Below are positions 1-64,000 of a stretch of 64,000 bases of DNA, piece after piece; within the stretch, counting starts at the first letter, position 1, and each line of letters starts with the position of its first letter. The notes under the pieces are model-generated. The model was given only the letters and a program-made list of their open reading frames with translations. It had not been told where the DNA came from and did not search any database. This DNA is from an uncultured Aquitalea sp. (lineage in GTDB: Bacteria; Pseudomonadota; Gammaproteobacteria; Burkholderiales; Chromobacteriaceae), in NCBI RefSeq assembly GCF_945957525.1, contig NZ_CAMFLA010000008.1, positions 1 through 64,000 on the forward strand. The letters run 5' to 3'. Both the position numbers and the translations under genes were made by a program.

Positions 1-1
1 C

Positions 2-31
2 ACGGAGAAAACCGGCATCGAGTGGTATTGA
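2..31 (+). CDS. 3' end of an upstream gene (partial, unidentified)
   Basis: The window opens inside a possible reading frame that reads TEKTGIEWY and stops at 29-31. It is followed about 50 bases later by a rho-independent terminator, which fits the end of a plus-strand transcription unit. Ten codons are too few to name the product. The other two frames also stop within 80 bases, so the frame choice is an inference. Confidence 0.35.
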   Translation, partial: TEKTGIEWY

Positions 32-82
32 TGCGGTAGTGAGCGACCTGTCCAGAGGGACGGGTTGCGCAGTGTGAATGGC

Positions 83-107
83 AAGGGCCGCCCCAGGGCG
101 GCCCTTG
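83..107 (+). terminator. Rho-independent terminator
   Basis: AAGGGCCGCC and GGCGGCCCTT form a strong hairpin with a short loop, followed by a T-containing tail. It sits after the partial gene at the left edge and before the convergent patatin-like gene, so it probably serves the plus strand; the stem is symmetrical enough to work both ways. Confidence 0.6.
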
Positions 108-159
108 TTGCGTTTGCCGAAGGCAGGACAGGCTTGCCAGCACCTCCTGTGCGGCGCAC

Positions 160-1206
160 TCAGTCCGCCTGGTGCAAACCCAGCTCCGCCGCATGCTCCC
201 GGCACAGATACTGGCCGGCGGCATAGCCTGCCCGATACAGGCCTGAGAGATTGGAGTAAGACCAGTCCAGCTCTTCCTCGCGCCGTTCCGGCGGGATGAA
301 GCGATCATAAGGCACGCGCAGCACGCTGGTGCGCGGTTTGCCGGCCGCATCCTTGTTGTGCAGCGCTTCAAACAGCTTTAGATCATCACGGGCTATCTCC
401 GTCAGCGGCGTGATGATGGACTGTACCCAAGCGTCGTAGAGATCGCGGGGCGGATGCAGCAGGTGCTCGCTGCCGAGCACATCGAACACCACTGTCGTAT
501 CGATGTGGGGGTGATCCTGAAACAGCCGCTTGAAGTTGAGCGTGTCGATGGCGGCGCCTTCGATGTAGTAGTCGCCGTCCAACAGATAGGGCGGATAAAT
601 GAAGGGAAAGGATAGCGCCGCCAGAAAATGCGCATGGCTGATAGTGTCCTTGCCCCAGCAATCCATGCGTTTCCGGCTGAGGTTGTAGGCGTTCAGATAG
701 AAGCGCGGGGCAATTTCACGCAGCGCCTTGAAATCGACGATATCCTCGATGAAAGGCACGTGGGCGCACAGGCCAGTACTTTGCGCCGACAGGTCGCTGG
801 GGCAGAGCGTGGCCATGGTCAGCGACATCCAGTCCGCCGCCAACCGTTGCAGCGGCCCCTGGTTGGCCTGGGCTTGTATGGCCTGCAACAGCGGGTTGGC
901 GCGCTGCCACTGCCGCCAGCCGTCAGCCAGCCAGCCTGGTTTGTTGAATACCTTGAAGTTGACCGGAAACTGCCGGTAAATCGCATCGGCCACGCCCATG
1001 TCGGCGAGACGGCTGAGCGCAGCGCGGGCGTCGCCCTGCTTGGGAACGGTATAGAGCAGGCCGACAATGGCACCGGCGCCCGAGGTGGAAATGATGTCGA
1101 ATTGCACGCCCGCTTCGATGAAGGCCACCAGCGTACCCGCCATCAGCGTGGCGTTGGGTGCGCCCCCTCCCAGTACCAGCGCTAGCGTTTTTTTCTTTTT
1201 CGCCAT
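160..1206 (-). CDS. Patatin-like phospholipase family protein
   Basis: A 348-residue protein resembling the patatin/RssA group of lipid acyl hydrolases, which use a Ser-Asp dyad. An LVLGGGAPN glycine-rich oxyanion segment lies near residue 10. The expected nucleophile elbow appears around residues 39-50 as STSGAGAIVG, and a DGDYYIEGA segment occupies the place of the DG[GA] aspartate motif in the C-terminal half. The canonical GxSxG spacing is not met, because the residue two before the serine is Ser and the residue two after is Ala. Catalysis is therefore uncertain, although the surrounding framework is typical of the family. No signal peptide is visible, so it is probably cytoplasmic or peripheral to the membrane. 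It is transcribed alone, with a copy of the recurrent 10-mer TTCGGCCAAC immediately upstream at 1208. Confidence 0.75.
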   Translation of the reverse strand: MAKKKKTLALVLGGGAPNATLMAGTLVAFIEAGVQFDIISTSGAGAIVGLLYTVPKQGDARAALSRLADMGVADAIYRQFPVNFKVFNKPGWLADGWRQWQRANPLLQAIQAQANQGPLQRLAADWMSLTMATLCPSDLSAQSTGLCAHVPFIEDIVDFKALREIAPRFYLNAYNLSRKRMDCWGKDTISHAHFLAALSFPFIYPPYLLDGDYYIEGAAIDTLNFKRLFQDHPHIDTTVVFDVLGSEHLLHPPRDLYDAWVQSIITPLTEIARDDLKLFEALHNKDAAGKPRTSVLRVPYDRFIPPERREEELDWSYSNLSGLYRAGYAAGQYLCREHAAELGLHQAD

Positions 1207-1339
1207 CTTCGGCCAACCTTCACATGGTTTTATTTGGGTGAATTATGCCGCATGAATCAGAAATATAGTGCTTATAGTTACGAAATTTCTGAATTTTGAG
1301 GTACGTTTTCGTTGATGCTGACTACGTGGTTTTACCATG

Positions 1340-1358
1340 TACCTTGCAAAGCAAGGTA
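1340..1358. promoter_or_regulatory. Operator-like perfect inverted repeat upstream of the padR gene
   Basis: TACCTTGC-AAA-GCAAGGTA is a perfect 8-bp inverted repeat about 80 bases before the padR start. A lone half-site TGCAAGGTA recurs at 1413-1421, close to the ribosome binding site. PadR regulators commonly repress their own operon through palindromes of this size, so autoregulation is the natural inference. Confidence 0.55.
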
Positions 1359-1437
1359 TTGAGCGCTACCATGAGCCTTGTCCTCTCCGGCATGCGATCA
1401 TCTATCGTGCAATGCAAGGTAGAGGGGGAGCCGATCA

Positions 1438-1776
1438 ATGAAAACACAATTGAAAAAAGGCACGCTGGACATGTGCGTACTGGCGGCGCTGGCCGCTGGC
1501 GACAGTTACGCCTACGAGTTGGTGGGCATCCTGTCGCGCACCATGGAAGTCAGCGAAGGGACCATGTATCCGCTGATGCGCCGCCTGCAGGCGGAAGCCT
1601 GGGTCTCCACTTATCTGGTGGAGTCGGCCAGCGGGCCGTCCCGCAAGTACTACACCCTCACCGAGGAGGGCCGGCGACAGCTGGCCTGGATGCAACGCGA
1701 GTGGCGGGAATTCGTCAATGAAGTGAACGGTGTGCTGGGCCTGGCGGCCGGCGCCGCAGAAGGAGAGTCGTCATGA
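1438..1776 (+). CDS. PadR family transcriptional regulator
   Basis: A 112-residue winged-helix repressor of the compact PadR subfamily. The N-terminal KKGTLDMCVLAAL helix, the YAYELVGIL segment, the recognition region SEGTMYPLMRRLQ (about residues 39-51) and the SRKYYTLTEEGRRQL wing are all present. The start ATG at 1438 is preceded by GGGGGAG. Its stop overlaps the start of the next gene by 4 bases (ATGA), which indicates translational coupling. PadR genes coupled to a DUF1700/HAAS membrane protein are a recurrent two-gene unit in bacteria, often tied to envelope stress; the signal sensed here is unknown. The upstream perfect palindrome suggests self-repression. Confidence 0.9.
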   Translation: MKTQLKKGTLDMCVLAALAAGDSYAYELVGILSRTMEVSEGTMYPLMRRLQAEAWVSTYLVESASGPSRKYYTLTEEGRRQLAWMQREWREFVNEVNGVLGLAAGAAEGESS

Positions 1777-2603
1777 GCGAGCAGGAATTCATCCGTCAGT
1801 TGCAGGAGGCCTTGTCCCGTTTGCCGGAGCGCGAGCGTCAGGAAATTCTCGACGACTATCGCGAGTATTTCCGTGATGGCGCGGAAGCGGGGCGCAGCGA
1901 GGCCGATATTGCGGCGGGGCTGGGCGACCCGCGTCAGCTGGCGCGAGAGCTGGCCGCGCGCCATCACATTCAGCAATGGGAAAGCCGCAAAAGCTTCGGC
2001 AACTTGTTCGCCGTAGTCGGCGCCATTGCCGGGCTGGGTTTTCTCAACTTTCTGCTGGCCATCCCCTTCATGTTCTACCTATGGATGCTCACCATGGCCG
2101 CTCTGGCGTCCACGGGCATCCTGATTGGCGGCGTCGTGGTATTCGGCACGCTGGTTTGCAATGAGCTGTTTGGCTGGCCGGCCATTCACGAAGGCCGGGA
2201 TGTGCGGGCGGTATGGTCGGCGCTTGAAGAGGGCGGGCCTTCGGCCAACATCCATATCAACGGCGACGGCGGCGAGAAGGTGGAAGTGCTGCGTGATGCA
2301 TCCAGCGGTCGCGCCAGCATCCATATTCTCTCCAGCGATGGCTCGATCAGCCTGGAGCGCGGCGCCAGTGACGCCGTGGGCCGGTTGCGCATCGAGGACG
2401 ACAAGGGGAGCGTGGATATTGACGGCATCGGCTGGGGCGTCAGCCGCAAGGGTATGTTGGCTACCGGCATCGTCTTGATGATGCTGGGCGGCGGCGGCCT
2501 GTTCTTGTGCTACTTGCTGGCGCGCTGGACCTGGCGCGGCCTGATGTCTTATGGGCGCTACCAGCTGGGCTTGCTGGACAGGGCCAGGCGGACGGAGTCC
2601 TGA
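1773..2603 (+). CDS. DUF1700 / HAAS-domain membrane protein
   Basis: 276 residues. The N-terminal 65 residues form a helical HAAS/DUF1700-type domain (FIRQLQEALSRLP...EILDDYREYFRDGAEAGRSE...GLGDPRQLARELAA). Two hydrophobic segments follow at roughly residues 78-125. A beta-rich stretch with IHING...IHILSSDGSISL resembles adhesin-like DUF4097 repeats, and a final transmembrane helix lies near residues 228-250. Such proteins are thought to sit in the inner membrane and work with the PadR regulator encoded just upstream. The gene overlaps padR by 4 bases. Two copies of the recurrent 10-mer TTCGGCCAAC fall in and just after this gene (2240 and 2608). Confidence 0.75.
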   Translation: MSEQEFIRQLQEALSRLPERERQEILDDYREYFRDGAEAGRSEADIAAGLGDPRQLARELAARHHIQQWESRKSFGNLFAVVGAIAGLGFLNFLLAIPFMFYLWMLTMAALASTGILIGGVVVFGTLVCNELFGWPAIHEGRDVRAVWSALEEGGPSANIHINGDGGEKVEVLRDASSGRASIHILSSDGSISLERGASDAVGRLRIEDDKGSVDIDGIGWGVSRKGMLATGIVLMMLGGGGLFLCYLLARWTWRGLMSYGRYQLGLLDRARRTES

Positions 2604-2625
2604 TGCCTTCGGCCAACCATGAAAA

Positions 2626-2652
2626 ACGGACCCTTGATGGGTCCGTCTTTTG
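2626..2652 (+). terminator. Rho-independent terminator after the padR operon
   Basis: ACGGACCC-TTGAT-GGGTCCGT is a perfect 8-bp stem followed by CTTTTG. It lies 20 bases after the DUF1700 gene stop and separates it from the convergent apt gene. Confidence 0.8.
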
Positions 2653-2674
2653 TTCAGCGACGGCGTGCGGAGAC

Positions 2675-3232
2675 TCAGTGCCCGTCGTAGGAGCAGACGG
2701 TAAAGACGTCGAGTCCGCTGTCGCGAATCAGCTTGCCGCCGCCCAGTTCGGGCAGTTCGATGATGGCGGCGGCTTCCAGCACATCCGCCCCCAGTTTCTT
2801 CAGCAGCTTGTAGCCGGCCATCATGGTGCCGCCGGTGGCCACCAGATCATCGATCAGAATCACGCGGTCGCCCTGCTTGCAGGCGTCGGTGTGCATTTCC
2901 ACCGTGGCGTTGCCGTATTCCAGTTCGTATTCTTCCGCCACCGTGGTGAAGGGCAGCTTGCCTTTCTTGCGGATGGGCACGAAGCCGACGTTCAGCTCGT
3001 AGGCCAGTACGGAGCCAATGATGAAGCCGCGCGCGTCCAGGCCGGCGATCAGATCCACCTTTTCCGACATGTAGCGATGCACATAGATGTCGATCAGCAT
3101 GCGGAAAGTTTTCGGATTCTGCAGCAGAGGGGTGATGTCGCGGAACATCACGCCCTGGCTGGGCCAGTTCGGCACGGTGCGGATCCAGCCTTTGAGATAG
3201 CTGGAGTAGTCGAGATTGCTCAGGTTTTCCAT
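2675..3232 (-). CDS. apt: Adenine phosphoribosyltransferase
   Basis: 185 residues. It converts adenine and PRPP to AMP and pyrophosphate in purine salvage. The PRPP-binding signature [13 protein letters not shown] lies at residues 124-136. The family segments FRDITPLL (residues 30-37) and [10 protein letters not shown] (about 64-73) are also present. Length matches bacterial Apt (about 170-185). It lies downstream of, and on the same strand as, a purine permease gene, but a terminator hairpin intervenes at 3272-3302, so co-transcription would be partial at most. Together the two genes import and salvage purine bases. Confidence 0.95.
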
Positions 3233-3271
3233 GGTATGAATCGTGTCCCGGAAAGGGCGCTTGCCAACAGG

Positions 3272-3302
3272 AAAAAGGCCCGCCGCGCAATGCGGCAGGC
3301 CC
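3272..3302 (-). terminator. Terminator between the purine permease gene and apt
   Basis: Read on the minus strand, GGCCTGCCGC and GCGGCGGGCC form a 10-bp stem with one mismatch, followed by TTTTTCC. It lies just after the permease stop and upstream of apt. Confidence 0.65.
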
Positions 3303-3327
3303 TCGGGTCCTTCGTATTATCCGGCGA

Positions 3328-4626
3328 TCAGGCGAAGAAAGCCAGTTTGAAGATCCACAGCGCGGCGATGACGACCACGGCCGGCTTCAGATCGGCGAAG
3401 CGACCGGCCAGAATTTTGATCACGGCGTAGCTGATGAAGCCGAAAGCGATGCCGTCGGCAATGGAGAAGGTGAACGGCATGGCCAGCGCGGTCATCACAG
3501 CCGGCGCGGATTCGGTCAGGTCGTTCCACTCGATCTCGGCCAGGCCGCGCGCCATCAGTACGGCGACATAACACAGCGCCGGCGCCGTCGCGTATGCCGG
3601 TACGGTTTTGGCCAGCGGGGAAATCCACAGGCAAGCCAGGAACAGCGCTGCCACCACAATGGCGGTCAGACCAGTACGACCGCCCACGGCGGTGCCGGCG
3701 GCGGATTCGATGTAAGCGGTGGTGGAGGAGGTGCCCATCACGGCGCCGGCGGTAATGGCGACGGAGTCGGCCAGCAGGGCGCGCTTCAGGCGCGGCAGTT
3801 TGCCGTCCTTGTCCAGCAGGCCGGCGCGGTGCGATACACCCACCAGGGTGCCGGTGGTGTCGAACAGGTCGACAAAGAAGAATACGAAGATCACACCGAT
3901 CAGGCCGGCGTTCAGGGCGCTATGGATGTCCATGGCCATGTAGGTGGGGGCCATGCTCGGCACAGGGGCGAAAATACCCTCGAACTTGGACAGACCCATC
4001 AGGATGGACAGCACGGTCACAATCAGGATGCCGATGATGATGGAGCCCGGCACGCGGCGATATTCCAGCGCCACGATCACGAAGAAGCCCAGAATGGCCA
4101 GCAGCGTGGTCGGGTTGTGCATGTCGCCCAGCGTCAGGTAGGTGGCCGGATGCGGCGCGATCACGCCGGCGTTCTTCAGCGCGATGATGGCGAGGAACAT
4201 GCCGACGCCGGCGGAAATGGCAAACTTCAGCGAGCGCGGAATGGCATTGACGATGGCTTCGCGCACCTTGAACAGGCTGACGATCAGAAAGACGATGCCG
4301 GAGATGAACACGGCGCCCAGCGCGGCTTGCCAGGGAATGCCCATGCCCTTGACCACGCTGAAGGTGAAGTAGGCGTTCAAGCCCATGCCGGGGGCCAGCG
4401 CAATAGGATAGTTGGCGACCAGGCCCATGATGGCGGTGCCCAGTGCGGCGGCCAGGCAGGTGGCCACGAATACCGCGTTCAGGTCCATGCCGGTGGCGGA
4501 CAGGATCAGCGGGTTGACCAGCACGATATAGGCCATGGTCAGGAAGGTGGTGAAGCCGGCGATCACTTCGGTCTTGACCGATGTGCCGTGTTCCCTCAGC
4601 TTGAAAAAGCTTTCCAGTATTTGCAT
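3328..4626 (-). CDS. NCS2-family purine (guanine/hypoxanthine/adenine) permease, AzgA-like
   Basis: 432 residues from the ATG at 4626, which has GGAG 10 bases upstream. A longer frame reaching 4716 exists, but its extra 30 residues are polar and unlike the family. The protein begins MQILESFFKLREHGTSVKTEVIAGFTTFLTMAY, typical of the AzgA/PbuG branch. It carries about 12-14 hydrophobic helices, the APGMGLNAYFTF motif, FFFVDLFDTTGTLVGVSHRAG and TSSTTAYIESAAGTAVGGRTG, all substrate-site landmarks of this branch. It should be an inner-membrane proton symporter bringing in purine bases for the downstream phosphoribosyltransferase. I saw no purine riboswitch in its leader. Confidence 0.92.
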   Translation of the reverse strand: MQILESFFKLREHGTSVKTEVIAGFTTFLTMAYIVLVNPLILSATGMDLNAVFVATCLAAALGTAIMGLVANYPIALAPGMGLNAYFTFSVVKGMGIPWQAALGAVFISGIVFLIVSLFKVREAIVNAIPRSLKFAISAGVGMFLAIIALKNAGVIAPHPATYLTLGDMHNPTTLLAILGFFVIVALEYRRVPGSIIIGILIVTVLSILMGLSKFEGIFAPVPSMAPTYMAMDIHSALNAGLIGVIFVFFFVDLFDTTGTLVGVSHRAGLLDKDGKLPRLKRALLADSVAITAGAVMGTSSTTAYIESAAGTAVGGRTGLTAIVVAALFLACLWISPLAKTVPAYATAPALCYVAVLMARGLAEIEWNDLTESAPAVMTALAMPFTFSIADGIAFGFISYAVIKILAGRFADLKPAVVVIAALWIFKLAFFA

Positions 4627-4709
4627 GAGTATTGAGCTCCGAGCCTTTGTTATCTGTGTATTGGAAAAACGCAAGATTTTACTTCGGCGTGAAGCTAAAT
4701 ACCTAAATC

Positions 4710-4736
4710 TTGACATGAAGATATCTTTGGTATTAA
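4710..4736 (+). promoter_or_regulatory. Possible sigma-70 promoter for gmk
   Basis: A perfect TTGACA (4710-4715) is followed after 15 bases by TATTAA (4731-4736). The spacer is short, so this is a candidate rather than a firm call. It lies about 60 bases before the gmk start, in the divergent gap with the purine permease gene. Confidence 0.4.
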
Positions 4737-4763
4737 CCGGAACTACCTTCTGTGATATCCTGA

Positions 4764-5426
<663 letters not shown>

Positions 5427-5495
5427 GCCCGGTTGGTGGATCGGCGCAAATCCGATATAGTTTTCCGCAGTTAACGCATTTCACGAAAGAGCAAC

Positions 5496-5702
5496 ATGGC
5501 CCGTATTACCGTTGATGATTGCCTGGATCGCATCCAGAACCGTTTCGACCTGACCCTGGCAGCGGCTTACCGCGCCCGTCAAGTGGCCTCTGGCGCTACC
5601 TCCTTTGTGGATGCCGGCCGTCACAAGCCCACCGTCGTGGCGCTGCGCGAAATCGCAGCCGGCCATGTCGGCAAGGAAATCCTGAGCCGCAACAAAAACT
5701 GA
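5496..5702 (+). CDS. rpoZ: DNA-directed RNA polymerase omega subunit
   Basis: 68 residues. [34 protein letters not shown] is the conserved omega N-terminus, and [16 protein letters not shown] is the conserved middle. Omega helps assemble the beta' subunit and contributes to the ppGpp site of RNA polymerase. It sits between gmk and spoT, about 70 bases after gmk, with AAAGAGC as ribosome binding site. The protein is shorter than the 91-residue E. coli version, as usual for betaproteobacteria. Confidence 0.95.
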
Positions 5703-5725
5703 TCGTCGCGGCGAGCTGGGTGCGC

Positions 5726-7882
5726 ATGGAGACCGGGAGCGAACCGGCGGTCGATTACGACGCCATGATCGAGCAGGAGGCCGCGGCCTTCTTCGACGCC
5801 GCAGGGCGTTACCTCAGGCCGGAAGACGTTCAGCTGCTGAGGCAGGCCTTTCAGGTCAGCCGGGAGGCGCATGAAGGGCAAACCCGCAAGAGCGGGGAGC
5901 CCTACATCACGCACCCGCTGGCGGTGGCCACCATGCTGACGGACTGGCGGCTGGACGTGCAGGGCCTGTGTGCCGCTTTGCTGCACGACGTGCTGGAAGA
6001 CACCGGCGTCACCAAGCCCACGCTGGCGGAAAAGTTCGGCAAGGTGGTGGCCGATCTGGTTGACGGCCTGTCCAAGCTTGAGCGACTGGAGTACCAGACC
6101 AAGGAAACGGCCCAGGCGGAGAATTTCCGCAAGATGGTGCTGGCCATGGCGCGCGACGTCCGCGTCATCCTGGTCAAGCTGGCGGACCGGCTGCACAACA
6201 TGCGCACGCTGGATTCCATGCGGGAAGACAAGCGCCAGCGCATCGCGCTGGAAACGCTGGAAATCTACGCGCCCATCGCCAATCGCATCGGTCAGAACAA
6301 GGTTTATCGCGAGTTGCAGGATCTGGCTTTCAAGCACCTGCATCCGCATCGCTACAACGTGCTGTCAAAAGCAGTGCGCGCCGCGCGCGGCAATCGGCGC
6401 GAGGTAGTGGACAAGATTCTCAAGTCGGTCAGCCAGCGTCTGGTGGAAAGCAATATCGAAGCCACCATCAAGGGGCGCGAGAAAAACCTCTACAGCATCT
6501 ACAAGAAGATGCAGGAAAAGCATCTGTCTTTTTCCGAGGTGCTGGATATCTACGGCTTCCGCGTCGTGGTCAACGACATTCCCAGTTGCTATCTCGCGCT
6601 GGGCGCCCTGCACAGCCTCTACAAGCCCATTCCGGGCAAGTTCAAGGATTACATCGCCATTCCCAAGGGCAATGGCTACCAGAGTCTGCATACAACCCTG
6701 TTCGGCCCCTACGGCACGCCGGTGGAAATGCAGATTCGCACGCGTGAAATGAACGGCGTAGCGGAAGTGGGCGTGGCTTCGCACTGGATGTACAAGAGCG
6801 GCGACGCCGGCATCAATACGGCCCAGCAGCGCACGCACCAGTGGCTGCAGAGCATTCTGGACATGCAGGAGGAAAGCGACGACGCCGTCGAATTCCTCGA
6901 GCACATCAAGATCGACCTGTTTCCGGACGAGGTTTACGTCTTTACGCCCAAGGGCAAGATCATGGTGTTGCCGCAAGGCTCCACACCGGTGGATTTTGCC
7001 TATGCCGTGCATACCGATGTGGGGCATCGCTGCATTGCCGCGCGCGTCAATCATGTGCTGATGCCGCTGCGCACGGTGCTGCGCAATGGCGATACCGTAG
7101 AGGTCATCACCTCCACCCAGGCCAAGCCCAATCCATCTTGGCTGACTTTCGTCCAGAGCGGTCGCGCCCGCTCCGGCATCCGCAACTACCTGAAGAGTCT
7201 GCAGCGCGAAGAGGCTGCCGCGCTCGGCGACAAGCTGCTGCGGCAAGCGGTGGGCGCTCTGGCGGTATCCCCGCTGGTGCTGGATGACGATCTGCGTGTT
7301 GAATACCTTGCGCATTATGGCGAGAAGCTGACCTCCTTCCAGGAGGTGCTGGCTGATATTGGCGCCGGCAAGCTGCTGCCCATCGCGGTGGCGCGCCGCT
7401 TGGTTGAGCTGGCCGGCGAGCGACTGGGCGAAGAGGTGCGAGTGGGGCCGGTGGTGATTCGCGGCAACGAAGGCGGCACCGTGCAACTTTCCAACTGTTG
7501 CAATCCCTTGCCTGGCGACGACATTCTGGGTGTCATCACCAAGGGGCAGGGCTTGGTGATTCATCGCGTGGGCTGCCCTAATGTGCAGCGGGTTGATCAC
7601 GACAAGTTGCTGGATGTGAACTGGGAGACCCAGCGCGATCGCATGTATGGCGTGGCGGTCAGTGTGCTGGCGCGTAATGAGCGCGGCGCGCTCGCCGACA
7701 TTGCCGCCGCCATCTCCCAGGCTTCGGCCAACATCGAAAGTGTCGATACGCAAGACACGCACGTGGGCGATGGCTTCATCCACATTCATTTCCGCCTGCA
7801 GGTGGAGAGCGTTGCGCATCTGGAAAAAGTGCTGGGCGAGGTGCAAAACCTGGTGGTGGTGCAGCGCGCCGAGAGGAGATAG
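5726..7882 (+). CDS. spoT: Bifunctional (p)ppGpp synthetase/hydrolase
   Basis: 718 residues from the ATG at 5726; a GTG two codons earlier (5720) is an alternative. The open frame extends back into rpoZ in another frame, but those residues are out-of-frame rpoZ. Domains in order: HD hydrolase with LLHDVLEDTG (HD..ED at residues 87-92), RelA/SpoT synthetase with KNLYSIYKKM and YIAIPKGNGYQSLHT, TGS domain (VFTPKGKIMVLPQGSTPVDFAY), the conserved-cysteine helical region (SNCCNPLPGD) and a C-terminal ACT domain. The intact HD..ED motif argues for hydrolase activity, and the PGKFKD segment occupies the place of the RxKD-type motif typical of bifunctional enzymes. No strong ribosome binding site is visible, and coupling to rpoZ (23 bases upstream) is likely. 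thiS follows after 3 bases. Confidence 0.93.
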   Translation: METGSEPAVDYDAMIEQEAAAFFDAAGRYLRPEDVQLLRQAFQVSREAHEGQTRKSGEPYITHPLAVATMLTDWRLDVQGLCAALLHDVLEDTGVTKPTLAEKFGKVVADLVDGLSKLERLEYQTKETAQAENFRKMVLAMARDVRVILVKLADRLHNMRTLDSMREDKRQRIALETLEIYAPIANRIGQNKVYRELQDLAFKHLHPHRYNVLSKAVRAARGNRREVVDKILKSVSQRLVESNIEATIKGREKNLYSIYKKMQEKHLSFSEVLDIYGFRVVVNDIPSCYLALGALHSLYKPIPGKFKDYIAIPKGNGYQSLHTTLFGPYGTPVEMQIRTREMNGVAEVGVASHWMYKSGDAGINTAQQRTHQWLQSILDMQEESDDAVEFLEHIKIDLFPDEVYVFTPKGKIMVLPQGSTPVDFAYAVHTDVGHRCIAARVNHVLMPLRTVLRNGDTVEVITSTQAKPNPSWLTFVQSGRARSGIRNYLKSLQREEAAALGDKLLRQAVGALAVSPLVLDDDLRVEYLAHYGEKLTSFQEVLADIGAGKLLPIAVARRLVELAGERLGEEVRVGPVVIRGNEGGTVQLSNCCNPLPGDDILGVITKGQGLVIHRVGCPNVQRVDHDKLLDVNWETQRDRMYGVAVSVLARNERGALADIAAAISQASANIESVDTQDTHVGDGFIHIHFRLQVESVAHLEKVLGEVQNLVVVQRAERR

Positions 7883-7885
7883 ACG

Positions 7886-8086
7886 ATGCGTCTTAGCATC
7901 AATGGCGAGGAGCGCGAGTTCGCCTCCTTGCGTACGGTGTCTGATCTGGTGACGGCGCTCGAGCTGACTGGCAAGCGCGTCGCCGTGGAGCGCAATGGAG
8001 AGATAGTGCCCCGCAGTCTGCATGGCACCGCCATGTTGGCCGAAGGGGATGTGCTTGAAATCGTGGTGGCGGTTGGCGGAGGCTGA
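7886..8086 (+). CDS. thiS: Sulfur carrier protein ThiS
   Basis: 66 residues with a beta-grasp ubiquitin-like fold. [12 protein letters not shown] starts it and it ends in ...EIVVAVGGG; the terminal Gly-Gly is the site that is adenylated and thiocarboxylated to donate sulfur for the thiazole of thiamin. It starts 3 bases after the spoT stop with GAGAGGAG as ribosome binding site, so it is almost certainly on the spoT transcript. thiG follows within 25 bases. Confidence 0.93.
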
Positions 8087-8108
8087 GCGCTCGGTGGGGA
8101 GAGAGAAG

Positions 8109-8903
8109 GTGCAGGATCAACTGGTCATCGCCGGCAAGGCGTACAACTCGCGTTTGCTGGTGGGTACGGGCAAATACCGTGATTTTCAGCAAACCGCCGA
8201 GGCGCTGGACGCTTCCGGCTGCGATATCGTCACGGTCGCCATTCGCCGCGTGAATCTGGGGCAGAATGCGGGCGAGCCCAATCTGCTCGATTTTCTGCCG
8301 AAAAACCGCTACACTCTGCTCCCCAATACGGCGGGCTGTTATTCCGCCGAAGACGCCATTCGCACCTTGCGCCTCGCGCGCGAGCTGCTGGACGACCATC
8401 GCCTGGTCAAGCTGGAAGTGCTGGGCGACTCGCAATCCCTGTTTCCCAATGTGAAGGAAACGCTGAAAGCCGCCGAAGTGCTGGTGGCCGAGGGCTTCGA
8501 CGTCATGGTGTACACATCGGACGATCCCATCATTGCGCGCGAGCTGGAGCAAATCGGTTGCTGCGCCATCATGCCGCTGGCCAGCCTCATCGGCTCGGGC
8601 ATGGGGATTCTCAATCCGTGGAATCTGAAACTGATCATCGAGCAGTCCAGCGTCCCCGTGCTGGTGGATGCCGGCGTCGGTACCGCATCCGATGCGGCTG
8701 TCGCCATGGAGCTGGGCTGCGATGGCGTGCTGATGAATACCGCGATCGCCGCAGCTGGCGAACCGGTGCTCATGGCCAGCGCCATGAAACTGGCTGTAGA
8801 AGCAGGCCGCGCCGCCTTCCGGGCGGGGCGGATGCCGAAACGTTTTTATAGTGCCGTACCTAGTTCTCCAAGTGAGGGGGTGATTTCTTCCCGCAAGCTG
8901 TGA
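8109..8903 (+). CDS. thiG: Thiazole synthase ThiG
   Basis: 264 residues from a GTG start at 8109 with GGAGAGAGAAG just upstream. The frame is open further upstream, but those residues overlap thiS and lack family resemblance. ThiG condenses deoxyxylulose 5-phosphate, dehydroglycine/iminoglycine and ThiS thiocarboxylate to form the thiazole phosphate. Visible landmarks are [11 protein letters not shown] near the N-terminus, [18 protein letters not shown] (with the Schiff-base lysine region) and [16 protein letters not shown]. The C-terminus is A/S-rich and ends GVISSRKL. It forms a spoT-thiS-thiG run; no other thiamin genes are in the window. Confidence 0.93.
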
Positions 8904-8946
8904 TGCGCAAAGCGCCACAAAAACCTTGCCGGGAACGCTTTACGCT

Positions 8947-8974
8947 TTTCCAATTCGCGCAACCTTGTTAAAAT
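8947..8974 (+). promoter_or_regulatory. Likely sigma-70 promoter of the rpsU-dnaG-rpoD operon
   Basis: TTTCCA (8947-8952) and TAAAAT (8969-8974) are separated by 16 bases and lie about 60 bases before rpsU. The -10 matches 5 of 6 positions and the -35 matches 4 of 6. No other candidate is stronger in this short gap after thiG. Confidence 0.45.
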
Positions 8975-9032
8975 GCCGTTTTTTATAGGCAAGGCTGCGT
9001 CCCTGCTTACGAAACTAAGGATACTTGATTCA

Positions 9033-9245
9033 ATGCCGAACATTCGCGTTAAAGAAAACGAGCCGTTCGAAGTCGCCATGCGCCGCTTCAAGCGCGCTGT
9101 TGAAAAGACTGGCCTGCTGACCGAACTGCGCGCTCGCGAGTTCTACGAGAAGCCGACCACCGAACGCAAGCGCAAGCACGCTGCTGCCGTTAAGCGCCAC
9201 TACAAGCGCATCCGCAGCCAGATGCTGCCGCCGAAACTCTTCTAA
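9033..9245 (+). CDS. rpsU: 30S ribosomal protein S21
   Basis: 70 residues: [47 protein letters not shown] and a very basic C-terminus, all diagnostic of bS21. The start is the ATG at 9033, although the frame is open further upstream. It is the first gene of the classic macromolecular-synthesis operon, which ties initiation of translation, replication and transcription together. A terminator-like hairpin 25 bases after the stop probably attenuates transcription so that more rpsU than dnaG message is made, as known in E. coli. Confidence 0.97.
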
Positions 9246-9268
9246 GAGTTCTCCCGGCTACAAGCAGG

Positions 9269-9293
9269 ACCGCAGGCCATGCCTGCGGTTTTG
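9269..9293 (+). terminator. Terminator/attenuator between rpsU and yqeY
   Basis: CCGCAGGC-CAT-GCCTGCGG is a perfect 8-bp stem followed by TTTTG. Its position inside the operon suggests partial termination. The E. coli operon has an internal terminator at the equivalent place after rpsU. Confidence 0.75.
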
Positions 9294-9353
9294 CCATTTG
9301 TACTCCCCGATTTTCCTCTGTCGCCATTCCGGCGGCATCCTCGTGAGCACGAC

Positions 9354-9800
9354 ATGAGCCTCAAAGCCCGCATCACCGAAGACATGAAGTCCGCCATGAA
9401 GGCGAAGGAAACCGAGCGTCTGGCCGCCATTCGTCTGTTGCTGGCCGCGCTGAAGCAAAAAGAAGTGGATGAGCGCATCGAGCTGGATGACGCCGGCGTG
9501 GTGTCCGTGATCGACAAGATGTTGAAGCAACGACGCGACTCGATTACCCAGTATGAAGCCGCTCAGCGCCAGGATCTGGCCGACAAAGAGAAGGCCGAAA
9601 TGGTTGTGCTGATGGCTTATATGCCGCAGCAATTGTCCGAAGCCGAAATCGACGAGCTGGTAGCCAAGGCTGTGACCGATTCCGGCGCCGCGTCGATGCA
9701 GGATATGGGCAAGGTCATGGGTCTGCTGCGTCCGCAGCTGGCTGGGCGCGCCGATATGGGCGTGGTGTCCGCCCGCATCAAGGCCAAACTGTCGGCCTGA
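9354..9800 (+). CDS. GatB/YqeY domain-containing protein
   Basis: 148 residues starting MSLKARITEDMKSAMKAKETERLAAIRLLLAALKQKEVDER at the ATG at 9354. The C-terminal KVMGLLRPQLAGRADMGVVSARIKAKL is the conserved YqeY tail. The fold is a helical domain shared with the tail of the GatB tRNA-amidotransferase subunit; its cellular job is not settled. Insertion of yqeY between rpsU and dnaG is common in beta- and gammaproteobacteria, which supports the call. Confidence 0.92.
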   Translation: MSLKARITEDMKSAMKAKETERLAAIRLLLAALKQKEVDERIELDDAGVVSVIDKMLKQRRDSITQYEAAQRQDLADKEKAEMVVLMAYMPQQLSEAEIDELVAKAVTDSGAASMQDMGKVMGLLRPQLAGRADMGVVSARIKAKLSA

Positions 9801-9835
9801 TGACGCTGGCCGGCTTTGCCGGCAGGTAATGCGAA

Positions 9836-11617
9836 TTGATTCCGCAGGACTTTGTTGATCAGTTGTTGTCCCGCGTCGATATTGTCGACGTGGTGGATCG
9901 TTACGTCCCGCTGAAAAAGGCGGGCCAGAACTATTTGGCCTGCTGCCCGTTTCACAAAGAAAAATCCCCCTCCTTCACGGTCAGCCCGTCCAAGCAGTTC
10001 TACCACTGCTTTGGTTGTGGCGCGCACGGTTCCGCCATCGGTTTTGTGATGGAGTACCAGGGGCTGGGTTTCGTCGATGCCGTGCGCCTGTTGGCCGAAG
10101 GCATCGGCATGCAGGTGCCGCAAGAAAAGGTGGCCAATCCCGAAGCCAGCCGCAAAGCGCGAGAGCGCCAGATGTCGCTGGAAGAGGCCATGCAGTTGGC
10201 TGCCGGTTATTACAAGCAACAGCTCAAGTCCGCGCCCAACGCCATTGCTTACTTGAAAGGGCGGGGCGTAACCGGCGAGGTGGCCGCACGTTTCGGGCTG
10301 GGTTATGCCCCCGGTGACTGGCAGAACCTGCAGGCCGTGTTTCCGCAGTATCAGGACGACAAGCTGGCGGATGCCGGCTTGGTGATCGTCAACGAAGAAA
10401 AGGGCCAACGCTACGACCGCTTCCGCGATCGCGTGATGTTTCCCATCCGCAACCAGCGGGGTGCCATCATCGGCTTTGGCGGCCGGGTGATGGGCAAGGG
10501 CGAGCCCAAATACTTGAACTCGCCGGAAACGCCGCTATTTGAAAAAGGCCGCGAGCTTTACGGGCTGTATGAAGCGCGACAGAGCATACGCGAAAAAAAC
10601 CGCGTGCTGGTCGTGGAGGGCTATATGGATGTGGTGGCGCTGTCGCAATACGGCATTGCCTACGCAGTCGCCACCCTGGGCACGGCCACCACTGGCGATC
10701 ACGTGCGCAAGCTGCTGCGTCATGCCGACCAGGTGTACTACTGCTTTGACGGCGACAACGCCGGCCGCAAGGCGGCTTGGCGGGCGCTGGAAAACAGCCT
10801 GCCGCAGCTGCAGGACGGCAAGTCGCTGAACTTCCTGTTCCTGCCAAGCGAGCACGATCCGGACAGCTATGTGCGCGAATTCGGCGCGGAGGCATTTGAA
10901 AAGCTGCTCGAAGAGCAGAGCCTGCCGCTGTCCGCCTACTTTACCCGCGAGCTGACTGGCCGCGTTGACATGAATACCCCGGAAGGGCGGGCCGACCTCA
11001 TTCGTCAGGCTTCGCCGCTTCTGGCACAGATTGCCGCTCCGGCGCTGGGCTTCATCATCAGGAAACGGCTGGCCGAACTGGCCGGCATTGACGTCGACGA
11101 ATTCGACATGCTGACAACCGGAAAGCCCAGACCGGAACGCAAGGGCAAGCGTGAGTATCGCTTGCCGGAGGAGTCGCACCGCCAGATCCATACCCCCATC
11201 ATCCGCAAGCAAATCAAATGGCTGCTGATGAATCCGGCGTGGGCGGGCGATGTGCGGCTGCCGGACAGCGTGCCGCTGTCCGACGAACTGGCCTGCTTCG
11301 CCATGTTGGCCGAAAGCGTGCAAGAGCACGATCAGCCGCCGAATACCGCGCAACTGCTGGAGGGCCTTAGAGGCACCCCATACGAAGGCATGATCGACAG
11401 CATCCTGCAACAGGCGATGCAGGACCAGGACGAGTTTGCCGATCCGGGCGAAGACGATCGCACGCAATTTCAGGACGGCAATGAAAAGCTGATGAAAATG
11501 CTGCGTGAAGCCCAACTGGAGAGGCTAAAACTGAAAGACCGGCAGGAAGGACTCACGCCGGAGGAAAAGGCACTTTTCAGGGAACTGCTGAAGGAACTGC
11601 TGGGCGCCTCGAACTGA
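9836..11617 (+). CDS. dnaG: DNA primase
   Basis: 593 residues. It begins with TTG at 9836; an in-frame TAA two codons before that start excludes anything further upstream. The N-terminal CHC2 zinc domain has C37-P-F-H40 and C58-x-x-C61. The RNA polymerase core carries the TOPRIM segment VLVVEGYMDVVAL (about residues 255-267) and YYCFDGDNAGRKAA. The C-terminal part (about 440 onward) should bind the DnaB helicase. DnaG makes RNA primers for replication. A rare TTG start in an essential gene may help keep primase levels low relative to its operon neighbours rpsU and rpoD. Copies of the recurrent 10-mer GTTGGCCGAA lie at 10090 and 11305. Confidence 0.95.
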   Translation: MIPQDFVDQLLSRVDIVDVVDRYVPLKKAGQNYLACCPFHKEKSPSFTVSPSKQFYHCFGCGAHGSAIGFVMEYQGLGFVDAVRLLAEGIGMQVPQEKVANPEASRKARERQMSLEEAMQLAAGYYKQQLKSAPNAIAYLKGRGVTGEVAARFGLGYAPGDWQNLQAVFPQYQDDKLADAGLVIVNEEKGQRYDRFRDRVMFPIRNQRGAIIGFGGRVMGKGEPKYLNSPETPLFEKGRELYGLYEARQSIREKNRVLVVEGYMDVVALSQYGIAYAVATLGTATTGDHVRKLLRHADQVYYCFDGDNAGRKAAWRALENSLPQLQDGKSLNFLFLPSEHDPDSYVREFGAEAFEKLLEEQSLPLSAYFTRELTGRVDMNTPEGRADLIRQASPLLAQIAAPALGFIIRKRLAELAGIDVDEFDMLTTGKPRPERKGKREYRLPEESHRQIHTPIIRKQIKWLLMNPAWAGDVRLPDSVPLSDELACFAMLAESVQEHDQPPNTAQLLEGLRGTPYEGMIDSILQQAMQDQDEFADPGEDDRTQFQDGNEKLMKMLREAQLERLKLKDRQEGLTPEEKALFRELLKELLGASN

Positions 11618-11642
11618 GGCCAGGGCAGGACTGGTGCGGTTG

Positions 11643-11651
11643 TGTTATAAT
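11643..11651 (+). promoter_or_regulatory. Extended -10 promoter before rpoD
   Basis: TGTTATAAT is a perfect extended -10 element (TGnTATAAT) 38 bases before the rpoD ATG, in the short gap after dnaG. No good -35 is visible, which is acceptable for an extended -10 promoter. It would let rpoD be transcribed independently of the long operon. Confidence 0.6.
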
Positions 11652-11688
11652 CAACTGTTTTTTTCGGCTTTTTTAAGCAGGAAGCGAA

Positions 11689-13620
11689 ATGGCGGCCTCT
11701 CCCGAAAATCAGAAAGACGTACAAGACTCCCAACAGGGCGTCATGAGCCTGGAAGAACAGCGCAAGCGCCTGCGCCAGCTCATCGCCCTTGGCAAAGAAC
11801 GTGGTTATCTCACCTATGCGGAGATCAACGACCACCTTCCGGAAGACGTATCCGATGCTGAACAGATCGAAAACATCATCACGATGATTTCCGGTCTGGG
11901 CATTCAGGTGTATGACGAAGCACCTGATGCCGAAACCCTGCTGATGTCCGACGCCACCCCGGCGGTTGCGGACGAAGACGCCGTGGAAGAAGCCGAAGCG
12001 GCACTCTCCTCGGTGGATTCCGAATTCGGCCGCACAACCGACCCGGTGCGCATGTACATGCGCGAAATGGGCTCGGTTGAACTGCTGACACGCGAAGGCG
12101 AAATCGAAATCGCCAAGCGCATCGAAGACGGCCTCAAGCACATGATCCTCGCCATCTCCGCCTGCCCGGGCACGGTGGCGGAAGTGCTGGAGCTGATCGA
12201 GCGCATCGGCAAGGAAGAAATCCGCGTTGATGAAGTGGTGGATGGTTTCATCGACCCCAACGCCGATGCGGAAGAAGCGGCGTTGCCCTTCGCCGAACCT
12301 GCCGTTGACGAGGATGAGCTGCTCGACGAGGAAGAAGAGGAAGAAGAGGACGACGACGGCAGCAGTGCCGAGGCGGCCAACAACGCCAATCTGGAAGAGC
12401 TCAAGCAGCAAGCGCTGGAGCACTTCGCCGGCGTTCGCATGATGTTCGACAAGATGGTCAAGGTGCTGGACAAGCACGGTTCCAAGTCCAAGGAATACCT
12501 TGAACTGCAGGACGCCATCACCACCGAATTCATGATGGTGCGCTTTGCCACTCGCCAGATCGAAGCCTTGTGCGAATCGCTGCGCCGCCGCGTCAACGAA
12601 ATCCGCACCTTCGAGCGCGATATTCAGGACATCTGTGTCAGCCGCGTCCGCATGGACCGCGCTCACTTCATCAAGGTGTTCCCGGGCAATGAAATCAACA
12701 CCGCCTGGGTGGAAGACGAAATCGCTTCAGGCAAGGCCTGGAGCGAAGCGCTGACCCGCTTCAAGTACGCGATCATTGAGAAGCAGACCAAGCTGTCCGA
12801 GTTGCAGGACCGCGCCATGCTGCCGATCAAGGAGCTGAAGGAGATCAACCGCCAGATGTCGGCGGGCGAATCCAAGGCCCGTCGCGCCAAGAAGGAAATG
12901 ATCGAGGCCAACTTGCGCCTGGTGATTTCCATCGCCAAGAAGTACACCAACCGTGGTCTGCAGTTCCTCGATCTGATCCAGGAAGGCAACATCGGCCTCA
13001 TGAAGGCGGTGGACAAGTTCGAATACCGTCGCGGTTACAAGTTTTCGACCTACGCCACCTGGTGGATTCGTCAGGCCATAACCCGCTCCATCGCGGACCA
13101 GGCCCGCACCATCCGTATCCCGGTGCACATGATCGAAACCATCAACAAGATGAACCGCATTTCGCGTCAGATCCTGCAGGAAACCGGTCGCGAGCCGGAT
13201 CCGGCGGAGTTGGCCGAAAAGATGGAAATGCCGGAAGAGAAGATTCGCAAGATCATGAAGATTTCCAAGGAGCCTATCTCCATGGAAACCCCGATCGGCG
13301 ACGACGACGATTCCCATCTTGGCGACTTCATCGAGGACCAGAACAACCTGGCGCCGTCCGATGCCGCGATGTACTCCAGCCTCAAGGATGCTACCAAGGA
13401 AGTGCTGGACACCCTCACGCCGCGCGAGGCCAAGGTGTTGCGCATGCGCTTCGGCATCGACATGAACACCGACCACACGCTGGAAGAGGTGGGCAAACAG
13501 TTTGACGTAACGCGAGAGCGTATTCGTCAGATTGAAGCCAAGGCGCTGCGCAAACTGCGTCATCCGACCCGTTCGGAGCGTCTGCGCAGCTTCCTCGACA
13601 ACGAGCCGGGCGGCCAGTAA
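11689..13620 (+). CDS. rpoD: RNA polymerase primary sigma factor (sigma-70)
   Basis: 643 residues. Region 1.1 (about residues 20-80, [27 protein letters not shown]) is followed by region 1.2 with [29 protein letters not shown], and then a long acidic non-conserved insert with an [10 protein letters not shown] run near residues 215-225. Regions 2.1-2.4 contain [39 protein letters not shown] and the -10 recognition helix [15 protein letters not shown]. Regions 3-4 end in the -35 recognition [20 protein letters not shown]. It is preceded by AGGAAG. It has its own extended -10 promoter and ends in a terminator. Confidence 0.97.
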
Positions 13621-13642
13621 TTCTTGCCTGAGGTATTCGATA

Positions 13643-13677
13643 AAATCCCCATGCCCTGCGGTGTGGGGATTTTTCTT
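13643..13677 (+). terminator. Rho-independent terminator of the rpsU-yqeY-dnaG-rpoD operon
   Basis: AAATCCCCA and TGGGGATTT pair over 9 bp around a 12-base loop, followed by TTCTTTTA. It lies about 20 bases after the rpoD stop. Confidence 0.85.
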
Positions 13678-13683
13678 TTACTC

Positions 13684-13692
13684 TGATATAAT
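13684..13692 (+). promoter_or_regulatory. Extended -10 promoter of the tRNA gene
   Basis: TGATATAAT (TGnTATAAT) lies 10 bases before the first base of the tRNA. The GC-rich GCGCCGC stretch that follows resembles the discriminators seen at stringently controlled stable-RNA promoters. Confidence 0.55.
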
Positions 13693-13702
13693 GCGCCGCT
13701 TC

Positions 13703-13779
13703 GGGCCTTTAGCTCAGTCGGTTAGAGCAGAGGACTCATAATCCTTTGGTCGTGGGTTCAAGTCCCACAGGGCCCACCA
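13703..13779 (+). tRNA. tRNA with CAT anticodon (tRNA-Ile2 or elongator tRNA-Met), integration site
   Basis: 77 bases including an encoded CCA. The acceptor stem GGGCCTT pairs with AGGGCCC (one G.T). The D arm is AGCTCAGTCGGTTAGAGCA. The anticodon stem GAGGA/TCCTT closes the loop CTCATAA, giving anticodon CAT at 13736-13738. The T arm is GTGGG-TTCAAGT-CCCAC. C-G pairs at acceptor positions 4 and 5 are features used by TilS on tRNA-Ile2, so the isoleucine (lysidine-modified) type is favoured, but Met cannot be excluded by eye. The gene is a hybrid. From the anticodon arm onward it is supplied by the integrated element, and the displaced original 3' half, with a different T stem, lies at 20824-20870. 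Confidence 0.93.
13733..13751 (+). repeat. attL-type core repeat inside the tRNA gene
   Basis: GACTCATAATCCTTTGGTC covers the anticodon arm and variable region. It is identical to 20824-20842. To its right the T-stem sequences of the two copies differ, which places the crossover within these 19 bases. Confidence 0.88.
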
Positions 13780-13788
13780 AACAAATCA

Positions 13789-13829
13789 ACGGCTTACGGC
13801 ACTTTTGCTGTGGGCCGTTTTCCTTTTCC
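13789..13829 (+). terminator. Possible terminator after the tRNA
   Basis: ACGGC and GCCGT can pair across a loop in a stretch ending GCCGTTTTCCTTTTCC. It lies inside the element and would end tRNA transcription, taking over from the host terminator displaced to 20879. Confidence 0.4.
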
Positions 13830-13836
13830 AATGTCT

Positions 13837-13856
13837 GTGTACTCGCTGTGTACTTG
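13837..13856 (+). repeat. Left pair of integrase arm-type repeats
   Basis: GTGTACTCG (13837-13845) and GTGTACTTG (13848-13856) are direct repeats spaced 11 bases apart. The same pair at the same spacing and orientation occurs at 20675-20694, near the other end of the element. Paired direct repeats inside both att ends are the layout expected for the N-terminal arm-binding domain of a tyrosine integrase. Confidence 0.55.
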
Positions 13857-13937
13857 TTGGCTGGGAAAGCTCGGCTGGTGACTGGGCGAATTTGACTACT
13901 TTTCGCTATGCGCTCCTCACCAGAGTATGGGTAGTTC

Positions 13938-14345
13938 CTACGTGTGCACCGTGCTTTGGTGCCAGTTGGTGGATGCTTCTGTCGCCAATAGCGTATCCGC
14001 CTTGATGAGTTCCGCTTGTTCTTGGTTGTAGCTTGGCTTGCGTCCCAGCTTTTTTCCTTCCTCCGTCATGCGGACTAGCCGGGATTGGGTGTGCTCAAAC
14101 GGCTGCGAACACTCAAACTCTGTGACAGCAGTAAGCAACTGCATCCGCAGCGTACCAGTTTCCGAAGTCAGATCAGTATCGCCAACTGAATGCGCGCTAC
14201 CTTTATGCTTGCATAGGTCAGGGTTTCGGCAGTAGTAACCACGTTTGTGACGCTGCGGCTTAGGCGATCGAGTTCGTCACTACGAGGTTGTCGTCCTGTT
14301 CCATCTTGGCGGCCATCATGCAGAACTCAGGGCAGTAGAAAGCTC
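13938..14345 (-). pseudogene. Decayed serine recombinase (resolvase/invertase) fragment
   Basis: On the minus strand three frame-shifted pieces join into a recognisable Hin/Tn3-type resolvase. The first is MMAAKMEQDDNLVVT (about 14310-14265). The next frame reads LDRLSRSVTNVVTTAETLTY (about 14265-14195). The third reads TGTLRMQLLTAVTEFE followed by EEGKKLGRKPSYNQEQ (about 14170-13990). These match the usual DTLVVTKLDRLSRS and GxLMxxLLxAxAEFER...GRKP landmarks. The N-terminal catalytic serine region is missing and there are at least two frameshifts. It cannot be active and shows that this end of the element has a history of other mobile DNA. Confidence 0.75.
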
Positions 14346-14650
14346 TAAGCTGCAACCTTGCTGGATACCTGCTTTAAAAAGACCGGGTGTGCTTCGATGG
14401 TAAGGCTCACTGACTCATATTCGAAGGCCAGATCATGAATAGTTGGGTCGCAAAGACTAACGAGAGCGTGCCAACGTGTGCGGCTTATGGTGTGCATGCT
14501 CCGCATGTGTTCAAGTGTTGAAAAGGTATATTAGTCGACGAGGACTGAGCGGTTTGCGTAATTGCACGCACTATGCCTCACACTAAATTCGGCCATATAG
14601 TTCTGTATTGATCGCCCCGGAGGGGAAATCAGACACGAGAGGGGAATCTA
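14346..14650. other. Non-coding gap upstream of the large element gene
   Basis: No convincing ORF is seen on either strand. TTGAAA (14519-14524) followed shortly by TATATT gives only a weak promoter candidate. The sequence just before 14651 contains GAGAGGGGAAT, a plausible ribosome binding site for the gene that follows. Confidence 0.5.
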
Positions 14651-16366
14651 ATGGGGGGGCAGCAGTGCATTTGGGACGTTTGCTTCGTCGCACTGGATGG
14701 CAACGGACAGAAATTTTTTGGCTTCGCAGAATTTCTCGCGGGCCTCGCACTCATGGTGTTAGCTTGGACAATCGCCGACGTCCGCTACCGGTTCCGGGTC
14801 CAGACTGCCCCCATTCCACTGCAAGGTATCACGTTTGCGGTCGTCGCCACCATCGGTGTGCTCACGTTACTGACAGACCTTTGGCGCGCAGAGCAGTGGT
14901 TAGTTCCAAAGGGCAACCTTCTGTCCCCTGCGTCGTGGCAAGCGATCCTGGGTGGGCTGTTCTTGCTGACGTTCCTAACCTGGACGTGGTTCGCGTTTAT
15001 CCGGCCGCCAACCTACGGTAGGTACAATGCCGAGCGTTTCGTACAGACGCTGTATCGATTCATCCTCAAGGGCTCTCCTGTGGAGCTTTCTGTCATCGCA
15101 GATGAGCTCGCCCACTCGGCCCGAGCGGTTGTTCAATACGCCACGGATAGAGGTGGGTTTGGGAGCTATCGGCTTGAGCGTGACGATGAGAAGGAGAAGG
15201 ATCCGCCGAAGGTGGAAGGATACGCTAACTCCCTGCTTCTGCTCATCGCCGACAAGAGGTTGTGCCGTTCAATTGTCGAGTCGTCACCGGGCACTGCGCT
15301 GGTCGTGTTTCAGGCAATGGCTGACATGAAGAAATACGGCATCCAGGTGGAGACCTTCTCCAGGAATATTGTCAACGAGGCGCTGGCAAACAAAGACTCA
15401 TTCCTCTATCACGAGGCCAAAGGCTACGAATCAGGCCTCATCGGCTACCATAAGCCCCTTTGCCAGGCAATATTCTCTAACTATGAGATGGTCGAGACGA
15501 TTGGAACTCTTCTTGACCCCGACGTATATGGCAAGTTGGAGTGGGATGCCACGCAGTGGGAGGGCTACTGCAGGGTAGTGTTGATGACCTTCAACAGTTA
15601 CGTGAAAGGAGGGTATGAGAGCCATTCGTTTGTGCTGTATCGCGCGAAGGGCTACATCGAAAAAGCGGCTTCAGACCTCTACAAATTGAACGAACTCCCA
15701 AGCGCTTTGGACGCCGACTCGTTCCGACGTCTATGCGTTGTCATTGAGTTCGTCAAAGGCGCAGTCAAGATTCTCGACGAAAAGGGGATTCCCGATCATG
15801 TACGCATTCGTGTGCGGGAGAATCACGGCCATCCACACGAGACTTTCTACGATCACATAGCAAGCATGATCTTCGAGGTGATCTTTCACGCTTCAGCGGT
15901 CAGATCGCCGCAGTGGGGATGCTGGACGATTCAGCACAACTCGGTATGGGGCGAACTGTTCAACTTTAATGACCTCGACGGCCCCGCCGGCAAGGTGGTG
16001 AAGTTCAAGGTGCGACGGCTCCTGTACGATGAGATTGCTGACATGAAGCGCTTTCCGAATTTCAAGGGCGCGAGGATTCTCGGCTTCTGCCTAAACGTGA
16101 TGGGGCTAATTGTCAGGCAGGGCGACCGCGATAAGGACAGCCGGGCGCTTCAAAGAGCCGTACTGGCTTGGACGAGGAGAAACTTTCTATGGCTGCACGG
16201 GTACAACCCGCGCGTTGCCGAGGCGTGCTTGGTGGACGGTATGACCTTCGACGAGGAGCACCGACGATTGGTGCGCACGTATCCAGCTGATGGGCTCAGA
16301 CGCGAACCAAGGTACATCTACTTCGATCTTGATCCGGTGCCGCAAGACGTTGAAGGTGAAGCGTAA
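14651..16366 (+). CDS. Unknown membrane protein with three N-terminal helices and a large cytoplasmic region (element cargo)
   Basis: 571 residues that I do not assign to any family. Three hydrophobic helices are visible at about residues 25-43, 57-75 and 97-117. They are followed by about 450 polar, mostly helical-looking residues with no P-loop, nuclease, TIR or protease motif that I can see. Notable segments are PVELSVIADELAHSARAV (about 142-160), SFLYHEAKGYESGLIGYHKPLCQAIF and WTRRNFLWLHGYNPRVAEACL near the C-terminus. The start ATG follows GAGAGGGGAATCTA. A run of seven G directly after the ATG (14653-14659) makes the start of the gene prone to slippage. It is the only large non-mobility gene in the element, in the position where such elements often carry anti-phage cargo. 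Base composition is lower in GC than the flanking chromosome. Confidence 0.7.
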   Translation: MGGQQCIWDVCFVALDGNGQKFFGFAEFLAGLALMVLAWTIADVRYRFRVQTAPIPLQGITFAVVATIGVLTLLTDLWRAEQWLVPKGNLLSPASWQAILGGLFLLTFLTWTWFAFIRPPTYGRYNAERFVQTLYRFILKGSPVELSVIADELAHSARAVVQYATDRGGFGSYRLERDDEKEKDPPKVEGYANSLLLLIADKRLCRSIVESSPGTALVVFQAMADMKKYGIQVETFSRNIVNEALANKDSFLYHEAKGYESGLIGYHKPLCQAIFSNYEMVETIGTLLDPDVYGKLEWDATQWEGYCRVVLMTFNSYVKGGYESHSFVLYRAKGYIEKAASDLYKLNELPSALDADSFRRLCVVIEFVKGAVKILDEKGIPDHVRIRVRENHGHPHETFYDHIASMIFEVIFHASAVRSPQWGCWTIQHNSVWGELFNFNDLDGPAGKVVKFKVRRLLYDEIADMKRFPNFKGARILGFCLNVMGLIVRQGDRDKDSRALQRAVLAWTRRNFLWLHGYNPRVAEACLVDGMTFDEEHRRLVRTYPADGLRREPRYIYFDLDPVPQDVEGEA

Positions 16367-16770
16367 GTTTCGTAAGTGGAAGCCAAAAGATGCGGTGTCA
16401 ATTTCTTTCTTGATTGCCGCCATGACTAATTGAACGACAGGTTAATCGGTTCTTAAAGCTTTGCCCAAGTTGCTAAACGAATGACGATAATGACCGACCA
16501 ACTGTTGGTGCCCCGCTTCGTCTACCTGGCATGGTGGTAAAAGCGGGAGACAACCATTATGCCGAATCCTTTCAATGCTCCAGATGCAAGCTGTCGTGCC
16601 TGCTCAGAGCGCTGCCCAGCAACAAGCAGACATGCATAGGCGAGAAGTGGGCTCAGCCATCGGCCCGAAACGGTCGGTGGCAACTATATGATCATGTGCC
16701 ATGCAACGTGGTGATCCTGAGGCGATAATTTTCGTTGCAGCGTTCGAAAATCGGCGGATTGTTGAATACA
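16367..16770. other. Gap between the cargo gene and the replication gene
   Basis: Mostly without a supported gene. One 26-codon frame at 16559-16639 (MPNPFNAPDASCRACSERC...) has GGGAGA at good spacing and three or four cysteines, but is too short and too poorly supported to call. No terminator was recognised between the two convergent genes. Confidence 0.4.
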
Positions 16771-17466
16771 TCACCATGCCAGACTTCCTGCCGGCACCGG
16801 TACGTTATCCAGGGTTCCGCCAGGTAAGAGCTGCTTGAACCATTCGGGCAGCCGGGTCACTTGGGAACCATTGCTATTCCTGCGGCCCTCGGTTTTGACC
16901 TTGGTGCGTTCCTTTGCCAGATACTCCGCGTGTCCCAGATACTCGGCCCACCCTTTATCAGAGCGAAGGTCATGAAGCTGTACGAGTGCTTTGTCGTCAC
17001 GACTGCCATTCACGCGGGAAAGCCAGTACTTGTGGAAATATCCCTCGTGCTTCATGTCATTGACGATCTTGATAAGGTATTTCATTGATACCTTGCTGAA
17101 ATCCATTACCACCATTGCATGATAGTGCCAGCCACCAGGAATACCGGGCAGACCATGCATACTGGGAGTCGGTTCGCGCTTCTCTCGTACCCATTGAATG
17201 GTGATCTTGTGTTGGGAGTTCTTGCATGGATGCTTAAGGAATTTACTCTCAAGTTCGCGGAATATCTTGGATGGAGCCTCACCCGAATGTGCATCACCGG
17301 GCCAGAAGGTGAGCATTACTGCTGTGGGCTTACCCATTGTTGAAATGGCTTCGAGTCCGATTTCGGCGCAACGCTGGTGGTACGTTGCGTTAGATTTCCA
17401 GCTACGCTGGTTAACGTAATTCTTGACGAACTGGACAGCTCGCTTGAGAGCGAATTTGTTCCGCAT
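16771..17466 (-). CDS. Inovirus Gp2 / YagK-YfjJ-family replication protein
   Basis: 231 residues. Recognisable features are an aromatic beta-strand PTAVMLTFWPGDAH (residues 47-60), EKREPTPSMHGLPGIPGGWHYHAMVVM with the HYH at 114-116, and HAEYLAKERTKVKTEGRRNSNGSQVTRLP near the C-terminus, which matches the YLAKxxTK...R..G.S pattern of Gp2-type proteins. This family occurs in filamentous phages and in P4-like or prophage islands. It is thought to act in replication of the element, possibly as an HUH-like initiator. No filamentous-phage structural genes are nearby, so here it probably serves autonomous replication of the excised element. The start is the ATG at 17466; the ribosome binding site is weak. 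Confidence 0.65.
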   Translation of the reverse strand: MRNKFALKRAVQFVKNYVNQRSWKSNATYHQRCAEIGLEAISTMGKPTAVMLTFWPGDAHSGEAPSKIFRELESKFLKHPCKNSQHKITIQWVREKREPTPSMHGLPGIPGGWHYHAMVVMDFSKVSMKYLIKIVNDMKHEGYFHKYWLSRVNGSRDDKALVQLHDLRSDKGWAEYLGHAEYLAKERTKVKTEGRRNSNGSQVTRLPEWFKQLLPGGTLDNVPVPAGSLAW

Positions 17467-17521
17467 TGGGGTTAAATCTTATAAAGCGCAACACACCTTC
17501 CTTCCTGTCATCGAGGGATAG

Positions 17522-17564
17522 ATACCACTGGTATTACATACTATTCGTATCCTGAGGAGGATAC
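17522..17564. promoter_or_regulatory. Two operator-like palindromes upstream of the replication gene
   Basis: ATACCA-C-TGGTAT (17522-17534) and GTATCCT-GAGG-AGGATAC (17547-17564) are both perfect inverted repeats, set in the divergent gap between the Gp2-type gene and a short rightward ORF. The second overlaps a strong Shine-Dalgarno (GAGGAGG), so it could also be an RNA hairpin that hides the ribosome binding site. Confidence 0.45.
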
Positions 17565-17566
17565 TC

Positions 17567-17635
17567 ATGAATATATATACCATGGCCAAAAGGCGCTGTT
17601 GCTGGGTTGAATTGTGGATGTGCCATATCGGCTGA
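17567..17635 (+). CDS. Possible 22-residue small protein
   Basis: MNIYTMAKRRCCWVELWMCHIG. The GAGGAGG Shine-Dalgarno 6-7 bases before the ATG is the best in the element, and it lies inside a perfect hairpin. No family is recognised; it may instead be a leader peptide or a chance frame. Nothing else with coding character is seen on the plus strand up to 17900. Confidence 0.25.
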   Translation: MNIYTMAKRRCCWVELWMCHIG

Positions 17636-17901
17636 ATCCCTTGTGATTACTGCATTCCGGGGGCCATCTTGTGGCCAATTTGCTCCGTTTGGATTGCGGA
17701 TTTCACGTTAAAAGTTACGTCATCTTCAGTTCCTTTTGGGGTAGCTATACCAGCAGGCCAGGCGCAGGTGTGCCGGGGTCTAGCAGACGCGAGGTGGTGT
17801 GGTACTACAGGCGCACGAAAGCGCCGCATTGGTTTGCGGACGCACTCTGGTGTTTGGATTGGGTGGTGCTGTGCGGCGGATGCGCGATGGTTGGATGACT
17901 G

Positions 17902-18063
17902 TCAGCGTTTGCGGTACATGACCGCATGGCGATTGAGGCGTTTGCGCCCTTCTTTGCTCTCCCTTGCCTTGGCATCGGCTTCCGCATTGACCTTGTTCTG
18001 TCTGTGACCGTTCCAGAGCATGATGCCGCCCAGGAGGAGAAGAATCATACTTGTGATGGCCAT
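17902..18063 (-). CDS. Small membrane protein, 53 residues
   Basis: MAITSMILLLLGGIMLWNGH forms a single N-terminal transmembrane helix. It is followed by a highly charged, basic tail (EADAKARESKEGRKRLNRHAVMYRKR). GAAGAGA lies 7-10 bases before the ATG. The helix plus positive tail is a membrane-protein architecture and reads as a genuine gene, unlike the overlapping plus-strand frames. It lies upstream of the Gp2-type gene on the same strand, about 435 bases away. Small hydrophobic proteins are common beside inoviral replication genes, but this one is not a recognisable coat protein because it has no clear signal peptidase site. Function unknown. Confidence 0.6.
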   Translation of the reverse strand: MAITSMILLLLGGIMLWNGHRQNKVNAEADAKARESKEGRKRLNRHAVMYRKR

Positions 18064-18390
18064 GTGGTGTCTCTTCGCTAGGATGACGGAACTAAACTAC
18101 TTCCGCTTCGTTTGTAAAGCACGCCCACTTGAAAAGTCAAGCATCGGGATGGGGAGTCTGCTAACTACGGCTCGGCAAAAAATCGTTGAAATCCTGCAAG
18201 TCACAATTTTCAGCGAGATGCTATTTTAAGCGTATCTCTTGCTTGGCAAGTCTCCGTAGAATCAAGGTTGTAAGGTGCTAATCCCATTGTTGGCTGTTTC
18301 CGTTTCTCGCAAAATCTGCCAATTTCGCGTTGTTTTTTCAAGGTTTTCAACTTGGATGTAGTGGTGGTGATGCCCTCTGAATTTCCTTGT
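18064..18390. other. Low-coding gap leading into the iteron array
   Basis: AT-richer sequence between the 53-residue gene and the iteron-like repeats. It contains no supported ORF on either strand. Together with the array it is the most likely place for a replication origin of the element. Confidence 0.4.
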
Positions 18391-18582
18391 GTATCTCTTT
18401 TGAGCTACCCCTTGTATCTCATTTGAGAGGGGTGGTATCTCTTTTGAGCTACCCCTTGTATCTCAATTTGAGATGGGGGTATCTCATTTGAGCCACCTCT
18501 TGTATCTCATTTGAGCTACCCCTTGTATCTCATTTGAGAGGGGTGGTATCTCTTTTGAGAGTCCTTGTGTATCTCATTTGAG
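18391..18582 (+). repeat. Nine iteron-like tandem repeats, 21-23 bp period
   Basis: The unit GTATCTCwTTTGAG begins at 18391, 18414, 18435, 18458, 18479, 18502, 18525, 18546 and 18569, giving steps of 23, 21, 23, 21, 23, 23, 21 and 23 bases, about two helical turns. Each unit holds an imperfect palindrome CTC-wTTT-GAG. Most gaps between units are either C-rich (CTACCCCTT) or G-rich (AGGGGTG), and the two types are complementary, so neighbouring units could also fold as single strands. The fourth copy has one extra A. Regularly phased, identically oriented repeats of this length are typical of initiator-bound iterons in replication origins. Confidence 0.85.
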
Positions 18583-18728
18583 AGCCGCGGGGGGCTCTGG
18601 TGGATTGCAAACAAAATCGCCTGTGCTGCCTATCCGACTCCAGTTCGAGCAGCGGGCGGTCGTCGCAAATTCAAAATATCTGGCGATGCCGCGCTGAGTG
18701 TGTTGTTCTTCGGTTGGGTGCGGGCCTT
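18583..18728. other. Gap between the iterons and the HTH gene
   Basis: No gene supported. A GAGAGCCGCGGGGGGCTCTGG stretch at its left edge can form a short GAGCC/GGCTC hairpin right after the last iteron. Confidence 0.35.
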
Positions 18729-18980
18729 TCAACTGTGTGCGGAGTTTAGTGTCGAGCCATTTCCGCGTAGTAGGGCGGCAATCTCTTTGATGCACCATTG
18801 CAGGCGGCCATAGACGCGGATGGGGCGCAGTGCTCCTTTGTCGTAGCAGGACCACTTCCGCAAGGTCTGCGGCTTGCGGTTCAAGAGGGCAGCCGCTTCT
18901 TCTGTGCTGACAAAGTCTCGAGTGGTTGCGAGTGCGTCAAGGTTTGGGGTTGGGGAATTGGAGCTGCGTTGTTTCTCCAT
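18729..18980 (-). CDS. AlpA/MerR-like helix-turn-helix DNA-binding protein
   Basis: 83 residues. FVSTEEAAALLNRKPQTLRKWSCYDKGALRPIRVYGRLQWCIKEIAALL (residues 23-71) is the HTH_17-type winged helix found in AlpA-like activators, excisionases and small prophage regulators. Residues 25-47 form the HTH, and the RPIRVYGRLQW wing is very characteristic of this group in betaproteobacterial elements. AAAGGAAAG lies just before the ATG. The gene has a strong leftward promoter at 19221-19249. Expected roles are control of the integrase and excision, or of the replication genes further left. The two GTCAATGAC boxes in its leader are candidate binding sites. Confidence 0.8.
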   Translation of the reverse strand: MEKQRSSNSPTPNLDALATTRDFVSTEEAAALLNRKPQTLRKWSCYDKGALRPIRVYGRLQWCIKEIAALLRGNGSTLNSAHS

Positions 18981-18995
18981 ATACTTTCCTTTTTT

Positions 18996-19115
18996 ATGTC
19001 AATGACATTTTTGGGGCGCAAAGGACTGCGTGCCGATTGCTGTTACACAAGTGGCTCAGAGGCTGTGCACGAGATGGGTTTTTGGGAGGCCTGCGGGTGG
19101 TGTACGTCAATGACG
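18996..19115. promoter_or_regulatory. Two GTCA-A-TGAC palindromes in the HTH gene leader
   Basis: ATGTCA-A-TGACAT (18996-19008) and CGTCA-A-TGACG (19105-19115) share the core GTCAATGAC and are about 108 bases apart. Both lie between the strong promoter and the HTH start codon. A dimeric regulator bound here could repress the operon, with looping possible. Confidence 0.45.
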
Positions 19116-19183
19116 CAAACGCTGAAGTTCCGATGTGAGTCGGAGTATCAGTGCAGACGGGTTGTATGCAGAGTGTGAGTCAA

Positions 19184-19200
19184 GCCCCCGAGGAGGGGGC
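19184..19200 (-). promoter_or_regulatory. Early hairpin in the HTH leader
   Basis: GCCCCC-GAGGA-GGGGGC is a perfect 6-bp GC stem about 15 bases downstream of the predicted leftward start site. It lacks a T run on either side, so it is more likely a leader structure or weak attenuator than a full terminator. Confidence 0.35.
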
Positions 19201-19220
19201 GCTGTTGCATTTATGTAGCC

Positions 19221-19249
19221 ACTATACACCATAATTTGAAATTTGTCAA
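19221..19249 (-). promoter_or_regulatory. Strong leftward sigma-70 promoter of the HTH gene
   Basis: On the minus strand a perfect TTGACA (19249-19244) is followed by exactly 17 bases and TATAGT (19226-19221). This is the best promoter match in the element. It points towards the HTH gene with a leader of roughly 230 bases. Confidence 0.75.
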
Positions 19250-19261
19250 GATGTGCTTGAC
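19245..19261. promoter_or_regulatory. Operator-like palindrome overlapping the -35 box
   Basis: GTCAAG-ATGTG-CTTGAC is a perfect 6-bp inverted repeat that covers most of the -35 element of the leftward promoter. A bound repressor would block RNA polymerase, as in a lysogeny switch. Confidence 0.5.
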
Positions 19262-19297
19262 GTATTATTCTTTTTATGAGTCATGGCGAGCGATCGC

Positions 19298-20632
19298 TTA
19301 ATTCTGAGTTTCCTGTGTGACCAAGCGGAGGCCTGGCTTGCCTGTTTCGGTTGAGGGTTGCTCGATTCCAGCTTGCTCCAGAATCCATCTTTCAATCCGA
19401 GAGTGCCAGAGCCGTAATAGGTCCAGAGGGCGGCGGCGATAGTGTTTCTCAGCGGTTGCACTGGGTTTGTGGCCTTGGAGTTGCGCCACTACGCCTATTG
19501 GACACTCCACCCATTCGGCTAGCGTGCCGAACGAGCGGCGGAGACCGTGCAATGTCAGATGGGGTAGGCCTGCCATCGTAAGTGCCCGGTTGTGAGCATC
19601 TCGCGGATCTTGAATGCGCCCGGAAGCGGCACTGGGGCTGCTAAACACCCATTCGTTTCTGCGAGGTAGGCTGGCAAGAAGAGTGGCGATATAGGGGGTT
19701 AAGGGGATAATACGTTCGCCGTCCACTTTGTCCGCGATACGTAAGCTGTTCCATTGAAAATCAACATCTGTCCAACGAAGATCCGCTAGCTCCTCACGGC
19801 GTGAGCCGGTCAGCAGCAGAGTTTGCAGGTAGATGCCGAATACGGGAGGGAGCAGGCGAACCGCACTGAACCAGATGGCTAGTTGCTCGCGTTGAAGGCA
19901 ATCGTCCTTGGCTCTGGGCTTGGCGACTTTGTGGCGAACCTTCTTGGATGCGTGTGCTCCTCTAGGCACTAGTCCGATGTACTCTGGTTGCTCGTTGCAC
20001 CAGTTCAAGCAGGCTCGCAGCATTCGGAAGGCGAGGGCCGTTACGGTGGGCCTGCTGGTGTTCTCTTCCTCCACCCATGTTGCCAAGCGGTCTGCGCTTA
20101 GCTCGGATAGTTTGACGTCTAATAAAGCTGCGAGTGGTCCGGGGATGGTTGTTTTCGCCTTGGCTCGTGTCCGTGGTTCACCCCCACGATGAGCTAGGCG
20201 CTCATGTGCCTTTAAGTGTGTTGTGCTCCATCGGATGGAGTTTGCTTTGATGTAGTGCTTCCATGCGTCGGCAAGGGTGGTGTCTTTGCGTGCCTCTTCG
20301 GCCTGCTGACGAACGCTCTCGGCCTTGAGTGCTTCTTTGGCCCGGCGTGGGTCTATACCTGCGTCGCAGAGGGATTGCAGGCGACGTGCTTCTTTTCTTG
20401 CGCTGTTTTCAGTGCTTCGCGTTGGCGCATCAAGACGCCAAGTATTCACATCGCCAATCGTCATGCGGAACTGCTGGTCAAACACGTAGCTTTGGAAGAT
20501 GTAGCTTTTGACCCCCTTCTGTGTCACTCGGATGCCAAGGCCTGGGGCTTCCGTATCGTAATGGTATGCGGCGGCCTTGCCTTCGCTGCTGAGCTTGTCA
20601 ATACGGTCGAGTGTAAAATTGAAAGTTGCCAT
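19298..20632 (-). CDS. Tyrosine-type site-specific integrase
   Basis: 444 residues with the N-terminal DUF4102-like arm-binding region (YHYDTEAPGLGIRVTQKGVKSYIFQSYV, residues 23-50) of P4/tRNA-island integrases, a core-binding domain (about 118-215) and the catalytic domain. Catalytic residues can be read as R278 (TGSRREE), H362 and R365 (HGLRRSFG), H388 (GHKPSATAEKHY) and the nucleophile Y398. It is complete and looks active. It lies at the end of the element opposite the intact tRNA and is transcribed inward. The 19-bp tRNA anticodon-arm repeat is its probable crossover site, and the paired GTGTACTTG repeats near both ends its probable arm sites. Confidence 0.92.
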   Translation of the reverse strand: MATFNFTLDRIDKLSSEGKAAAYHYDTEAPGLGIRVTQKGVKSYIFQSYVFDQQFRMTIGDVNTWRLDAPTRSTENSARKEARRLQSLCDAGIDPRRAKEALKAESVRQQAEEARKDTTLADAWKHYIKANSIRWSTTHLKAHERLAHRGGEPRTRAKAKTTIPGPLAALLDVKLSELSADRLATWVEEENTSRPTVTALAFRMLRACLNWCNEQPEYIGLVPRGAHASKKVRHKVAKPRAKDDCLQREQLAIWFSAVRLLPPVFGIYLQTLLLTGSRREELADLRWTDVDFQWNSLRIADKVDGERIIPLTPYIATLLASLPRRNEWVFSSPSAASGRIQDPRDAHNRALTMAGLPHLTLHGLRRSFGTLAEWVECPIGVVAQLQGHKPSATAEKHYRRRPLDLLRLWHSRIERWILEQAGIEQPSTETGKPGLRLVTQETQN

Positions 20633-20674
20633 TTGTGGTTCCGAACAAGTCGAATCAGGAGGTGGAGAGTCGCT

Positions 20675-20694
20675 GTGTACTTGTAGTGTACTTG
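20675..20694 (+). repeat. Right pair of integrase arm-type repeats
   Basis: GTGTACTTG at 20675-20683 and again at 20686-20694, 11 bases apart and in the same orientation as the pair at 13837-13856. They sit in the upstream region of the integrase gene, so integrase binding here could also autoregulate its expression. Confidence 0.55.
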
Positions 20695-20823
20695 TTTTGA
20701 GTCGATTTCGGTCAACGGAAAGTAACTCAAGAATTATTGAAAAAACGATGAAGCCCTTGTAGATAAAGAGTTTAGTTGAGTTTTATCAATTGGCATCAAC
20801 GTGATGGAATGGTTTCTCTGTGA

Positions 20824-20870
20824 GACTCATAATCCTTTGGTCCCGGGTTCGAGCCCCGGAGGGCCCACCA
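20824..20870 (+). repeat. attR: displaced 3' half of the host tRNA gene
   Basis: The 19-bp core is followed by CCGGG-TTCGAGC-CCCGG and AGGGCCCACCA, i.e. the T arm and acceptor end of a tRNA. The T stem differs at paired positions from the copy now joined to the tRNA (GTGGG/CCCAC), with base pairing kept in each. This half has no 5' part and is the original host end pushed aside by integration. Confidence 0.88.
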
Positions 20871-20878
20871 AGGAAATC

Positions 20879-20911
20879 AAGGACCTGTCGCGAGAGCGGC
20901 GGGTCCTTTTC
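20879..20911 (+). terminator. Original terminator of the tRNA gene
   Basis: AAGGACC and GGTCCTT pair around a GC-rich internal hairpin, followed by TTTCT. It lies just after the displaced tRNA 3' end. Confidence 0.6.
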
Positions 20912-21084
20912 TATTTCGGCTGCCGGCTTGATACCGGCCGGCCGTGCTCGGACTAATCCGCATGATAATTGCGCAGACACCCGGCCATAGCCGGCCCCTT
21001 CCGCGATAGACTTGGCTGCAGTTCGGCAGGCTCGCAGCATCAAGCATGCCGGTTGTCCGTCTGGTCTTTTTCTTCGGCTTGCTC

Positions 21085-21990
21085 ATGACTCAATCCTCTG
21101 AAACCCGCGGCATGTTGCTCGGGCTGGTTGGTGTGCTGATCTTCAGCCTCACCTTGCCGATGACGCGCATTGTCGTCGCAGAACTTCCTCCTTTGTTGAA
21201 TGGCCTGGGCCGCGCGCTGGCGGCGGCGCTGCCTGCCGCCTTGTTGCTGGCCTGGCGCGCAGAAAAACGCCCAACCCTGCCTCAGCTCAAGAGCCTTGCC
21301 GTGGTGGCGCTGGGTGTGATTGTGGCCTATCCGGTGTTTTCGGCGTTGGCCATGCAGAGCTTGCCCGCTTCGCATGGCGCTGTCGTCAACGGTTTGCAGC
21401 CTTTGCTGGTGGCAATCTATGCAGCCTGGCTGTCAAAGGAGCGGCCGTCTCCGGGCTTCTGGGTGTGCGCAGTGGCGGGCAGCGCGTTAGTAGTGGCCTT
21501 CGCCTTGCAGGCCGGTGATGGCGCTTTGCATGGCGGGGATGTATGGATGCTGGCGGCGGTGGGCCTGGGGGCGCTGGGCTATGCCGAAGGCGCGAGGTTG
21601 GCGCGGCAGATGGGTGGCTGGCAAGTGATTTGCTGGGCGCTGGTGGTGTCGGCTCCGGTATTGATGGTGCCGGTAGCCAGCTTATCCTGGAGCCATCATG
21701 CGGCGCACCCGGAGCCGGTGGCGCTGAAAACCTGGCTCGCGTTCGCTTATGTAGCCCTGTTCTCGCAACTGATCGGTTTCTTTGCCTGGTATGCCGGGCT
21801 GGCGCAGGGCGGCATCGCCAGGGTGGGTCAGGTGCAGCTGCTGCAGATTTTTTTCACGCTGGCGTTTTCCGCGCTGTTTTTTGGTGAAGAAGTGGCGTCT
21901 TATGCCTGGTTATATGCGTTGGGGGTGATTATTACCGTTGTGCTGGGCAAGCGCGCGGCTGTTCGGTCCTTGAGGCCTCAGCCGCGCTGA
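21085..21990 (+). CDS. EamA/DMT-family transporter
   Basis: 301 residues from the ATG at 21085; an upstream ATG at 21046 adds 13 residues and cannot be excluded. About ten transmembrane helices in two EamA halves are visible, from GMLLGLVGVLIFSLTLPMTRI at the start to YAWLYALGVIITVVLGKRA at the end. The half-ending signatures ...GAVVNGLQPLLVAIYAAWLSKERP and ...RVGQVQLLQIFFTLAFSALFFGEEV are typical of the drug/metabolite transporter superfamily. The substrate cannot be told from sequence. It stands alone immediately right of the element and ends in a good terminator. Confidence 0.88.
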   Translation: MTQSSETRGMLLGLVGVLIFSLTLPMTRIVVAELPPLLNGLGRALAAALPAALLLAWRAEKRPTLPQLKSLAVVALGVIVAYPVFSALAMQSLPASHGAVVNGLQPLLVAIYAAWLSKERPSPGFWVCAVAGSALVVAFALQAGDGALHGGDVWMLAAVGLGALGYAEGARLARQMGGWQVICWALVVSAPVLMVPVASLSWSHHAAHPEPVALKTWLAFAYVALFSQLIGFFAWYAGLAQGGIARVGQVQLLQIFFTLAFSALFFGEEVASYAWLYALGVIITVVLGKRAAVRSLRPQPR

Positions 21991-22011
21991 AGCGATTGAC
22001 GCTAACGAGAG

Positions 22012-22038
22012 GCCTGCCAGTCTTTGGCAGGCTTTTTT
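22012..22038 (+). terminator. Rho-independent terminator of the DMT transporter gene
   Basis: GCCTGCCA-GTCTT-TGGCAGGC is a perfect 8-bp stem followed by TTTTTTAT. The remaining gap up to 22313 holds no gene that I can support. Confidence 0.88.
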
Positions 22039-22313
22039 ATTGTGGATGGCAAGCTGGTGGGGTGCGGTTTGGCGTCGCTCACTGCGCGGCGAGGCCAGGA
22101 AGGGTAATACCTGCTTTTTGTCCGCAATCTGTGCGCTACACTGTACTAACAGACAGTAATTGCTAGAGCGGTGGCACCGCCTGCGCTTGTCATGCTGTGC
22201 ATTTATGATGATGCCGGGACGAGAGCGGGGGAGCACCGTTGCGGCAGTGAAAATACATAACGAGGATGGGTCGCCGGGCGAAGGCCGGGCGGCGTTTGCA
22301 AGGGGCGGTAAAC

Positions 22314-23354
22314 GTGTCGCGGGGAAAAACAATTCGCCTGATGCTGGTGTTGTGCGTGCTGATACTGGCCTGCGGCGGGGTGTCGGCCGAAGCGCTGCTG
22401 CGCGTGCTGGCTTGGCCAGGCTATGCCGATCCGGACGTGGTGAAGGCGTTTGAGCAACGCTACAAGGCCCGGGTGGAGGTGACCTTCGTTGATTCGGACG
22501 AGGGGCTTTGGTCGCGCATGAACGCTAAAGAAGGCCCGCGTTTTGATGTGCTGGCGGCCAACACCGCCGAAATGCAACGCTATTACGCGGCCGGGTTGCT
22601 CAAGCCGCTTGATGCGACGTCGTTGCCAAACCTGGCCCGGCAATTGCCCCGTTTTCGCCAGCGTCAGCGCATCCCGGGGCTTGAGCAGCTGGGAGTGCTC
22701 TATGCCGTGCCGTTTACCTATTCCACCATGGGCATCATTTACGACAAGCGGCAGTTCGCCTCGCCGCCGGACTCGATGAATGTGCTGTGGGATCCGCGTT
22801 TTCGCCACAAAGTGCTCGACTTCAACGGCGGGCAGCACAATTTTTCCTTTAGCGCGCTGGCCTCTGGTATCGAACATCCTTTCCGCTTGAGCAATGACGA
22901 GCGCGCCCGGCTGACTCGCCGCCTGATTGATCTGCGCCGCAATGTGCTCACTTTCTACAATCTGCCGGAGGAAGCGACCGAGCTGTTCGTGCGGCACAAG
23001 GTTGCGGTGATGTTTGGCAATTATGGCACCCAGCAGCTCAATTCCTTGCGACGAGCCGGCGCGGATGTGGGCTACGCGCTGCCCAAGGAGGGCGTGCTGG
23101 CCTGGCTGGATTGCTGGGCCATGACGCGCTTCGCGGCGGATCCGATGCTGGCCCAGCAGTGGATCAACTACATGCTGGAGCCGTCCGTGAGCAGCTTGCT
23201 GCCCAAACGACAGGGATTGGCCAATACATTGGTTGAAAGCGAGGATCTGCAGGACAAGGCCAAGGTACTGTGGCTGCAGCCGGTGGAGGATGCCGGCCGG
23301 CGGGAAGCGCTGTGGCAGCGCATCATGGCGGGCGACCGCCCGGGGAGCTTCTGA
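22314..23354 (+). CDS. PotD-like periplasmic polyamine-binding protein, probably a sensor
   Basis: 346 residues from a GTG at 22314 with AAGGGGCGG at ideal spacing. A signal peptide (IRLMLVLCVLILACGGVSA, about residues 7-26) precedes the extracellular solute-binding fold of the PotD/NspS group (LRVLAWPGYADPDVVKAFEQRY, FDVLAANTAEMQRYYAAGLLKPLD, PFTYSTMGIIYDKRQF, LDCWAMTRFA). No ABC permease or ATPase gene is adjacent. Instead it overlaps by one base with a membrane GGDEF gene. That pairing matches the Vibrio NspS-MbaA type of system, in which the binding protein reports polyamines to a cyclic-di-GMP enzyme rather than importing them. Confidence 0.82.
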   Translation: MSRGKTIRLMLVLCVLILACGGVSAEALLRVLAWPGYADPDVVKAFEQRYKARVEVTFVDSDEGLWSRMNAKEGPRFDVLAANTAEMQRYYAAGLLKPLDATSLPNLARQLPRFRQRQRIPGLEQLGVLYAVPFTYSTMGIIYDKRQFASPPDSMNVLWDPRFRHKVLDFNGGQHNFSFSALASGIEHPFRLSNDERARLTRRLIDLRRNVLTFYNLPEEATELFVRHKVAVMFGNYGTQQLNSLRRAGADVGYALPKEGVLAWLDCWAMTRFAADPMLAQQWINYMLEPSVSSLLPKRQGLANTLVESEDLQDKAKVLWLQPVEDAGRREALWQRIMAGDRPGSF

Positions 23355-25057
23355 TGCGCTCCAGCCTGTTGTTCAAGCTGGTGCTGCTGTTGGCGGTCAT
23401 CGGCATTCTCTCCTCCGGTCTGACCGGTTACTACGTCTACAGCGCCAATCGCGCGCTGTTGGTGTCGGCGGCGCAAGCCACGCTGATGGGAGCGGTCAAG
23501 GATCTTAATCGCCGGTTGGGCATCTCGGTGGAGCAAGCCACTGAGGATGTGCTGATGCTGTCGCGGCTGGTGCAGGTGGACCGGGCGCTGAGCATGCCGG
23601 ATGGTCCGGAGCGCGAGCGCGCCAAGGACGAGCTGGCTCAGGCCTTTGCCTCCATGCTGGCTTTGCATCCGGAATACTTGCAGGTGCGTCTGATCGGCTC
23701 TGCGGACAATGGTCTGGAGCTGGTGCGGATGGATAGCGCCGGCGGGTTGACGCTGCGCGTGGCTGGCGACGCCCTGCAGGAAAAGGCCCACTATCCCTAT
23801 ATGTTCGACACTTTGGCCCTGCCTGCCGGTCAGGTGTATCAGTCGGCCATCACCGTGAACCACGAACGCTCTTCTCATGATGCGGAAGGGGTGCCCAGCA
23901 TCATGCTGGCTACGCCTCTGCCACGTCATGACGGCCAGCCGGGCGGGTTGGTCGTGATCAATGTGGATCTGAACAAGTTGATCGGCCCTGTGCGCGCTGA
24001 CTTGCCCCGCGGCTATCGTTTTTATCTCGCCAATAGCTGGGGGGATTTTCTCGTTCATCCCGATCCGGGCCAGACTTTCGGTTTTGACCGCGGGCGGAGG
24101 GTGTTCATGCAGGACAGCTTTCCGGCGGCCAAGCCCTTGTTCGAGCATGGTGCCAATACTCAGGTCGTCAACGGGCTGGATCAGCCTGAGCTGGCGCCCG
24201 GCAGCATCATGGCCTTTGTCCGCCAGCCGTTTGGCCTGGGCGTCGGCAATGATTTTCTGGTAACCGGGCTGGTGGAGCCGCTGGACAGTGTGCTGGCGAA
24301 CGCCCAGCCGCTGGGATTGCGCATCATGCATATCGTGCTGGCCTGCAGTGTCATCGCCATCCTGCTGGCGGTGATTTTTGCCCGCGCCTTGCTGCGGCCC
24401 ATCAACACCCTGGCGGAGGCGGCGACCCGTTTTAGCGATACGCGGCAGCACCAGCCGCTGCCGGTGGAGCGGGATGACGAAATTGGCGTGTTGGCGCGTA
24501 ATTTCGACAGCATGCAACGCCAGCTGCACCAGCACATGGCGAATCTGTACGACAACCAGCGCGAGCTGGACTATCTGGCGCATCATGACGCGCTGACCGG
24601 GCTGGCCAATCGTTCGCTGTTTTTCCAGCGGCTGGAGCAGCGTCTGGCCGGCGTCGCGGGCGATCAGCGCGCTTTTGCTGTGTTGTTTGTCGATTTGGAT
24701 CGTTTCAAGGACATCAATGACCGTTTCGGTCACGCGCTGGGGGATCAGGTGCTGCAGATTGTGGCGCGCCGATTGCTGCACGGCGTGCGCAGCAGTGATG
24801 TGGTGGCGCGGCTGGGGGGCGATGAATACCTGGTCTTGTTGTCGGGCATCGCCTCTGAAACGGCGCTGGGCGAGTTGCTGGACAAGCTGATGCGCAGTAT
24901 CGGCGAGCCGATTTCAGTGGATGGCGTCAGTCTGAATGTGGGCGCCAGCATCGGCTACAGCTTGTATCCGCGCGACGGCGATAACGCGGAGGATCTGGTC
25001 AACAGAGCCGACCACTCGATGTACCGCGTCAAGGCCATGCATCATCAGACCAGCTGA
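23354..25057 (+). CDS. Membrane diguanylate cyclase with periplasmic sensor domain
   Basis: 567 residues. An N-terminal helix (FKLVLLLAVIGILSSGLTGYYVYSA) and a second helix near residues 320-345 (IMHIVLACSVIAILLAVIFARAL) flank a periplasmic dCache-like domain of about 290 residues. HAMP (RPINTLAEAATRF...RDDEIGVLARNFDSMQ) and a GGDEF domain follow. The GGDEF domain has the DALTGLANRSLF start, the metal-binding FVDLDRFKDINDRFGH and the active motif RLGGDEY, so it should make cyclic di-GMP from GTP. No EAL domain is present. The ATG overlaps the stop of the PotD-like gene (TGATG), suggesting that the two proteins form one sensory unit. A copy of the recurrent 10-mer lies just after its stop at 25068. 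Confidence 0.9.
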   Translation: MRSSLLFKLVLLLAVIGILSSGLTGYYVYSANRALLVSAAQATLMGAVKDLNRRLGISVEQATEDVLMLSRLVQVDRALSMPDGPERERAKDELAQAFASMLALHPEYLQVRLIGSADNGLELVRMDSAGGLTLRVAGDALQEKAHYPYMFDTLALPAGQVYQSAITVNHERSSHDAEGVPSIMLATPLPRHDGQPGGLVVINVDLNKLIGPVRADLPRGYRFYLANSWGDFLVHPDPGQTFGFDRGRRVFMQDSFPAAKPLFEHGANTQVVNGLDQPELAPGSIMAFVRQPFGLGVGNDFLVTGLVEPLDSVLANAQPLGLRIMHIVLACSVIAILLAVIFARALLRPINTLAEAATRFSDTRQHQPLPVERDDEIGVLARNFDSMQRQLHQHMANLYDNQRELDYLAHHDALTGLANRSLFFQRLEQRLAGVAGDQRAFAVLFVDLDRFKDINDRFGHALGDQVLQIVARRLLHGVRSSDVVARLGGDEYLVLLSGIASETALGELLDKLMRSIGEPISVDGVSLNVGASIGYSLYPRDGDNAEDLVNRADHSMYRVKAMHHQTS

Positions 25058-25092
25058 GCCAACGGCCTTCGGCCAACCTTGCGCGGGCGCAC

Positions 25093-26370
25093 TCAGGCTG
25101 GCGTGAGCATGTGCAGATACTCGGGATTGCAGGCAGAGTCCTGGCCTCGAGCAATGTCGAAACAACGCGCGCCGCGCTCCTTGGCCAGATCGACCAGTCC
25201 AGGGTCCAGCCGGCCGCTCGTAGCCTGTCGATCCAGTTCGGCGATGACCGCTTCCAGCGGCATGCCTTTGCGGTAGGGGCGGTCCTGCACCAGCGCTTGA
25301 AACACATCGGCTACCGCAATCAGTCTGGCCTCCACGCTCAGGTCGCGTTGACGGGGATGAAACGGATAACCGCCGCCGTTGATGCCTTCATGATGGTAGG
25401 CGGCCCAGTGGGCAATCTCGTCCAGTCCGCGGATGTGCCGCAGGATTTCGTAGGTTTCAAAACTGTGCTGGTTCATGATGGAGCGCTCGGTATCGTCCAG
25501 CGGGCCTTCCTTTTCCAGAATGCTGTCCGGCATGTGTAGTTTGCCCAGATCATGCAGCAGCGCGGCGATTTCAATTTTCAGGCAGCGCTGCTCGGAGAGG
25601 CCGTAGGCCGAGGCGAGATACTTGGCCAGATCGGCGACGCCCACCGAGTGGCGGGCGGTGAACGGGCTCTTCTGATCCACTACATAGGCCAGGATCATGG
25701 ATAGCTGGCGCAACTGCGCCAGTGTGAGTTGATGTGGTGTTTCCACCTGCCCCATGTCCCAGGTGTAGCGCTGGATGTGGCGGTCTTCCAGCGCGATCCA
25801 GAAGGCCTCGGAACGGTGCGCCTGCTGCAGCGCATCCACCAGTTCCGGGTCGAACAGCGTGCCGCTGTGCGCGCGAGCCACATTGTCGACGATCTCGTCG
25901 CGCGTCAGCAGGATGTCGCTGTGGTAGTGGGGCAGTGCGCGCACGTCGATCCGGTCGGACAGGAAAATCAGATTCGCCATGCGGGCGTCCTGGCGGCTGA
26001 GCGGCAGTTGGCGCAATTGCTGCCAGTGGGTGTGGTGGTGCAGCACCGGCAAGGCGAATTTGGCCAGCGGTTCGAAATCCTTCAGCAGGCGGTAGCCGAT
26101 TTCGCAGTGGATATGGGCATCGTGCCAATCAAAATAATTGGCCAGATTGGCGTGCATCTGCGAGGTGGATACGCCGCAATCGTGCAGCAGCCCCAGTTCG
26201 AAGGCGTAGCGAAGGTCTTCTTCGCTGAAGCCAAGCATCTGGCCGATCTGGCAGGCGATATAGCCCACCCGCTTGCCGTGATGGGTATCGTTCATGCCCA
26301 CCAGCGACACGGCGTTTTCAATGGCCAGAATCATCTGCCGCAAATCAATGCACAGCGCGCTGTCGTCCAA
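25093..26370 (-). CDS. HD-GYP-type cyclic-di-GMP phosphodiesterase with two HD domains
   Basis: 425 residues. A first HD module (H30/H31..., HD at 63-64, HHHTHW near 111-116) is followed by a second, complete HD-GYP module with LLHDLGKLHMPDSILEKEGPL (HD at 273-274) and HHEGINGGGYP at 326-336, a variant of the HHExxxGxGYP signature. The enzyme is expected to hydrolyse cyclic di-GMP, opposing the GGDEF genes on both sides. No membrane segment or receiver domain is seen. The start is strongly supported by GGAGGGAGAG before the ATG. It is convergent with the GGDEF gene to its left, 35 bases apart. Confidence 0.87.
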   Translation of the reverse strand: MDDSALCIDLRQMILAIENAVSLVGMNDTHHGKRVGYIACQIGQMLGFSEEDLRYAFELGLLHDCGVSTSQMHANLANYFDWHDAHIHCEIGYRLLKDFEPLAKFALPVLHHHTHWQQLRQLPLSRQDARMANLIFLSDRIDVRALPHYHSDILLTRDEIVDNVARAHSGTLFDPELVDALQQAHRSEAFWIALEDRHIQRYTWDMGQVETPHQLTLAQLRQLSMILAYVVDQKSPFTARHSVGVADLAKYLASAYGLSEQRCLKIEIAALLHDLGKLHMPDSILEKEGPLDDTERSIMNQHSFETYEILRHIRGLDEIAHWAAYHHEGINGGGYPFHPRQRDLSVEARLIAVADVFQALVQDRPYRKGMPLEAVIAELDRQATSGRLDPGLVDLAKERGARCFDIARGQDSACNPEYLHMLTPA

Positions 26371-26521
26371 ATCGCTCTCCCTCCATTGGCTGCAGGCCGC
26401 TTCATGTTTGCGGCTTTCATTTCTTTGTAGCTGCTCCGGCGCGATTCATCGCCGTGCGCGAGTCCTGTTGTGATCAGGATCAGACAGGACGCTCATGCCG
26501 GCATGCTTGTGCAGACAGCAA

Positions 26522-26544
26522 AAAGCCCTGCAAGGCAGGGCTTT
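26522..26544 (-). terminator. Rho-independent terminator of the small 75-residue gene
   Basis: On the minus strand AGCCCTGC-CTT-GCAGGGCT forms a perfect 8-bp stem followed by TTTTGCTG. Confidence 0.8.
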
Positions 26545-26565
26545 GGCGCGAGGTCGAGGCGGGGG

Positions 26566-26793
26566 TCAGCCGATATCCAGCTTGCGGATCACGGTTTCAA
26601 ACGCTTGCGCCGCGTCTTTCCATTGCGGGTTGGTGAATTTTTCCGCGCGCACGATGGCCTGGCAGGCTGGGCAGTCATCCTGGCGGTCATCCACCGAGCC
26701 CTGCGTGGGGCAGTTGGCGCGGTTGATGTGTTTGATTTCGCCGGTGGCGATGCGGATCAGATCCTCGATAACGGTTTTTGCATGCTTGTCCAT
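26566..26793 (-). CDS. Small conserved-looking protein, 75 residues, unknown function
   Basis: The true start is the ATG at 26793, preceded by CAGGAGACAAG; the open frame further upstream has no coding character. The sequence MDKHAKTVIEDLIRIATGEIKHINRANCPTQG...RQDDCPACQAIVRAEKF has three cysteines, two of them in a CPAC pair, and ends VIRKLDIG. The CxxC could bind metal or be redox-active; no family is recognised. It is a single-gene unit with its own terminator, lying between the HD-GYP gene and a GGDEF gene. Confidence 0.65.
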   Translation of the reverse strand: MDKHAKTVIEDLIRIATGEIKHINRANCPTQGSVDDRQDDCPACQAIVRAEKFTNPQWKDAAQAFETVIRKLDIG

Positions 26794-27087
26794 GACTTGT
26801 CTCCTGTTGGGGGATGATGCTGACCACCCGGAGGCGGCCCCGCGCGGTGGCGGGCCGGATAAGCCCGCCGCTGGCGACAGGATGATGACCTGTCGCACGC
26901 CATCAGCATGCTGGCGCGCTGAACCGTTGCGGATAGTCGCCAACATACTGTGTTTTTGTCTGACAGAAGTTTGCATAAATCAAGCTTTGTTCATTCTTCT
27001 GCGATCGCGCGGCGCAGTAAGTCCGGAAAGGCGGCAGACACTGATCCATACTGCAGCAAAACAGGCGGTGACCAGTCGGGGGGCGGC

Positions 27088-28227
27088 ATGAACAAGGACG
27101 AGGCGGAGGTGGACAAGGCGCTGGCGGTGGATCTTTTCCACCGCAGCAGGGTGTCCGCAATGGTGGCTTTGCTGGGCGTGATGGTGACGGCGCTGCCGCA
27201 TTGGCAAGCGCAAAGCCGTCTTGTGGGCATCTGGGCGGCGGGGATGGGCTCGCTATTGTGTTGGCGCATGCTGCATGCCAGTTGGGCGCTGGTTGCCGGG
27301 GACGAGGGCAGGCTGCGCTTTGTGCGCGGCGAGGCCATCCTGTGTGCGCTGACAGGCTTGGGCTGGGGAGCGATGCTGTATCTGTTCGACAGCGGCGGCA
27401 TGGATGCGCTCTATCATTTGCGACTGATGATTCTTGCCACCGCCATCGCTTTCATCATGTCCACCTTATCGTCCAACCTGTTGGTACTGACCGCCTATGT
27501 CGCTCCCATCGTGTTGATGCTCGCGGTTTTTGTCCTGACGCACGACTATGTCCAGCCCAAGGGTGTCTTGCTGCTGAGCTTGCTGGTGTTTGTCGGCATG
27601 ATCGGCGTGGTGGGGCGTTCGGCCAACCTGCGCTCGCGGGCGGCGGCCTCCAGCAATCTGGCGGTGCTGCGTTTGAGCGAGGAGCTCAACGAGCGGCTGG
27701 AGAAGGAGCGCGAGCTGAGGGAGTCGCTGATGCGATTGGCGCGCACTGACGAGCTGACCGGTTTGCTCAATCGTCGGGCGGTGATGGGGGAGCTGGAGCT
27801 GCAAATCGCCCGGGCACAGCGTTATGGCGGCGCGCTGGCGGTGCTGATGATGGATCTGGATCACTTCAAGGCTATCAATGACGAGCATGGCCATGCAGCC
27901 GGCGATCTGGCGCTGAAAGAGGTGTCTGCCGCCTTGCGGGAGGTGTCGCGCCGCACGGATCTGCTGGGGCGGGTGGGCGGCGAGGAATTTCTGGTCGTGC
28001 TGCCGGCCATGGCGCCGGAGGCGGCGCTGGTGGCTGCCGAGCGCTTGCGCAATGCGGTGGCGGGATTGCAGGTGACGTGGGAAGGCAAACCGCTGCAATT
28101 GAGCCTGTCCATTGGTATTGCCTTTCATCGGGCGGAGGACGTGGCGGACAACCTGCTTCGTCGCGCGGACGATGTGCTGTATCAGGCCAAGCATCTGGGG
28201 CGCAATCAGATACGCGTGGCGGTATAA
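27088..28227 (+). CDS. Membrane-bound GGDEF diguanylate cyclase
   Basis: 379 residues from the ATG at 27088 (GGGGGCGGC just upstream). The N-terminal half has five or six hydrophobic helices (about residues 20-185) of a MASE-like integral-membrane sensor. A short coiled coil (LRLSEELNERLEKERELRESLMRLAR) links it to a GGDEF domain with DELTGLLNRRA, MMDLDHFKAINDEHGHAAGD and RVGGEEF, the active-site form. It should synthesise cyclic di-GMP in response to a membrane signal. The gene is the third cyclic-di-GMP enzyme within 5 kb. A 10-mer repeat copy lies inside at 27618. Confidence 0.9.
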   Translation: MNKDEAEVDKALAVDLFHRSRVSAMVALLGVMVTALPHWQAQSRLVGIWAAGMGSLLCWRMLHASWALVAGDEGRLRFVRGEAILCALTGLGWGAMLYLFDSGGMDALYHLRLMILATAIAFIMSTLSSNLLVLTAYVAPIVLMLAVFVLTHDYVQPKGVLLLSLLVFVGMIGVVGRSANLRSRAAASSNLAVLRLSEELNERLEKERELRESLMRLARTDELTGLLNRRAVMGELELQIARAQRYGGALAVLMMDLDHFKAINDEHGHAAGDLALKEVSAALREVSRRTDLLGRVGGEEFLVVLPAMAPEAALVAAERLRNAVAGLQVTWEGKPLQLSLSIGIAFHRAEDVADNLLRRADDVLYQAKHLGRNQIRVAV

Positions 28228-28228
28228 G

Positions 28229-28250
28229 GCCGCCGGCAGGCGGCTTTCTC
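28229..28250 (+). terminator. Terminator of the GGDEF gene
   Basis: GCCGCC-GGCA-GGCGGC is a perfect 6-bp GC stem followed by TTTCTC, directly after the stop codon. Confidence 0.75.
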
Positions 28251-28405
28251 AATGTTTTCCCGATGGGATGATGAAAAACCAGCGGTCTTGTGCAGCGCCG
28301 GTCTGGTTGGCGTTGACAGGGCTTGCCTCGCCTAGATGTGTGGCTGGCCGTTGCCGGGCACGGCTTGTACGCCCACGGGCCGGCCAGCGAGGGAGTTTCA
28401 TCTTA

Positions 28406-28434
28406 TTGACTGCGGATAGGTAGTTTCACTTAAT
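28406..28434 (+). promoter_or_regulatory. Possible sigma-70 promoter of an intergenic RNA
   Basis: TTGACT (28406-28411), 17 bases, CTTAAT (28429-28434). The -35 matches 5 of 6 and the -10 matches 4 of 6. It would start a transcript near 28441 that runs through the structured region and ends at the 28699 terminator. Confidence 0.4.
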
Positions 28435-28440
28435 CGTGAA

Positions 28441-28728
28441 CTCTTTTTGCATGCCTTGGTCTTTCGTTAAGTGCTGCACTTATGGACAGGCAACAGGCAA
28501 GACCGGCGTGGTCACTTGCTGTCATTTGGACGATAGACACCAGCTTCATGTCGGTCTTGCCTGTTGTTTGTTCGCAGACTGTGCCATCCCCATGGCGAGG
28601 ACTGATCTTTCCAGTCAGGCGGTTTCCCCAACCGCCGCTCCAAGCCCCTGCCGGAGGGGTGAAAGAACCGGCCTTACTCTTCTGGTGAGATATTTCCCGC
28701 CCGCGCTGTCCCGCGGGCGTTTTTTTTC
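28441..28728 (+). ncRNA. Candidate structured small RNA
   Basis: A 15-bp perfect inverted repeat (CAACAGGCAAGACCG at 28491-28505 and its complement at 28552-28566) is followed by GACTG/CAGTC, GGCGGTT-TCCCC-AACCGCC (28618-28636) and GCCGG/CCGGC hairpins. It closes with a strong terminator at 28699-28726. No ORF in this stretch has coding character. The region lies upstream of the transporter's regulatory sites, and its terminator would separate it from that gene, so it is more likely a stand-alone RNA than a leader. It does not match 6S, 4.5S, tmRNA, RNase P or a riboswitch that I know. Confidence 0.5.
28699..28728 (+). terminator. Strong rho-independent terminator
   Basis: GCCCGCG-CTGTCC-CGCGGGC is a perfect 7-bp GC stem followed by GTTTTTTTTCCC. 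No protein gene precedes it for about 470 bases, which implies a non-coding transcript ending here. Confidence 0.88.
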
Positions 28729-28770
28729 CCGCTTTCCAGTCGGTTTTCCAAACGGGTTTTTGGTCTTTTG

Positions 28771-28784
28771 TTCGGAAATCCGAA
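28771..28784. promoter_or_regulatory. Candidate upstream activator site for the DctD-type regulator
   Basis: TTCGGA-AA-TCCGAA is a perfect 6-bp inverted repeat 72 bases upstream of the sigma-54 promoter candidate, a normal distance for an NtrC-class enhancer site. Confidence 0.45.
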
Positions 28785-28855
28785 TCACGATTTTCTCTTG
28801 ATGTTTTTCAACCATACAAATCAAAGACTTACTGTTTGGTTTTGTGACGTTTTCC

Positions 28856-28870
28856 TGGCACGTTTCCTGC
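28856..28870 (+). promoter_or_regulatory. Likely sigma-54 promoter of the symporter gene
   Basis: TGGCACG-TTTC-CTGC differs from the consensus TGGCACG-N4-TTGC at one position and keeps the invariant GG and GC with correct spacing. It lies 57 bases before the transporter start. A sigma-54-dependent response regulator is encoded just downstream, which makes the assignment credible. Confidence 0.7.
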
Positions 28871-28926
28871 CATAAGCGGGAGGCTCGTTGCCGGTTTTGC
28901 GACCGGACTACATTAGGAGAACCTGC

Positions 28927-30198
28927 TTGAAAACCAATAAGATTACGTTGTGGGTGCTGATCGCTCTCGTGCTCGGCATCACCGTGGGCTACTTCTGCCA
29001 CGCCAACATCACTGACGCCAAGCAACTGAAAGACGTTGCCGGCTACTTCTCCATCCTGACCGATGTGTTCCTGCGACTGATCAAGATGATCATCGCGCCC
29101 CTGGTGATGTCTACGCTGGTGCACGGCATCGCCAGCAGCGATTCCCGTTCCGTGGGTCGCGTCGGCCTGAAGGCCATGGCCTGGTTCCTGTGCGCCTCGC
29201 TGGTGTCGCTGTTCCTTGGTCTGTTCTTCGCCAACCTGCTGCAGCCGGGCGTGGGTTATAACCTGCCGTTGCCGGATGTGACCGCTACCAGCGGTGTGAA
29301 GGCTTCCGCGCTGAACCTGAAGGACTTCATCACCCACATGTTCCCCACCAGCTTCTTCGATGCCATGAGCAAGAACGAAGTGCTGCAAGTGGTGGTGTTC
29401 TCGGTGTTCTTCGGCGTGGGCATCATCACCTACAAGGGTGAGAAGCCCACCTTCCTGATCAAGGGTCTGGAAGAGCTGTCCAACATCATGCTGCGCATCA
29501 CCAATATCGTGATGATGTTTGCGCCGCTGGGCGTGTTCGGCGCCGTGGCCTCCACCGTGACCACCGAAGGCCTGGGCGTGCTGACCGTGTACGCCAAGTT
29601 CATGGGCAGTTTCTACCTGGCCCTGTTGACGCTGTGGATCCTGATGATTTCCGGCGGTTACGCCTTTGTCGGCCGCAAGATCTTCGCCCTGCTGAAGATG
29701 ATCCGCATGCCGCTGATGCTGGGTTTTGCCACTGCCAGCAGCGAAGCCGCCTATCCGCAACTGCTGGAGCAACTGGAACGCTTCGGCATCAAGGAGAAGA
29801 TTTCCGGCTTCGTGCTGCCGCTGGGTTATTCCTTCAACCTTGACGGTTCCATCATGTACACCTCGTTCGCCGCGCTGTTCATCAGCCAGGTGTTCCATGT
29901 GAACCTCACCCTGACCCAACAGATCACCATGCTGCTGATCTTGTTGGTAACCAGCAAGGGCATCGCCGGTGTGCCGCGCGCGTCGCTGGTGGTGGTGGCC
30001 GCCGTGCTGCCGATGTTCAATCTGCCGGATGCCGGCATCTTGCTGATCCTCGGCATCGACCACTTCCTGGATATGGGCCGTACCGCCACCAATGTGCTGG
30101 GCAACGCCATTGCCACTACCGTGGTGGCCGGCTCCGAAGGCGAGATCGACCGCGAAGCCGCGATGCAGAATCCGGTGTTGGCCGAAGACCGGGTGTAA
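28927..30198 (+). CDS. Dicarboxylate/amino acid:cation symporter (DAACS family)
   Basis: 423 residues from a TTG at 28927 with AGGAGA at good spacing; the frame is open a little further upstream, but those residues (VLRPDYIRR) lack family resemblance. Eight transmembrane helices and two re-entrant loops of the GltP/DctA fold are visible. Landmarks are LIKMIIAPLVMSTLVHGIA, ATASSEAAYPQLLEQLE (serine-rich hairpin), LPLGYSFNLDGSIMYTSFAALFISQ and ILGIDHFLDMGRTATNVLGNAIAT. It probably imports a C4-dicarboxylate or acidic amino acid with protons or sodium. The linked DctB/DctD-type genes and the sigma-54 promoter favour dicarboxylate, but the exact substrate is inferred. Confidence 0.9.
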   Translation: MKTNKITLWVLIALVLGITVGYFCHANITDAKQLKDVAGYFSILTDVFLRLIKMIIAPLVMSTLVHGIASSDSRSVGRVGLKAMAWFLCASLVSLFLGLFFANLLQPGVGYNLPLPDVTATSGVKASALNLKDFITHMFPTSFFDAMSKNEVLQVVVFSVFFGVGIITYKGEKPTFLIKGLEELSNIMLRITNIVMMFAPLGVFGAVASTVTTEGLGVLTVYAKFMGSFYLALLTLWILMISGGYAFVGRKIFALLKMIRMPLMLGFATASSEAAYPQLLEQLERFGIKEKISGFVLPLGYSFNLDGSIMYTSFAALFISQVFHVNLTLTQQITMLLILLVTSKGIAGVPRASLVVVAAVLPMFNLPDAGILLILGIDHFLDMGRTATNVLGNAIATTVVAGSEGEIDREAAMQNPVLAEDRV

Positions 30199-30548
30199 GA
30201 GGCAGCGCAACAGATACAGAAGAGAATGCCGGCGGTCGCGCCTTCAGTCGGAATCGACTGCGGCGCTGCCGAACCGGTGGCGGTTGGACTCCGGGAACGA
30301 CATCCCCCAACCCGCCTCCGCCAGGAGGCAGTCAAAGACGGGCCGTGACGGCTTGCCGGTTTGAAGTCTGCCCCCAGACTTTGATCCGGTGCAGCCAAGG
30401 GACGGTCCTGAAAGCCCGGAGTCGCAGCCATGATGGTTTGTCCCGCTAGCGCATCCGCCCGGTCCCTCTCGACAGGGCTTGGCCAACCCGACCGCCGGAA
30501 GAGCGGCGGGTATCCCGGGCGCGATGCGAACAAACCGTCAATAAGCAA
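30199..30548. other. Long 3' gap after the symporter gene
   Basis: About 350 GC-rich bases between the symporter stop and the terminator. Short hairpins such as GCCTCC-GCCA-GGAGGC are present. Minus-strand frames of up to 80 codons exist here but look like GC-rich chance frames. I can support no gene. Confidence 0.45.
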
Positions 30549-30577
30549 GGCCGGGCATAGCCCGGCCTCTTTTTTTG
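30549..30577 (+). terminator. Rho-independent terminator of the symporter transcript
   Basis: GGCCGGGC-ATA-GCCCGGCC is a perfect 8-bp stem followed by TCTTTTTTT. It lies between the convergent symporter and response-regulator genes. Confidence 0.85.
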
Positions 30578-30607
30578 CCTTGCTCGCCGCCGTCCGGCAG
30601 CGCGGCG

Positions 30608-31936
30608 TTAGCCTTGCTGCAGTCCGTATTTCTTCAATTTGTCGAACAGGGTGGTTTTAGCCACCTTCAACGCTTCGCTGGTGCGGCTGAGGCTGCCGCC
30701 CTGACGGCGGTATTCTTCCGCGATCAGCGCGCGCTCGAAGGCTTCCACCGTTTCAGCCAGCGGCAGCGCCTGGCTCAGGTGGGCGGCTTCGGACAAGGGC
30801 GTGCGGATGCCCAGCACATAGCGTTCCGCCACATTGCGCAGTTCGCGCACATTGCCCGGCCAGTCGTAAGCCAGCAGCGAGGCTTGCTCGTGGGCTTCCA
30901 GTTGCGGCGTGGGGCGGTCGAAACGGGTGGCGGACTGCATGAGGAAGTATTCGAACAGCAGCGGGATATCCTCGCGACGCTCGCGCAGCGGCGGCAAATG
31001 CAGGCTGACCACGTTGAGGCGGTAGTAGAGGTCGCTGCGGAAGTGCCCGCTGCCGCCCATGGCCTTGAGGTCAGACTTGGTGGCGGAGATTACCCGGCAG
31101 TCCACCGGGATGGGGGTGTTGGAGCCCAGTCTTTCCACTGTGCGTTCCTGCAATACGCGCAGAAGCTTGATCTGCAGCGGCAGCGGCATGCTTTCGATTT
31201 CGTCGAGGAACAGCGTGCCGCCGTCCGCGTATTCGATACGGCCTATGCGGCGTTTGCTCGCGCCGGTGAAGGCATGAGCCTCGTGGCCGAAGATCTCGCT
31301 CTCAAACAGGCTTTCTGCCATGCCGCCGCAGTTGAGGGCGACAAAGTTGCGACTCTGCCGGCGGCTGATGTCATGCAGGCAGCGAGCCACCAGTTCCTTG
31401 CCAGTGCCGGTTTCGCCGTGGATCAGCACGTTGGCCGAAGTGTCGGCCACGTCGGCAATCATGCGGCGCAGGTTTTCCATGGCCGGGGAGCGGCCGATCA
31501 GGCGGGAAGCCAGGCTGTTGCGGTCTTCCAGCTGGCGACGCAGGCTTTGCACCTCCAGGCTCAGCCGGCGTTGTTCCATGGCGCGGCTGACTACATCGTG
31601 CAGTCGTTCCGGCGAGAAGGGCTTTTCGATGAAGTCGTAGGCGCCGTCTTTCATGGCTTGCACCGCCAGGCTGACGTCGCCGTGGCCGGTGATGAGGATC
31701 ACCGGCAGGTCGGCGTCGCGCGCGCGCAGTTGGCGCATCAGCGCCATGCCGTCCTGGCCGTGCAGGTGGATATCGCTGACCACCACGCCGGCAAAGCCCG
31801 GTTCGATCAGCGTCAGCGCCTGTTCGGCGCTGGCGACGCCCGTTGTTTGCAGGCCCTCAAGCGCAAGCGCCTGCTCGCAGCCCATCAGTACGACCGGATC
31901 GTCCTCGACGATTACCACTTGCATGCCATCAAACAT
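30608..31936 (-). CDS. Sigma-54-dependent response regulator, DctD-type
   Basis: 442 residues. The receiver domain has phosphoacceptor D55 (VVVSDIHLHGQDG) and K105. The AAA+ domain has Walker A GETGTGKE (about 174-181), GGTLFLDEIESMP (Walker B), LRVLQE and an arginine-finger region. A Fis-type HTH ends the protein (SLSRTSEALKVAKTTLFDKLKKYGL). The sigma-54 contact loop, normally GAFTGA, reads HAFTGA at 221-226, with the TGA part intact. It overlaps its partner kinase gene by 8 bases. The likely target is the adjacent symporter with its sigma-54 promoter. Confidence 0.9.
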   Translation of the reverse strand: MFDGMQVVIVEDDPVVLMGCEQALALEGLQTTGVASAEQALTLIEPGFAGVVVSDIHLHGQDGMALMRQLRARDADLPVILITGHGDVSLAVQAMKDGAYDFIEKPFSPERLHDVVSRAMEQRRLSLEVQSLRRQLEDRNSLASRLIGRSPAMENLRRMIADVADTSANVLIHGETGTGKELVARCLHDISRRQSRNFVALNCGGMAESLFESEIFGHEAHAFTGASKRRIGRIEYADGGTLFLDEIESMPLPLQIKLLRVLQERTVERLGSNTPIPVDCRVISATKSDLKAMGGSGHFRSDLYYRLNVVSLHLPPLRERREDIPLLFEYFLMQSATRFDRPTPQLEAHEQASLLAYDWPGNVRELRNVAERYVLGIRTPLSEAAHLSQALPLAETVEAFERALIAEEYRRQGGSLSRTSEALKVAKTTLFDKLKKYGLQQG

Positions 31937-33788
31937 GGCTTTGTTCCTCTGTAGCCTGGGGAAGGCAGACGGTGAACAGCGCGCCGCCTTCCGGATGATT
32001 GTCGGCGCTCAGACTGCCGCCTGTTTCTGTAATGATGCCGGCCGACAGCGTCAGCCCCAGCCCGAGGCCGATGCCGGCGGGTTTGGTGGTGACGAAGGGC
32101 TCGAACAAGTGTTCGCGTACGCTGTCGCGCAGGCCGGGGCCGTTGTCGCGGATGGTGAGCACTACCTGGCCGTCGGCCAGCCAGCCATTGATTTCGATCA
32201 GCGGATCGGGCCGGCCTTGCAGCTCGTCCAGGGCGTTGGCAAGCAGGTTCACCAGCACCTGCTCGAAACGGTTGGGATCGCAACGGGCCTTCCAGCTTTC
32301 CGGTTGCCCGTGGCGCAGGATGCGGGTGTCGGTGTTCTGCAGCCGGTTGGCCAGCAGCAGCAAGGCGTTGTCCAGCGCGCGGCTGACGTCCACCACGCCG
32401 ACGCTGGTGGTGGATTTGCGCGAATAGGACTTCAGGGCGCCGGTCAGCTCGCCCATCTTGTCCACCAGTTGGCAGATGGTATTGAGATTGCTGCGCGCGG
32501 TGTCGGGTTGGCCGCGCTCGAGAAACTTGATGGCGTTGCCGGAGAGGGTGCGCAAGGCGGCCAGCGGTTGGTTTAGCTCATGCGCCATGCCGGTGGCCAG
32601 CTGGCCTAGCACCGCCAGCTTGCCGGCCTGCACCAGATCGTCCCGGGTTTGCCGAAGGTGTTGTTCGGTGCGAATGCGTTCCTGCACCTCGGCTTGCAGT
32701 TGCAGGTTGGCGTGAGAGAGGTCGGCCGTGCGTTCTTCCACTTTGCGCTCCAGCTGCTGATAGGCCTGCTGCAAGGCTTCGCGCGCGGCCAGCTTGTCGC
32801 GCAGGCGGCGACGGCGCTCGTTCAGCCAGAGGATGGCGGTGGCGCTAAAGGCGGTGAGCAGGCCGGCCAGCGCGGCGCGGTTGTACGCCAGCTGGTAGAC
32901 CGGGTCCAGGCTGGAGAGCACGGTGAGCTTCCAGTTGGACACCGGCAACAACTGTGACTGGCCTAGCATGTCGCGCGGGTAGGCTAGGCGTCGCCAACTG
33001 GCCTTGGCCGGTTCGGTAACACGCCAGATGCGGCTGCCGTCATCCAGCTGGCGGCGCTCTTTCAGGCCCAGCTGGCGCAAGGGGATGCGGTTGTACTGGC
33101 GATTGCGGTCGAAGGCGTCGCGCAGGGCGTCGCTGAAGGGGTGCAGGGTGCGGAATTTCCAGCCGGGCTCGGTGGCCAGAATCACCACATCGTTCTGATC
33201 GGACACCATCACCGTGGTCTTGCTCTCGCGCCACAGTTTTTCCAGGTAATCCATGTTGATCTTCACCACGGCCACGCCAATGATGCGGCCGCGGCTCAAC
33301 AAAGGCTCGGACAAGTAGTAGCCGGGTTCGCTGCGGGTGGTGCCCACGCCGAAGAAGCGGCCGGGGTGCCCGTCCATCGCCTCGGTGAAGTAGGGGCGGA
33401 AGGAATCGTCCTCGCCCAGATAGCTGTCCGGACTGTGCCAGTTGCTGGTGGCCAGTACGATGCCGGTGGTGCTCATGATGTAGATGGCGCTGGCGCCGGT
33501 GCGCTGGCTCAGACGGTCCAGATAGTCGTTGGCGGCCTGGCGTTCTTGTTCGTTGCCAGGCTCTCGCAGCAGGCGGTCCACATAGGGGGACAGCGCCAGC
33601 AGGCTGGGCAGGCGGGCGTAGTGGCCGATTTCGCTGTCCAGGCTGTTGGCGTACATCTCCAACCGCTGCGTGGTGCTATTGCGCAGATCGGTCAGCGAAT
33701 CGTCCACGCTGGCGCGGAAGGCGCTGATGCCGGCAATGATCATCAGCACCAGAACCAGCAGGACCCGGAGCAAGGTGCGCAGTTTCAA
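31929..33788 (-). CDS. Sensor histidine kinase, DctB-type
   Basis: 619 residues. One helix at the N-terminus (LLRVLLVLVLMIIAGISAFRA) and a second near residue 305-325 enclose a large periplasmic dCache domain (about 35-300) of the DctB kind. A coiled coil (YQQLERKVEERTADLSHANLQLQAEVQERIR) leads to HisKA with the phosphoacceptor in ATGMAHELNQPLAALRTLSGNA. HATPase follows with NLLANALDEL, DNGPGL and GIGLGLGLTLSAGI. No receiver domain is fused. It likely senses dicarboxylates outside the inner membrane and phosphorylates the response regulator encoded just downstream. Confidence 0.9.
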   Translation of the reverse strand: MKLRTLLRVLLVLVLMIIAGISAFRASVDDSLTDLRNSTTQRLEMYANSLDSEIGHYARLPSLLALSPYVDRLLREPGNEQERQAANDYLDRLSQRTGASAIYIMSTTGIVLATSNWHSPDSYLGEDDSFRPYFTEAMDGHPGRFFGVGTTRSEPGYYLSEPLLSRGRIIGVAVVKINMDYLEKLWRESKTTVMVSDQNDVVILATEPGWKFRTLHPFSDALRDAFDRNRQYNRIPLRQLGLKERRQLDDGSRIWRVTEPAKASWRRLAYPRDMLGQSQLLPVSNWKLTVLSSLDPVYQLAYNRAALAGLLTAFSATAILWLNERRRRLRDKLAAREALQQAYQQLERKVEERTADLSHANLQLQAEVQERIRTEQHLRQTRDDLVQAGKLAVLGQLATGMAHELNQPLAALRTLSGNAIKFLERGQPDTARSNLNTICQLVDKMGELTGALKSYSRKSTTSVGVVDVSRALDNALLLLANRLQNTDTRILRHGQPESWKARCDPNRFEQVLVNLLANALDELQGRPDPLIEINGWLADGQVVLTIRDNGPGLRDSVREHLFEPFVTTKPAGIGLGLGLTLSAGIITETGGSLSADNHPEGGALFTVCLPQATEEQSHV

Positions 33789-33873
33789 GGTGGGGAGGCG
33801 TCCGCAAACGGTTGGCTGGGGCGGCCGCTAAGGGGCCGGAGGCAAGCCGTATTGTAGCAAGTCTTGTTCCGGC

Positions 33874-34788
33874 TCAGGGGTTTGCCGAAGCCGCCTCGCT
33901 CTGTGCCAGCGTCTGGCGCAGCAGTGCGGCGAATCGGTCCACCAGCTCTGAGGCGGGCCGGTGCAAGGGGCGCACCAGCTGTACGGTAAAGGGGATGGAC
34001 ACTGTCAGCGGCCGCACCGCCACGCCTTGCCCGGCAAAGGCGGCGGCGCTGAGCGGGTTGACCACCGCCAGCCCCACGCCTTCGCGCACCATGCAACACA
34101 CCGAGGCGGCGCTGTGGGTTTCCAGCACCATATGACGCTCCACGCCATGTTGGCCGAAGAGCCGGTCCAGTTGCTGCCGGTAGATATCGCTGGCGGAAAG
34201 GCTGATGAAAGGCTGGTCGTGAAAATCGGCGGGGGATAGCCGCGGGCGGGCAGCCAGCGGATGGCCAGCGGGCAGGATGGCCACTTCATCGGCGCAGAAT
34301 ACCTGCTCGATGCGGGTGCCTGCCGGCGCGTGGTGGCTTTCGGTCAGGCCCAGATCATGGCGCTGGGCCGACAGCCACTCCTCCAGCAGCGGCGACTCCT
34401 GCGGCGCGATGTTGAGCGACACCCTGGGATGCTCGGCCAGAAAACGCTGGCAGACGCCCGGCAGCACCGCTTGCGAGAACATCGGCAGGCAGGCCAGCGA
34501 CAGGCTGCCGTGTTCGAACTGGCGGATGGCGCGCGCCGCTTCGGCGATGCGGTCCAGCCCCAGATAGGCGCGCCGTACTTCTTCAAACAGTTGCAGCGCT
34601 TCGGCCGTGGGGCGCAGCCGGCCGCGCACGCGCTCAAACAGCGTGAGGCCGGTAAGTTGTTCCAGCCGGGCCAGTTCGCGACTGACCGTGGGCTGGGAGG
34701 TGTGCAGCAGGGTGGCGGCGTCGGTGACGCTGCCGCTGGTCATGACAGCGTGGAAGATTTCCACGTGGCGCAGGCTGAACGGCGACAT
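33874..34788 (-). CDS. lysR: LysR family regulator of lysA
   Basis: 304 residues. The N-terminal winged HTH is FSLRHVEIFHAVMTSGSVTDAATLLHTSQPTVSRELARLEQLTGLTLFER (about residues 4-53), and the effector domain runs from about 90 to 295. The SLRHVEIFHAVM...SVTDAA..LHTSQPTVSREL sequence is characteristic of LysR proper, the diaminopimelate-responsive activator of lysA. The gene is divergent from lysA across a 120-base AT-rich gap, the arrangement known from E. coli. Confidence 0.85.
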   Translation of the reverse strand: MSPFSLRHVEIFHAVMTSGSVTDAATLLHTSQPTVSRELARLEQLTGLTLFERVRGRLRPTAEALQLFEEVRRAYLGLDRIAEAARAIRQFEHGSLSLACLPMFSQAVLPGVCQRFLAEHPRVSLNIAPQESPLLEEWLSAQRHDLGLTESHHAPAGTRIEQVFCADEVAILPAGHPLAARPRLSPADFHDQPFISLSASDIYRQQLDRLFGQHGVERHMVLETHSAASVCCMVREGVGLAVVNPLSAAAFAGQGVAVRPLTVSIPFTVQLVRPLHRPASELVDRFAALLRQTLAQSEAASANP

Positions 34789-34816
34789 GGCAGGCTGGAA
34801 AATGAGAGTCGGGTCA

Positions 34817-34851
34817 TATCATAAATGAAAGATGTGACTATAAATTGATAT
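34817..34851. promoter_or_regulatory. Divergent lysR/lysA control region
   Basis: TATCA and TGATA lie at the ends of a roughly 35-base AT-rich stretch that also contains ATAAATG and TATAAAT. Spaced inverted half-sites of this sort between a LysR gene and its divergent target are typical. Exact operator borders cannot be set by eye. Confidence 0.35.
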
Positions 34852-34908
34852 TTTATTTTTGCCGTGGGCTGCGTCACCATCGATACATCATTGAATCAGG
34901 TGTCCGCC

Positions 34909-36144
34909 ATGAAAACTTTCTCCGCCGCCCAGCTGGCCGCGCTTGCCCATGAATACGGTGCTCCGCTGTGGGTATACGACGCCGCGGTCATTCGTGAGCG
35001 CATCGCCCAGCTGTCGCGTTTTGACGTGATCCGCTATGCGCAAAAGGCTAACTCCAACACGCACATCCTGCGCCTGATGCGCGAGCAAGGCGTGAAGGTG
35101 GACGCCGTGTCGCTGGGCGAGATCGAACGCGCGCGCCAGGCCGGTTTCCAGCTGGATTCGGGCGAACCGTCCGAGGTGGTGTTTACCGCCGACGTGTTGG
35201 ATCGCGCTACGCTGGCTGTGGTGGTGGCGGAGCGTATTGTGGTCAACGCCGGCAGTATCGACATGCTGCGCCAATTGGGCGCCGCATCGCCCGGCCACAA
35301 GGTGTGGCTGCGCATCAATCCGGGTTTTGGCCATGGCCACAGCCAGAAGACCAATACCGGCGGCGAAAACAGCAAGCACGGCATCTGGCATGAGGATCTG
35401 GACGAGGCGCTGGCGGTCATCGATCAGTTCGGTCTCAAGCTGGCGGGCATACACATGCACATCGGCTCCGGCGTGGATTACAGCCATCTGCAGCAAGTGT
35501 GCGGCGCGATGGTGGCGCTGGTGAAGCGCATGGGGCGCGACATCGAAGGCATCTCCGCCGGCGGCGGCTTGTCCATCCCCTACCGCGACGGCGACAGCCG
35601 TATCGACACCGAGCACTATTTCTCGCTGTGGGACGCGGCGCGCAAAGAAGTGGAAGGCCTGCTGGGCCATGCCGTGCGGCTGGAGATCGAACCCGGCCGG
35701 TTCCTGGTGGCCGAATCCGGCGCGCTGGTGGCCGAAGTGCGCGCGGTCAAGAACATGGGCAGCCGCCATTTCGTGCTGGTGGATGCCGGTTTCAACGATC
35801 TGATGCGCCCGTCGCTGTACGGCAGCTATCACGCCATTTCCGTATTGACGCCCGAGGGCGTGGAGAAAAGCGGCGCGGTGCCTACCGTGGTGGCCGGCCC
35901 CTTGTGTGAATCGGGCGATGTGTTCACCCAGCAGGAAGGCGGCGTGGTGGAAAGCCGCGATCTGCCGGCGGCGGACGTGGGCGACTGGCTGGTGTTCCAT
36001 GACGCCGGTGCTTACGGCGCCACCATGTCCTCCAACTACAACAGCCGCCCCCTGTTGGCCGAAGCGATGGTGGATGGCGGCGCTGCCCGCTTGATCCGTC
36101 GCCGCCAGACGATGGCGGAATTGCTGGCGCTGGAAAACGTGTAA
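34909..36144 (+). CDS. lysA: Diaminopimelate decarboxylase
   Basis: 411 residues. Last step of lysine biosynthesis, meso-diaminopimelate to lysine and CO2, PLP-dependent. RYAQKANSN has the PLP lysine K46. IHMHIGSGVDYSHL, EPGRFLVAESGALV and the catalytic CESGD (PLCESGDVF) follow in a fold-type III frame. The ATG at 34909 is chosen because MKTFSAAQLAALAHEYGAPLWVYD matches the family start; upstream residues do not. Regulation by the divergent LysR is expected. A 10-mer repeat copy lies at 36054. Confidence 0.94.
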   Translation: MKTFSAAQLAALAHEYGAPLWVYDAAVIRERIAQLSRFDVIRYAQKANSNTHILRLMREQGVKVDAVSLGEIERARQAGFQLDSGEPSEVVFTADVLDRATLAVVVAERIVVNAGSIDMLRQLGAASPGHKVWLRINPGFGHGHSQKTNTGGENSKHGIWHEDLDEALAVIDQFGLKLAGIHMHIGSGVDYSHLQQVCGAMVALVKRMGRDIEGISAGGGLSIPYRDGDSRIDTEHYFSLWDAARKEVEGLLGHAVRLEIEPGRFLVAESGALVAEVRAVKNMGSRHFVLVDAGFNDLMRPSLYGSYHAISVLTPEGVEKSGAVPTVVAGPLCESGDVFTQQEGGVVESRDLPAADVGDWLVFHDAGAYGATMSSNYNSRPLLAEAMVDGGAARLIRRRQTMAELLALENV

Positions 36145-36270
36145 GCGCCTTGCAGATGATTGACAACCGATTGCTCGCTTTCTGGTGAGAATGCGAGGCG
36201 CCCTTGCCGGGCAAGGGCGGGGGGATGGGGAAGAAATGGAAGGCTGCGGAATCGCTAAGTAAGTCGGAAG

Positions 36271-36290
36271 GCCCGGCTTTGCCGGGTTCT
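36271..36290 (+). terminator. Possible terminator after lysA
   Basis: CCCGGC-TTT-GCCGGG is a 6-bp stem followed by TTCTGCTT. It lies 125 bases after lysA, so it is a weak assignment. Confidence 0.4.
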
Positions 36291-36324
36291 GCTTAATGTC
36301 ATCCAATGACTGTGCCTGCAGCAA

Positions 36325-36352
36325 AAAAAGCCGCTCGGATGAGCGGCTTTTT
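36325..36352. terminator. Bidirectional terminator
   Basis: AAAGCCGCTC-GGAT-GAGCGGCTTT, with A-runs on one side and TTTTT on the other, works in both directions. It ends the BON-domain gene from the right and backs up lysA from the left. Confidence 0.8.
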
Positions 36353-36372
36353 CGTATCGGCAAGCGGAGCGC

Positions 36373-36672
36373 TTACATATTCATGTTGTTGATGACGAAC
36401 TTGACGCCCGGCACCTTCTCGGCGATCACGCCGGCTTTGTACATTTGCTGGTCATCAGACATCTTGCCGTCGATGGTGACTTCCTGTTTTTTGCTGCTTA
36501 CTTTCAGGTCCAGGGCTTTTAGCTCCGGATCGGCGTCCAGGGCGGACTTCACGTTCACGGCCAGTTGTTCGTCGGTTACCGGCGCGTCTTCGGCGTGAAC
36601 GATGGCCGGCAGAAAGGCGGCTTGCAGTGCGAGGGTGGCCAGCAGGGCGGAACGGGCGAAAATGCGCTTCAT
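36373..36672 (-). CDS. Exported BON-domain protein
   Basis: 99 residues from the ATG at 36672, which has CAGGAGATC upstream. A signal peptide (RIFARSALLATLALQAAFLPAIVHA) is followed by one BON domain (VTDEQLAVNVKSALDADPELKALDLKVSSKKQEVTIDGKMSDDQQMYKAGVIAEKVPGVKFVINNM). BON domains bind phospholipid membranes and occur in OsmY-like periplasmic stress proteins. Only one BON repeat is present, unlike the two of OsmY. It is a single-gene unit. Confidence 0.85.
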   Translation of the reverse strand: MKRIFARSALLATLALQAAFLPAIVHAEDAPVTDEQLAVNVKSALDADPELKALDLKVSSKKQEVTIDGKMSDDQQMYKAGVIAEKVPGVKFVINNMNM

Positions 36673-36968
36673 CTGAATGATCTCCTGAAAACAAGCGGCG
36701 TCATGGTCGGCGGCTGCGATGGGCCTGCCGGTTATCTCGATTGGATGGCAGCATGGTAGCGAGCTTTGTTTGCATTTTTGTTGCGAAACCATGAAGCGTC
36801 CCGTCTTGCGTGCGCGGGTGTGTCTTTCCGGCAGAACTCGCGGCTTGCCGGACTGTCCGACGCCTTCACCGCGACGTGCAGCCGCGCGGCTGCCGGGTTA
36901 ACATGGCGGCTTGCCGTGCGCAGTTGCGCCGCATCTCTAAGCACCTTCCGTCCGCAAAGCCCTGATTC

Positions 36969-38222
36969 ATGCTCAAACGCCTTCTCATTCTGTTGCCACT
37001 GCTGTGGCTTGCCGCCTGCTCCACCTCCACGCCGCCGCTTGGCGAGAGCGGCGCGCCTGCGCAGCAGGGTAGTCCGGCCAGCCTGCCCGCCTGGAACGAG
37101 CAGCCGGTGGGCGACACCCTGCAGGCCTTGTTGCAAAGCTGCCGCGTAACGGGCCGCAAGCCGCAATGGAGCACGGTCTGCCAGGAAGCGGCGCGGTTGC
37201 CGGTCGGCGATGCCGCCGCCGTGCGCCGTTTCTTTGAAAGCCGTTTCAACGCCTGGCGCGTACGCGACGGCAGTACCGACAGCGGACTGATTACCGGCTA
37301 TTACGAACCGCTGCTCAATGGCAGCCGTCAGCGCAGCGAACGCGCTCCCTGGCCGGTATACGGCGTACCGGCGGATTTGCTGTCGCTGGATTACCCGGCC
37401 AGCTTGCGCGGTCGCAGTGTGCTGGTGGCGCGCAAGGCTTCGGCCAACCGCTTGCAATTGCAGCCCGGCAAAACCGTGGCCGGCGCCGGAGAGATTGAAG
37501 TGCGGCCGGCTGATTTCACCGTCGATGCCCGCACCACGCGACTGAAGGGCCGGTTGGAAGGCAATCGCCTGCTGCCGTATTACACCCGCGCCGAGATCGA
37601 GCAAGGCAAGGGCGTGTCCAGCGCGCCGGTGCTGGCCTGGGTGGAGGACCCGGTGGAATTGTTCTTCCTGCAGGTACAGGGTTCAGGCCGCATCCAGCTG
37701 GACGACGGCAGCTTCCTGCACGTGGGTTTTGCCGAACAGAACGGTTACAACTATCAGTCCATCGGCAAGTGGCTGGTGGACAGGGGCGAGCTGACGCTGG
37801 CCAACGCCTCCATGCAGGGCATTCAGGGCTGGCTGAAGGCCAATCCGAATCGCAGGCAGGAGCTGTTCGCCGTCAATCCCAGCTATGTGTTCTTCAAGGC
37901 GTTGCCCGGCGGCGACAGCGGCCCCACCGGCGCGCTGGGCGTACCCCTGACCGGGGGCTACAGCATTGCGGTGGACCCGCGCTACATCCCGCTGGGCACG
38001 CCGGTGTATCTTTCCACCACTTTGCCGCTGAGCCAGCAGCCGCTTAACCGGTTGGTGCATGCGCAGGATACCGGCAACGCCATTCGCGGCGCGGTGCGGG
38101 CCGACTTCTTCTGGGGTTATGGCGCTGAGGCCGGCATGTACGCCGGCAGAATGAAGCAGACGGGCAGCCTGTGGATGTTGTTGCCCAAGGGCGTCACCCC
38201 GGCCATGGCCTCGGCACAGTAA
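36969..38222 (+). CDS. mltA: Membrane-bound lytic murein transglycosylase A
   Basis: 417 residues with a lipoprotein signal ending in the lipobox LAAC (cysteine at about residue 17), so it is probably anchored in the outer membrane. The MltA domain carries GLITGYYEPLL, FFLQVQGSGRIQL and the 3D-type C-terminal segment SIAVDPRYIPLGTPVYL...HAQDTGNAIRGAVRADFFWGYG, whose aspartates form the catalytic site. It cleaves peptidoglycan glycan strands, releasing 1,6-anhydro-muropeptides. It is transcribed alone, and no cell-division gene is next to it. Confidence 0.93.
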   Translation: MLKRLLILLPLLWLAACSTSTPPLGESGAPAQQGSPASLPAWNEQPVGDTLQALLQSCRVTGRKPQWSTVCQEAARLPVGDAAAVRRFFESRFNAWRVRDGSTDSGLITGYYEPLLNGSRQRSERAPWPVYGVPADLLSLDYPASLRGRSVLVARKASANRLQLQPGKTVAGAGEIEVRPADFTVDARTTRLKGRLEGNRLLPYYTRAEIEQGKGVSSAPVLAWVEDPVELFFLQVQGSGRIQLDDGSFLHVGFAEQNGYNYQSIGKWLVDRGELTLANASMQGIQGWLKANPNRRQELFAVNPSYVFFKALPGGDSGPTGALGVPLTGGYSIAVDPRYIPLGTPVYLSTTLPLSQQPLNRLVHAQDTGNAIRGAVRADFFWGYGAEAGMYAGRMKQTGSLWMLLPKGVTPAMASAQ

Positions 38223-38468
38223 GAGCCGTAAACAAAACCCCTGCCCCTGCCTTTCGCCTGCTTGTCGTACACCGGGTACGGGCTGTGGCGGCAGGGTCTT
38301 CACAAGTTTGTGTCAGCGGCGCCAAGCGCCGCCGGCAAAGGCAGGGCTGGGTGTTTGACGCTGTCGGTCCCGGGGGCGGGTCGACAAAAATCAGGTCATA
38401 CGGCATTGCCGGCGGCCATTTGTCGCTGCGTGGTTCGGCGGCGAGTCAAAACAATAAACGGATACGAC

Positions 38469-39575
38469 ATGCGATCTGCATTGATGCTTCTCCTGTTGGC
38501 GGCTGGCCTGACGGTCGGCTGCTCCCGCCATGAGGGCGGCGACGCCAAACCCGGCAAGGCCGCCGCTTCCGCCCCGGCTGCGCGTGAGTTGGCCGAAGCC
38601 GATGTGGTGGTGGCCAAGGCAGGCGCGTTGGCTGACATGCTGCCCTTTACCGGCACGCTGAGCGCGCCCTCCAGCGCCAGCATCGCCGCCGAGGTGGAAG
38701 CTCGGGTGAAAGAAGTGCGGGTGCGCGAAGGCGAGCGGGTGAGTAAGGGCCAGGTGCTGGCAGTGCTGGACGCGGAAGCGCTGGATCAGTCGGTGTCCGA
38801 GCAGGAAGCCCAGCTGGCCAACAACCGGTCCCGCCTGCAGTTGGCCAAGATCAAGCTGGACAAGCAGCGAGAGCTGCTGCAAAAGGGCTTCATCTCCCAG
38901 TTGGCTTTCGATGAGGTGCAAAGCGACTACACCGTGCGCGCCGGCGAGCTTAAAGCGCAGGAAACCCAACTGGCGCGCGCGCGCCGTCTGCAGGCCGACA
39001 GCGTGGTGAAAGCGCCCATCGACGGCGTGGTGTACGAACGCAAGATCAATCCGGGCGAAGTGGCGGCCAAGAACGCCAAGCTGTTTTCCGTGGCCGACCT
39101 GCGCGAACTGGAAGTCAGCGCCAGCGTACCTTCGCAACGCGTGGCGCTGGTCAAGCCCGGCATGACGGCGCGCTTCACGGTGGAAGGGCAGGCGCAGGCC
39201 TACAGTGGCTTGGTGGCTCGCATCAATCCGGTGGCGCAAAGCGGCACCCGCAGCTTTACCGTGTTCATCCGGGTGGAGAACCCCGACGGGCGGCTGAAGG
39301 GCGGCTTGTTCGCCAAGGGCGGCATCGTGCTGAGCGAGATCGCCGGCCAGACCCTGCTGCCGCAGAACGCCGTGCAAGACCCGGAGGGCAAGCCCTGGGT
39401 GATGGCGATCGAGAAAGGCCGGCTGGTGAAGCGTCCGGTGCGGATAGCGCTGTTGTCCGAAACCGAGCGCGTGGCGGCGGTGTCCGGCGTCAGCCCGGGC
39501 GAACCGGTGCTGGCGGCGCGCCTGCTGGGCGTCATCGCCGGCGAAGCGGTAAGCTTGCCGCCGTCGGTTCGCTGA
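38469..39575 (+). CDS. RND efflux periplasmic adaptor (membrane fusion protein)
   Basis: 368 residues starting at the ATG at 38469. MRSALMLLLLAAGLTVGC is a lipoprotein signal with the cysteine at residue 18. The lipoyl/barrel-sandwich halves (ASIAAEVEARVKEVRVREGERVSKGQVLAVLD and SVVKAPIDGVVYERKINPGEVA) flank a coiled-coil hairpin (QEAQLANNRSRLQLAKIKLDKQRELLQKGFIS). A beta-barrel and membrane-proximal domain follow. It bridges the inner-membrane pump encoded 10 bases downstream to an outer-membrane channel. No channel gene is in the window, so a TolC-like protein encoded elsewhere is presumably used. Confidence 0.92.
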   Translation: MRSALMLLLLAAGLTVGCSRHEGGDAKPGKAAASAPAARELAEADVVVAKAGALADMLPFTGTLSAPSSASIAAEVEARVKEVRVREGERVSKGQVLAVLDAEALDQSVSEQEAQLANNRSRLQLAKIKLDKQRELLQKGFISQLAFDEVQSDYTVRAGELKAQETQLARARRLQADSVVKAPIDGVVYERKINPGEVAAKNAKLFSVADLRELEVSASVPSQRVALVKPGMTARFTVEGQAQAYSGLVARINPVAQSGTRSFTVFIRVENPDGRLKGGLFAKGGIVLSEIAGQTLLPQNAVQDPEGKPWVMAIEKGRLVKRPVRIALLSETERVAAVSGVSPGEPVLAARLLGVIAGEAVSLPPSVR

Positions 39576-39585
39576 GGAACGCGTC

Positions 39586-42500
39586 ATGTGGCTTACCCGC
39601 GTCAGCGTCCGCAATCCCTATTTCGCCACAGTCCTGATGATGGCGCTGCTGGTGCTGGGCTTGTTCGCCTGGTATCGCTTGCCGGTGGAGGAGTTTCCCG
39701 ACATCCGTTTCCCGGTGGCGGTGGTCAGCACCAGTTACGGCGGCGCATCGCCGGAGGTGGTGGAAAGCGAGGTCACCCGCCCGCTGGAAGAGGCCATCAA
39801 TACCATCAACGGTATCAAGCACATCCGTTCTTACTCGTTTGAGGGCAATTCCACCATCGTGGTGGAGTTCGAACTGAGCGTGGACCCCAATGCCGGCGTG
39901 CAGGACGTGCGCGACCGGGTGGGTAGCGTGCAGGGGCGCTTCCGCCGTGAAATCGGCACGCCGTCGGTGTCGCAGTTCAATCCCAATGACCAGCCTTTGC
40001 TGTCGGTGACCTTCAGCTCGCTGGAGGCTACGCCGCGCGCCATGACCACCTGGGTGGAAAACACCCTCAAGAAACGCATCCAGACCGTGTCCGGCGTGGG
40101 CGAAGCACGGGTGGTGGGCGGCGTGAAGCGGCAGATCCGCATCGATGTCGACCCCTACCGGCTGGAGTCTTCCGGCCTGTCGCTGCAGGAAGTGGCCGAC
40201 GGCATCCGCGCCGCCAATCGCGATTTTCCCGCCGGCGCCTTGAGCACCGCCGCCAGCGAGCTGAGCATTCGTGTGGCGGGCAAGCTCAAGTCGCCGGATG
40301 ATTTCGCGACGCTGGTGATCGGCTATCGCCACGGCAACCCGATCCGCTTGGCGGACATTGCCAGCGTGGCTGACGCGGAGGCGGAAAAAAGCAGTATCTC
40401 GCTGATCGACGGCAAGCCCGGCGTCAGCATCGACATCCGCGCCGCGCGCGGCGCCAATGTGGTGGAAGTGGCGCACGGGGTGAAGCAGGTGATCCGCGAG
40501 ATGGAAAAGCAGATGCCGCCAGGTACCCATGTGCGCTACACCTACGACAAGTCTGAAGAAGTGCGCAAGTCGCTGGCGGATGTGGAGGCCACCTTGCTGG
40601 AAGGCGCACTGCTGACCGTGCTGATCGTGTTTCTCTTTCTGGGCAGTTGGCGCAGCACCGTCATCACCGGCCTCACCTTGCCGGTCTCACTGGTGGGCAC
40701 GCTGTTTGCCGTGCAGGCGCTGGGTTTCACGCTCAACCTGATGACGCTGATGGCGTTGTCCTTGTCCATCGGTCTGTTGATCGATGATGCCATCGTGGTG
40801 CGGGAGAACATCGTCCGCCACGCCAATATGGGCAAGAGCCATTTCCAGGCGGCGCTGGATGGCACCAACGAGATCGGCCTCGCCGTGCTGGCCACCACCC
40901 TCACCATCGTGGCGGTGTTCCTGCCGGTAGGTTTCATGAGCGGCATCATCGGCAAGTTTTTCCACCAGTTCGGCCTCACCGTCACGGTGGCGGTGCTGAT
41001 TTCCATGCTGGTGAGTTTCACGCTGGACCCGATGCTGTCTTCTATCTGGCCGGACCCGCATCATCACGGTGACCGTCATCGCGGACCGCTGGGCCGCATG
41101 CTGGACTGGTTCGAGGGTTCGCTGGACCGTCTGGCAGAAATCTATGTCAAGGTCATTCGCTGGGTGCTGGGTCATCGCAAGACGGTGCTGGCGGCTGCGC
41201 TGTTGTTGACGGTGGGTAGCTTCATGCTGGTGCCGGTGGTGGGCGGAGAGTTCATGCCCCGGCAGGACAAGGGCAAGTTTGCGCTCTCGTTCAAGACCGC
41301 ACCGGGTTCATCGCTGGAGTACACCGAAGGCAAGGGGCTGGAGCTGGCCGCACTGATGCGCCGCCTGCCCGCCGTACAGTCGGTCAGCATGACAGCGGGC
41401 GACGGCAGTTTCGGCAGTGGCAAAACCGACGGCCGGCTGGTAGTGGATCTGGGTGCCAAACGCGAGCGGCAGGCCAATCTGTTCGACGTGATGCGCCAAG
41501 CGCGGCAGCAAGCCGGGCTGGTGGCCGGCGTTGACATCCTGTCGGTGGAGGAGCTGGGCAAGGAAGGTCCGGGCGGCAAGCCGGTGAACATTGGTCTGCG
41601 CGGCTCTGATCTGGCCTTGTTGTCGGCCACCGCGGACCGGCTGATGGCCGAGCTGGGCAAGGTGCCCGGCGTCAGCGACATGCAGAGCAGCCTCAACGAC
41701 GCCGACCCCGCCATCAATCTCACCGTGAAGCGCGACGCCGCCGCCGGACTGGGCGTGGATCTCAGCCGCGTGGGCAATACGCTGTCCATGCTGCTGGCGG
41801 GCGAAACGGTCAGCACCTGGGAAGCGCCGGACGGTGAGAACTACGACGTGCTGTTGCAGATTCCCAAGGAGTCGCGACGGCGCGAGCTGCTGGACGTGTT
41901 GACCGTGGCCGGTTCGGCGGACGCCAATGGCGTGGCCAGCATGGTGCCACTGTCCACTGTTACCCAGCTGAGTCGCGGCCTCAGCCCGCGCCAGATCGAC
42001 CGGGTGGATTTGCTGCGCGAAGTGACCATCACCGCCAACATCGCCGGGCGCGATTCCGGCTCGGTGTTTGCCGATATCGCCAAACTGACCGACAGCTTCA
42101 AACTGCCGACCGGGGTGGTGCTGGCGCAGGAGGGCGAGCGGCGCGACATGGAGGAATCGCTGGGCTACGCCGTGCAGGCGCTGGCGATGGGCGTGATCTT
42201 CATCTACATGATTCTGGCGGCGCAGTTCCGCAGTTTCACGCTGCCCATTTCCATCATGATGGCGCTGCCGCTGGCTTTCGTCGGTGTGTTTGTCGCCTTG
42301 CTGGCCTTTGGCTCCACGCTCAATATGTTCTCGGTGATCGGCATCATCATGCTGATGGGCCTAGCCTCCAAAAACGGCATTCTGCTGGTGGATTTCATCA
42401 ACCATTCTCGCCGCGAAGGCATGAGCCGGGAGGACGCCATCGTCGAAGCGGGGCGCGTGCGGTTGCGTCCCATCATGATGACCAGTCTGGCCATGATTTT

Positions 42501-42690
42501 CGGCATGCTGCCCATGGCTTTCGGCAGCGGCGACGGTTCGGAAACCCGCGGGCCGATGGCGCACGCCATCATCGGCGGCATGATCACCTCCACCGCGCTG
42601 ACGCTGATTGTGGTGCCGGTGGTGTACAGCTATCTGGACAGTTTCAGGCTGTGGACGCGGCGCAAGCTGGGTGGTAGCGCGCAGACCTAG
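39586..42690 (+). CDS. RND efflux transporter, inner-membrane pump (HAE1/AcrB-like)
   Basis: 1034 residues, normal for the family. Twelve transmembrane helices flank two large periplasmic loops. It begins MWLTRVSVRNPYFATVLMMALLVLGLFAWYRLPVEEFPDIRFPVAVVSTSYGGASPEVVESEVTRPLE. The TM4 proton-relay aspartates are present in SLSIGLLIDDAIVVREN, and the late motif MGLASKNGILLVDFINHSRREG is intact, so proton-driven antiport should work. Substrates (drugs, dyes, fatty acids) cannot be predicted. It is co-transcribed with the adaptor gene. A copy of the recurrent 10-mer, GTTGGCCGAA at 42718, lies 28 bases after the stop, followed by a GAAAGCA/TGCTTTC inverted repeat. Confidence 0.94.
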   Translation: MWLTRVSVRNPYFATVLMMALLVLGLFAWYRLPVEEFPDIRFPVAVVSTSYGGASPEVVESEVTRPLEEAINTINGIKHIRSYSFEGNSTIVVEFELSVDPNAGVQDVRDRVGSVQGRFRREIGTPSVSQFNPNDQPLLSVTFSSLEATPRAMTTWVENTLKKRIQTVSGVGEARVVGGVKRQIRIDVDPYRLESSGLSLQEVADGIRAANRDFPAGALSTAASELSIRVAGKLKSPDDFATLVIGYRHGNPIRLADIASVADAEAEKSSISLIDGKPGVSIDIRAARGANVVEVAHGVKQVIREMEKQMPPGTHVRYTYDKSEEVRKSLADVEATLLEGALLTVLIVFLFLGSWRSTVITGLTLPVSLVGTLFAVQALGFTLNLMTLMALSLSIGLLIDDAIVVRENIVRHANMGKSHFQAALDGTNEIGLAVLATTLTIVAVFLPVGFMSGIIGKFFHQFGLTVTVAVLISMLVSFTLDPMLSSIWPDPHHHGDRHRGPLGRMLDWFEGSLDRLAEIYVKVIRWVLGHRKTVLAAALLLTVGSFMLVPVVGGEFMPRQDKGKFALSFKTAPGSSLEYTEGKGLELAALMRRLPAVQSVSMTAGDGSFGSGKTDGRLVVDLGAKRERQANLFDVMRQARQQAGLVAGVDILSVEELGKEGPGGKPVNIGLRGSDLALLSATADRLMAELGKVPGVSDMQSSLNDADPAINLTVKRDAAAGLGVDLSRVGNTLSMLLAGETVSTWEAPDGENYDVLLQIPKESRRRELLDVLTVAGSADANGVASMVPLSTVTQLSRGLSPRQIDRVDLLREVTITANIAGRDSGSVFADIAKLTDSFKLPTGVVLAQEGERRDMEESLGYAVQALAMGVIFIYMILAAQFRSFTLPISIMMALPLAFVGVFVALLAFGSTLNMFSVIGIIMLMGLASKNGILLVDFINHSRREGMSREDAIVEAGRVRLRPIMMTSLAMIFGMLPMAFGSGDGSETRGPMAHAIIGGMITSTALTLIVVPVVYSYLDSFRLWTRRKLGGSAQT

Positions 42691-42724
42691 GCGGTTCGGT
42701 AGCGGGGGCATTACAAGGTTGGCC

Positions 42725-42741
42725 GAAAGCAGTATGCTTTC
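42725..42741. repeat. Small inverted repeat after the RND gene
   Basis: GAAAGCA-GTA-TGCTTTC is a perfect 7-bp inverted repeat overlapping the end of a recurrent 10-mer copy. There is no T run, so it is not an obvious terminator. Confidence 0.35.
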
Positions 42742-42839
42742 CGCTTATCGGCGCTTGGCAGTCGCTGATTCTGCGAAGGCTGTCGGCCAAGCGGGAAGCG
42801 GCCGCCTGCCGCGCTCGGACCTCGTCTCTGGGAGACATC

Positions 42840-43697
42840 ATGCGCGTCGTTTGCCTGATTCTGGCCGTTTCCGGTCTGCTTTTCGTCCTGCCTGCGACTC
42901 GGGCGGACGGCGTCATGAACTTTACCTATGCGCAAGTCTCGGGCGTTGACGACCCGCATCTGCCCTATATGCAAGCGCTGCTTCAATTGGCCTGCGACAA
43001 GGCCAAAACCCGTTGTGCATCCCGCCCGGCCCTGGACATGAACCAGTCGCGGGCGCTGACGCAGATGCAAAAGAAAGACAGCGGTCTGGACTTGTTTTGG
43101 GGTATGACCAGCCGTCGCCGCGAGGAGCTTGCCCTGCCGGTGCGCGTGCCGCTGTATAAAGGCTTGATCGGCTGGCGGGTAGCACTGGTGACCGACGCCC
43201 ATTCCCAATTGCTGGCCAAAGTGAAAACCCGGACGGACTTGGCCGCTTTTCACGCGGGACAGGCTGAAGACTGGCCTGATACCGGCATTCTGCGCAACGC
43301 TGGCTTGCCGGTGCTGACGACCAATGATTACGGCAATCTGATCCCCATGCTGCGTCATGGTCGTTACGATTATTTCCCGCGCAGCGTCATCGAAGTGCGG
43401 CAGGAGGTCCGCTCGGCGGCCGCCAAGGGGCTGATTATAGACGACCACATCGCCATTCATTATCCGGCGGCCTTTTACTTTTTTGTCAGTCGGCATCGTC
43501 CGGAACTGGCCAGCATGCTGGACAGTGGGCTCAAGGCTGCGGTGGCGGACGGCAGTTTCAATCAACTGTTCATGCGCTTTAACGGTGAAGCCATTCGCGA
43601 GCTCAAGTTGGCCAAGCGGGTGGTGATTGAGCTGGATGATCCGCTGTTGCCCGAAGCCACGCCGCTCGAGGACAAGCGGCTGTGGTTTCAGCCCTGA
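42840..43697 (+). CDS. Periplasmic solute-binding-like protein (SBP family 3-like)
   Basis: 285 residues with a signal peptide (VVCLILAVSGLLFVLPATRADG). The body resembles a bacterial extracellular solute-binding fold (family 3): NFTYAQVSGVDDPHLPYMQALLQLAC, LDLFWGMTSRRREELALPVRVPLYKGLIGWRVALV and YGNLIPMLRHGRYDYFPRSVIEVRQEV. The C-terminal VVIELDDPLLPEATPLEDKRLWFQP is typical of orphan members. No transporter genes are adjacent, so it may be a sensory or orphan binding protein. GGGAGAC lies just before the ATG. Confidence 0.7.
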   Translation: MRVVCLILAVSGLLFVLPATRADGVMNFTYAQVSGVDDPHLPYMQALLQLACDKAKTRCASRPALDMNQSRALTQMQKKDSGLDLFWGMTSRRREELALPVRVPLYKGLIGWRVALVTDAHSQLLAKVKTRTDLAAFHAGQAEDWPDTGILRNAGLPVLTTNDYGNLIPMLRHGRYDYFPRSVIEVRQEVRSAAAKGLIIDDHIAIHYPAAFYFFVSRHRPELASMLDSGLKAAVADGSFNQLFMRFNGEAIRELKLAKRVVIELDDPLLPEATPLEDKRLWFQP

Positions 43698-43776
43698 TAC
43701 TCAATCTGCTGTTGCTGGGGGGGAGGGCCGTAGCAGGCGTGCCGATATCTCCACCAACCATGTCGGGCCGGCATAC

Positions 43777-44679
43777 TCACCAATCCGTCCCGGTGCGCTG
43801 AGCGCCTTCTTCTTCCAGCCAGTCGCAAAACGCCATCGCCAATTCATCACCCGCCAGCCTTTGCGGCACAGCCCAGGAATAGCCCTTTACCGGTACGACA
43901 GGGCCGGTAAAGGGGGCTATCAGCTTGCCTGAAGCCAACTCGTTTTCGATCACCGGCAAGGGCCCAAGCGTGACGCCCAGCCCGTCCACGGCCGCCTGCA
44001 AGGCTAGGTAGTAATGATCAAAATGCTGATCGGCCGCGGATTGCAGCGCCGGTACGCCGGCGGCCGCCAGCCAGCGCTCCCAGGCCACGGGGCGGGTTTC
44101 CGAATGCAGCAGGGTATGGCGGCGGAGGTCTTCCGGTTTTTCCAGCGGCAGTCTGGCCAGCAAGGCAGGGCTGCATACCGGGATTTCCCGTTCGGTGAGA
44201 AAGGCCCGCGAGACAAACCCATGCCAGTGATCCTTGCCGCGCCGGATGGCGATGTCGAAATCGGCATTCTGATTGTTGATGCTGGCGTCCGAGGTGGCCA
44301 GCCGCAGCTCCACGCCCGGGTAGCGCAGCTGAAAGCGGGTCAGCCTGGGCAGCAGCCAGTGCATGGCCAGCGTGGGGGTGACGTTGATATTGAGCCGGCG
44401 CGACTGGCTGCGCGCGCTGAGTTTTTCCGTGGCTTCGGCAATATTGTCCAGCGCGGACTGGATGGCGGGCAGATAGCTTTGTCCGGCCGGCGTCAGCCGC
44501 ACCCGCCTGCCATGGCGTTCAAACAGCGGCAGCTCCAGCCAGGCCTCCAGTTGCTGGATCTGCCGGCTGATGGCGCCGTGGGTCACAAACAGCGCGGCGG
44601 CGGCGGCGGTGAAGCTGCCCAGCCGCGCGGCGGCTTCAAAGGCTTTCAGGGCGTTCAGCGGGGGAATCTTGCGGTTCAT
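43777..44679 (-). CDS. LysR family transcriptional regulator, GcvA-like
   Basis: 300 residues. The N-terminus PPLNALKAFEAAARLGSFTAAAAALFVTHGAISRQIQQLEAWLELPLFERHGRRVRLTPAGQ is the GcvA/AmpR subclass HTH. The effector domain carries RLNINVTPTLAMHWLLPRLTRFQLRYPGVELRL and DIAIRRGKDHW. It is divergent from the two-gene chromate transporter unit 76 bases away and probably regulates it; the inducer is unknown. Confidence 0.87.
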   Translation of the reverse strand: MNRKIPPLNALKAFEAAARLGSFTAAAAALFVTHGAISRQIQQLEAWLELPLFERHGRRVRLTPAGQSYLPAIQSALDNIAEATEKLSARSQSRRLNINVTPTLAMHWLLPRLTRFQLRYPGVELRLATSDASINNQNADFDIAIRRGKDHWHGFVSRAFLTEREIPVCSPALLARLPLEKPEDLRRHTLLHSETRPVAWERWLAAAGVPALQSAADQHFDHYYLALQAAVDGLGVTLGPLPVIENELASGKLIAPFTGPVVPVKGYSWAVPQRLAGDELAMAFCDWLEEEGAQRTGTDW

Positions 44680-44683
44680 GCTG

Positions 44684-44725
44684 GTGAGTTTAGCTCACAA
44701 AGAAAGTCATTATTACTCGTTTGTG
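44684..44725. promoter_or_regulatory. Operator-like repeats between the LysR gene and the chromate transporter genes
   Basis: GTGAG-TTTAG-CTCAC (44684-44698) and CACAAA...TTTGTG (44696-44701 and 44720-44725) are overlapping inverted repeats in the 76-base divergent gap, as expected for LysR binding. Confidence 0.4.
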
Positions 44726-44755
44726 GCCTGCTGAAACGCAGCGTAGTCTTGATCT

Positions 44756-45316
44756 ATGGAAAAATCGCTTGTTACCCCAACGCGCAAAGAACTGTTTGCT
44801 GGCTTCTTTGCCATCGGCCTGAGCGGCTTTGGCGGCGTGCTGCCCCTGGCGCACCGCAAGCTGGTACAGGATCGCCGCTGGCTGGACGACGCCCAGTTCA
44901 GCGAACTGCTGGGCCTGGGGCAGATTCTGCCCGGCCCGAACATCCTCAATATGTCGGTAGCCATCGGCTCGCGGTTCCACGGCGTGGCCGGCGCGCTGCT
45001 GGCGGTGGCGGGCCTCATGCTGGCGCCAATGGTGATCGTCCTGGCCCTGGCCGCGATGTATGAGCACTACCGCCAGTTGCCGTATGTGCAAGGCGCTTTG
45101 CACGGTCTCGCTTCCGCCGCTGCCGGCTTGCTGGCCGCCATGTGCCTGCGGCTGGCCTGGAAAATGGAGCGCCACTGGCAGTGCCTGACCCTGGCGCTGA
45201 TGATGTTCGTGGCCGTGGGCGTGTTGCGCTGGCCGATGCTGCCGGTGCTGCTGCTGCTGGCGCCGGTGTCGCTGTGGCTGGCGCGAGGGCGGCTGAAAGG
45301 AGAGGGAGCATGGTGA
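44756..45316 (+). CDS. Chromate transporter, N-terminal-type half (CHR family)
   Basis: 186 residues. LFAGFFAIGLSGFGGVLPLAHRKLVQDRRWLDDAQFSELLGLGQILPGPNILNMSVAIGSRFHGVAGALLAV contains the FGG and QxLPGP motifs of the ChrA half-protein, with about five helices. In short-chain CHR systems two such halves are made separately and assemble in the inner membrane; the substrate may be chromate or another oxyanion. The next gene starts 7 bases before this one ends. Confidence 0.88.
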   Translation: MEKSLVTPTRKELFAGFFAIGLSGFGGVLPLAHRKLVQDRRWLDDAQFSELLGLGQILPGPNILNMSVAIGSRFHGVAGALLAVAGLMLAPMVIVLALAAMYEHYRQLPYVQGALHGLASAAAGLLAAMCLRLAWKMERHWQCLTLALMMFVAVGVLRWPMLPVLLLLAPVSLWLARGRLKGEGAW

Positions 45317-45831
45317 TCTTGCTGTTGCTGGGGATGTTTTCGCTGTTTTCCCTGATGGCGGTGGGCGGGGCGGTCACTTTGATTGCCGAAATGCATCACT
45401 TTGTGGTGGAAAGCCATGGCTGGATGAGCAGCGCCGAATTCGCTTCGCTGTTCGCCATCGCACAGGCCGCGCCCGGCCCCAATGTGCTGGTAGTGAGCCT
45501 GATCGGTTGGAAGGTGGCCGGCCTGGCCGGCGCGATGGCGGCCACGGTGGGCATGTGCGGGCCATCATCGGTGTTGTCTTATCACGTGGCCCGTCTCTGG
45601 TTGCGCTTGCATGATTCGCACTGGCGGCGGGCCATCGAGCGCGCGCTGGCCCCGCTTACCATCGGGCTGGTGGCGGGCAGCGCCTGGCTGATGAGCGGCG
45701 CGGCCAATGAAGGCCGCCCGACGGGATGGCTGTTGTGCGCGCTGGTTACCGCGCTGGCCTGGCGCACCAGCATTCATCCTTTGTGGTTGCTGGCGGCCGG
45801 CGCGCTGGCCGGCGTGGCGGGATGGGTGTGA
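45310..45831 (+). CDS. Chromate transporter, C-terminal-type half (CHR family)
   Basis: 173 residues from the ATG at 45310 with GGAGAGGGAGC before it. LGMFSLFSLMAVGGAVTLIAEMHHFVVESHGWMSSAEFASLFAIAQAAPGPNVLVVSLIGWKVAG is the second CHR half (AQAAPGPN motif), followed by about four more helices. It overlaps the first half by 7 bases, which ensures equal production. Its stop abuts that of the convergent ATP-PPase-like gene with no gap. Confidence 0.88.
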   Translation: MVILLLLGMFSLFSLMAVGGAVTLIAEMHHFVVESHGWMSSAEFASLFAIAQAAPGPNVLVVSLIGWKVAGLAGAMAATVGMCGPSSVLSYHVARLWLRLHDSHWRRAIERALAPLTIGLVAGSAWLMSGAANEGRPTGWLLCALVTALAWRTSIHPLWLLAAGALAGVAGWV

Positions 45832-46500
45832 TCAGCAGGCGGGCAGCAGGTCGGTAAACAGATAGCCGTCGCGCTCGACGGTGTCGCCCACCCGATGCGC
45901 CACGGGGTGGCGGAACATCGGCCCGTCCCAGGCAAAGGTGTGGAATTCGCCGTTTTCCGCGCAAGGGTCGCAGTCCGCCGGCAAGGCGGCCAGCAGTTGC
46001 GCATCGTAGCGGCTGCCGGCAAGGGCTGCCGGCAGTTTGCGCCCGTCCAGGCAGGTGATGCGCGCTTTCAGGCCAGCCGCCAGCATGGTGTGGGGTAACT
46101 CGCGGGTGGACTGACCCCATAGTGGAAACAGCGGCGCGATGCCGCTGCCGGCCAGATTCTCTTCGCGATAAGCACGCACGCTGTCCAGATACAGATCGCC
46201 AAAGGCCATGTGGCTGATGCCACGCGTTTTGCAGTCGCCCACGTAGTCCGCCATCAACCTGGCGTAGTCGGCGTGGTCGCAAGGCCAGGGCAGGGCGATG
46301 ATGTCCAGAGGGAGGCCGGCGGCTTCGGCCTGGGCGCGCAGCAACTCGGCGCGCACGCCGTGCATGGCCACGCGGTCGAAGGCCTGGTTGATGGTGGTGA
46401 ACAGGCCGACAAGCTCGACCTCCGGGTCCTGACGCAAGATGTGCAGCGCCCAGGCGCTGTCCTTGCCGCTGCTCCAGGAAAGCAGAGTGCGTTTTTTCAT
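45832..46500 (-). CDS. PP-loop ATP-pyrophosphatase-like protein (diphthine-ammonia-ligase-related, DUF71)
   Basis: 222 residues. The PP-loop SWSSGKDSAWAL is at about residues 9-20, followed by VELVGLFTTINQAFDRVAMHGVRAELLRAQAEAAGLPL and the conserved GISHMAFGDLYLDSVRAYREENLAGSGI segment. This is the bacterial MJ0570/DUF71 group, related to the ligase that completes diphthamide in archaea and eukaryotes. Bacteria lack diphthamide, so the substrate here is unknown. The C-terminus has several cysteines (DCDPCAENGEF). It is a single gene. Confidence 0.82.
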   Translation of the reverse strand: MKKRTLLSWSSGKDSAWALHILRQDPEVELVGLFTTINQAFDRVAMHGVRAELLRAQAEAAGLPLDIIALPWPCDHADYARLMADYVGDCKTRGISHMAFGDLYLDSVRAYREENLAGSGIAPLFPLWGQSTRELPHTMLAAGLKARITCLDGRKLPAALAGSRYDAQLLAALPADCDPCAENGEFHTFAWDGPMFRHPVAHRVGDTVERDGYLFTDLLPAC

Positions 46501-46619
46501 GGGACGAGCTTACCCGCCTCGTCGCGCCTGCTCCAGTCTGTCACGCCAGTTTCATCGTCTGCGGGCACACTCGGCTTGGCCCGCCGTCTGCAGGCCACGC
46601 CCGTTTCCGGAGCCGACGA

Positions 46620-47627
46620 GTGACCCTTTCCCGCCAGAGCGCGCGCCTCAATCTGCTGCTGACCGCCTTGTCGCTGCGGCTCGCCTTTGCCGAGCTGGTG
46701 GCGGTGCCGCTGGCGGTGGGCTGGTTCGATCCGCGCTGCGCCTTGCCCTTGATCGCCATTGCCTTGTTTGCGCCCTTGCGCTGGCAATTGCTGCATGAGG
46801 CGGCGCATGGGCTGCTGCTGCCGCAGCGTGGCCGCAACGATCTGAGCGGGCGCGTGATGGGGGTGTGCTTCTTGGTGCCCTTCGACTTGTGGCGACTGGC
46901 GCACCGCTGGCATCACGTTGCCGGCCGCAGCCGCTGCGGCAAGGTGGATGTGTATGAACCGGGGCCGTGGCAACGCTGGCGTTGCCGGCTGGCTTTGTGG
47001 CTGCGACTGCTGGGCGGAGCTTATGCGATGGCGGTACTGGCCGGGCTCGCCTGTCTTTTGCCGGCGTGCTGGCTGCGGCGGCGAGGTTTGCCGAAAGGTT
47101 TGCGTTTGGCCCTGCGCCATGGCCGGCGCGCCAGACGTCTGCGCTGGGACGCCGGCGCCGGCGCGGCGCTGTACGGACTGGCCGCCTGGCTGTACGGTGA
47201 TGCCTTTTGGATGCTGGCGCTGGCCGTGGCGGCGCGGGCCTTGCTGGTGTCTCTGGGCGATCAGCCGTGCTTCGCCGGCCAAGGGCTGGGCGATCCGTCG
47301 CTGGCGGCCAATCTCTCCCTGCCGCGCTGCTTGGGGCCAGCACTGCTCAACGCGCATTTGCGCGGCATGCACCATCGGCGGCCCGATCTTGGCTGGCAAT
47401 CGTTGCCCGAGGCATTCGCGCGCGGGGCCAGCTGCTGGGATGGCCGCTACTGGCAGGCCGTGTGGCGGCGACAGTGGCGCGCGCATCCCGCGCCGTCGCT
47501 CCCGGTAATACCCCTGCGCAAGGCAGGGCCGACAGGTATAATGCCGGCTGATTTCATTACGACGCGCCACCATGACCCAGCTCAAGAACGACACCTTCCT
47601 GCGCGCGCTCCTGAAGGAGCCGGTTGA
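46620..47627 (+). CDS. Fatty acid desaturase-like membrane protein
   Basis: 335 residues from a GTG at 46620. Several hydrophobic stretches are present, with histidine boxes LHEAAHG (about residues 59-65), HRWHH (about 95-99) and HLRGMHH (about 246-252). These are the three di-iron boxes of membrane desaturases and hydroxylases. It may introduce a double bond or hydroxyl group into a lipid or pigment. The frame runs 56 bases into hemE; the last 20 residues ([21 protein letters not shown]) are simply hemE read in another frame, so the original stop may have been lost. The hemE promoter -10 candidate (TATAAT, about 47537) lies inside this gene. Confidence 0.75.
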
Positions 47628-48633
47628 ATACACCCCGATCTGGATGATGCGCCAGGCGGGCCGCTACCTGCCGGAATACCGCGCCAGCCGCGCTCGCGCC
47701 GGCAGCTTCATGGGGCTGTGCACCAGCCCTGACTTCGCCACCGAAGTGACATTGCAGCCGCTGGACCGCTTCCCGCTGGACGCCGCCATCCTGTTTTCCG
47801 ACATCCTCACCGTGCCGGACGCCATGGGGCTGGGTCTGTATTTCGCCGAAGGCGAAGGCCCCAAGTTCGAGCGTCCGCTGCGCGACGAAGCCGCCATTCG
47901 CGCGCTGGCCGTGCCGGATCTTGGCCGCCTGCAGTACGTGTTCGACGCCGTTGCCAGCATTCGCAAGGCGCTGGATGGCCGCGTACCGCTGATCGGCTTC
48001 TCCGGCAGCCCGTTCACCCTGGCGTGTTACATGATTGAAGGCGGCGGCTCCGATGATTTCCGCCACATCAAGGCCATGCTCTACAGCCGCCCGGAACTGC
48101 TGCATCACATCCTGTCCGTCACGGCGGATACCGTCACCGCCTACCTGAACGCCCAGATCGACGCCGGCGCGCAAGCGGTGCAGATTTTCGATACCTGGGG
48201 CGGCGCGCTCAGTCACGCGGCCTATAAGGAGTTCTCGCTGGCTTACATGCAGCGCATCATCACCGGCCTGAAGCGCGAAGCTGACGGTCGTCGCGTGCCG
48301 GTAATCGTCTTTACCAAGAACGGCGGTCAGTGGCTGGAGGACATCGCCGCCATCGGCGCGGATTGCGTCGGGCTGGACTGGACCACCGACATCGGCCTGG
48401 CCCGTGCCCGGGTGGGCGACAAAGTGGCGCTGCAAGGCAATTTCGACCCCAACGCCCTGTTTGCCGAACCGGCCGCCATCGAGCGCGAAGCCGGCCGCAT
48501 CCTCGCTGCCTATGGCAAGGGCAGCGGTCATGTGTTCAACTTGGGCCACGGCATTTCCCAGCATGTGGACCCTTCCCACGCCGCCGCGCTGGTTGAAGCG
48601 GTGCACAAGCTGTCCCGTCCCTACCATCTGTAA
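47572..48633 (+). CDS. hemE: Uroporphyrinogen decarboxylase
   Basis: 353 residues. Converts uroporphyrinogen III to coproporphyrinogen III in heme synthesis. [16 protein letters not shown] (residues 20-35) is the first signature, and [20 protein letters not shown] is the second. [17 protein letters not shown] carries the catalytic aspartate region. The start [18 protein letters not shown] is well conserved. Its 5' end overlaps the desaturase-like gene by 56 bases in another frame. Confidence 0.96.
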
Positions 48634-48640
48634 GTTGCCC

Positions 48641-48666
48641 GGCCCGCCGCAAGGCGGGCCAGTTGT
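48641..48666 (+). terminator. Terminator-like hairpin after hemE
   Basis: GGCCCGCC-GCAA-GGCGGGCC is a perfect 8-bp stem with a GNRA-type loop, followed by AGTTGTTTCC, which is only moderately T-rich. Confidence 0.6.
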
Positions 48667-48962
48667 TTCCGTCTTGCGACCCATGCTTGGCAGCCTCGCG
48701 CTCAGGTAGTTAAATAGGCGGATTCGGGGCGGCGTTCGCCGCTTACCGTCCGGAGCCTCAGTCTGCATCGCGTCTCAAACCGGTCTTTTCAGTCGTTCAT
48801 CCATAATGACGCCGTGATTTTAAAGCCAGAACCAGGCTTGGCCGGTGACGCGGCATTGGGGGTATTCTTCCAATCCGGGTGTGGGTTTTCCCCGATGTTT
48901 TGTCTTTTGTCATGGCCGGGTGACGGGGTGGTTGACAGGAGAGCCGGCTGGTGTTCTCAAAG

Positions 48963-49163
48963 TTATGCACACGTGGAACCGGCAAGCGGCGCGTTTGTCA
49001 AGCCGGATGGGCAAAATCGGTGCGCTGATGCTAACTATATGAAAAATATAGATATTTAAATTTGATTAATTTTTGTGCAATCCAATGGAAACAGCCTGTT
49101 CATGGCTTTTTTATTGCATCGCCAGCTGTTGTCCACAAAGATATCCACAGCTTCTGTGCATAG
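48963..49163 (+). promoter_or_regulatory. DnaA-box-like cluster with AT-rich tract upstream of priA
   Basis: TTATGCACA (48963-48971), TTGTCCACA (49129-49137), ATATCCACA (49141-49149) and, on the other strand, CTATGCACA (49163-49155) resemble the DnaA box TTATCCACA; two of them differ at one position and the other two at two. They flank a strongly AT-rich stretch (49027-49078). The whole 575-base hemE-priA gap holds no supported gene. This could be a DnaA-controlled priA promoter or, less likely, a replication-origin-type element. Confidence 0.4.
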
Positions 49164-49208
49164 GTGCCGCAAAGCCTTGTCAGACCTGCCTTCGCCAGCG
49201 AGGAACCG

Positions 49209-51389
49209 TTGAACCAGCCCGCCGTCCGCCACCAGGTGCTTGTCGATGTGCCCCTGTTTGGCGCATTCACCTACCTGTCTCATTTTGATGTCATGGCCGG
49301 GCAGCGCGTGGTCGTTCCCTTCGGCAAACGTCAGTTGTGTGGCGTGGTTGTCACTGGCATACCCCCCGAGGGTGTAGACGAGAGTCGACTCAAGTCCATC
49401 ATCCGCCCGCTGGAGGGGCTGCCGCCGTTGCCCGCGGATTTTTTGCGGCTGGTTTCCTTTGCTTCCGCTTACTACCACTACCCGGAAGGGCAGACCCTGT
49501 TCACGGCGCTGCCCACCGCCTTGCGCGATCCCAAAGACATCCGCCGGGTTGATGAACGTCTCTTCGGCCTGACCGATGCGGGGCTGGCAGAAGCACCACC
49601 GGCGCGCAGCCGCGGCCGCCTGGCCTTGTGGCAGGCCATGCAGGACGGTCCCGTCAGTCTGGCGGCTGCACGTGAGTTATACGCGCAGGCCGGCAAGTGG
49701 TTGGCCGAAGAACTGGACGCCGGCCGGGTGGAACGGGTTGAGCCCGAGCCCACGCCGCTGGTGGTGGGCAATACGCCGCCCTTGACCGGGCAGCAAGCGG
49801 CGGCGCTAGAGCAGCTTTACGCTGCGCCGGCAGGCTACTCGGCCTGGTTGCTGCACGGGGTGACCGGCAGCGGCAAAACCGAGGTCTACCTGCAATGGAT
49901 AGCCCGGCTGCTGGCGGCAGGCCGGCAGGTGCTGGTGTTGGTGCCGGAAATCAATCTGACGCCGCAACTGATCAACCGCTTTCTGCTGCGTTTTCCCGCC
50001 AGTCGCATTGCCGTGCAGCATAGCAATCTCGCCGATGGCGAGCGCTTGCGCGGCTGGGTGGATGCCTGGCAGGGCAGGGCGGATGTAGTGATCGGTACCC
50101 GTCTGTCGGTGTTTACGCCCATGCCGCGCTTGGGTTTGATCGTGGTGGACGAGGAGCATGACGGTTCCTTCAAGCAACAGGATGGCCTGCGTTACCATGC
50201 CCGCGATCTGGCGGTATGGCGCGCGCGCGAAGCCGGCGTACCGGTGCTGCTGGGCTCCGCCACACCCAGCCTCGAGACCATGGCCAATGTGGAGGCGGGG
50301 CGCTATCGCCGGCTGGTGCTGGACAAACGCGCACACGGGGCGGCCAGCTTGCCGCGCGTGGGGCTGATCGACACCCGTCGCTTGCGCCTGCAGGACGGCT
50401 TGTCGCCCCAGGTGATGTCGGCGCTGGAGGCGCGGCTGGCAAAACGGGAAATGAGCCTGGTGTTCATCAACCGTCGCGGCTTTGCTCCGGTGCTGGCCTG
50501 CACCGATTGCGGCTGGACCAGCGGTTGCCCGCGCTGTTCCACGCGGCTGGTGTTGCATCTGCGTGAGCGACAACTGCGCTGCCACCATTGCGGCTGGGAA
50601 GAAACGGTGCCGCCGGCTTGTCCTGAGTGCGGCGCGCCGGACATCAAACCGCTGGGCGAGGGCACGCAAAGGCTGGAGACCGCGCTGGCTCAGCGTTTTC
50701 CCCAAGCGCGCATTCTGCGCATCGACCGGGACACCACGCAACGCAAGCAGGCGTGGGATGAGATATACCGCAGCGTCAACGCCGGGGAAGTCGATATCCT
50801 GGTGGGGACGCAGATGCTGGCCAAAGGCCACGACTTCGGCAACCTCTCGCTGGTAACGGTGCTGGGCGCGGACGGCGGACTGTACTCGGCTGATTTTCGC
50901 GCCGCCGAACGGCTGTTTGCCCAGTTGATGCAAGTGGCCGGCCGTGCCGGGCGCGCGGATGCGCCGGGCGAAGTACTGGTGCAGACGCAATGGCCGGATC
51001 ATCCGCTATACCAGGCCTTGATTCGCCACGATTTTGACGGTTTCGCCCGGCATTTGCTGAGCGAGCGCCGTCAACTGGGCTTCCCGCCCGCCGCCTATCA
51101 GGCCATGTTGCGGGCCGATGCCCCGGCGCTGCAGGACGCAAGCCGTTTTCTCACCGCGGTGCGCGCGGCGGCGGAGAGCCTAGCCGAAGGCGTACTGGTG
51201 TCCGGCCCCGCGCCGGCGCTGATGGTGCGGCTGGCCAATCGCGAGCGGGCCCAACTGGTGCTGGAGTCCTCCAGCCGGCAGGCGCTGCACGCTTTCATAG
51301 ATCAATTGTTGCCGCTGGCGGAGGCTGAGGCCCGTCGTCAGTCGCGCGGTTTGCGCTGGTCGCTTGATGTCGACCCGCAGGAGTGTTGA
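49209..51389 (+). CDS. priA: Primosomal replication-restart helicase PriA
   Basis: 726 residues from a TTG at 49209 with GAGGAA upstream; a GTG at 49164 in the same frame is possible but lacks a ribosome binding site. The N-terminal 3'-DNA-end-binding domain (VLVDVPLFGAFTYLSHFDVMAGQRVVVPFGKRQLCGVV) is followed by the helicase core with Walker A LLHGVTGSGKTEVYLQ, DEEHDGSFKQQDGLRYHARDLA and ATPSLET. The double zinc-binding insert has CTDCGWTSGCPRCSTRL...CHHCGWEETVPPACPECGA. TQMLAKGHDFGNLSLV and RAAERLFAQLMQVAGRAGR close the core. It reloads the replisome at stalled forks. dacB begins directly at its stop codon. Confidence 0.95.
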   Translation: MNQPAVRHQVLVDVPLFGAFTYLSHFDVMAGQRVVVPFGKRQLCGVVVTGIPPEGVDESRLKSIIRPLEGLPPLPADFLRLVSFASAYYHYPEGQTLFTALPTALRDPKDIRRVDERLFGLTDAGLAEAPPARSRGRLALWQAMQDGPVSLAAARELYAQAGKWLAEELDAGRVERVEPEPTPLVVGNTPPLTGQQAAALEQLYAAPAGYSAWLLHGVTGSGKTEVYLQWIARLLAAGRQVLVLVPEINLTPQLINRFLLRFPASRIAVQHSNLADGERLRGWVDAWQGRADVVIGTRLSVFTPMPRLGLIVVDEEHDGSFKQQDGLRYHARDLAVWRAREAGVPVLLGSATPSLETMANVEAGRYRRLVLDKRAHGAASLPRVGLIDTRRLRLQDGLSPQVMSALEARLAKREMSLVFINRRGFAPVLACTDCGWTSGCPRCSTRLVLHLRERQLRCHHCGWEETVPPACPECGAPDIKPLGEGTQRLETALAQRFPQARILRIDRDTTQRKQAWDEIYRSVNAGEVDILVGTQMLAKGHDFGNLSLVTVLGADGGLYSADFRAAERLFAQLMQVAGRAGRADAPGEVLVQTQWPDHPLYQALIRHDFDGFARHLLSERRQLGFPPAAYQAMLRADAPALQDASRFLTAVRAAAESLAEGVLVSGPAPALMVRLANRERAQLVLESSSRQALHAFIDQLLPLAEAEARRQSRGLRWSLDVDPQEC

Positions 51390-52763
51390 GTGAAGAAGTC
51401 AGTCTGGATGTGCTTGAGTCTGTGCGTCCTGGCCGGTCAGGCCGCGGCGCTGGATCTGCATGGCTTGCGCCCGGATGAAATCGCCCTGTGGGCGGCGCCG
51501 GTGGAAAACAAGGGCGAGTTGCTGGCCCATAGGGCGGATGCGCCGGTGAATCCGGCCTCCACCATGAAACTGGTCACCAGCTGGGCGGCGCTGGAAATCC
51601 TTCGGCCAACCTATCGCTGGACCACGCGGCTGGTGAGCGACGCGCCCGTGGTGGACGGCGCGCTCAAAGGCGACCTCTACTGGATAGGCGCGGGCGATCC
51701 GCGCTTCAGCGAAGCGGACCTCTCTCAGTTGCTGCGCGATCTGCGTCTGCGCGGGGTGCGCCGCATCGAGGGCCGGCTGATGCTGGACAAGAGCGTCTTC
51801 GGCCAACTGTCCAACGCCGACGGCTTTGAGGAAGACGAAGGCAAAACCTTTACCGTGGGACCGGACAGTCACCTTACCGGGCTCAAGGTGGCCTGGTTGC
51901 GTTTCTTCAATGATGAGAACGGTGCGCGCGTGGTACTGGATCCGCCCTTGCCGGGCATCAGCGTCAACAGCGCGCTCAGGCCGAGCGGCAATGAAAGCTG
52001 CAAGGATGTGCGCCAGTGGGCCAGCATCCGGCAAGAGGGCGACAAGGTCAGTATCAGCGGCGTGCTGCCGCGCGCTTGCGACGGTGCGCGCGCCTACCTG
52101 AATGTGCTGGATCACAACAGCTTCGCCAATCAGTCCTTCAGCGCCTGGTGGCAAGAGCAGGGCGGCGCCGGTCCTCAGGGTTTTGGCGTGGGAACCGCGC
52201 CAGCCGGCGCACGTGAACTGGCCAGCCATCAATCCGAGCCGATGACGGCGGCGCTGGCCGACATGAACAAATACAGCAACAACACCATGGCCCGCACCCT
52301 GTTCCTCACCATCGGCCATGAAGCCGGCGGCGACAACCCGGTAGCGGATGCCGGCAAAGCAGTACGGCAATTGCTGGCTTCACGCCAGATCGATGCCTCG
52401 GCGCTGGTGCTGGAAAATGGTAGTGGGCTGTCCCGCCGCGAGCGGGTGACCGCGCGCATGCTTGGCGAAGTGTTGCGCGACGCGGCGCGTGGTCCGTATG
52501 GCGGCGAGCTGATCGCCAGCCTGCCCATCGCCAGCGAAGATGGCACGCTGAAAAAGCGCTTCGCCGTCTGGGGGCCGCGCATCCGCATGAAAACCGGCAC
52601 GCTCAAGAACGTCAAGGCGCTGGCGGGCTACTGGCAGGCGGCGGATGGTCGGCGGCTTGCGCTGGTGGCCATCGTCAACAGTCCGCGCGCCCTGGAGATG
52701 GGCGCGGCGCTGGATGCTGTGGTTGGCGATGCAATTCGTCAATTTGATTCAAGTGCGCAATAG
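51390..52763 (+). CDS. dacB: D-alanyl-D-alanine carboxypeptidase/endopeptidase (PBP4 type)
   Basis: 457 residues from a GTG at 51390, immediately after the priA TGA, with CAGGAGTG as ribosome binding site. A signal peptide (VWMCLSLCVLAGQAAA) precedes the penicillin-binding fold. The SxxK motif is PASTMK (S57, K60), SxN is in NKYSNNTMAR, and KTG is in RMKTGTLKNVKALAGYW; a PBP4-type insertion lies between the first two. It cleaves D-Ala-D-Ala ends and cross-links in peptidoglycan in the periplasm. Two copies of the recurrent 10-mer lie within it (51601 and 51798). Confidence 0.93.
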   Translation: MKKSVWMCLSLCVLAGQAAALDLHGLRPDEIALWAAPVENKGELLAHRADAPVNPASTMKLVTSWAALEILRPTYRWTTRLVSDAPVVDGALKGDLYWIGAGDPRFSEADLSQLLRDLRLRGVRRIEGRLMLDKSVFGQLSNADGFEEDEGKTFTVGPDSHLTGLKVAWLRFFNDENGARVVLDPPLPGISVNSALRPSGNESCKDVRQWASIRQEGDKVSISGVLPRACDGARAYLNVLDHNSFANQSFSAWWQEQGGAGPQGFGVGTAPAGARELASHQSEPMTAALADMNKYSNNTMARTLFLTIGHEAGGDNPVADAGKAVRQLLASRQIDASALVLENGSGLSRRERVTARMLGEVLRDAARGPYGGELIASLPIASEDGTLKKRFAVWGPRIRMKTGTLKNVKALAGYWQAADGRRLALVAIVNSPRALEMGAALDAVVGDAIRQFDSSAQ

Positions 52764-52776
52764 CCGATACATATCG

Positions 52777-52782
52777 TATAAT
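52777..52782 (+). promoter_or_regulatory. -10 element upstream of grxC
   Basis: A perfect TATAAT lies 52 bases before the grxC ATG in the gap after dacB. No convincing -35 is visible at 16-18 bases, so only the -10 is called. Confidence 0.45.
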
Positions 52783-52833
52783 GAAATCTCTGGCCGGTTC
52801 GCCGGACTATTCGATTGAAAAGCAGGAAGCATC

Positions 52834-53091
52834 ATGAAACCCGTCACCATGTACACCACCGCCGTCTGCCCCTATTGCATTCGCGCCAAGCAACTTCTGG
52901 CCAGCAAGGGCGTGAGCGGCATTGAAGAAATCCGCATCGACCTCGACCCGGAAGCCCGCGATCGCATGATGCGCGACACCGGCCGCCGCACTGTGCCGCA
53001 AATCTACATCGGCGACACCCATGTGGGCGGTTGCGACGATCTGGTGGCGTTGAACCAGGCCGGCAAACTGGACGTGCTGCTGGCGGATTGA
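52834..53091 (+). CDS. grxC: Glutaredoxin 3
   Basis: 85 residues. MKPVTMYTTAVCPYCIRAKQLL contains the dithiol active site CPYC (residues 12-15); RTVPQIYIGDTHVGGCDDL holds the cis-proline and glutathione-binding loop. It is a cytoplasmic thiol-disulfide reductase coupled to glutathione. It lies before secB, a common proteobacterial order. CAGGAAGC precedes the ATG. Confidence 0.96.
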   Translation: MKPVTMYTTAVCPYCIRAKQLLASKGVSGIEEIRIDLDPEARDRMMRDTGRRTVPQIYIGDTHVGGCDDLVALNQAGKLDVLLAD

Positions 53092-53273
53092 GTCGCCGCG
53101 CCGGGCCGATTTCATCAGCGCGCAACCCGCCGTCGCCATACTGGCGCGCCGCCTGATCGTCGTCATGAACGATGCGACGGCAACTGGCTGCGCGCTCGTA
53201 TTTCATGCGATGATGCGAGGCTGGATTTTTACATCAACCGGCCGCGCCCCGCGGCCCCGCAAGAGACATAGAC

Positions 53274-53726
53274 ATGAGCGAACAACAAGAGCTGCAACCG
53301 GTATTCTCCATCGAGAAGATCTACGTCAAAGACCTGTCGCTGGAAGTGCCGGGCGCCCCGCAAGTGTTTCTGGAAAACGCCCAGCCGGAAATCGACATGC
53401 AGCTGGCTAGCGAAGGCAAGCAAATCGACGAAGGCTTCTACGAAGTGGCCCTGACCGTTACCGTTACCGCCAAGCTGCCGGAAAAAACCATGTTCCTGTG
53501 CGAAGTGACCGAAGCCGGCATCTTCCGCATCGCCAACGTACCGGCTGAAGACGTGGAGCCCATCCTCGGCGTGGCTTGCCCGAACATCCTGTTCCCCTAC
53601 GCTCGCGAAACCGTGTCCAACCTGATCAATCGCGCTGGCTTCCCGCCGGTGCTGCTGTCCCCGATCAACTTCGAAGCCCTGTACATGCAGCAACGCGCGC
53701 AACAGGCCGAAGCCGGTAACGCCTGA
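53274..53726 (+). CDS. secB: Protein-export chaperone SecB
   Basis: 150 residues. [30 protein letters not shown] is the conserved start and [37 protein letters not shown] is the family signature. The tetramer holds precursors unfolded and hands them to SecA. The next gene starts on the last base of its stop codon. The 180 bases between grxC and secB hold no gene that I can support. Confidence 0.97.
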
Positions 53727-54172
53727 TGACAAGACGCCTCGTCACCCTGCTGGCCCTGTTGGGCGGCATGGCGGCCATGTCCGCCCATGCCCTGGAGTTC
53801 CGTTCGGTCAAGGAAACCGGCGTGGCGCTGTACGAGGCGCCCAGCCTGACCGCGAAGAAGTTGTTCGCGGTCAGCCGCTATTACCCGGTGGAAGTGCTGT
53901 CCAGCCAGAAGGAGTGGTCGCGCGTGCGCGACGCCACCGGCGGCATCAGCTGGATTCCCGCTGCGGCCTTGTCTTCGCAGCGCTGGGTGCTGGTCACGGC
54001 GGAACAGACGCAAGTGCGCGACAGTGCTTCGGCCGACGGCAAACCCTTGTTCAGCATGGCCCGCGATGGCGTGCTGCAACTGGTGGAAGCGCCGAAGGAA
54101 GGCTGGGCCAAGGTCAAGCACCGCGACGGTACCGCAGGCTATGCCCGCATTACCGATCTTTGGGGGCTGTAA
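53726..54172 (+). CDS. Exported bacterial SH3-domain protein
   Basis: 148 residues with a signal peptide (RLVTLLALLGGMAAMSAHA). Two SH3b-like repeats follow: ALYEAPSLTAKKLFAVSRYYPVEVLSSQKEWSRVRDATGGISWIPAAAL and VRDSASADGKPLFSMARDGVLQLVEAPKEGWAKVKHRDGTAGYARITDLWGL. Such domains bind cell-wall peptides. It is coupled to secB (TGATG) and gpsA (3-base gap), forming a secB-SH3-gpsA operon. Confidence 0.85.
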   Translation: MTRRLVTLLALLGGMAAMSAHALEFRSVKETGVALYEAPSLTAKKLFAVSRYYPVEVLSSQKEWSRVRDATGGISWIPAAALSSQRWVLVTAEQTQVRDSASADGKPLFSMARDGVLQLVEAPKEGWAKVKHRDGTAGYARITDLWGL

Positions 54173-54175
54173 GCC

Positions 54176-55180
54176 ATGAAGCTGGCCATTCTCGGCAGCG
54201 GCGCCTGGGGCACGGCCCTGGCCATGGCCTTCGCCCGCCATCATGATGTCATTCTCTGGGGGCGCGACCCGGCTCACGTGGCCGACATGGCCGCCAGTCG
54301 CATCAACCAGCGCTATCTGGACGGCTGCCCCTTTCCCGACAGCCTGACGCTGACGGCGGAACTGCCGCGCGCCATTCAGGGCGCGGAACTCATTCTCATC
54401 GTCACGCCCATCGTCGGCCTTCGGCCCACCTTGCGCGCGCTGACGGCGCTGACATCCCGTCTTCCCCCGGTACTCTGGGCTTGCAAGGGTTTCGAAGCCG
54501 GCTCAAGTCTGCTGCCGCACCAAGTCGTGGCGGAAGAGCTGCCGCCCGATCACCCCTGCGGCGTCTTGTCCGGCCCCAGTTTTGCCCGAGAGGTGGCGGA
54601 GGGCTTGCCCGCGGCGGTCACCATTGCTTCCGACGACGACGCCTTCGCGCGCCGCATTGTGCGCGAGCTGCATAGCTCCCTGCTGCGCCTGTACGCCAAT
54701 GATGATCTGGTGGGCGTGGAAGTGGGCGGCGCGGTGAAAAACGTCATGGCCATTGCTACCGGCGTGGCCGATGGCCTGGGTTTCGGCATGAATGCCCGCG
54801 CGGCGCTCATTACTCGCGGCCTTGCGGAAATCACGCGTCTGGCCAGCGCGCTGGGCGCCAGTCAGCACACTATGATGGGTCTGTCCGGCATGGGGGATCT
54901 CATCCTTACGTGTACCGGCGCGCTGTCGCGCAACCGGCAAGTGGGCCTGAAGTTGGCCGAAGGCAAATCGCTGGAGGTCATTCTGGCCGAGCTGGGACAC
55001 GTCGCCGAAGGCGTGCCGACCGCTCGCGAGGTGCTGACCATGGCTGAGCGGCTGGAAGTGGACATGCCGATCACGGCTGCCGTATGCGGTTTGCTGTATC
55101 AGGGCACAGACCCGCATCGCGCGGTGGAAGGGTTACTCAGCCGCTCACCCAAAGCGGAAGGCGGCGGCGCGCTGGCCTGA
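54176..55180 (+). CDS. gpsA: Glycerol-3-phosphate dehydrogenase [NAD(P)+]
   Basis: 334 residues. It makes sn-glycerol 3-phosphate for phospholipid synthesis. [16 protein letters not shown] is the dinucleotide-binding start (GSGAWG at 7-12). [27 protein letters not shown] and [39 protein letters not shown] contain the catalytic lysine region. It is the last gene of the operon, with a terminator 24 bases later. A 10-mer repeat copy lies at 54952. Confidence 0.96.
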
Positions 55181-55203
55181 GCGGCGACAAGGCCCGGCAA
55201 AAC

Positions 55204-55230
55204 AAAAGCCTCCCGACGGGAGGCTTTTTG
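55204..55230. terminator. Bidirectional terminator after gpsA
   Basis: AAAAGCCTCCC-GAC-GGGAGGCTTTT has an A-tract on one side and T-tract on the other. It also ends the convergent small exported gene at 55261. Confidence 0.88.
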
Positions 55231-55260
55231 CATTTCCGCACGTTGGCGCGGCAACCAGGC

Positions 55261-55491
55261 TCAGTGGCGGCTCAGGTTTTCTTTGAAGCTCTTTTCGGCC
55301 CAGTAGGCATTGGTGGCTTGCAAGGCTTGCTGCTCTGCGGCCGGCAGCTTGGCGTAGCTGTCGCGGATGGCGGCCTGGTCAGCATTCCAGGCGGCGACGG
55401 TGGCCGGCGCCGGCGTGGACGGCTGAACGCCTTGGGCAAAAGCAGCAGAGGACAGGACAAGAGCGGAGAGGGCGATAGCAACGGTTTTCAT
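55261..55491 (-). CDS. Small exported protein, tandem paralogue A
   Basis: 76 residues from the ATG at 55491, which has AAGG 10 bases upstream; the ATG three codons earlier overlaps that site. A clear signal peptide (KTVAIALSALVLSSAAFA) leaves about 57 mature residues: QGVQPSTPAPATVAAWNADQAAIRDSYAKLPAAEQQALQATNAYWAEKSFKENLSRH. The mature part is short, helical and without cysteines. No family or function is recognised. The next gene to the right is a close copy, including its promoter region. Confidence 0.75.
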   Translation of the reverse strand: MKTVAIALSALVLSSAAFAQGVQPSTPAPATVAAWNADQAAIRDSYAKLPAAEQQALQATNAYWAEKSFKENLSRH

Positions 55492-55543
55492 GATTAGCAT
55501 CCTTGAGTAGCGCGCTGTCAGTCAGCGCTGAAAATGTGAAGCC

Positions 55544-55549
55544 AGTATA
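55544..55549 (-). promoter_or_regulatory. -10 element of paralogue A
   Basis: TATACT on the minus strand, in a context (CAGTATATT on the plus strand) that recurs at the same place before paralogue B (56063-56068). An AGCGC/GCGCT hairpin lies between it and the start codon in both copies. Confidence 0.45.
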
Positions 55550-55731
55550 TTGGTATGAATTGGCATGATAAATATGGAATTAATCAACTTATTGTTTACT
55601 ATAATTACTCAATAATGGGGAAACTTTCTTGACCTGCCAGAGTCGACCCGCTTTACTGGCAGTTGACTCGCATGTCATTGACGGCATCGTTTGCTCAGCC
55701 TGTGCCGAGTCCATTTGTACCAAGACAAAAC

Positions 55732-55761
55732 AAAACCGCCTCCCATTGGGAGGCGGTTTTG
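55732..55761 (-). terminator. Terminator of paralogue B
   Basis: AAAACCGCCTCCC-ATT-GGGAGGCGGTTTT is a long perfect stem. It lies just downstream of paralogue B on the minus strand. Confidence 0.85.
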
Positions 55762-55780
55762 TTCGTAGCGAATAGTGCGC

Positions 55781-56011
55781 TTAGTGATTGCGCTGGTTTT
55801 CGCGCTGGCTTTGCGCAGCCCAATAGGCATTGGTGGCTTGGAGGGCCTGCTGGTCGGCAGCGGGCAGTTTGGCGTAGCTGTCGCGGATGGCGGCCTGATC
55901 GGCGTTCCAGGCGGCGACGGTTGCCGGGGTGGGCGTGGACGGTTGCACGCCTTCAGCGAAGGCGGCGGTGGAAAAAGCAAGAGCGGAAAGAGCGATAGCA
56001 ACGGTTTTCAT
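55781..56011 (-). CDS. Small exported protein, tandem paralogue B
   Basis: 76 residues. It shares the signal peptide start MKTVAIALSAL and the run ATVAAWNADQAAIRDSYAKLPAA with paralogue A. Differences gather in the last ten residues (AAQSQRENQRNH against AEKSFKENLSRH). The upstream region, with the same -10 and hairpin, is also duplicated, so the whole transcription unit was copied. Each copy has its own terminator, so dosage or slight specialisation is the likely reason for keeping both. Confidence 0.75.
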   Translation of the reverse strand: MKTVAIALSALAFSTAAFAEGVQPSTPTPATVAAWNADQAAIRDSYAKLPAADQQALQATNAYWAAQSQRENQRNH

Positions 56012-56062
56012 GACGGGCATCCTTGGTTAGCGCGCTGTCTGGCAGCGCTTAAGTGTGATGCC

Positions 56063-56068
56063 AGTATA
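56063..56068 (-). promoter_or_regulatory. -10 element of paralogue B
   Basis: TATACT on the minus strand, in the same CAGTATATT context as before paralogue A. Confidence 0.45.
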
Positions 56069-56219
56069 TTTGCGTGATAATTTGAGATAAATATCGCAAA
56101 AAATTATAAACTGTTTCTTTTTGGTAAATTATTTTAAGCGTAAAACCCGCCGGCAGGCATGCTGAGGGCGGGCTGGGCAAGGGCGAGGCGTGCAGGGGTA
56201 ATTGTTGGCGGCGGGCTGG

Positions 56220-56783
56220 TCAGCTTGGTTTGTCTTCTTCCGTACCGGAAGAGGCAGGTGCTTCGCTTTCTCGCAGCAGCAAGGCGGTGATGGCGTCCAT
56301 GTCGAAGTGGCCGGTTGTACTGACCAGCCTTTCCGCGTAATAAACGCGGTCGTTGGCATCTGCAATCAGGATGGCAGGCGCCGTATAGCCGCTCAGCGGA
56401 TGGCCCATGGCCAGCACGCCGTACTGCTTGTGAAAGTCCCGGCCGCGCAGGGTGGACAACAACACCACGCCGGGCAGACCATGCTCGCGCCGGGCGCGTT
56501 GCAGCGAAGAGGGGGAGTCAACGCTGATGACGATCAGCCGCAGCATGGGCCAGGCGGCGAGATCGCGACGGATCTTGCGCAGAAGGTCCATGCCGCCGTG
56601 TTCTTCCTCATCCAGCGACAGCAGGGTCACAATCACCTTGGGCTCGCCGGCAAAGCGCTCTAGCGCTATGTCCTGCTTGCTTTCGTCCACCAGCATGAAG
56701 CTGGGCAGACAGTCGCCAGTCTCGGGAAAATCGCCAACCACCGGGATGGCTTCATCGCCGTATCGCAGCATGAACTCACTCAT
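56220..56783 (-). CDS. Tpx-like peroxiredoxin-fold protein lacking both catalytic cysteines
   Basis: 187 residues from the ATG at 56783, which has AAGGAGGAAG at ideal spacing. The body aligns with thiol peroxidase Tpx: VGDFPETGDCLPSFMLV, GEPKVIVTLLSLDEEEHGGMDLLRKI, LRLIVISVDSPSSLQRARREHGLPGVVLLSTLRGRDFHKQYGV and GYTAPAILIADANDRVYYAERL. At the position of the peroxidatic cysteine (S-[IL]-D-x-x-x-C) it has H62, and the resolving-cysteine site reads RRE. The only cysteine is C25, outside the active site. Classical peroxidase activity is therefore unlikely. It is the last gene in the aroQ-accB-accC-prmA-DUF3426 direction. Confidence 0.78.
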   Translation of the reverse strand: MSEFMLRYGDEAIPVVGDFPETGDCLPSFMLVDESKQDIALERFAGEPKVIVTLLSLDEEEHGGMDLLRKIRRDLAAWPMLRLIVISVDSPSSLQRARREHGLPGVVLLSTLRGRDFHKQYGVLAMGHPLSGYTAPAILIADANDRVYYAERLVSTTGHFDMDAITALLLRESEAPASSGTEEDKPS

Positions 56784-56857
56784 GGGCTTCCTCCTTGTGC
56801 GTCCTGTATGGTTGGCCGGTCTGTGCGGAAAAGCAAGCGCGTTGTACAAATGAAAAT

Positions 56858-56875
56858 GGCAACCCGCAGGTTGCC
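56858..56875 (-). terminator. Terminator-like hairpin after the DUF3426 gene
   Basis: GGCAACC-CGCA-GGTTGCC is a perfect 7-bp stem; on the minus strand ATTTTC follows. Confidence 0.5.
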
Positions 56876-56897
56876 ATATGGCCGTCAGTTGTGCCGG

Positions 56898-58040
56898 TCA
56901 GGGATAAAACCAGTAAAGGCTGTATCCCATGGCTCTCACCTTGCCGGCGTCCAGCCGCATGGTGATCTTCACTTCGCTGTTGGGATTGAAGTGCTGCAGC
57001 TTGAGATCATCGGCTTTCAGGTATTCCTTGGGGGTAAATACCTTGCGGATCAGCACCTGATCGTCGGCATCTTTCAGCGACAGCTCCAGCATCGGATATG
57101 TCTGCGCAAAAGATGCGTGATTCTTCAGTGTGGCGGAAAGCTGGATCAGGTTGGGGTGGTCAGGCACGAAGGCAAGTTCGGACCATTCCGTGCGGATCTG
57201 CGAAACATCGGTCGGCCAGGGGACGGCGCAGCCCGCGGCTTTGCACAGGCTTTCCAGCGTGGGGCGCATCTCTGGTACTTCCGCCGCAATGCGGGTGCGG
57301 TTGAAATAAACCAGCTGACCGGCTACCAGCAGCACGCCCAAAATCCCCAGCACACCCATCAGTATGTTCAGGGCGGGGTGACGGCGTCGCGGTGCGACGT
57401 CTTCCTCGCGGGCCTCTTCATCCAGGCCCAGATCGCCGTAGTGGTGCGCCGACCTCGGCTTGGCGGCCGGGGGAGCGGGCGGTTCATCCAGCGCGAAAAC
57501 GGGCGCTGCGGGCTCCGTGGCTGGCGCATCGGCGCTGTCTTCATCGCGCTTGCGACGATTGTTGCCGAACACTTCCGGCAGCGGTGCGTCTTCTGGCGGG
57601 GTGAGCGGTTCTATTGTGGCGCGGCTGGCGGCGGGGCGATGGCTTAGCGCTTCAGCCAGCGCACGCTGGAATTCTTCGGCTTCACTGTTGGCCGAAGGCG
57701 CGACGGGTTCTTCCTGCGGTGTGGTCAGCGGAGATTCTTCCGCGGCGTCCTGTGCGGCGCCGGGGTCGAAATCCGGCATTTCCAGCTCGAAATCATCCGC
57801 CGGATCGGCGGCGGGGGCCGCGTCGTGCTGGAGAGCGGGTGCGGGAGGCGGTGTCTCCACGGGAGCGGACGGAGGGAGGGGTGCCGGCGCGGGGGGCGGC
57901 TCCGGACTGACGAAATGATCCGGCGCTTTGAAGACGTGGGTGCAGCGCCCGCAACGGACCAGGCCGTTGGCGGCGGACAACTGTGCGTCGTTAACCTTGA
58001 ATCGGGTTTGGCAGTTGGGGCACTGGGTCGTATACGTCAT
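56898..58040 (-). CDS. Zinc-ribbon (MJ0042) and DUF3426 membrane protein
   Basis: 380 residues. The N-terminal zinc ribbon MTYTTQCPNCQTRFKVNDAQLSAANGLVRCGRCTHVFKA has CxxC pairs at about residues 7-10 and 30-33. A long Pro/Ala/Glu-rich disordered linker (about 45-235) leads to one transmembrane helix (ALNILMGVLGILGVLLVAGQLVYF). A DUF3426 domain follows (YLKADDLKLQHFNPNSEVKITMRLDAGKVRAMGYSLYWFYP at the end). The ATG overlaps the prmA stop (ATGA). Function unknown; it is a regular neighbour of prmA in betaproteobacteria. Confidence 0.85.
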   Translation of the reverse strand: MTYTTQCPNCQTRFKVNDAQLSAANGLVRCGRCTHVFKAPDHFVSPEPPPAPAPLPPSAPVETPPPAPALQHDAAPAADPADDFELEMPDFDPGAAQDAAEESPLTTPQEEPVAPSANSEAEEFQRALAEALSHRPAASRATIEPLTPPEDAPLPEVFGNNRRKRDEDSADAPATEPAAPVFALDEPPAPPAAKPRSAHHYGDLGLDEEAREEDVAPRRRHPALNILMGVLGILGVLLVAGQLVYFNRTRIAAEVPEMRPTLESLCKAAGCAVPWPTDVSQIRTEWSELAFVPDHPNLIQLSATLKNHASFAQTYPMLELSLKDADDQVLIRKVFTPKEYLKADDLKLQHFNPNSEVKITMRLDAGKVRAMGYSLYWFYP

Positions 58041-58933
58041 ACGTTGGCGCGTCGGGTTCCTGTCAGTCTTGTCCATCCTTCGTCGAACACAGGCGGGTCC
58101 ATGTCGAACCATTGTGCGTAAATGGCGGAAAGCTCGGTGGCCTGTTCGGCGAGGATGCCGGAAAGCACGATTCTACCACCGGTTTTGACATGGCTCGCCA
58201 GTAGCTGGCCAAGCATGCGCAACGGATTGGCCAGAATATTGGCCAGCACCACGTCGTATTCTTGCGCCGGATTCTCGTCCGGCAGGCAGAAACTGGCCGT
58301 GACATGGTTCTGCTCGGCGTTGTCCAGACTGGAACGAACAGCTTGTGGATCAATGTCCACGCCCAGCGCGGAGCCCGCGCCCAGCTTCAGTGCGGCGATG
58401 GCCAGGATGCCGGAGCCGCAGCCGTAATCCAGCACGCTTTCGCCGCCCTTGATGCCGGCGTCCAGCCATTGCAGGCACAGACGCGTGGTGGGATGGCTGC
58501 CGGTGCCGAAGGCAAGGCCCGGGTCCAGTTGCAGATTGATGGCCTCGGGAGCCGGCGCTTCATGCCAAGTGGGGGTGATCCACAGGCGATCGGAAATGCG
58601 AATGGGCTCGAACTGGGATTGTGTCAGGCGCACCCAGTCCTGCTCGGCCACCTTTTCCACGCGCCAGGTCGGCAGCGGCAGTCTGCATTCATTGGCCGCC
58701 GCCGCGATCAGCAACGCCACGTCGGCCGCTTCATCAAACAGGGTGATGATGCGGCTGCGGCTCCAGAGCCGGTCTACCGGTTCGCCGGGTTCGCCGAAGA
58801 TGGGCTCTTCTTGGTCGGTACCGGCAAAGGCGTCTTCAATGGCGGTGGACAGCGCGCCGGCATCCATCAGGGCGTCGGCGAAGCGCTCGGCCACGCTGCT
58901 GTCGGCGTCGATGGTGGCTTGCAGCCAGGCCAT
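58037..58933 (-). CDS. prmA: Ribosomal protein L11 methyltransferase
   Basis: 298 residues. The SAM-dependent fold has motif I VLDYGCGSGILAIAALKLGA and DPGLAFGTGSHPTTRLCLQWL, the PrmA signature; NILANPLRMLGQLL carries the post-I motif. It trimethylates L11. The start overlaps the accC stop (TAATG) and its end overlaps the DUF3426 gene, so the operon is tightly coupled. Confidence 0.95.
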   Translation of the reverse strand: MAWLQATIDADSSVAERFADALMDAGALSTAIEDAFAGTDQEEPIFGEPGEPVDRLWSRSRIITLFDEAADVALLIAAAANECRLPLPTWRVEKVAEQDWVRLTQSQFEPIRISDRLWITPTWHEAPAPEAINLQLDPGLAFGTGSHPTTRLCLQWLDAGIKGGESVLDYGCGSGILAIAALKLGAGSALGVDIDPQAVRSSLDNAEQNHVTASFCLPDENPAQEYDVVLANILANPLRMLGQLLASHVKTGGRIVLSGILAEQATELSAIYAQWFDMDPPVFDEGWTRLTGTRRANV

Positions 58934-60291
58934 TATTCGCTTCCTTTCTTCATCTGCGACAGGCGCTCTTCCAGATAATGGATGCTGGTGCCGCCACGCT
59001 GGAAGGCCGCATCCATGAAGAGCTCCTGATGCAGGGGGATGTTGGTCTTGATACCGGAGATGGAAATCTCGGACAGCGCCACGCGCATGCGGGCCATGGC
59101 CTGGTCGCGGGTGTCGCCGAAGGCGATCAGTTTGCCCACCATGGAGTCATAGTGCGGCGGCACGGTATAACCCTGATAGATGTGCGAGTCGATGCGGATG
59201 CCGGGGCCGCCTGCCGGATGGTAGCTCTCGATCTTGCCCGGGGAGGGCACGAAGGTGAACGGGTCTTCAGCGTTGATGCGGCACTCCATGGCATGGCCGC
59301 GCAGCACGATGTCGCTTTGCTTGTAGCGCAGCTTTTCGCCGGCGGCGATGCGGATCTGCTCCTGCACGATATCCACGCCGGTAATCAATTCGGATACCGG
59401 ATGCTCCACTTGCACGCGGGTGTTCATCTCGATGAAGTAGAACTCGCCGTTTTCGTAGAGAAACTCAAAAGTGCCGGCGCCGCGATAGCCGATGCGGGAG
59501 CAAGCTTCCGCGCAGGCGCGGCCAATGCGTTCGCGCTGCTCGTCGGTGATGCCGGGCGCAGGCGCTTCTTCAATGATTTTCTGGTGGCGGCGCTGCATGG
59601 AGCAGTCGCGCTCGCCCAGATAGATGGCGTTCCCGTACTCGTCGGCCAGCACCTGGATTTCGATGTGACGCGGCTGCTGCAGGAATTTTTCCATGTAAAC
59701 GGTGGGATTGCCGAAGGCCGCGCCGGCTTCGGTGCGGGTCATCTGCACCGAGCTGATCAAGGCACCTTCGGTGTGCACCACGCGCATGCCGCGACCGCCG
59801 CCGCCACCGGCGGCTTTGATGATGACCGGGAAGCCGATCTTCTTGGCGATCTTGACGATGGCGGCCGGATCATCCGGCAGTGCGCCGTCGGAGCCGGGCA
59901 CGCAAGGCACGCCGGCGGCGATCATGGCGTCTTTGGCGGATACCTTGTCGCCCATAAGGCGGATGGTTTCCGGACGGGGACCGATGAAGACGAAGCCGGA
60001 TTCTTCCACGCGTTCGGCAAAGTCGGCGTTTTCCGACAAAAAGCCGTAGCCGGGGTGAATGGCCTGGGCGTCGGTGACTTCGGCGGCGGCAATCAGCGCC
60101 GGCACATTCAGATAGCTCTTGGCGGAGGGGGCCGGCCCGATGCAGACCGATTCGTCCGCCAGCTTCACGTATTTGGCTTCGCGGTCTGCCTCGGAGTGCA
60201 CGACCACGGTCTTGATGCCCATTTCGCGGCAGGCGCGCTGGATGCGCAGCGCGATTTCACCGCGATTGGCGATAAGAATCTTTTCAAACAT
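58933..60291 (-). CDS. accC: Acetyl-CoA carboxylase, biotin carboxylase subunit
   Basis: 452 residues from the ATG at 60291 ([25 protein letters not shown]). The ATP-grasp fold has the glycine-rich [14 protein letters not shown] loop, [23 protein letters not shown] and the catalytic [24 protein letters not shown] segment. It carboxylates biotin on AccB with bicarbonate and ATP, the first step of fatty acid synthesis. It follows accB by about 90 bases and is coupled to prmA. Confidence 0.97.
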
Positions 60292-60380
60292 GATAAGGAC
60301 GTCCGTTGGGTGGCGCGTCAAGCAACAGGGGCACCGACGCGAGTCGTGCCCCTGTCATCTCTGGCGTCTGTCAGAGAGAA

Positions 60381-60842
60381 TCACTCGATGATGAACAGCG
60401 GCTCGCCGTATTCCACCGGCTGGCCGTTTTCAACCAGAATGGCTTTCACCACGCCGGAACGATCGGCCTCGATTTCATTCATCAGCTTCATGGCTTCGAT
60501 GATGCACAGCGTATCGCCGGCGCTGACGCTCTGACCCACTTCAACAAACGCCTTGGCGTCCGGGCCGGGCGAGCGGTAGAAGGTGCCTACCATCGGGGAT
60601 TTCAGCGCGTTCTTGTTGTCGGCGGGGGCGGGCGCGGCGGCTGCGGCCGGAGCGGCTGCAGCAGGAGCGGCGGCGGGCGCGGCCGGCAGTTGGGCAACGG
60701 TCATCGGCTGGGCGTAGGCCATATGAGCGTTGGCGGAAACGCGGGTGATGCGAACTTTTTCTTCCCCTTCGGTCACCTCGAGTTCGGCAATGCCGGATTC
60801 CTCGACGAGATCGATCAGTTTTTTCAGTTTACGCAGATCCAT
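60381..60842 (-). CDS. accB: Acetyl-CoA carboxylase, biotin carboxyl carrier protein
   Basis: 153 residues. [32 protein letters not shown] is the conserved N-terminus. An Ala/Pro-rich flexible linker follows (about residues 45-75), then the biotinyl domain with [13 protein letters not shown] and the biotinylation motif [12 protein letters not shown]. It carries carboxybiotin between the two AccABCD half-reactions. aroQ lies just upstream on the same strand. Confidence 0.97.
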
Positions 60843-60876
60843 GGCTATCCTTTGGACGGGATTATTTGTTGTGGGG

Positions 60877-61326
60877 TCAGTCTTGCGCGGACAAGCGCCG
60901 GATGGCGTGCGCAAGCGCCAGTTCATAGCCCTGAGCGCCCAGACCGCAAATCACGCCAACCGCCAGATCGGAAAAGTACGAATGATGGCGGAAGGGTTCG
61001 CGGGCGTGGACGTTTGAGAGGTGGACTTCTATGAACGGCACCTTCACGCCGGAAATGGCGTCGCGCAAGGCAACGCTGGTATGGGTGAAGGCTGCGGGAT
61101 TGATGATGATGAACGCGGTGCCGTCGGTCAGACAGGCATGAACGCGATCGATCAGAATGTGTTCGGCGTTGCTTTGCAGCGCCTGCAGTTCATAACCGGC
61201 CGCGGCCGCTTGGGCGGCCAGCTGCTGGTTGATGGATTCAAGCGTATCCCGGCCGTAGTGCTGTGGTTCCCGTGTCCCGAGCAGATTGAGGTTGGGTCCG
61301 TGCAGCACGAGGATTTTTCCGGTCAA
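60877..61326 (-). CDS. aroQ: 3-dehydroquinate dehydratase, type II
   Basis: 149 residues from a TTG at 61326 preceded by AGGAGC; upstream residues in the frame do not fit the family. [21 protein letters not shown] is the active-site start (Asn, Arg and the catalytic Tyr of HYG). [18 protein letters not shown] and [22 protein letters not shown] hold the remaining catalytic residues, including the His-Arg loop. It makes 3-dehydroshikimate in the shikimate pathway. An aroQ-accB-accC order is frequent in proteobacteria. Confidence 0.95.
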
Positions 61327-61592
61327 AGCTGAGCTCCTGAATTCAACATGGGCGCGAGTTTGCCGCAATTCGCAGCAAGATGTCTAGCTTTTGTGACTTT
61401 TCAAACGGATGTTTGATATTTGAACCGGTAGCGGAAAGCTGCCGGGAAAGCCCGTCGTTTCGAGCGAAAGCACTAGAGTGGACCCGTTTTTTTCTGTTGG
61501 CAAATTTTTTACAAACCCTCACAACCAGCTGTTGATCCTGCTCAAATTTCACTGTTGCGGAACAAGTCCGTGCCGCCTTGCGGCCGCGCGGG

Positions 61593-61598
61593 TATAAT
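61593..61598 (+). promoter_or_regulatory. -10 element upstream of queA
   Basis: A perfect TATAAT 27 bases before the queA ATG. The -35 region is GC-rich and does not match well. The rest of the 299-base aroQ-queA gap holds no gene. Confidence 0.5.
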
Positions 61599-61625
61599 TT
61601 GCCGGTTTAGATTCCGGTGTGTTCC

Positions 61626-62651
61626 ATGCAGCTTTCCGATTTCGATTACCACCTGCCCGAGGCGCTCATCGCCCAGCACCCGCCTGCCGAGCGCGGCAGC
61701 AGCCGCCTGCTGCACGTCCGGGGCACGTCGCTCGAAGACCGCCAGTTCGCCGATTTTCTTTCCCTGACCCAGCCGGGCGACGTCATGGTGTTCAACGACA
61801 CCCGCGTGATCAAGGCGCGGTTGTTCGGCGAGAAGGCCAGCGGCGGCAAGGTGGAGGCGCTAGTGGAACGCGTACTGGACGATCACACGGCGCTGGCTCA
61901 TGTGCGGGCGTCCAAGTCCCCAAAGCCGGGCTCGCGCATCCTGTTTGCCGAACGCTGGGAAGCCGAAATGGTGGAGCGCGCCGGTGAACTCTTCAAGCTG
62001 CGCTTTCTGGCGGAAGACAATCTGTTCGACATTCTGGACGCGTCGGGCAAGCTGCCGCTGCCGCCTTATATAGAGAGAAGCGCGGCCGAGGACGACGACG
62101 AGCGCTATCAGACAGTCTATGCCCGTGAGAAGGGCGCCGTGGCCGCGCCCACCGCCGGCCTGCATTTCACCGACGCCATGCTGGAAGCGCTGCGCGTCCG
62201 GGGCGTGGAGCTGGCCTATGTCACCCTGCACGTGGGCGCCGGCACCTTCCAGCCGGTGCGGGTGGAAAACATCGCCGAGCACAAGATGCACAGCGAAATC
62301 TATGAAGTGCCGGAGCGCACGCTGCAACTGATCACCGCCGCCAGGGGGCAAGGCCGCAAGGTGATGGCGGTGGGCACCACCAGCATGCGCGCGCTGGAAT
62401 CCGCCGCGCGAGGCGGCGTCTTGTGCGCCGGCCGCGGCGAAACCGATATCTTCATCACGCCGGGCTACCGCTTCAATGTGGTGGATAGGCTGCTGACCAA
62501 TTTCCATCTGCCCAAATCTACGCTGATGATGCTGGTGTCGGCTTTTGCCGGCTACGAGGAAATTTTCGACGCCTACCGCCACGCGGTTGAGCAGCAATAC
62601 CGCTTCTTCAGCTATGGCGACGCCATGTTGCTGGAACGCAAGGACGCTTGA
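61626..62651 (+). CDS. queA: S-adenosylmethionine:tRNA ribosyltransferase-isomerase
   Basis: 341 residues from the ATG at 61626; a GTG three codons earlier is a possible alternative. [31 protein letters not shown] is the typical start. [51 protein letters not shown] and [21 protein letters not shown] are diagnostic. It transfers ribose from SAM to preQ1 in tRNA to make epoxyqueuosine. No tgt gene follows; the next genes are a DUF971 gene and ubiE. Confidence 0.96.
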
Positions 62652-62658
62652 GGATCTC

Positions 62659-63018
62659 ATGACCGGCACTGCCTCCCCCCAAGACATCGTATTGCACGCC
62701 TTGTCGCGCACGCTGGAAATCGCCTTCGACGATGGCGCGCGATTTTCCCTGCCCGCGGAGTTCCTGCGGGTGTATTCCCCGTCGGCCGAAGTGCGCGGTC
62801 ACGGCGCCGGACAGGAGGTGCTGCAGGTGGGCAAGCGCAGCGTCGGCATCACGGCACTGGAGCCGGTGGGGCATTACGCGCTGAAGATTACCTTCGACGA
62901 TGGCCACGACAGTGGCCTTTACAGCTGGTCGTACCTGTATGAACTGGGCGCGAACCAGGAACATCATTGGCAGGATTATCTGAATCGGCTCGCCGCCGCC
63001 GGCGCGAGCAGGGAGTAA
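62659..63018 (+). CDS. DUF971 protein (gamma-butyrobetaine hydroxylase-like N-terminal domain)
   Basis: 119 residues. [80 protein letters not shown] and HWQDYLNRL are the DUF971 landmarks. The domain alone may bind metal; related proteins act in Fe-S or redox biology, but no role is proven here. It is immediately upstream of ubiE, a common betaproteobacterial pairing. Confidence 0.88.
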
Positions 63019-63020
63019 GC

Positions 63021-63755
63021 ATGGACAAGACCACTCATTTCGGTTTCAAGACTGTCGGCGAGAGCGAAAAAGCCGGCAAAGTGGCCGAGGTATTCCACTC
63101 CGTGGCCAACAAGTACGATGTGATGAACGACCTGATGTCGGGAGGTCTGCATCGCGTCTGGAAGCATTTCACCCTCACCACCTCCGGCGTGAAAGCCGGC
63201 GACAAGGTGCTGGATATCGCCGGCGGCACCGGCGACCTGGCGCGCGGTTGGGCCAAGCGGGTGGGAAAGAGCGGCGAAGTGTGGCTGACCGACATCAACA
63301 GCTCCATGCTTACCGTGGGCCGTGATCGTCTGCTGGACGAAGGCGTCATCCTGCCGGTGTCATTGGCCGATGCGGAAAAGCTGCCCTTCCCGGACAACTA
63401 CTTCGACGCGGTGTCGGTGGCTTTCGGTCTGCGCAACATGACCCACAAGGACGCGGCGCTCAAAGAGATGAACCGCGTGCTCAAACCGGGCGGCAAACTG
63501 ATGGTGCTGGAGTTTTCCAAAGTGTGGAAACCGCTGTCGCCTTTTTACGATTTTTACTCTTTCAAGGCCTTGCCGGTGATGGGCAAGCTGGTGGCGGGCG
63601 ATCCGGAGAGCTATCAGTATCTGGCTGAGTCCATCCGCATGCACCCGGATCAGGAAACCCTCAAAGCCATGATGAAGGAAGCCGGCTTCGGCAAGGTGGA
63701 TTACCACAACATGACTGGCGGTGTGGTGGCCTTACACAAGGGCTACAAGGTCTGA
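63021..63755 (+). CDS. ubiE: Ubiquinone/menaquinone biosynthesis C-methyltransferase
   Basis: 244 residues. [44 protein letters not shown] is the conserved start. [18 protein letters not shown] is the SAM-binding motif [40 protein letters not shown] is the family signature. It methylates the quinone ring in ubiquinone (and, where present, menaquinone) synthesis. The start lies 2 bases after the DUF971 gene stop. Confidence 0.96.
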
Positions 63756-63757
63756 TC

Positions 63758-64000
63758 ATGGGCGCGCTCGACGGCATCACCAATCTGTGGGCCTTCGTTG
63801 CCGCCGGGGCGCTGCTGAATCTCACCCCCGGCCCGGACACCTTTTTCATTCTGGGGCGCAGCACAGCGCAAGGGCGGCGCGCCGGCATGCTGTCGGCCTT
63901 GGGCATTGCCCTGGGCAGCGTGGGGCACACCGTGCTGGCCGCTTTTGGCTTGTCCGCCGTGTTGGCCACCTCCGCCATGGCCTTCATGGTGGTGAAGCTG
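63758..64000 (+). CDS. LysE/RhtB-family amino-acid exporter (partial, runs off the window)
   Basis: The first 81 codons from the ATG at 63758, 2 bases after the ubiE stop. ITNLWAFVAAGALLNLTPGPDTFFILGRSTAQGRRAGMLSALGIALGSVGHTVLAAFGLSAVL shows the NLTPGPD motif and two to three helices of the LysE superfamily. Complete members have about 205 residues. The substrate is not predictable from this part. Confidence 0.88.
   Translation, partial: MGALDGITNLWAFVAAGALLNLTPGPDTFFILGRSTAQGRRAGMLSALGIALGSVGHTVLAAFGLSAVLATSAMAFMVVKL

Follow-up and report, generated by a model that had tools for sequence, protein, structure and literature searches.

The 10-mer GTTGGCCGAA, with its extended consensus AG-GTTGGCCGAA-G and a second form, GTTTGCCGAA, is probably (at a rough probability of 0.83) a DNA uptake sequence (DUS) of an uncultured Aquitalea sp., with a ComP-like pilin as candidate receptor. 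The best reading of the sequences is that of a Neisseria-type DUS in which CCG replaces the CTG core, putatively read by a simpler ComP that lacks the second disulfide. The repeat itself is real and holds across the whole genome; binding of the word by this pilin, and word-dependent uptake, are what we infer.

In the window, i.e., the entire 64,000 nt stretch analysed, an exact-match count returned 23 copies of GTTGGCCGAA, 14 on the plus strand and 9 on the minus strand, spanning 1208..57696, the same figures as given in the preliminary description. By contrast, 100 dinucleotide shuffles of the window yielded a mean of 0.27 copies and a maximum of 2. No 10-mer of the window ranks above GTTGGCCGAA, and its parts and an extension lead the 9-mer and 11-mer ranks. 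Copies of both forms in the window are as follows:

1208..1217, minus strand: GTTGGCCGAA, probably intergenic, adjoining the start codon of minus-strand ORF 160-1206
2240..2249, minus strand: GTTGGCCGAA, exact match
2608..2617, minus strand: GTTGGCCGAA, probably intergenic; 10-mer at the aligned place in Gulbenkiania mobilis
5072..5081, plus strand: GTTGGCCGAA, retained in JH1-16; GTTGGCCGAG in Crenobacter luteus, GTTGGCCGCA in Vogesella loci
7723..7732, minus strand: GTTGGCCGAA, retained in Gulbenkiania and JH1-16; GTTGGCCGAG in C. luteus
8035..8044, plus strand: GTTGGCCGAA; C. luteus counterpart is GTTGGCCGAG
10090..10099, plus strand: GTTGGCCGAA within dnaG; C. luteus counterpart is GTTGGCCGAG
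11305..11314, plus strand: GTTGGCCGAA within dnaG, retained in Gulbenkiania, JH1-16 and three non-carriers
13209..13218, plus strand: GTTGGCCGAA within rpoD, retained in JH1-16; GTTGGCCGAG in C. luteus
25068..25077, minus strand: GTTGGCCGAA, probably intergenic
27618..27627, minus strand: GTTGGCCGAA, exact match
30177..30186, plus strand: GTTGGCCGAA, exact match
31430..31439, plus strand: GTTGGCCGAA, exact match
34149..34158, plus strand: GTTGGCCGAA, exact match
36054..36063, plus strand: GTTGGCCGAA, exact match
37439..37448, minus strand: GTTGGCCGAA, exact match
38588..38597, plus strand: GTTGGCCGAA, exact match
42718..42727, plus strand: GTTGGCCGAA, probably intergenic
49700..49709, plus strand: GTTGGCCGAA within priA
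51601..51610, minus strand: GTTGGCCGAA, exact match
51798..51807, minus strand: GTTGGCCGAA, exact match
54952..54961, plus strand: GTTGGCCGAA, exact match
57687..57696, plus strand: GTTGGCCGAA, exact match
112..121, plus strand: second form GTTTGCCGAA, exact match
32647..32656, plus strand: second form GTTTGCCGAA, exact match
33880..33889, plus strand: second form GTTTGCCGAA, exact match
47086..47095, plus strand: second form GTTTGCCGAA, exact match
48459..48468, plus strand: second form GTTTGCCGAA, exact match
49320..49329, minus strand: second form GTTTGCCGAA, exact match
61943..61952, plus strand: second form GTTTGCCGAA, exact match

The four copies earlier described as intergenic (1208, 2608, 25068 and 42718) do lie between likely genes when the ORF list is judged by eye, with longer alternative ORFs overlapping those at 2608 and 42718.

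The genome-wide count that the preliminary description had proposed as a check gave 1,368 copies of GTTGGCCGAA (670 and 698 by strand) in 4,045,770 bases, as compared to 21 (9 and 12) for a reversed-pattern control in the same 4.05-Mb genome. A further 616 copies of GTTTGCCGAA were found genome-wide, with the corresponding reversed control appearing 8 times. In a 1.217-Mb sample of this genome, GTTGGCCGAA was likewise the top 10-mer by raw count. Mean spacing is 2,867 bases, and the flanks favour AG upstream and G downstream, from which the extended consensus is drawn. DUS also occur as inverted pairs that form hairpins. Here there are eight close pairs (up to 60 bases), no more than the roughly 8.4 expected by chance; seven are inverted, with starts 13-18 bases apart. 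This very high excess on both strands, in coding and non-coding DNA alike, is as seen with DUS.

No copy was found by exact matching between 13218 and 25068 of the window, a stretch containing a small integrated element (approximately 13.8-20.9 kb; integrase at 19298-20632) beside tRNA-Met. The claim that this foreign element is free of the word thus holds, although the gap is weak evidence, being a single one of 11.85 kb with a chance of about 1.6% at the mean spacing. Support comes from 4-kb bins below 56% GC, low GC serving here as a proxy for foreign DNA, which hold 0.29 copies (14 bins) versus 1.41 elsewhere (290 bins); 60 shuffled control words showed no such depletion. Equal density in acquired DNA, an outcome that would have counted against the uptake reading, was accordingly not found by this proxy. 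Scarcity in newly acquired DNA is likewise a property of DUS.

Comparison of related genomes, also proposed earlier, revealed sister words. Judged from these sequences, GTTGGCCGAA is one dialect of a putative family-wide signal, with related genera differing in the last two bases. Of 61 Chromobacteriaceae genomes, 23 are carriers of GTTGGCCG extended by AA, CA or AG, and the remaining 38 are non-carriers. GTTGGCCGCA is present in 1,871-2,895 copies in each of 13 genomes of genus group g2 (and four times in the 15-kb locus of Vogesella urethralis), GTTGGCCGAG in 1,940 and 1,590 copies in two genomes of group g160, and GTTGGCCGAA in 183-2,168 copies in eight genomes from five genera. Within the GTDB genus of the source organism, the word is present in one genome and absent from nine, these containing 11-36 copies each. 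The commonest base is A at position -2 and G at position -1 in the source genome and in six of seven other carrier samples. De novo 10-mer ranking identified no similar word in 20-80-kb samples of non-carrier genomes from groups g1, g3, g159 and g162 or in ten pooled Chitinibacteraceae-type loci, samples small enough that sparse words would be missed. In the Chitinibacteraceae samples (214 kb), a word resembling TATGAGTCC occurs 8-9 times.

At one locus, aligned sequences indicate that copies in distant carriers occupy corresponding gene positions, every carrier using the dialect of its own, whereas nearer non-carriers have mostly lost them. Considering the six aligned copies at 5072 through 13209, own-dialect words are present at five in C. 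luteus and at four in JH1-16, while Gulbenkiania has the word at two; Aquitalea aquatica, a nearer relative but a non-carrier, has it at one. Vogesella-type loci share only 1/5, 1/5, 1/5 and 1/4 of the aligned copies of the window.

A candidate receptor is encoded outside the window, at G000:C9:75150-75599, where G000 is the source genome and C9 one of its contigs. A Pfam scan covered nine of 18 pilin-like hits, and four of these nine matched PF16732. For the C9 pilin, the three best solved-structure matches were ComP chains (2m3k, 2.8e-10; 5hz7; 2nba). The PF16732 pilins on contigs C6, C12 and C14 were rejected as ComP, as no ComP appeared among the solved-structure matches listed for them. 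A profile built from the orthologues of seven carriers scored ComP at up to 77.9 bits; with orthologues from six non-carriers, the maximum was 50.8 bits. The C9 protein is, as such, a PF16732 type IV pilin with best similarity to ComP. The source genome also encodes ComEC, DprA and a match to TIGR00426, which we take to be ComEA; ComEC and DprA are common, being detected in 12 and 10, respectively, of the 14 genomes used as controls.

The word together with its sister dialects, the AG-G flank, the position-conserved copies in carriers and the ComP orthologue lend support to the uptake reading put forward earlier. In a rather unlikely rival reading, the word is an uptake sequence recognised by some other minor pilin or by a periplasmic protein, and the ComP orthologue serves as a structural minor pilin. 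The genome encodes no fewer than four PF16732 pilins, and in four or more of seven loci other pilin-like ORFs lie within 8 kb of the orthologue, a setting in which PilE is found in other bacteria. Moreover, the orthologue lacks the beta1 cysteine and occurs in most non-carriers, having been extracted from 30 such genomes, so that having it is no predictor of the word. Against this, only the C9 protein among the four PF16732 pilins recovered solved ComP structures, and a residue in the alpha1-beta1 loop of this type of pilin tracks the word, being K or R in 22 of 23 carriers and in none of 30 non-carriers, the exception being the source genome itself (T). This association is not independent, because one or two changes on the tree suffice to produce it.

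The beta1 cysteine, which in Neisseria ComP pins the DD region, is absent from all 54 aligned rows, and therefore a second disulfide of the Neisseria kind is lacking. Neisseria ComP is defined by four conserved cysteines, two disulfides and the DD region (PMC4906244), a combination the family orthologues do not present. Among 53 ComP-like rows kept, after one G436 paralogue was dropped, 37 contain two cysteines, 10 contain three, five contain four and one contains five, with the five-cysteine row and one of the four-cysteine rows being over-long frames. Across the 61 genomes, four (g159) have no clear orthologue, the script did not recover the orthologue frame in G403, G411, G415 and G418, and those of G432, G433 and G434 (g162) are weak matches (E 9e-9 to 3e-13).

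The possibility that the word is instead a chromosome-organising or segregation site, or a recombination hotspot (KOPS-, matS- or Chi-like), appears improbable, and this alternative, raised in the preliminary description, gained no positive support. Such a site could likewise be genome-wide, lineage-specific and scarce in AT-rich segments. Yet polar signals should be strongly oriented, whereas the strand split is 200/212 in the 1.217-Mb sample, with only a slight preference (230:182) for the strand of local GC skew, in keeping with the absence of strand bias noted earlier. An apparent polarity, based on a plus-strand run past 222 kb of contig C1, was discarded as an artefact of place listing when a direct count gave 58/62. 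Chromosome-organising sites are, moreover, usually far fewer, and neither presence in one and absence from nine genomes of one GTDB genus nor last-base changes between genera resemble such systems. More improbable still is a highly iterated word generated by DNA modification or repair, like HIP1, with no role in uptake: extreme numbers both within and outside coding sequence, and scatter among genera, are compatible with this, but HIP1 is a palindrome and GTTGGCCGAA is not, and the AG flank and the link to ComP would be left unexplained.

Codon and amino-acid usage alone, for which it may be said that Leu-Ala-Glu is common and that this frame holds 173 of the 312 coding copies in the 1.2-Mb sample, is refuted both by the excess over the approximately 19.5 copies expected from usage, evident in all six frames (LAE, 173 vs 9.5; SAN, 66 vs 1.05; FGQ, 50 vs 8.1; VGR, 11 vs 0.08; WP, 8 vs 0.8; RP, 4 vs 0.01), and by the nine same-genus genomes with just 11-36 copies. 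The reversed control has 7 coding copies where about 2.9 are expected. Non-coding density is not below coding density, although the non-coding share, 98 of 412 copies, is probably too high, reflecting crude gene calls. These same scripted calls (coding share 83%) underlie all of the codon-usage figures, including those bearing out the earlier remark on leucine codons, namely, that TTG encodes Leu in 219 of 468 Leu-Ala-Glu tripeptides (47%), as opposed to 16% of all Leu codons. A count near the usage expectation, the other outcome that would have spoken against an uptake sequence, was thus absent.

With GTTGGCCGAA as a DUS, the C9 ComP-like minor pilin would be displayed on type IV pili and bind extracellular double-stranded DNA bearing the 10-mer. 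Pilus retraction would pull the bound DNA through the outer membrane, ComEA and ComEC would bring one strand to the cytoplasm, and DprA and RecA would recombine it. The steps after DNA binding are established in other species. Because DNA bearing the word would be taken up more often, the word would spread and be kept in genes and gaps, on either strand, and foreign inserts would be without it.

There is a somewhat better than even chance that the uptake-sequence system predates the Neisseriaceae. In this scenario, the ancestor shared with Chromobacteriaceae would have had a word of the form AG-G....C-Y-G and a single-disulfide ComP to read it; the CTG core and DD region would have arisen later in Neisseriaceae, and specificity, though mostly not the pilin, would have been lost in Chromobacterium, Paludibacterium and most of the genus Aquitalea. 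If so, a whole environmental family could serve for tracing the dialects, the loop of the receptor and how the system was lost. An uptake role for the word would place uptake sequences in a second family, Chromobacteriaceae, sister to Neisseriaceae and thought to be without such tags. This would overturn the view, as given in PMC3630211, that the CTG core is universal and that the system originated only once Chromobacterium had split off. It would also supply natural receptors, both specific and non-specific, for learning how ComP reads DNA, a process termed enigmatic in PMC12061091, and a practical transformation tag for Vogesella, Gulbenkiania and their kin. A literature search found no description of GTTGGCCGAA, the listed text matches to the letters of the words looking unrelated by title and probably being primers; the 2013 supplement (Table S1D of PMC3630211) may include the word for relatives such as Pseudogulbenkiania or Lutiella.

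Chi, KOPS and HIP1 are also abundant short words, the first two polar and the last palindromic; GTTGGCCGAA is neither and does not show the strong replichore orientation bias of KOPS and Chi. The USS of Pasteurellaceae work in the same manner, a competent lineage there holding short copies by the thousand, although sequence and lineage are unrelated. Like Neisseria ComP, the candidate receptor is a minor type IV pilin, similar in sequence over the globular part, and most carriers' proteins contain the loop K-x-T-S-T-x-W-P-x-L-P, as in Neisseria ComP. It differs in having no cysteine at the beta1 place and, in the source genome, T instead of the loop lysine. Closest are the DUS of Neisseriaceae, which resemble the word in length (10-12 bases), in copy numbers running to thousands, in having dialects that differ by genus, in placement on both strands in genes and gaps, in AG ahead of a leading G, and in GAA or GCA ends. 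PMC3630211, which defines DUS, gives CTG at +6 to +8 in all eight described dialects, where the dialects found here have CCG; A at +10, common to all described DUS, is present in the AA and CA dialects, while the AG dialect ends in G. The nearest dialects, AG-DUS and AG-simDUS, have 8/12 and 9/12 bases in common with the 12-mer, a modest resemblance in that, across six of the eight dialects, 0.8% of permuted 12-mers reach the best value and 7.6% of permuted words do as well as the 10-mer alone.

By far the best reading of the dispersed 10-mer GTTGGCCGAA (the AA form of the word) is that of a DNA uptake sequence. Examination of the window revealed 23 exact copies of GTTGGCCGAA and seven of a second word, GTTTGCCGAA. 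Across the genome (G000), GTTGGCCGAA appears 1,368 times vs. 21 for the reversed control, namely, the word read backwards, and GTTTGCCGAA 616 times vs. eight. In a 1.217-Mb sample comprising the whole of contig C1, parts of C4, C6, C9, C12, and C14, and the window, GTTGGCCGAA was the top 10-mer by frequency, with 412 copies (200 on one strand, 212 on the other) vs. 19 expected from a fifth-order Markov model. The signal in this genome is real, strong, and lineage-specific. A DnaG tree of 34 rows placed the window as sister to two Aquitalea sequences (support 99/96). TATCTCATTT and CTCATTTGAG were also noted in the window (5 occurrences vs. 0.03–0.04 expected), possibly as a local repeat.

Codon usage was considered as a source of these copies. 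Given the tripeptides present and the codon usage of the sample, about 19.5 coding copies of GTTGGCCGAA were expected vs. 312 found, with an excess in all six frames; in the same test, the reversed control gave 7 vs. about 2.9. GTTTGCCGAA was likewise in excess (144 coding copies vs. about 10). Copies of GTTGGCCGAA account for 66 of 131 Ser-Ala-Asn tripeptides, and TTG encodes the leucine in 219 of 468 Leu-Ala-Glu tripeptides, vs. 16% of all leucine codons. At word copies, selection acts on DNA and not on protein.

As raw counts over the 412 sampled copies, 329 have G at +11, 220 have A at -2, and 182 have G at -1. The commonest bases at -2 and -1 were again A and G, respectively, in six of the seven samples from other carriers; in Gulbenkiania, with eight copies only, G was more frequent at -2. 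Single-base variants stood near background, apart from GTTTGCCGAA and small excesses, chiefly of C at positions 1, 3, and 5. Of the pairs of GTTGGCCGAA lying within 60 bases, seven of eight were inverted, with starts 13–18 bases apart. As about 8.4 such pairs were expected for any orientation, it is orientation and spacing, rather than number, that are unusual.

The word is depleted where GC content is low, at 0.29 copies of GTTGGCCGAA per 4-kb bin below 56% GC vs. 1.41 elsewhere; no such depletion was seen for 60 control words obtained by shuffling its letters. In the window, an 11.85-kb gap free of GTTGGCCGAA contains an integrated element, with the following features:

13700–20900, small integrated element, GC about 52–54%, adjoining tRNA-Met (13703–13779)
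14651–16366, ORF of 571 residues with no Pfam match
16771–17466, ORF resembling a replication protein, judged by eye
18729–18980, helix-turn-helix ORF, judged by eye
19298–20632, integrase

To describe distribution, 399 genomes were drawn at the order level, 13 of them from Chromobacteriaceae; GTTGGCCGAA was high in G000 and G283 only, the next highest count among those listed being 47. Within the family (61 genomes), GTTGGCCGAA was high in eight.

Copies of GTTGGCCGAA in the eight genomes
G000: 1,368
G283: 1,245
G428: 579
G429 (Neisseriaceae bacterium JH1-16): 2,168
G436: 1,851
G437: 1,104
G438: 183
G439: 893

The CA form, GTTGGCCGCA, was high in all 13 genomes of genus g2 (1,871 to 2,895), and the AG form, GTTGGCCGAG, in both of g160 (1,940 and 1,590), which additionally hold 77 and 78 copies of the AA form. 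The remaining 38 genomes (g1, 9; g3, 19; g159, 4; g162, 6) were at background or in slight excess, the largest being in G431 (62 AA, 92 AG) and G434 (45 AA, 85 AG). Judging from named loci, g2 would be Vogesella, g160 Crenobacter luteus-like, g3 Chromobacterium, and g1 Aquitalea. Around dnaG, the AA form was found in Gulbenkiania mobilis (8) and JH1-16 (13), the AG form in Crenobacter luteus (9), and the CA form in Vogesella fluminis (13), V. oryzae (13), V. urethralis (4), strain L13 (16), and one MAG (5); such loci of Aquitalea, Craterilacuibacter, Crenobacter intestini, and C. caeni held 0 to 2 of any form. As a positive control, the same word ranking was applied to loci of Neisseria and returned the words already known from that genus.

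G428 and G438, the latter an incomplete draft (84%), hold fewer copies than their kin (893–2,168) and are perhaps genomes with a decaying system. In the nine other g1 genomes, all non-carriers, GTTTGCCGAA appears 25–66 times vs. 4–22 for the reversed control, reflecting either remnants of a dialect since lost or an effect of codon usage. In 12 kb of a sheep omasum MAG, Neisseriaceae bacterium RGIG6070, GTCTGCCGGA (10 copies), TCTGCCGGAA (11), and CAAGTAAAGC (14) are strongly over-represented and may represent one more word that is not yet described, or else a local repeat.

The age of the copies was addressed at one locus of about 20 kb, using the six copies that the window has between 5072 and 13209. 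At these sites, carriers of 77% overall DNA identity presented their own dialect at five of six (C. luteus), four of six (JH1-16), and two of six (Gulbenkiania), whereas Aquitalea aquatica (82% identity) presented the word at only one of six; values elsewhere were 1/5 (Aquitalea sp. L028), 1/6 (C. haemolyticum), 1/6 (C. sphagni), and 0/5 (Paludibacterium yongneupense). With all aligned copies included, the further alignments being partly doubtful, these became 5/6, 4/6, and 3/7 for the carriers and 1/11, 1/8, 1/6, 1/8, and 0/5 for the others, in the same order. Vogesella-type loci matched window copies at 1/5, 1/5, 1/5, and 1/4. As distant carriers thus share sites that nearer Aquitalea mostly do not, some of the copies are probably older than the divergence of these genera and were mostly lost in the nearest relatives. 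This single locus favours, but does not prove, repeated loss of the word over repeated gain.

A receptor was sought among nine pilin-like proteins of G000, out of 18 hits. Four matched PF16732, a broad Pfam family named after ComP, the Neisseria receptor pilin. For one, encoded at C9:75150–75599, three solved ComP chains were the best matches; for the other three, ComP chains were absent among the solved-structure matches listed. A profile from seven carriers' orthologues scored 77.9 bits with 2nba and 70.8 bits with 2m3k, vs. 46.3 and 50.8 bits for one from six non-carriers, both being small, author-chosen sets. Neisseria ComP and most carriers' pilins have in common the loop F/Y-K-x-T/S-S-T-x-W-P-x-L-P. 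Lysine or arginine occupies the loop lysine position in 22 of 23 carriers, the sole exception being G000, and in none of 30 non-carriers, a count that is not independent evidence, since two changes of word and one of residue suffice on the protein tree. The C9 pilin is the likely receptor. The surrounding minor-pilin cluster (C9:71358–76772) holds 3 to 5 word copies per 3-kb locus, and word density in its three overlapping loci (L119, L122, and L123) exceeds the genome mean. G000 also encodes ComEC, DprA, and TIGR00426, which we take to be ComEA; these being widespread, their presence shows only that uptake is possible.

In Neisseria ComP, the DD region is pinned at the beta1 place by a second disulfide, as described in PMC4906244, and PMC12061091 reports both disulfide bridges to be crucial for binding. 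The beta1-position cysteine was found in no aligned row of the ComP orthologues. Were the C9 pilin the receptor, DNA would be read by a simpler tip than that of Neisseria ComP.

Open-licence literature searched for uptake sequences in combination with Chromobacteriaceae and its genera (Vogesella, Gulbenkiania, Crenobacter, Aquitalea, Pseudogulbenkiania, and Chromobacterium), a scope outside which Table S1D of PMC3630211 lies, offered no recognised description of GTTGGCCGAA as an uptake sequence. That table lists over-represented 10-mers (Frye et al., 2013), and two later papers on Neisseriaceae (PMC10715097, PMC11316581) treat the DNA uptake sequence (DUS) inside this family. The 12-mer AGGTTGGCCGAA has 9 of 12 bases in common with the AG-simDUS of that family and 8 of 12 with its AG-DUS. 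Likeness to the six dialects compared was equalled by 0.8% of permuted 12-mers, and by 7.6% for the 10-mer alone. Because the CTG core and DD region that are features of the CTG-core DUS family both fail here, the word is kept out of that family, although by analogy it would work like a DUS.
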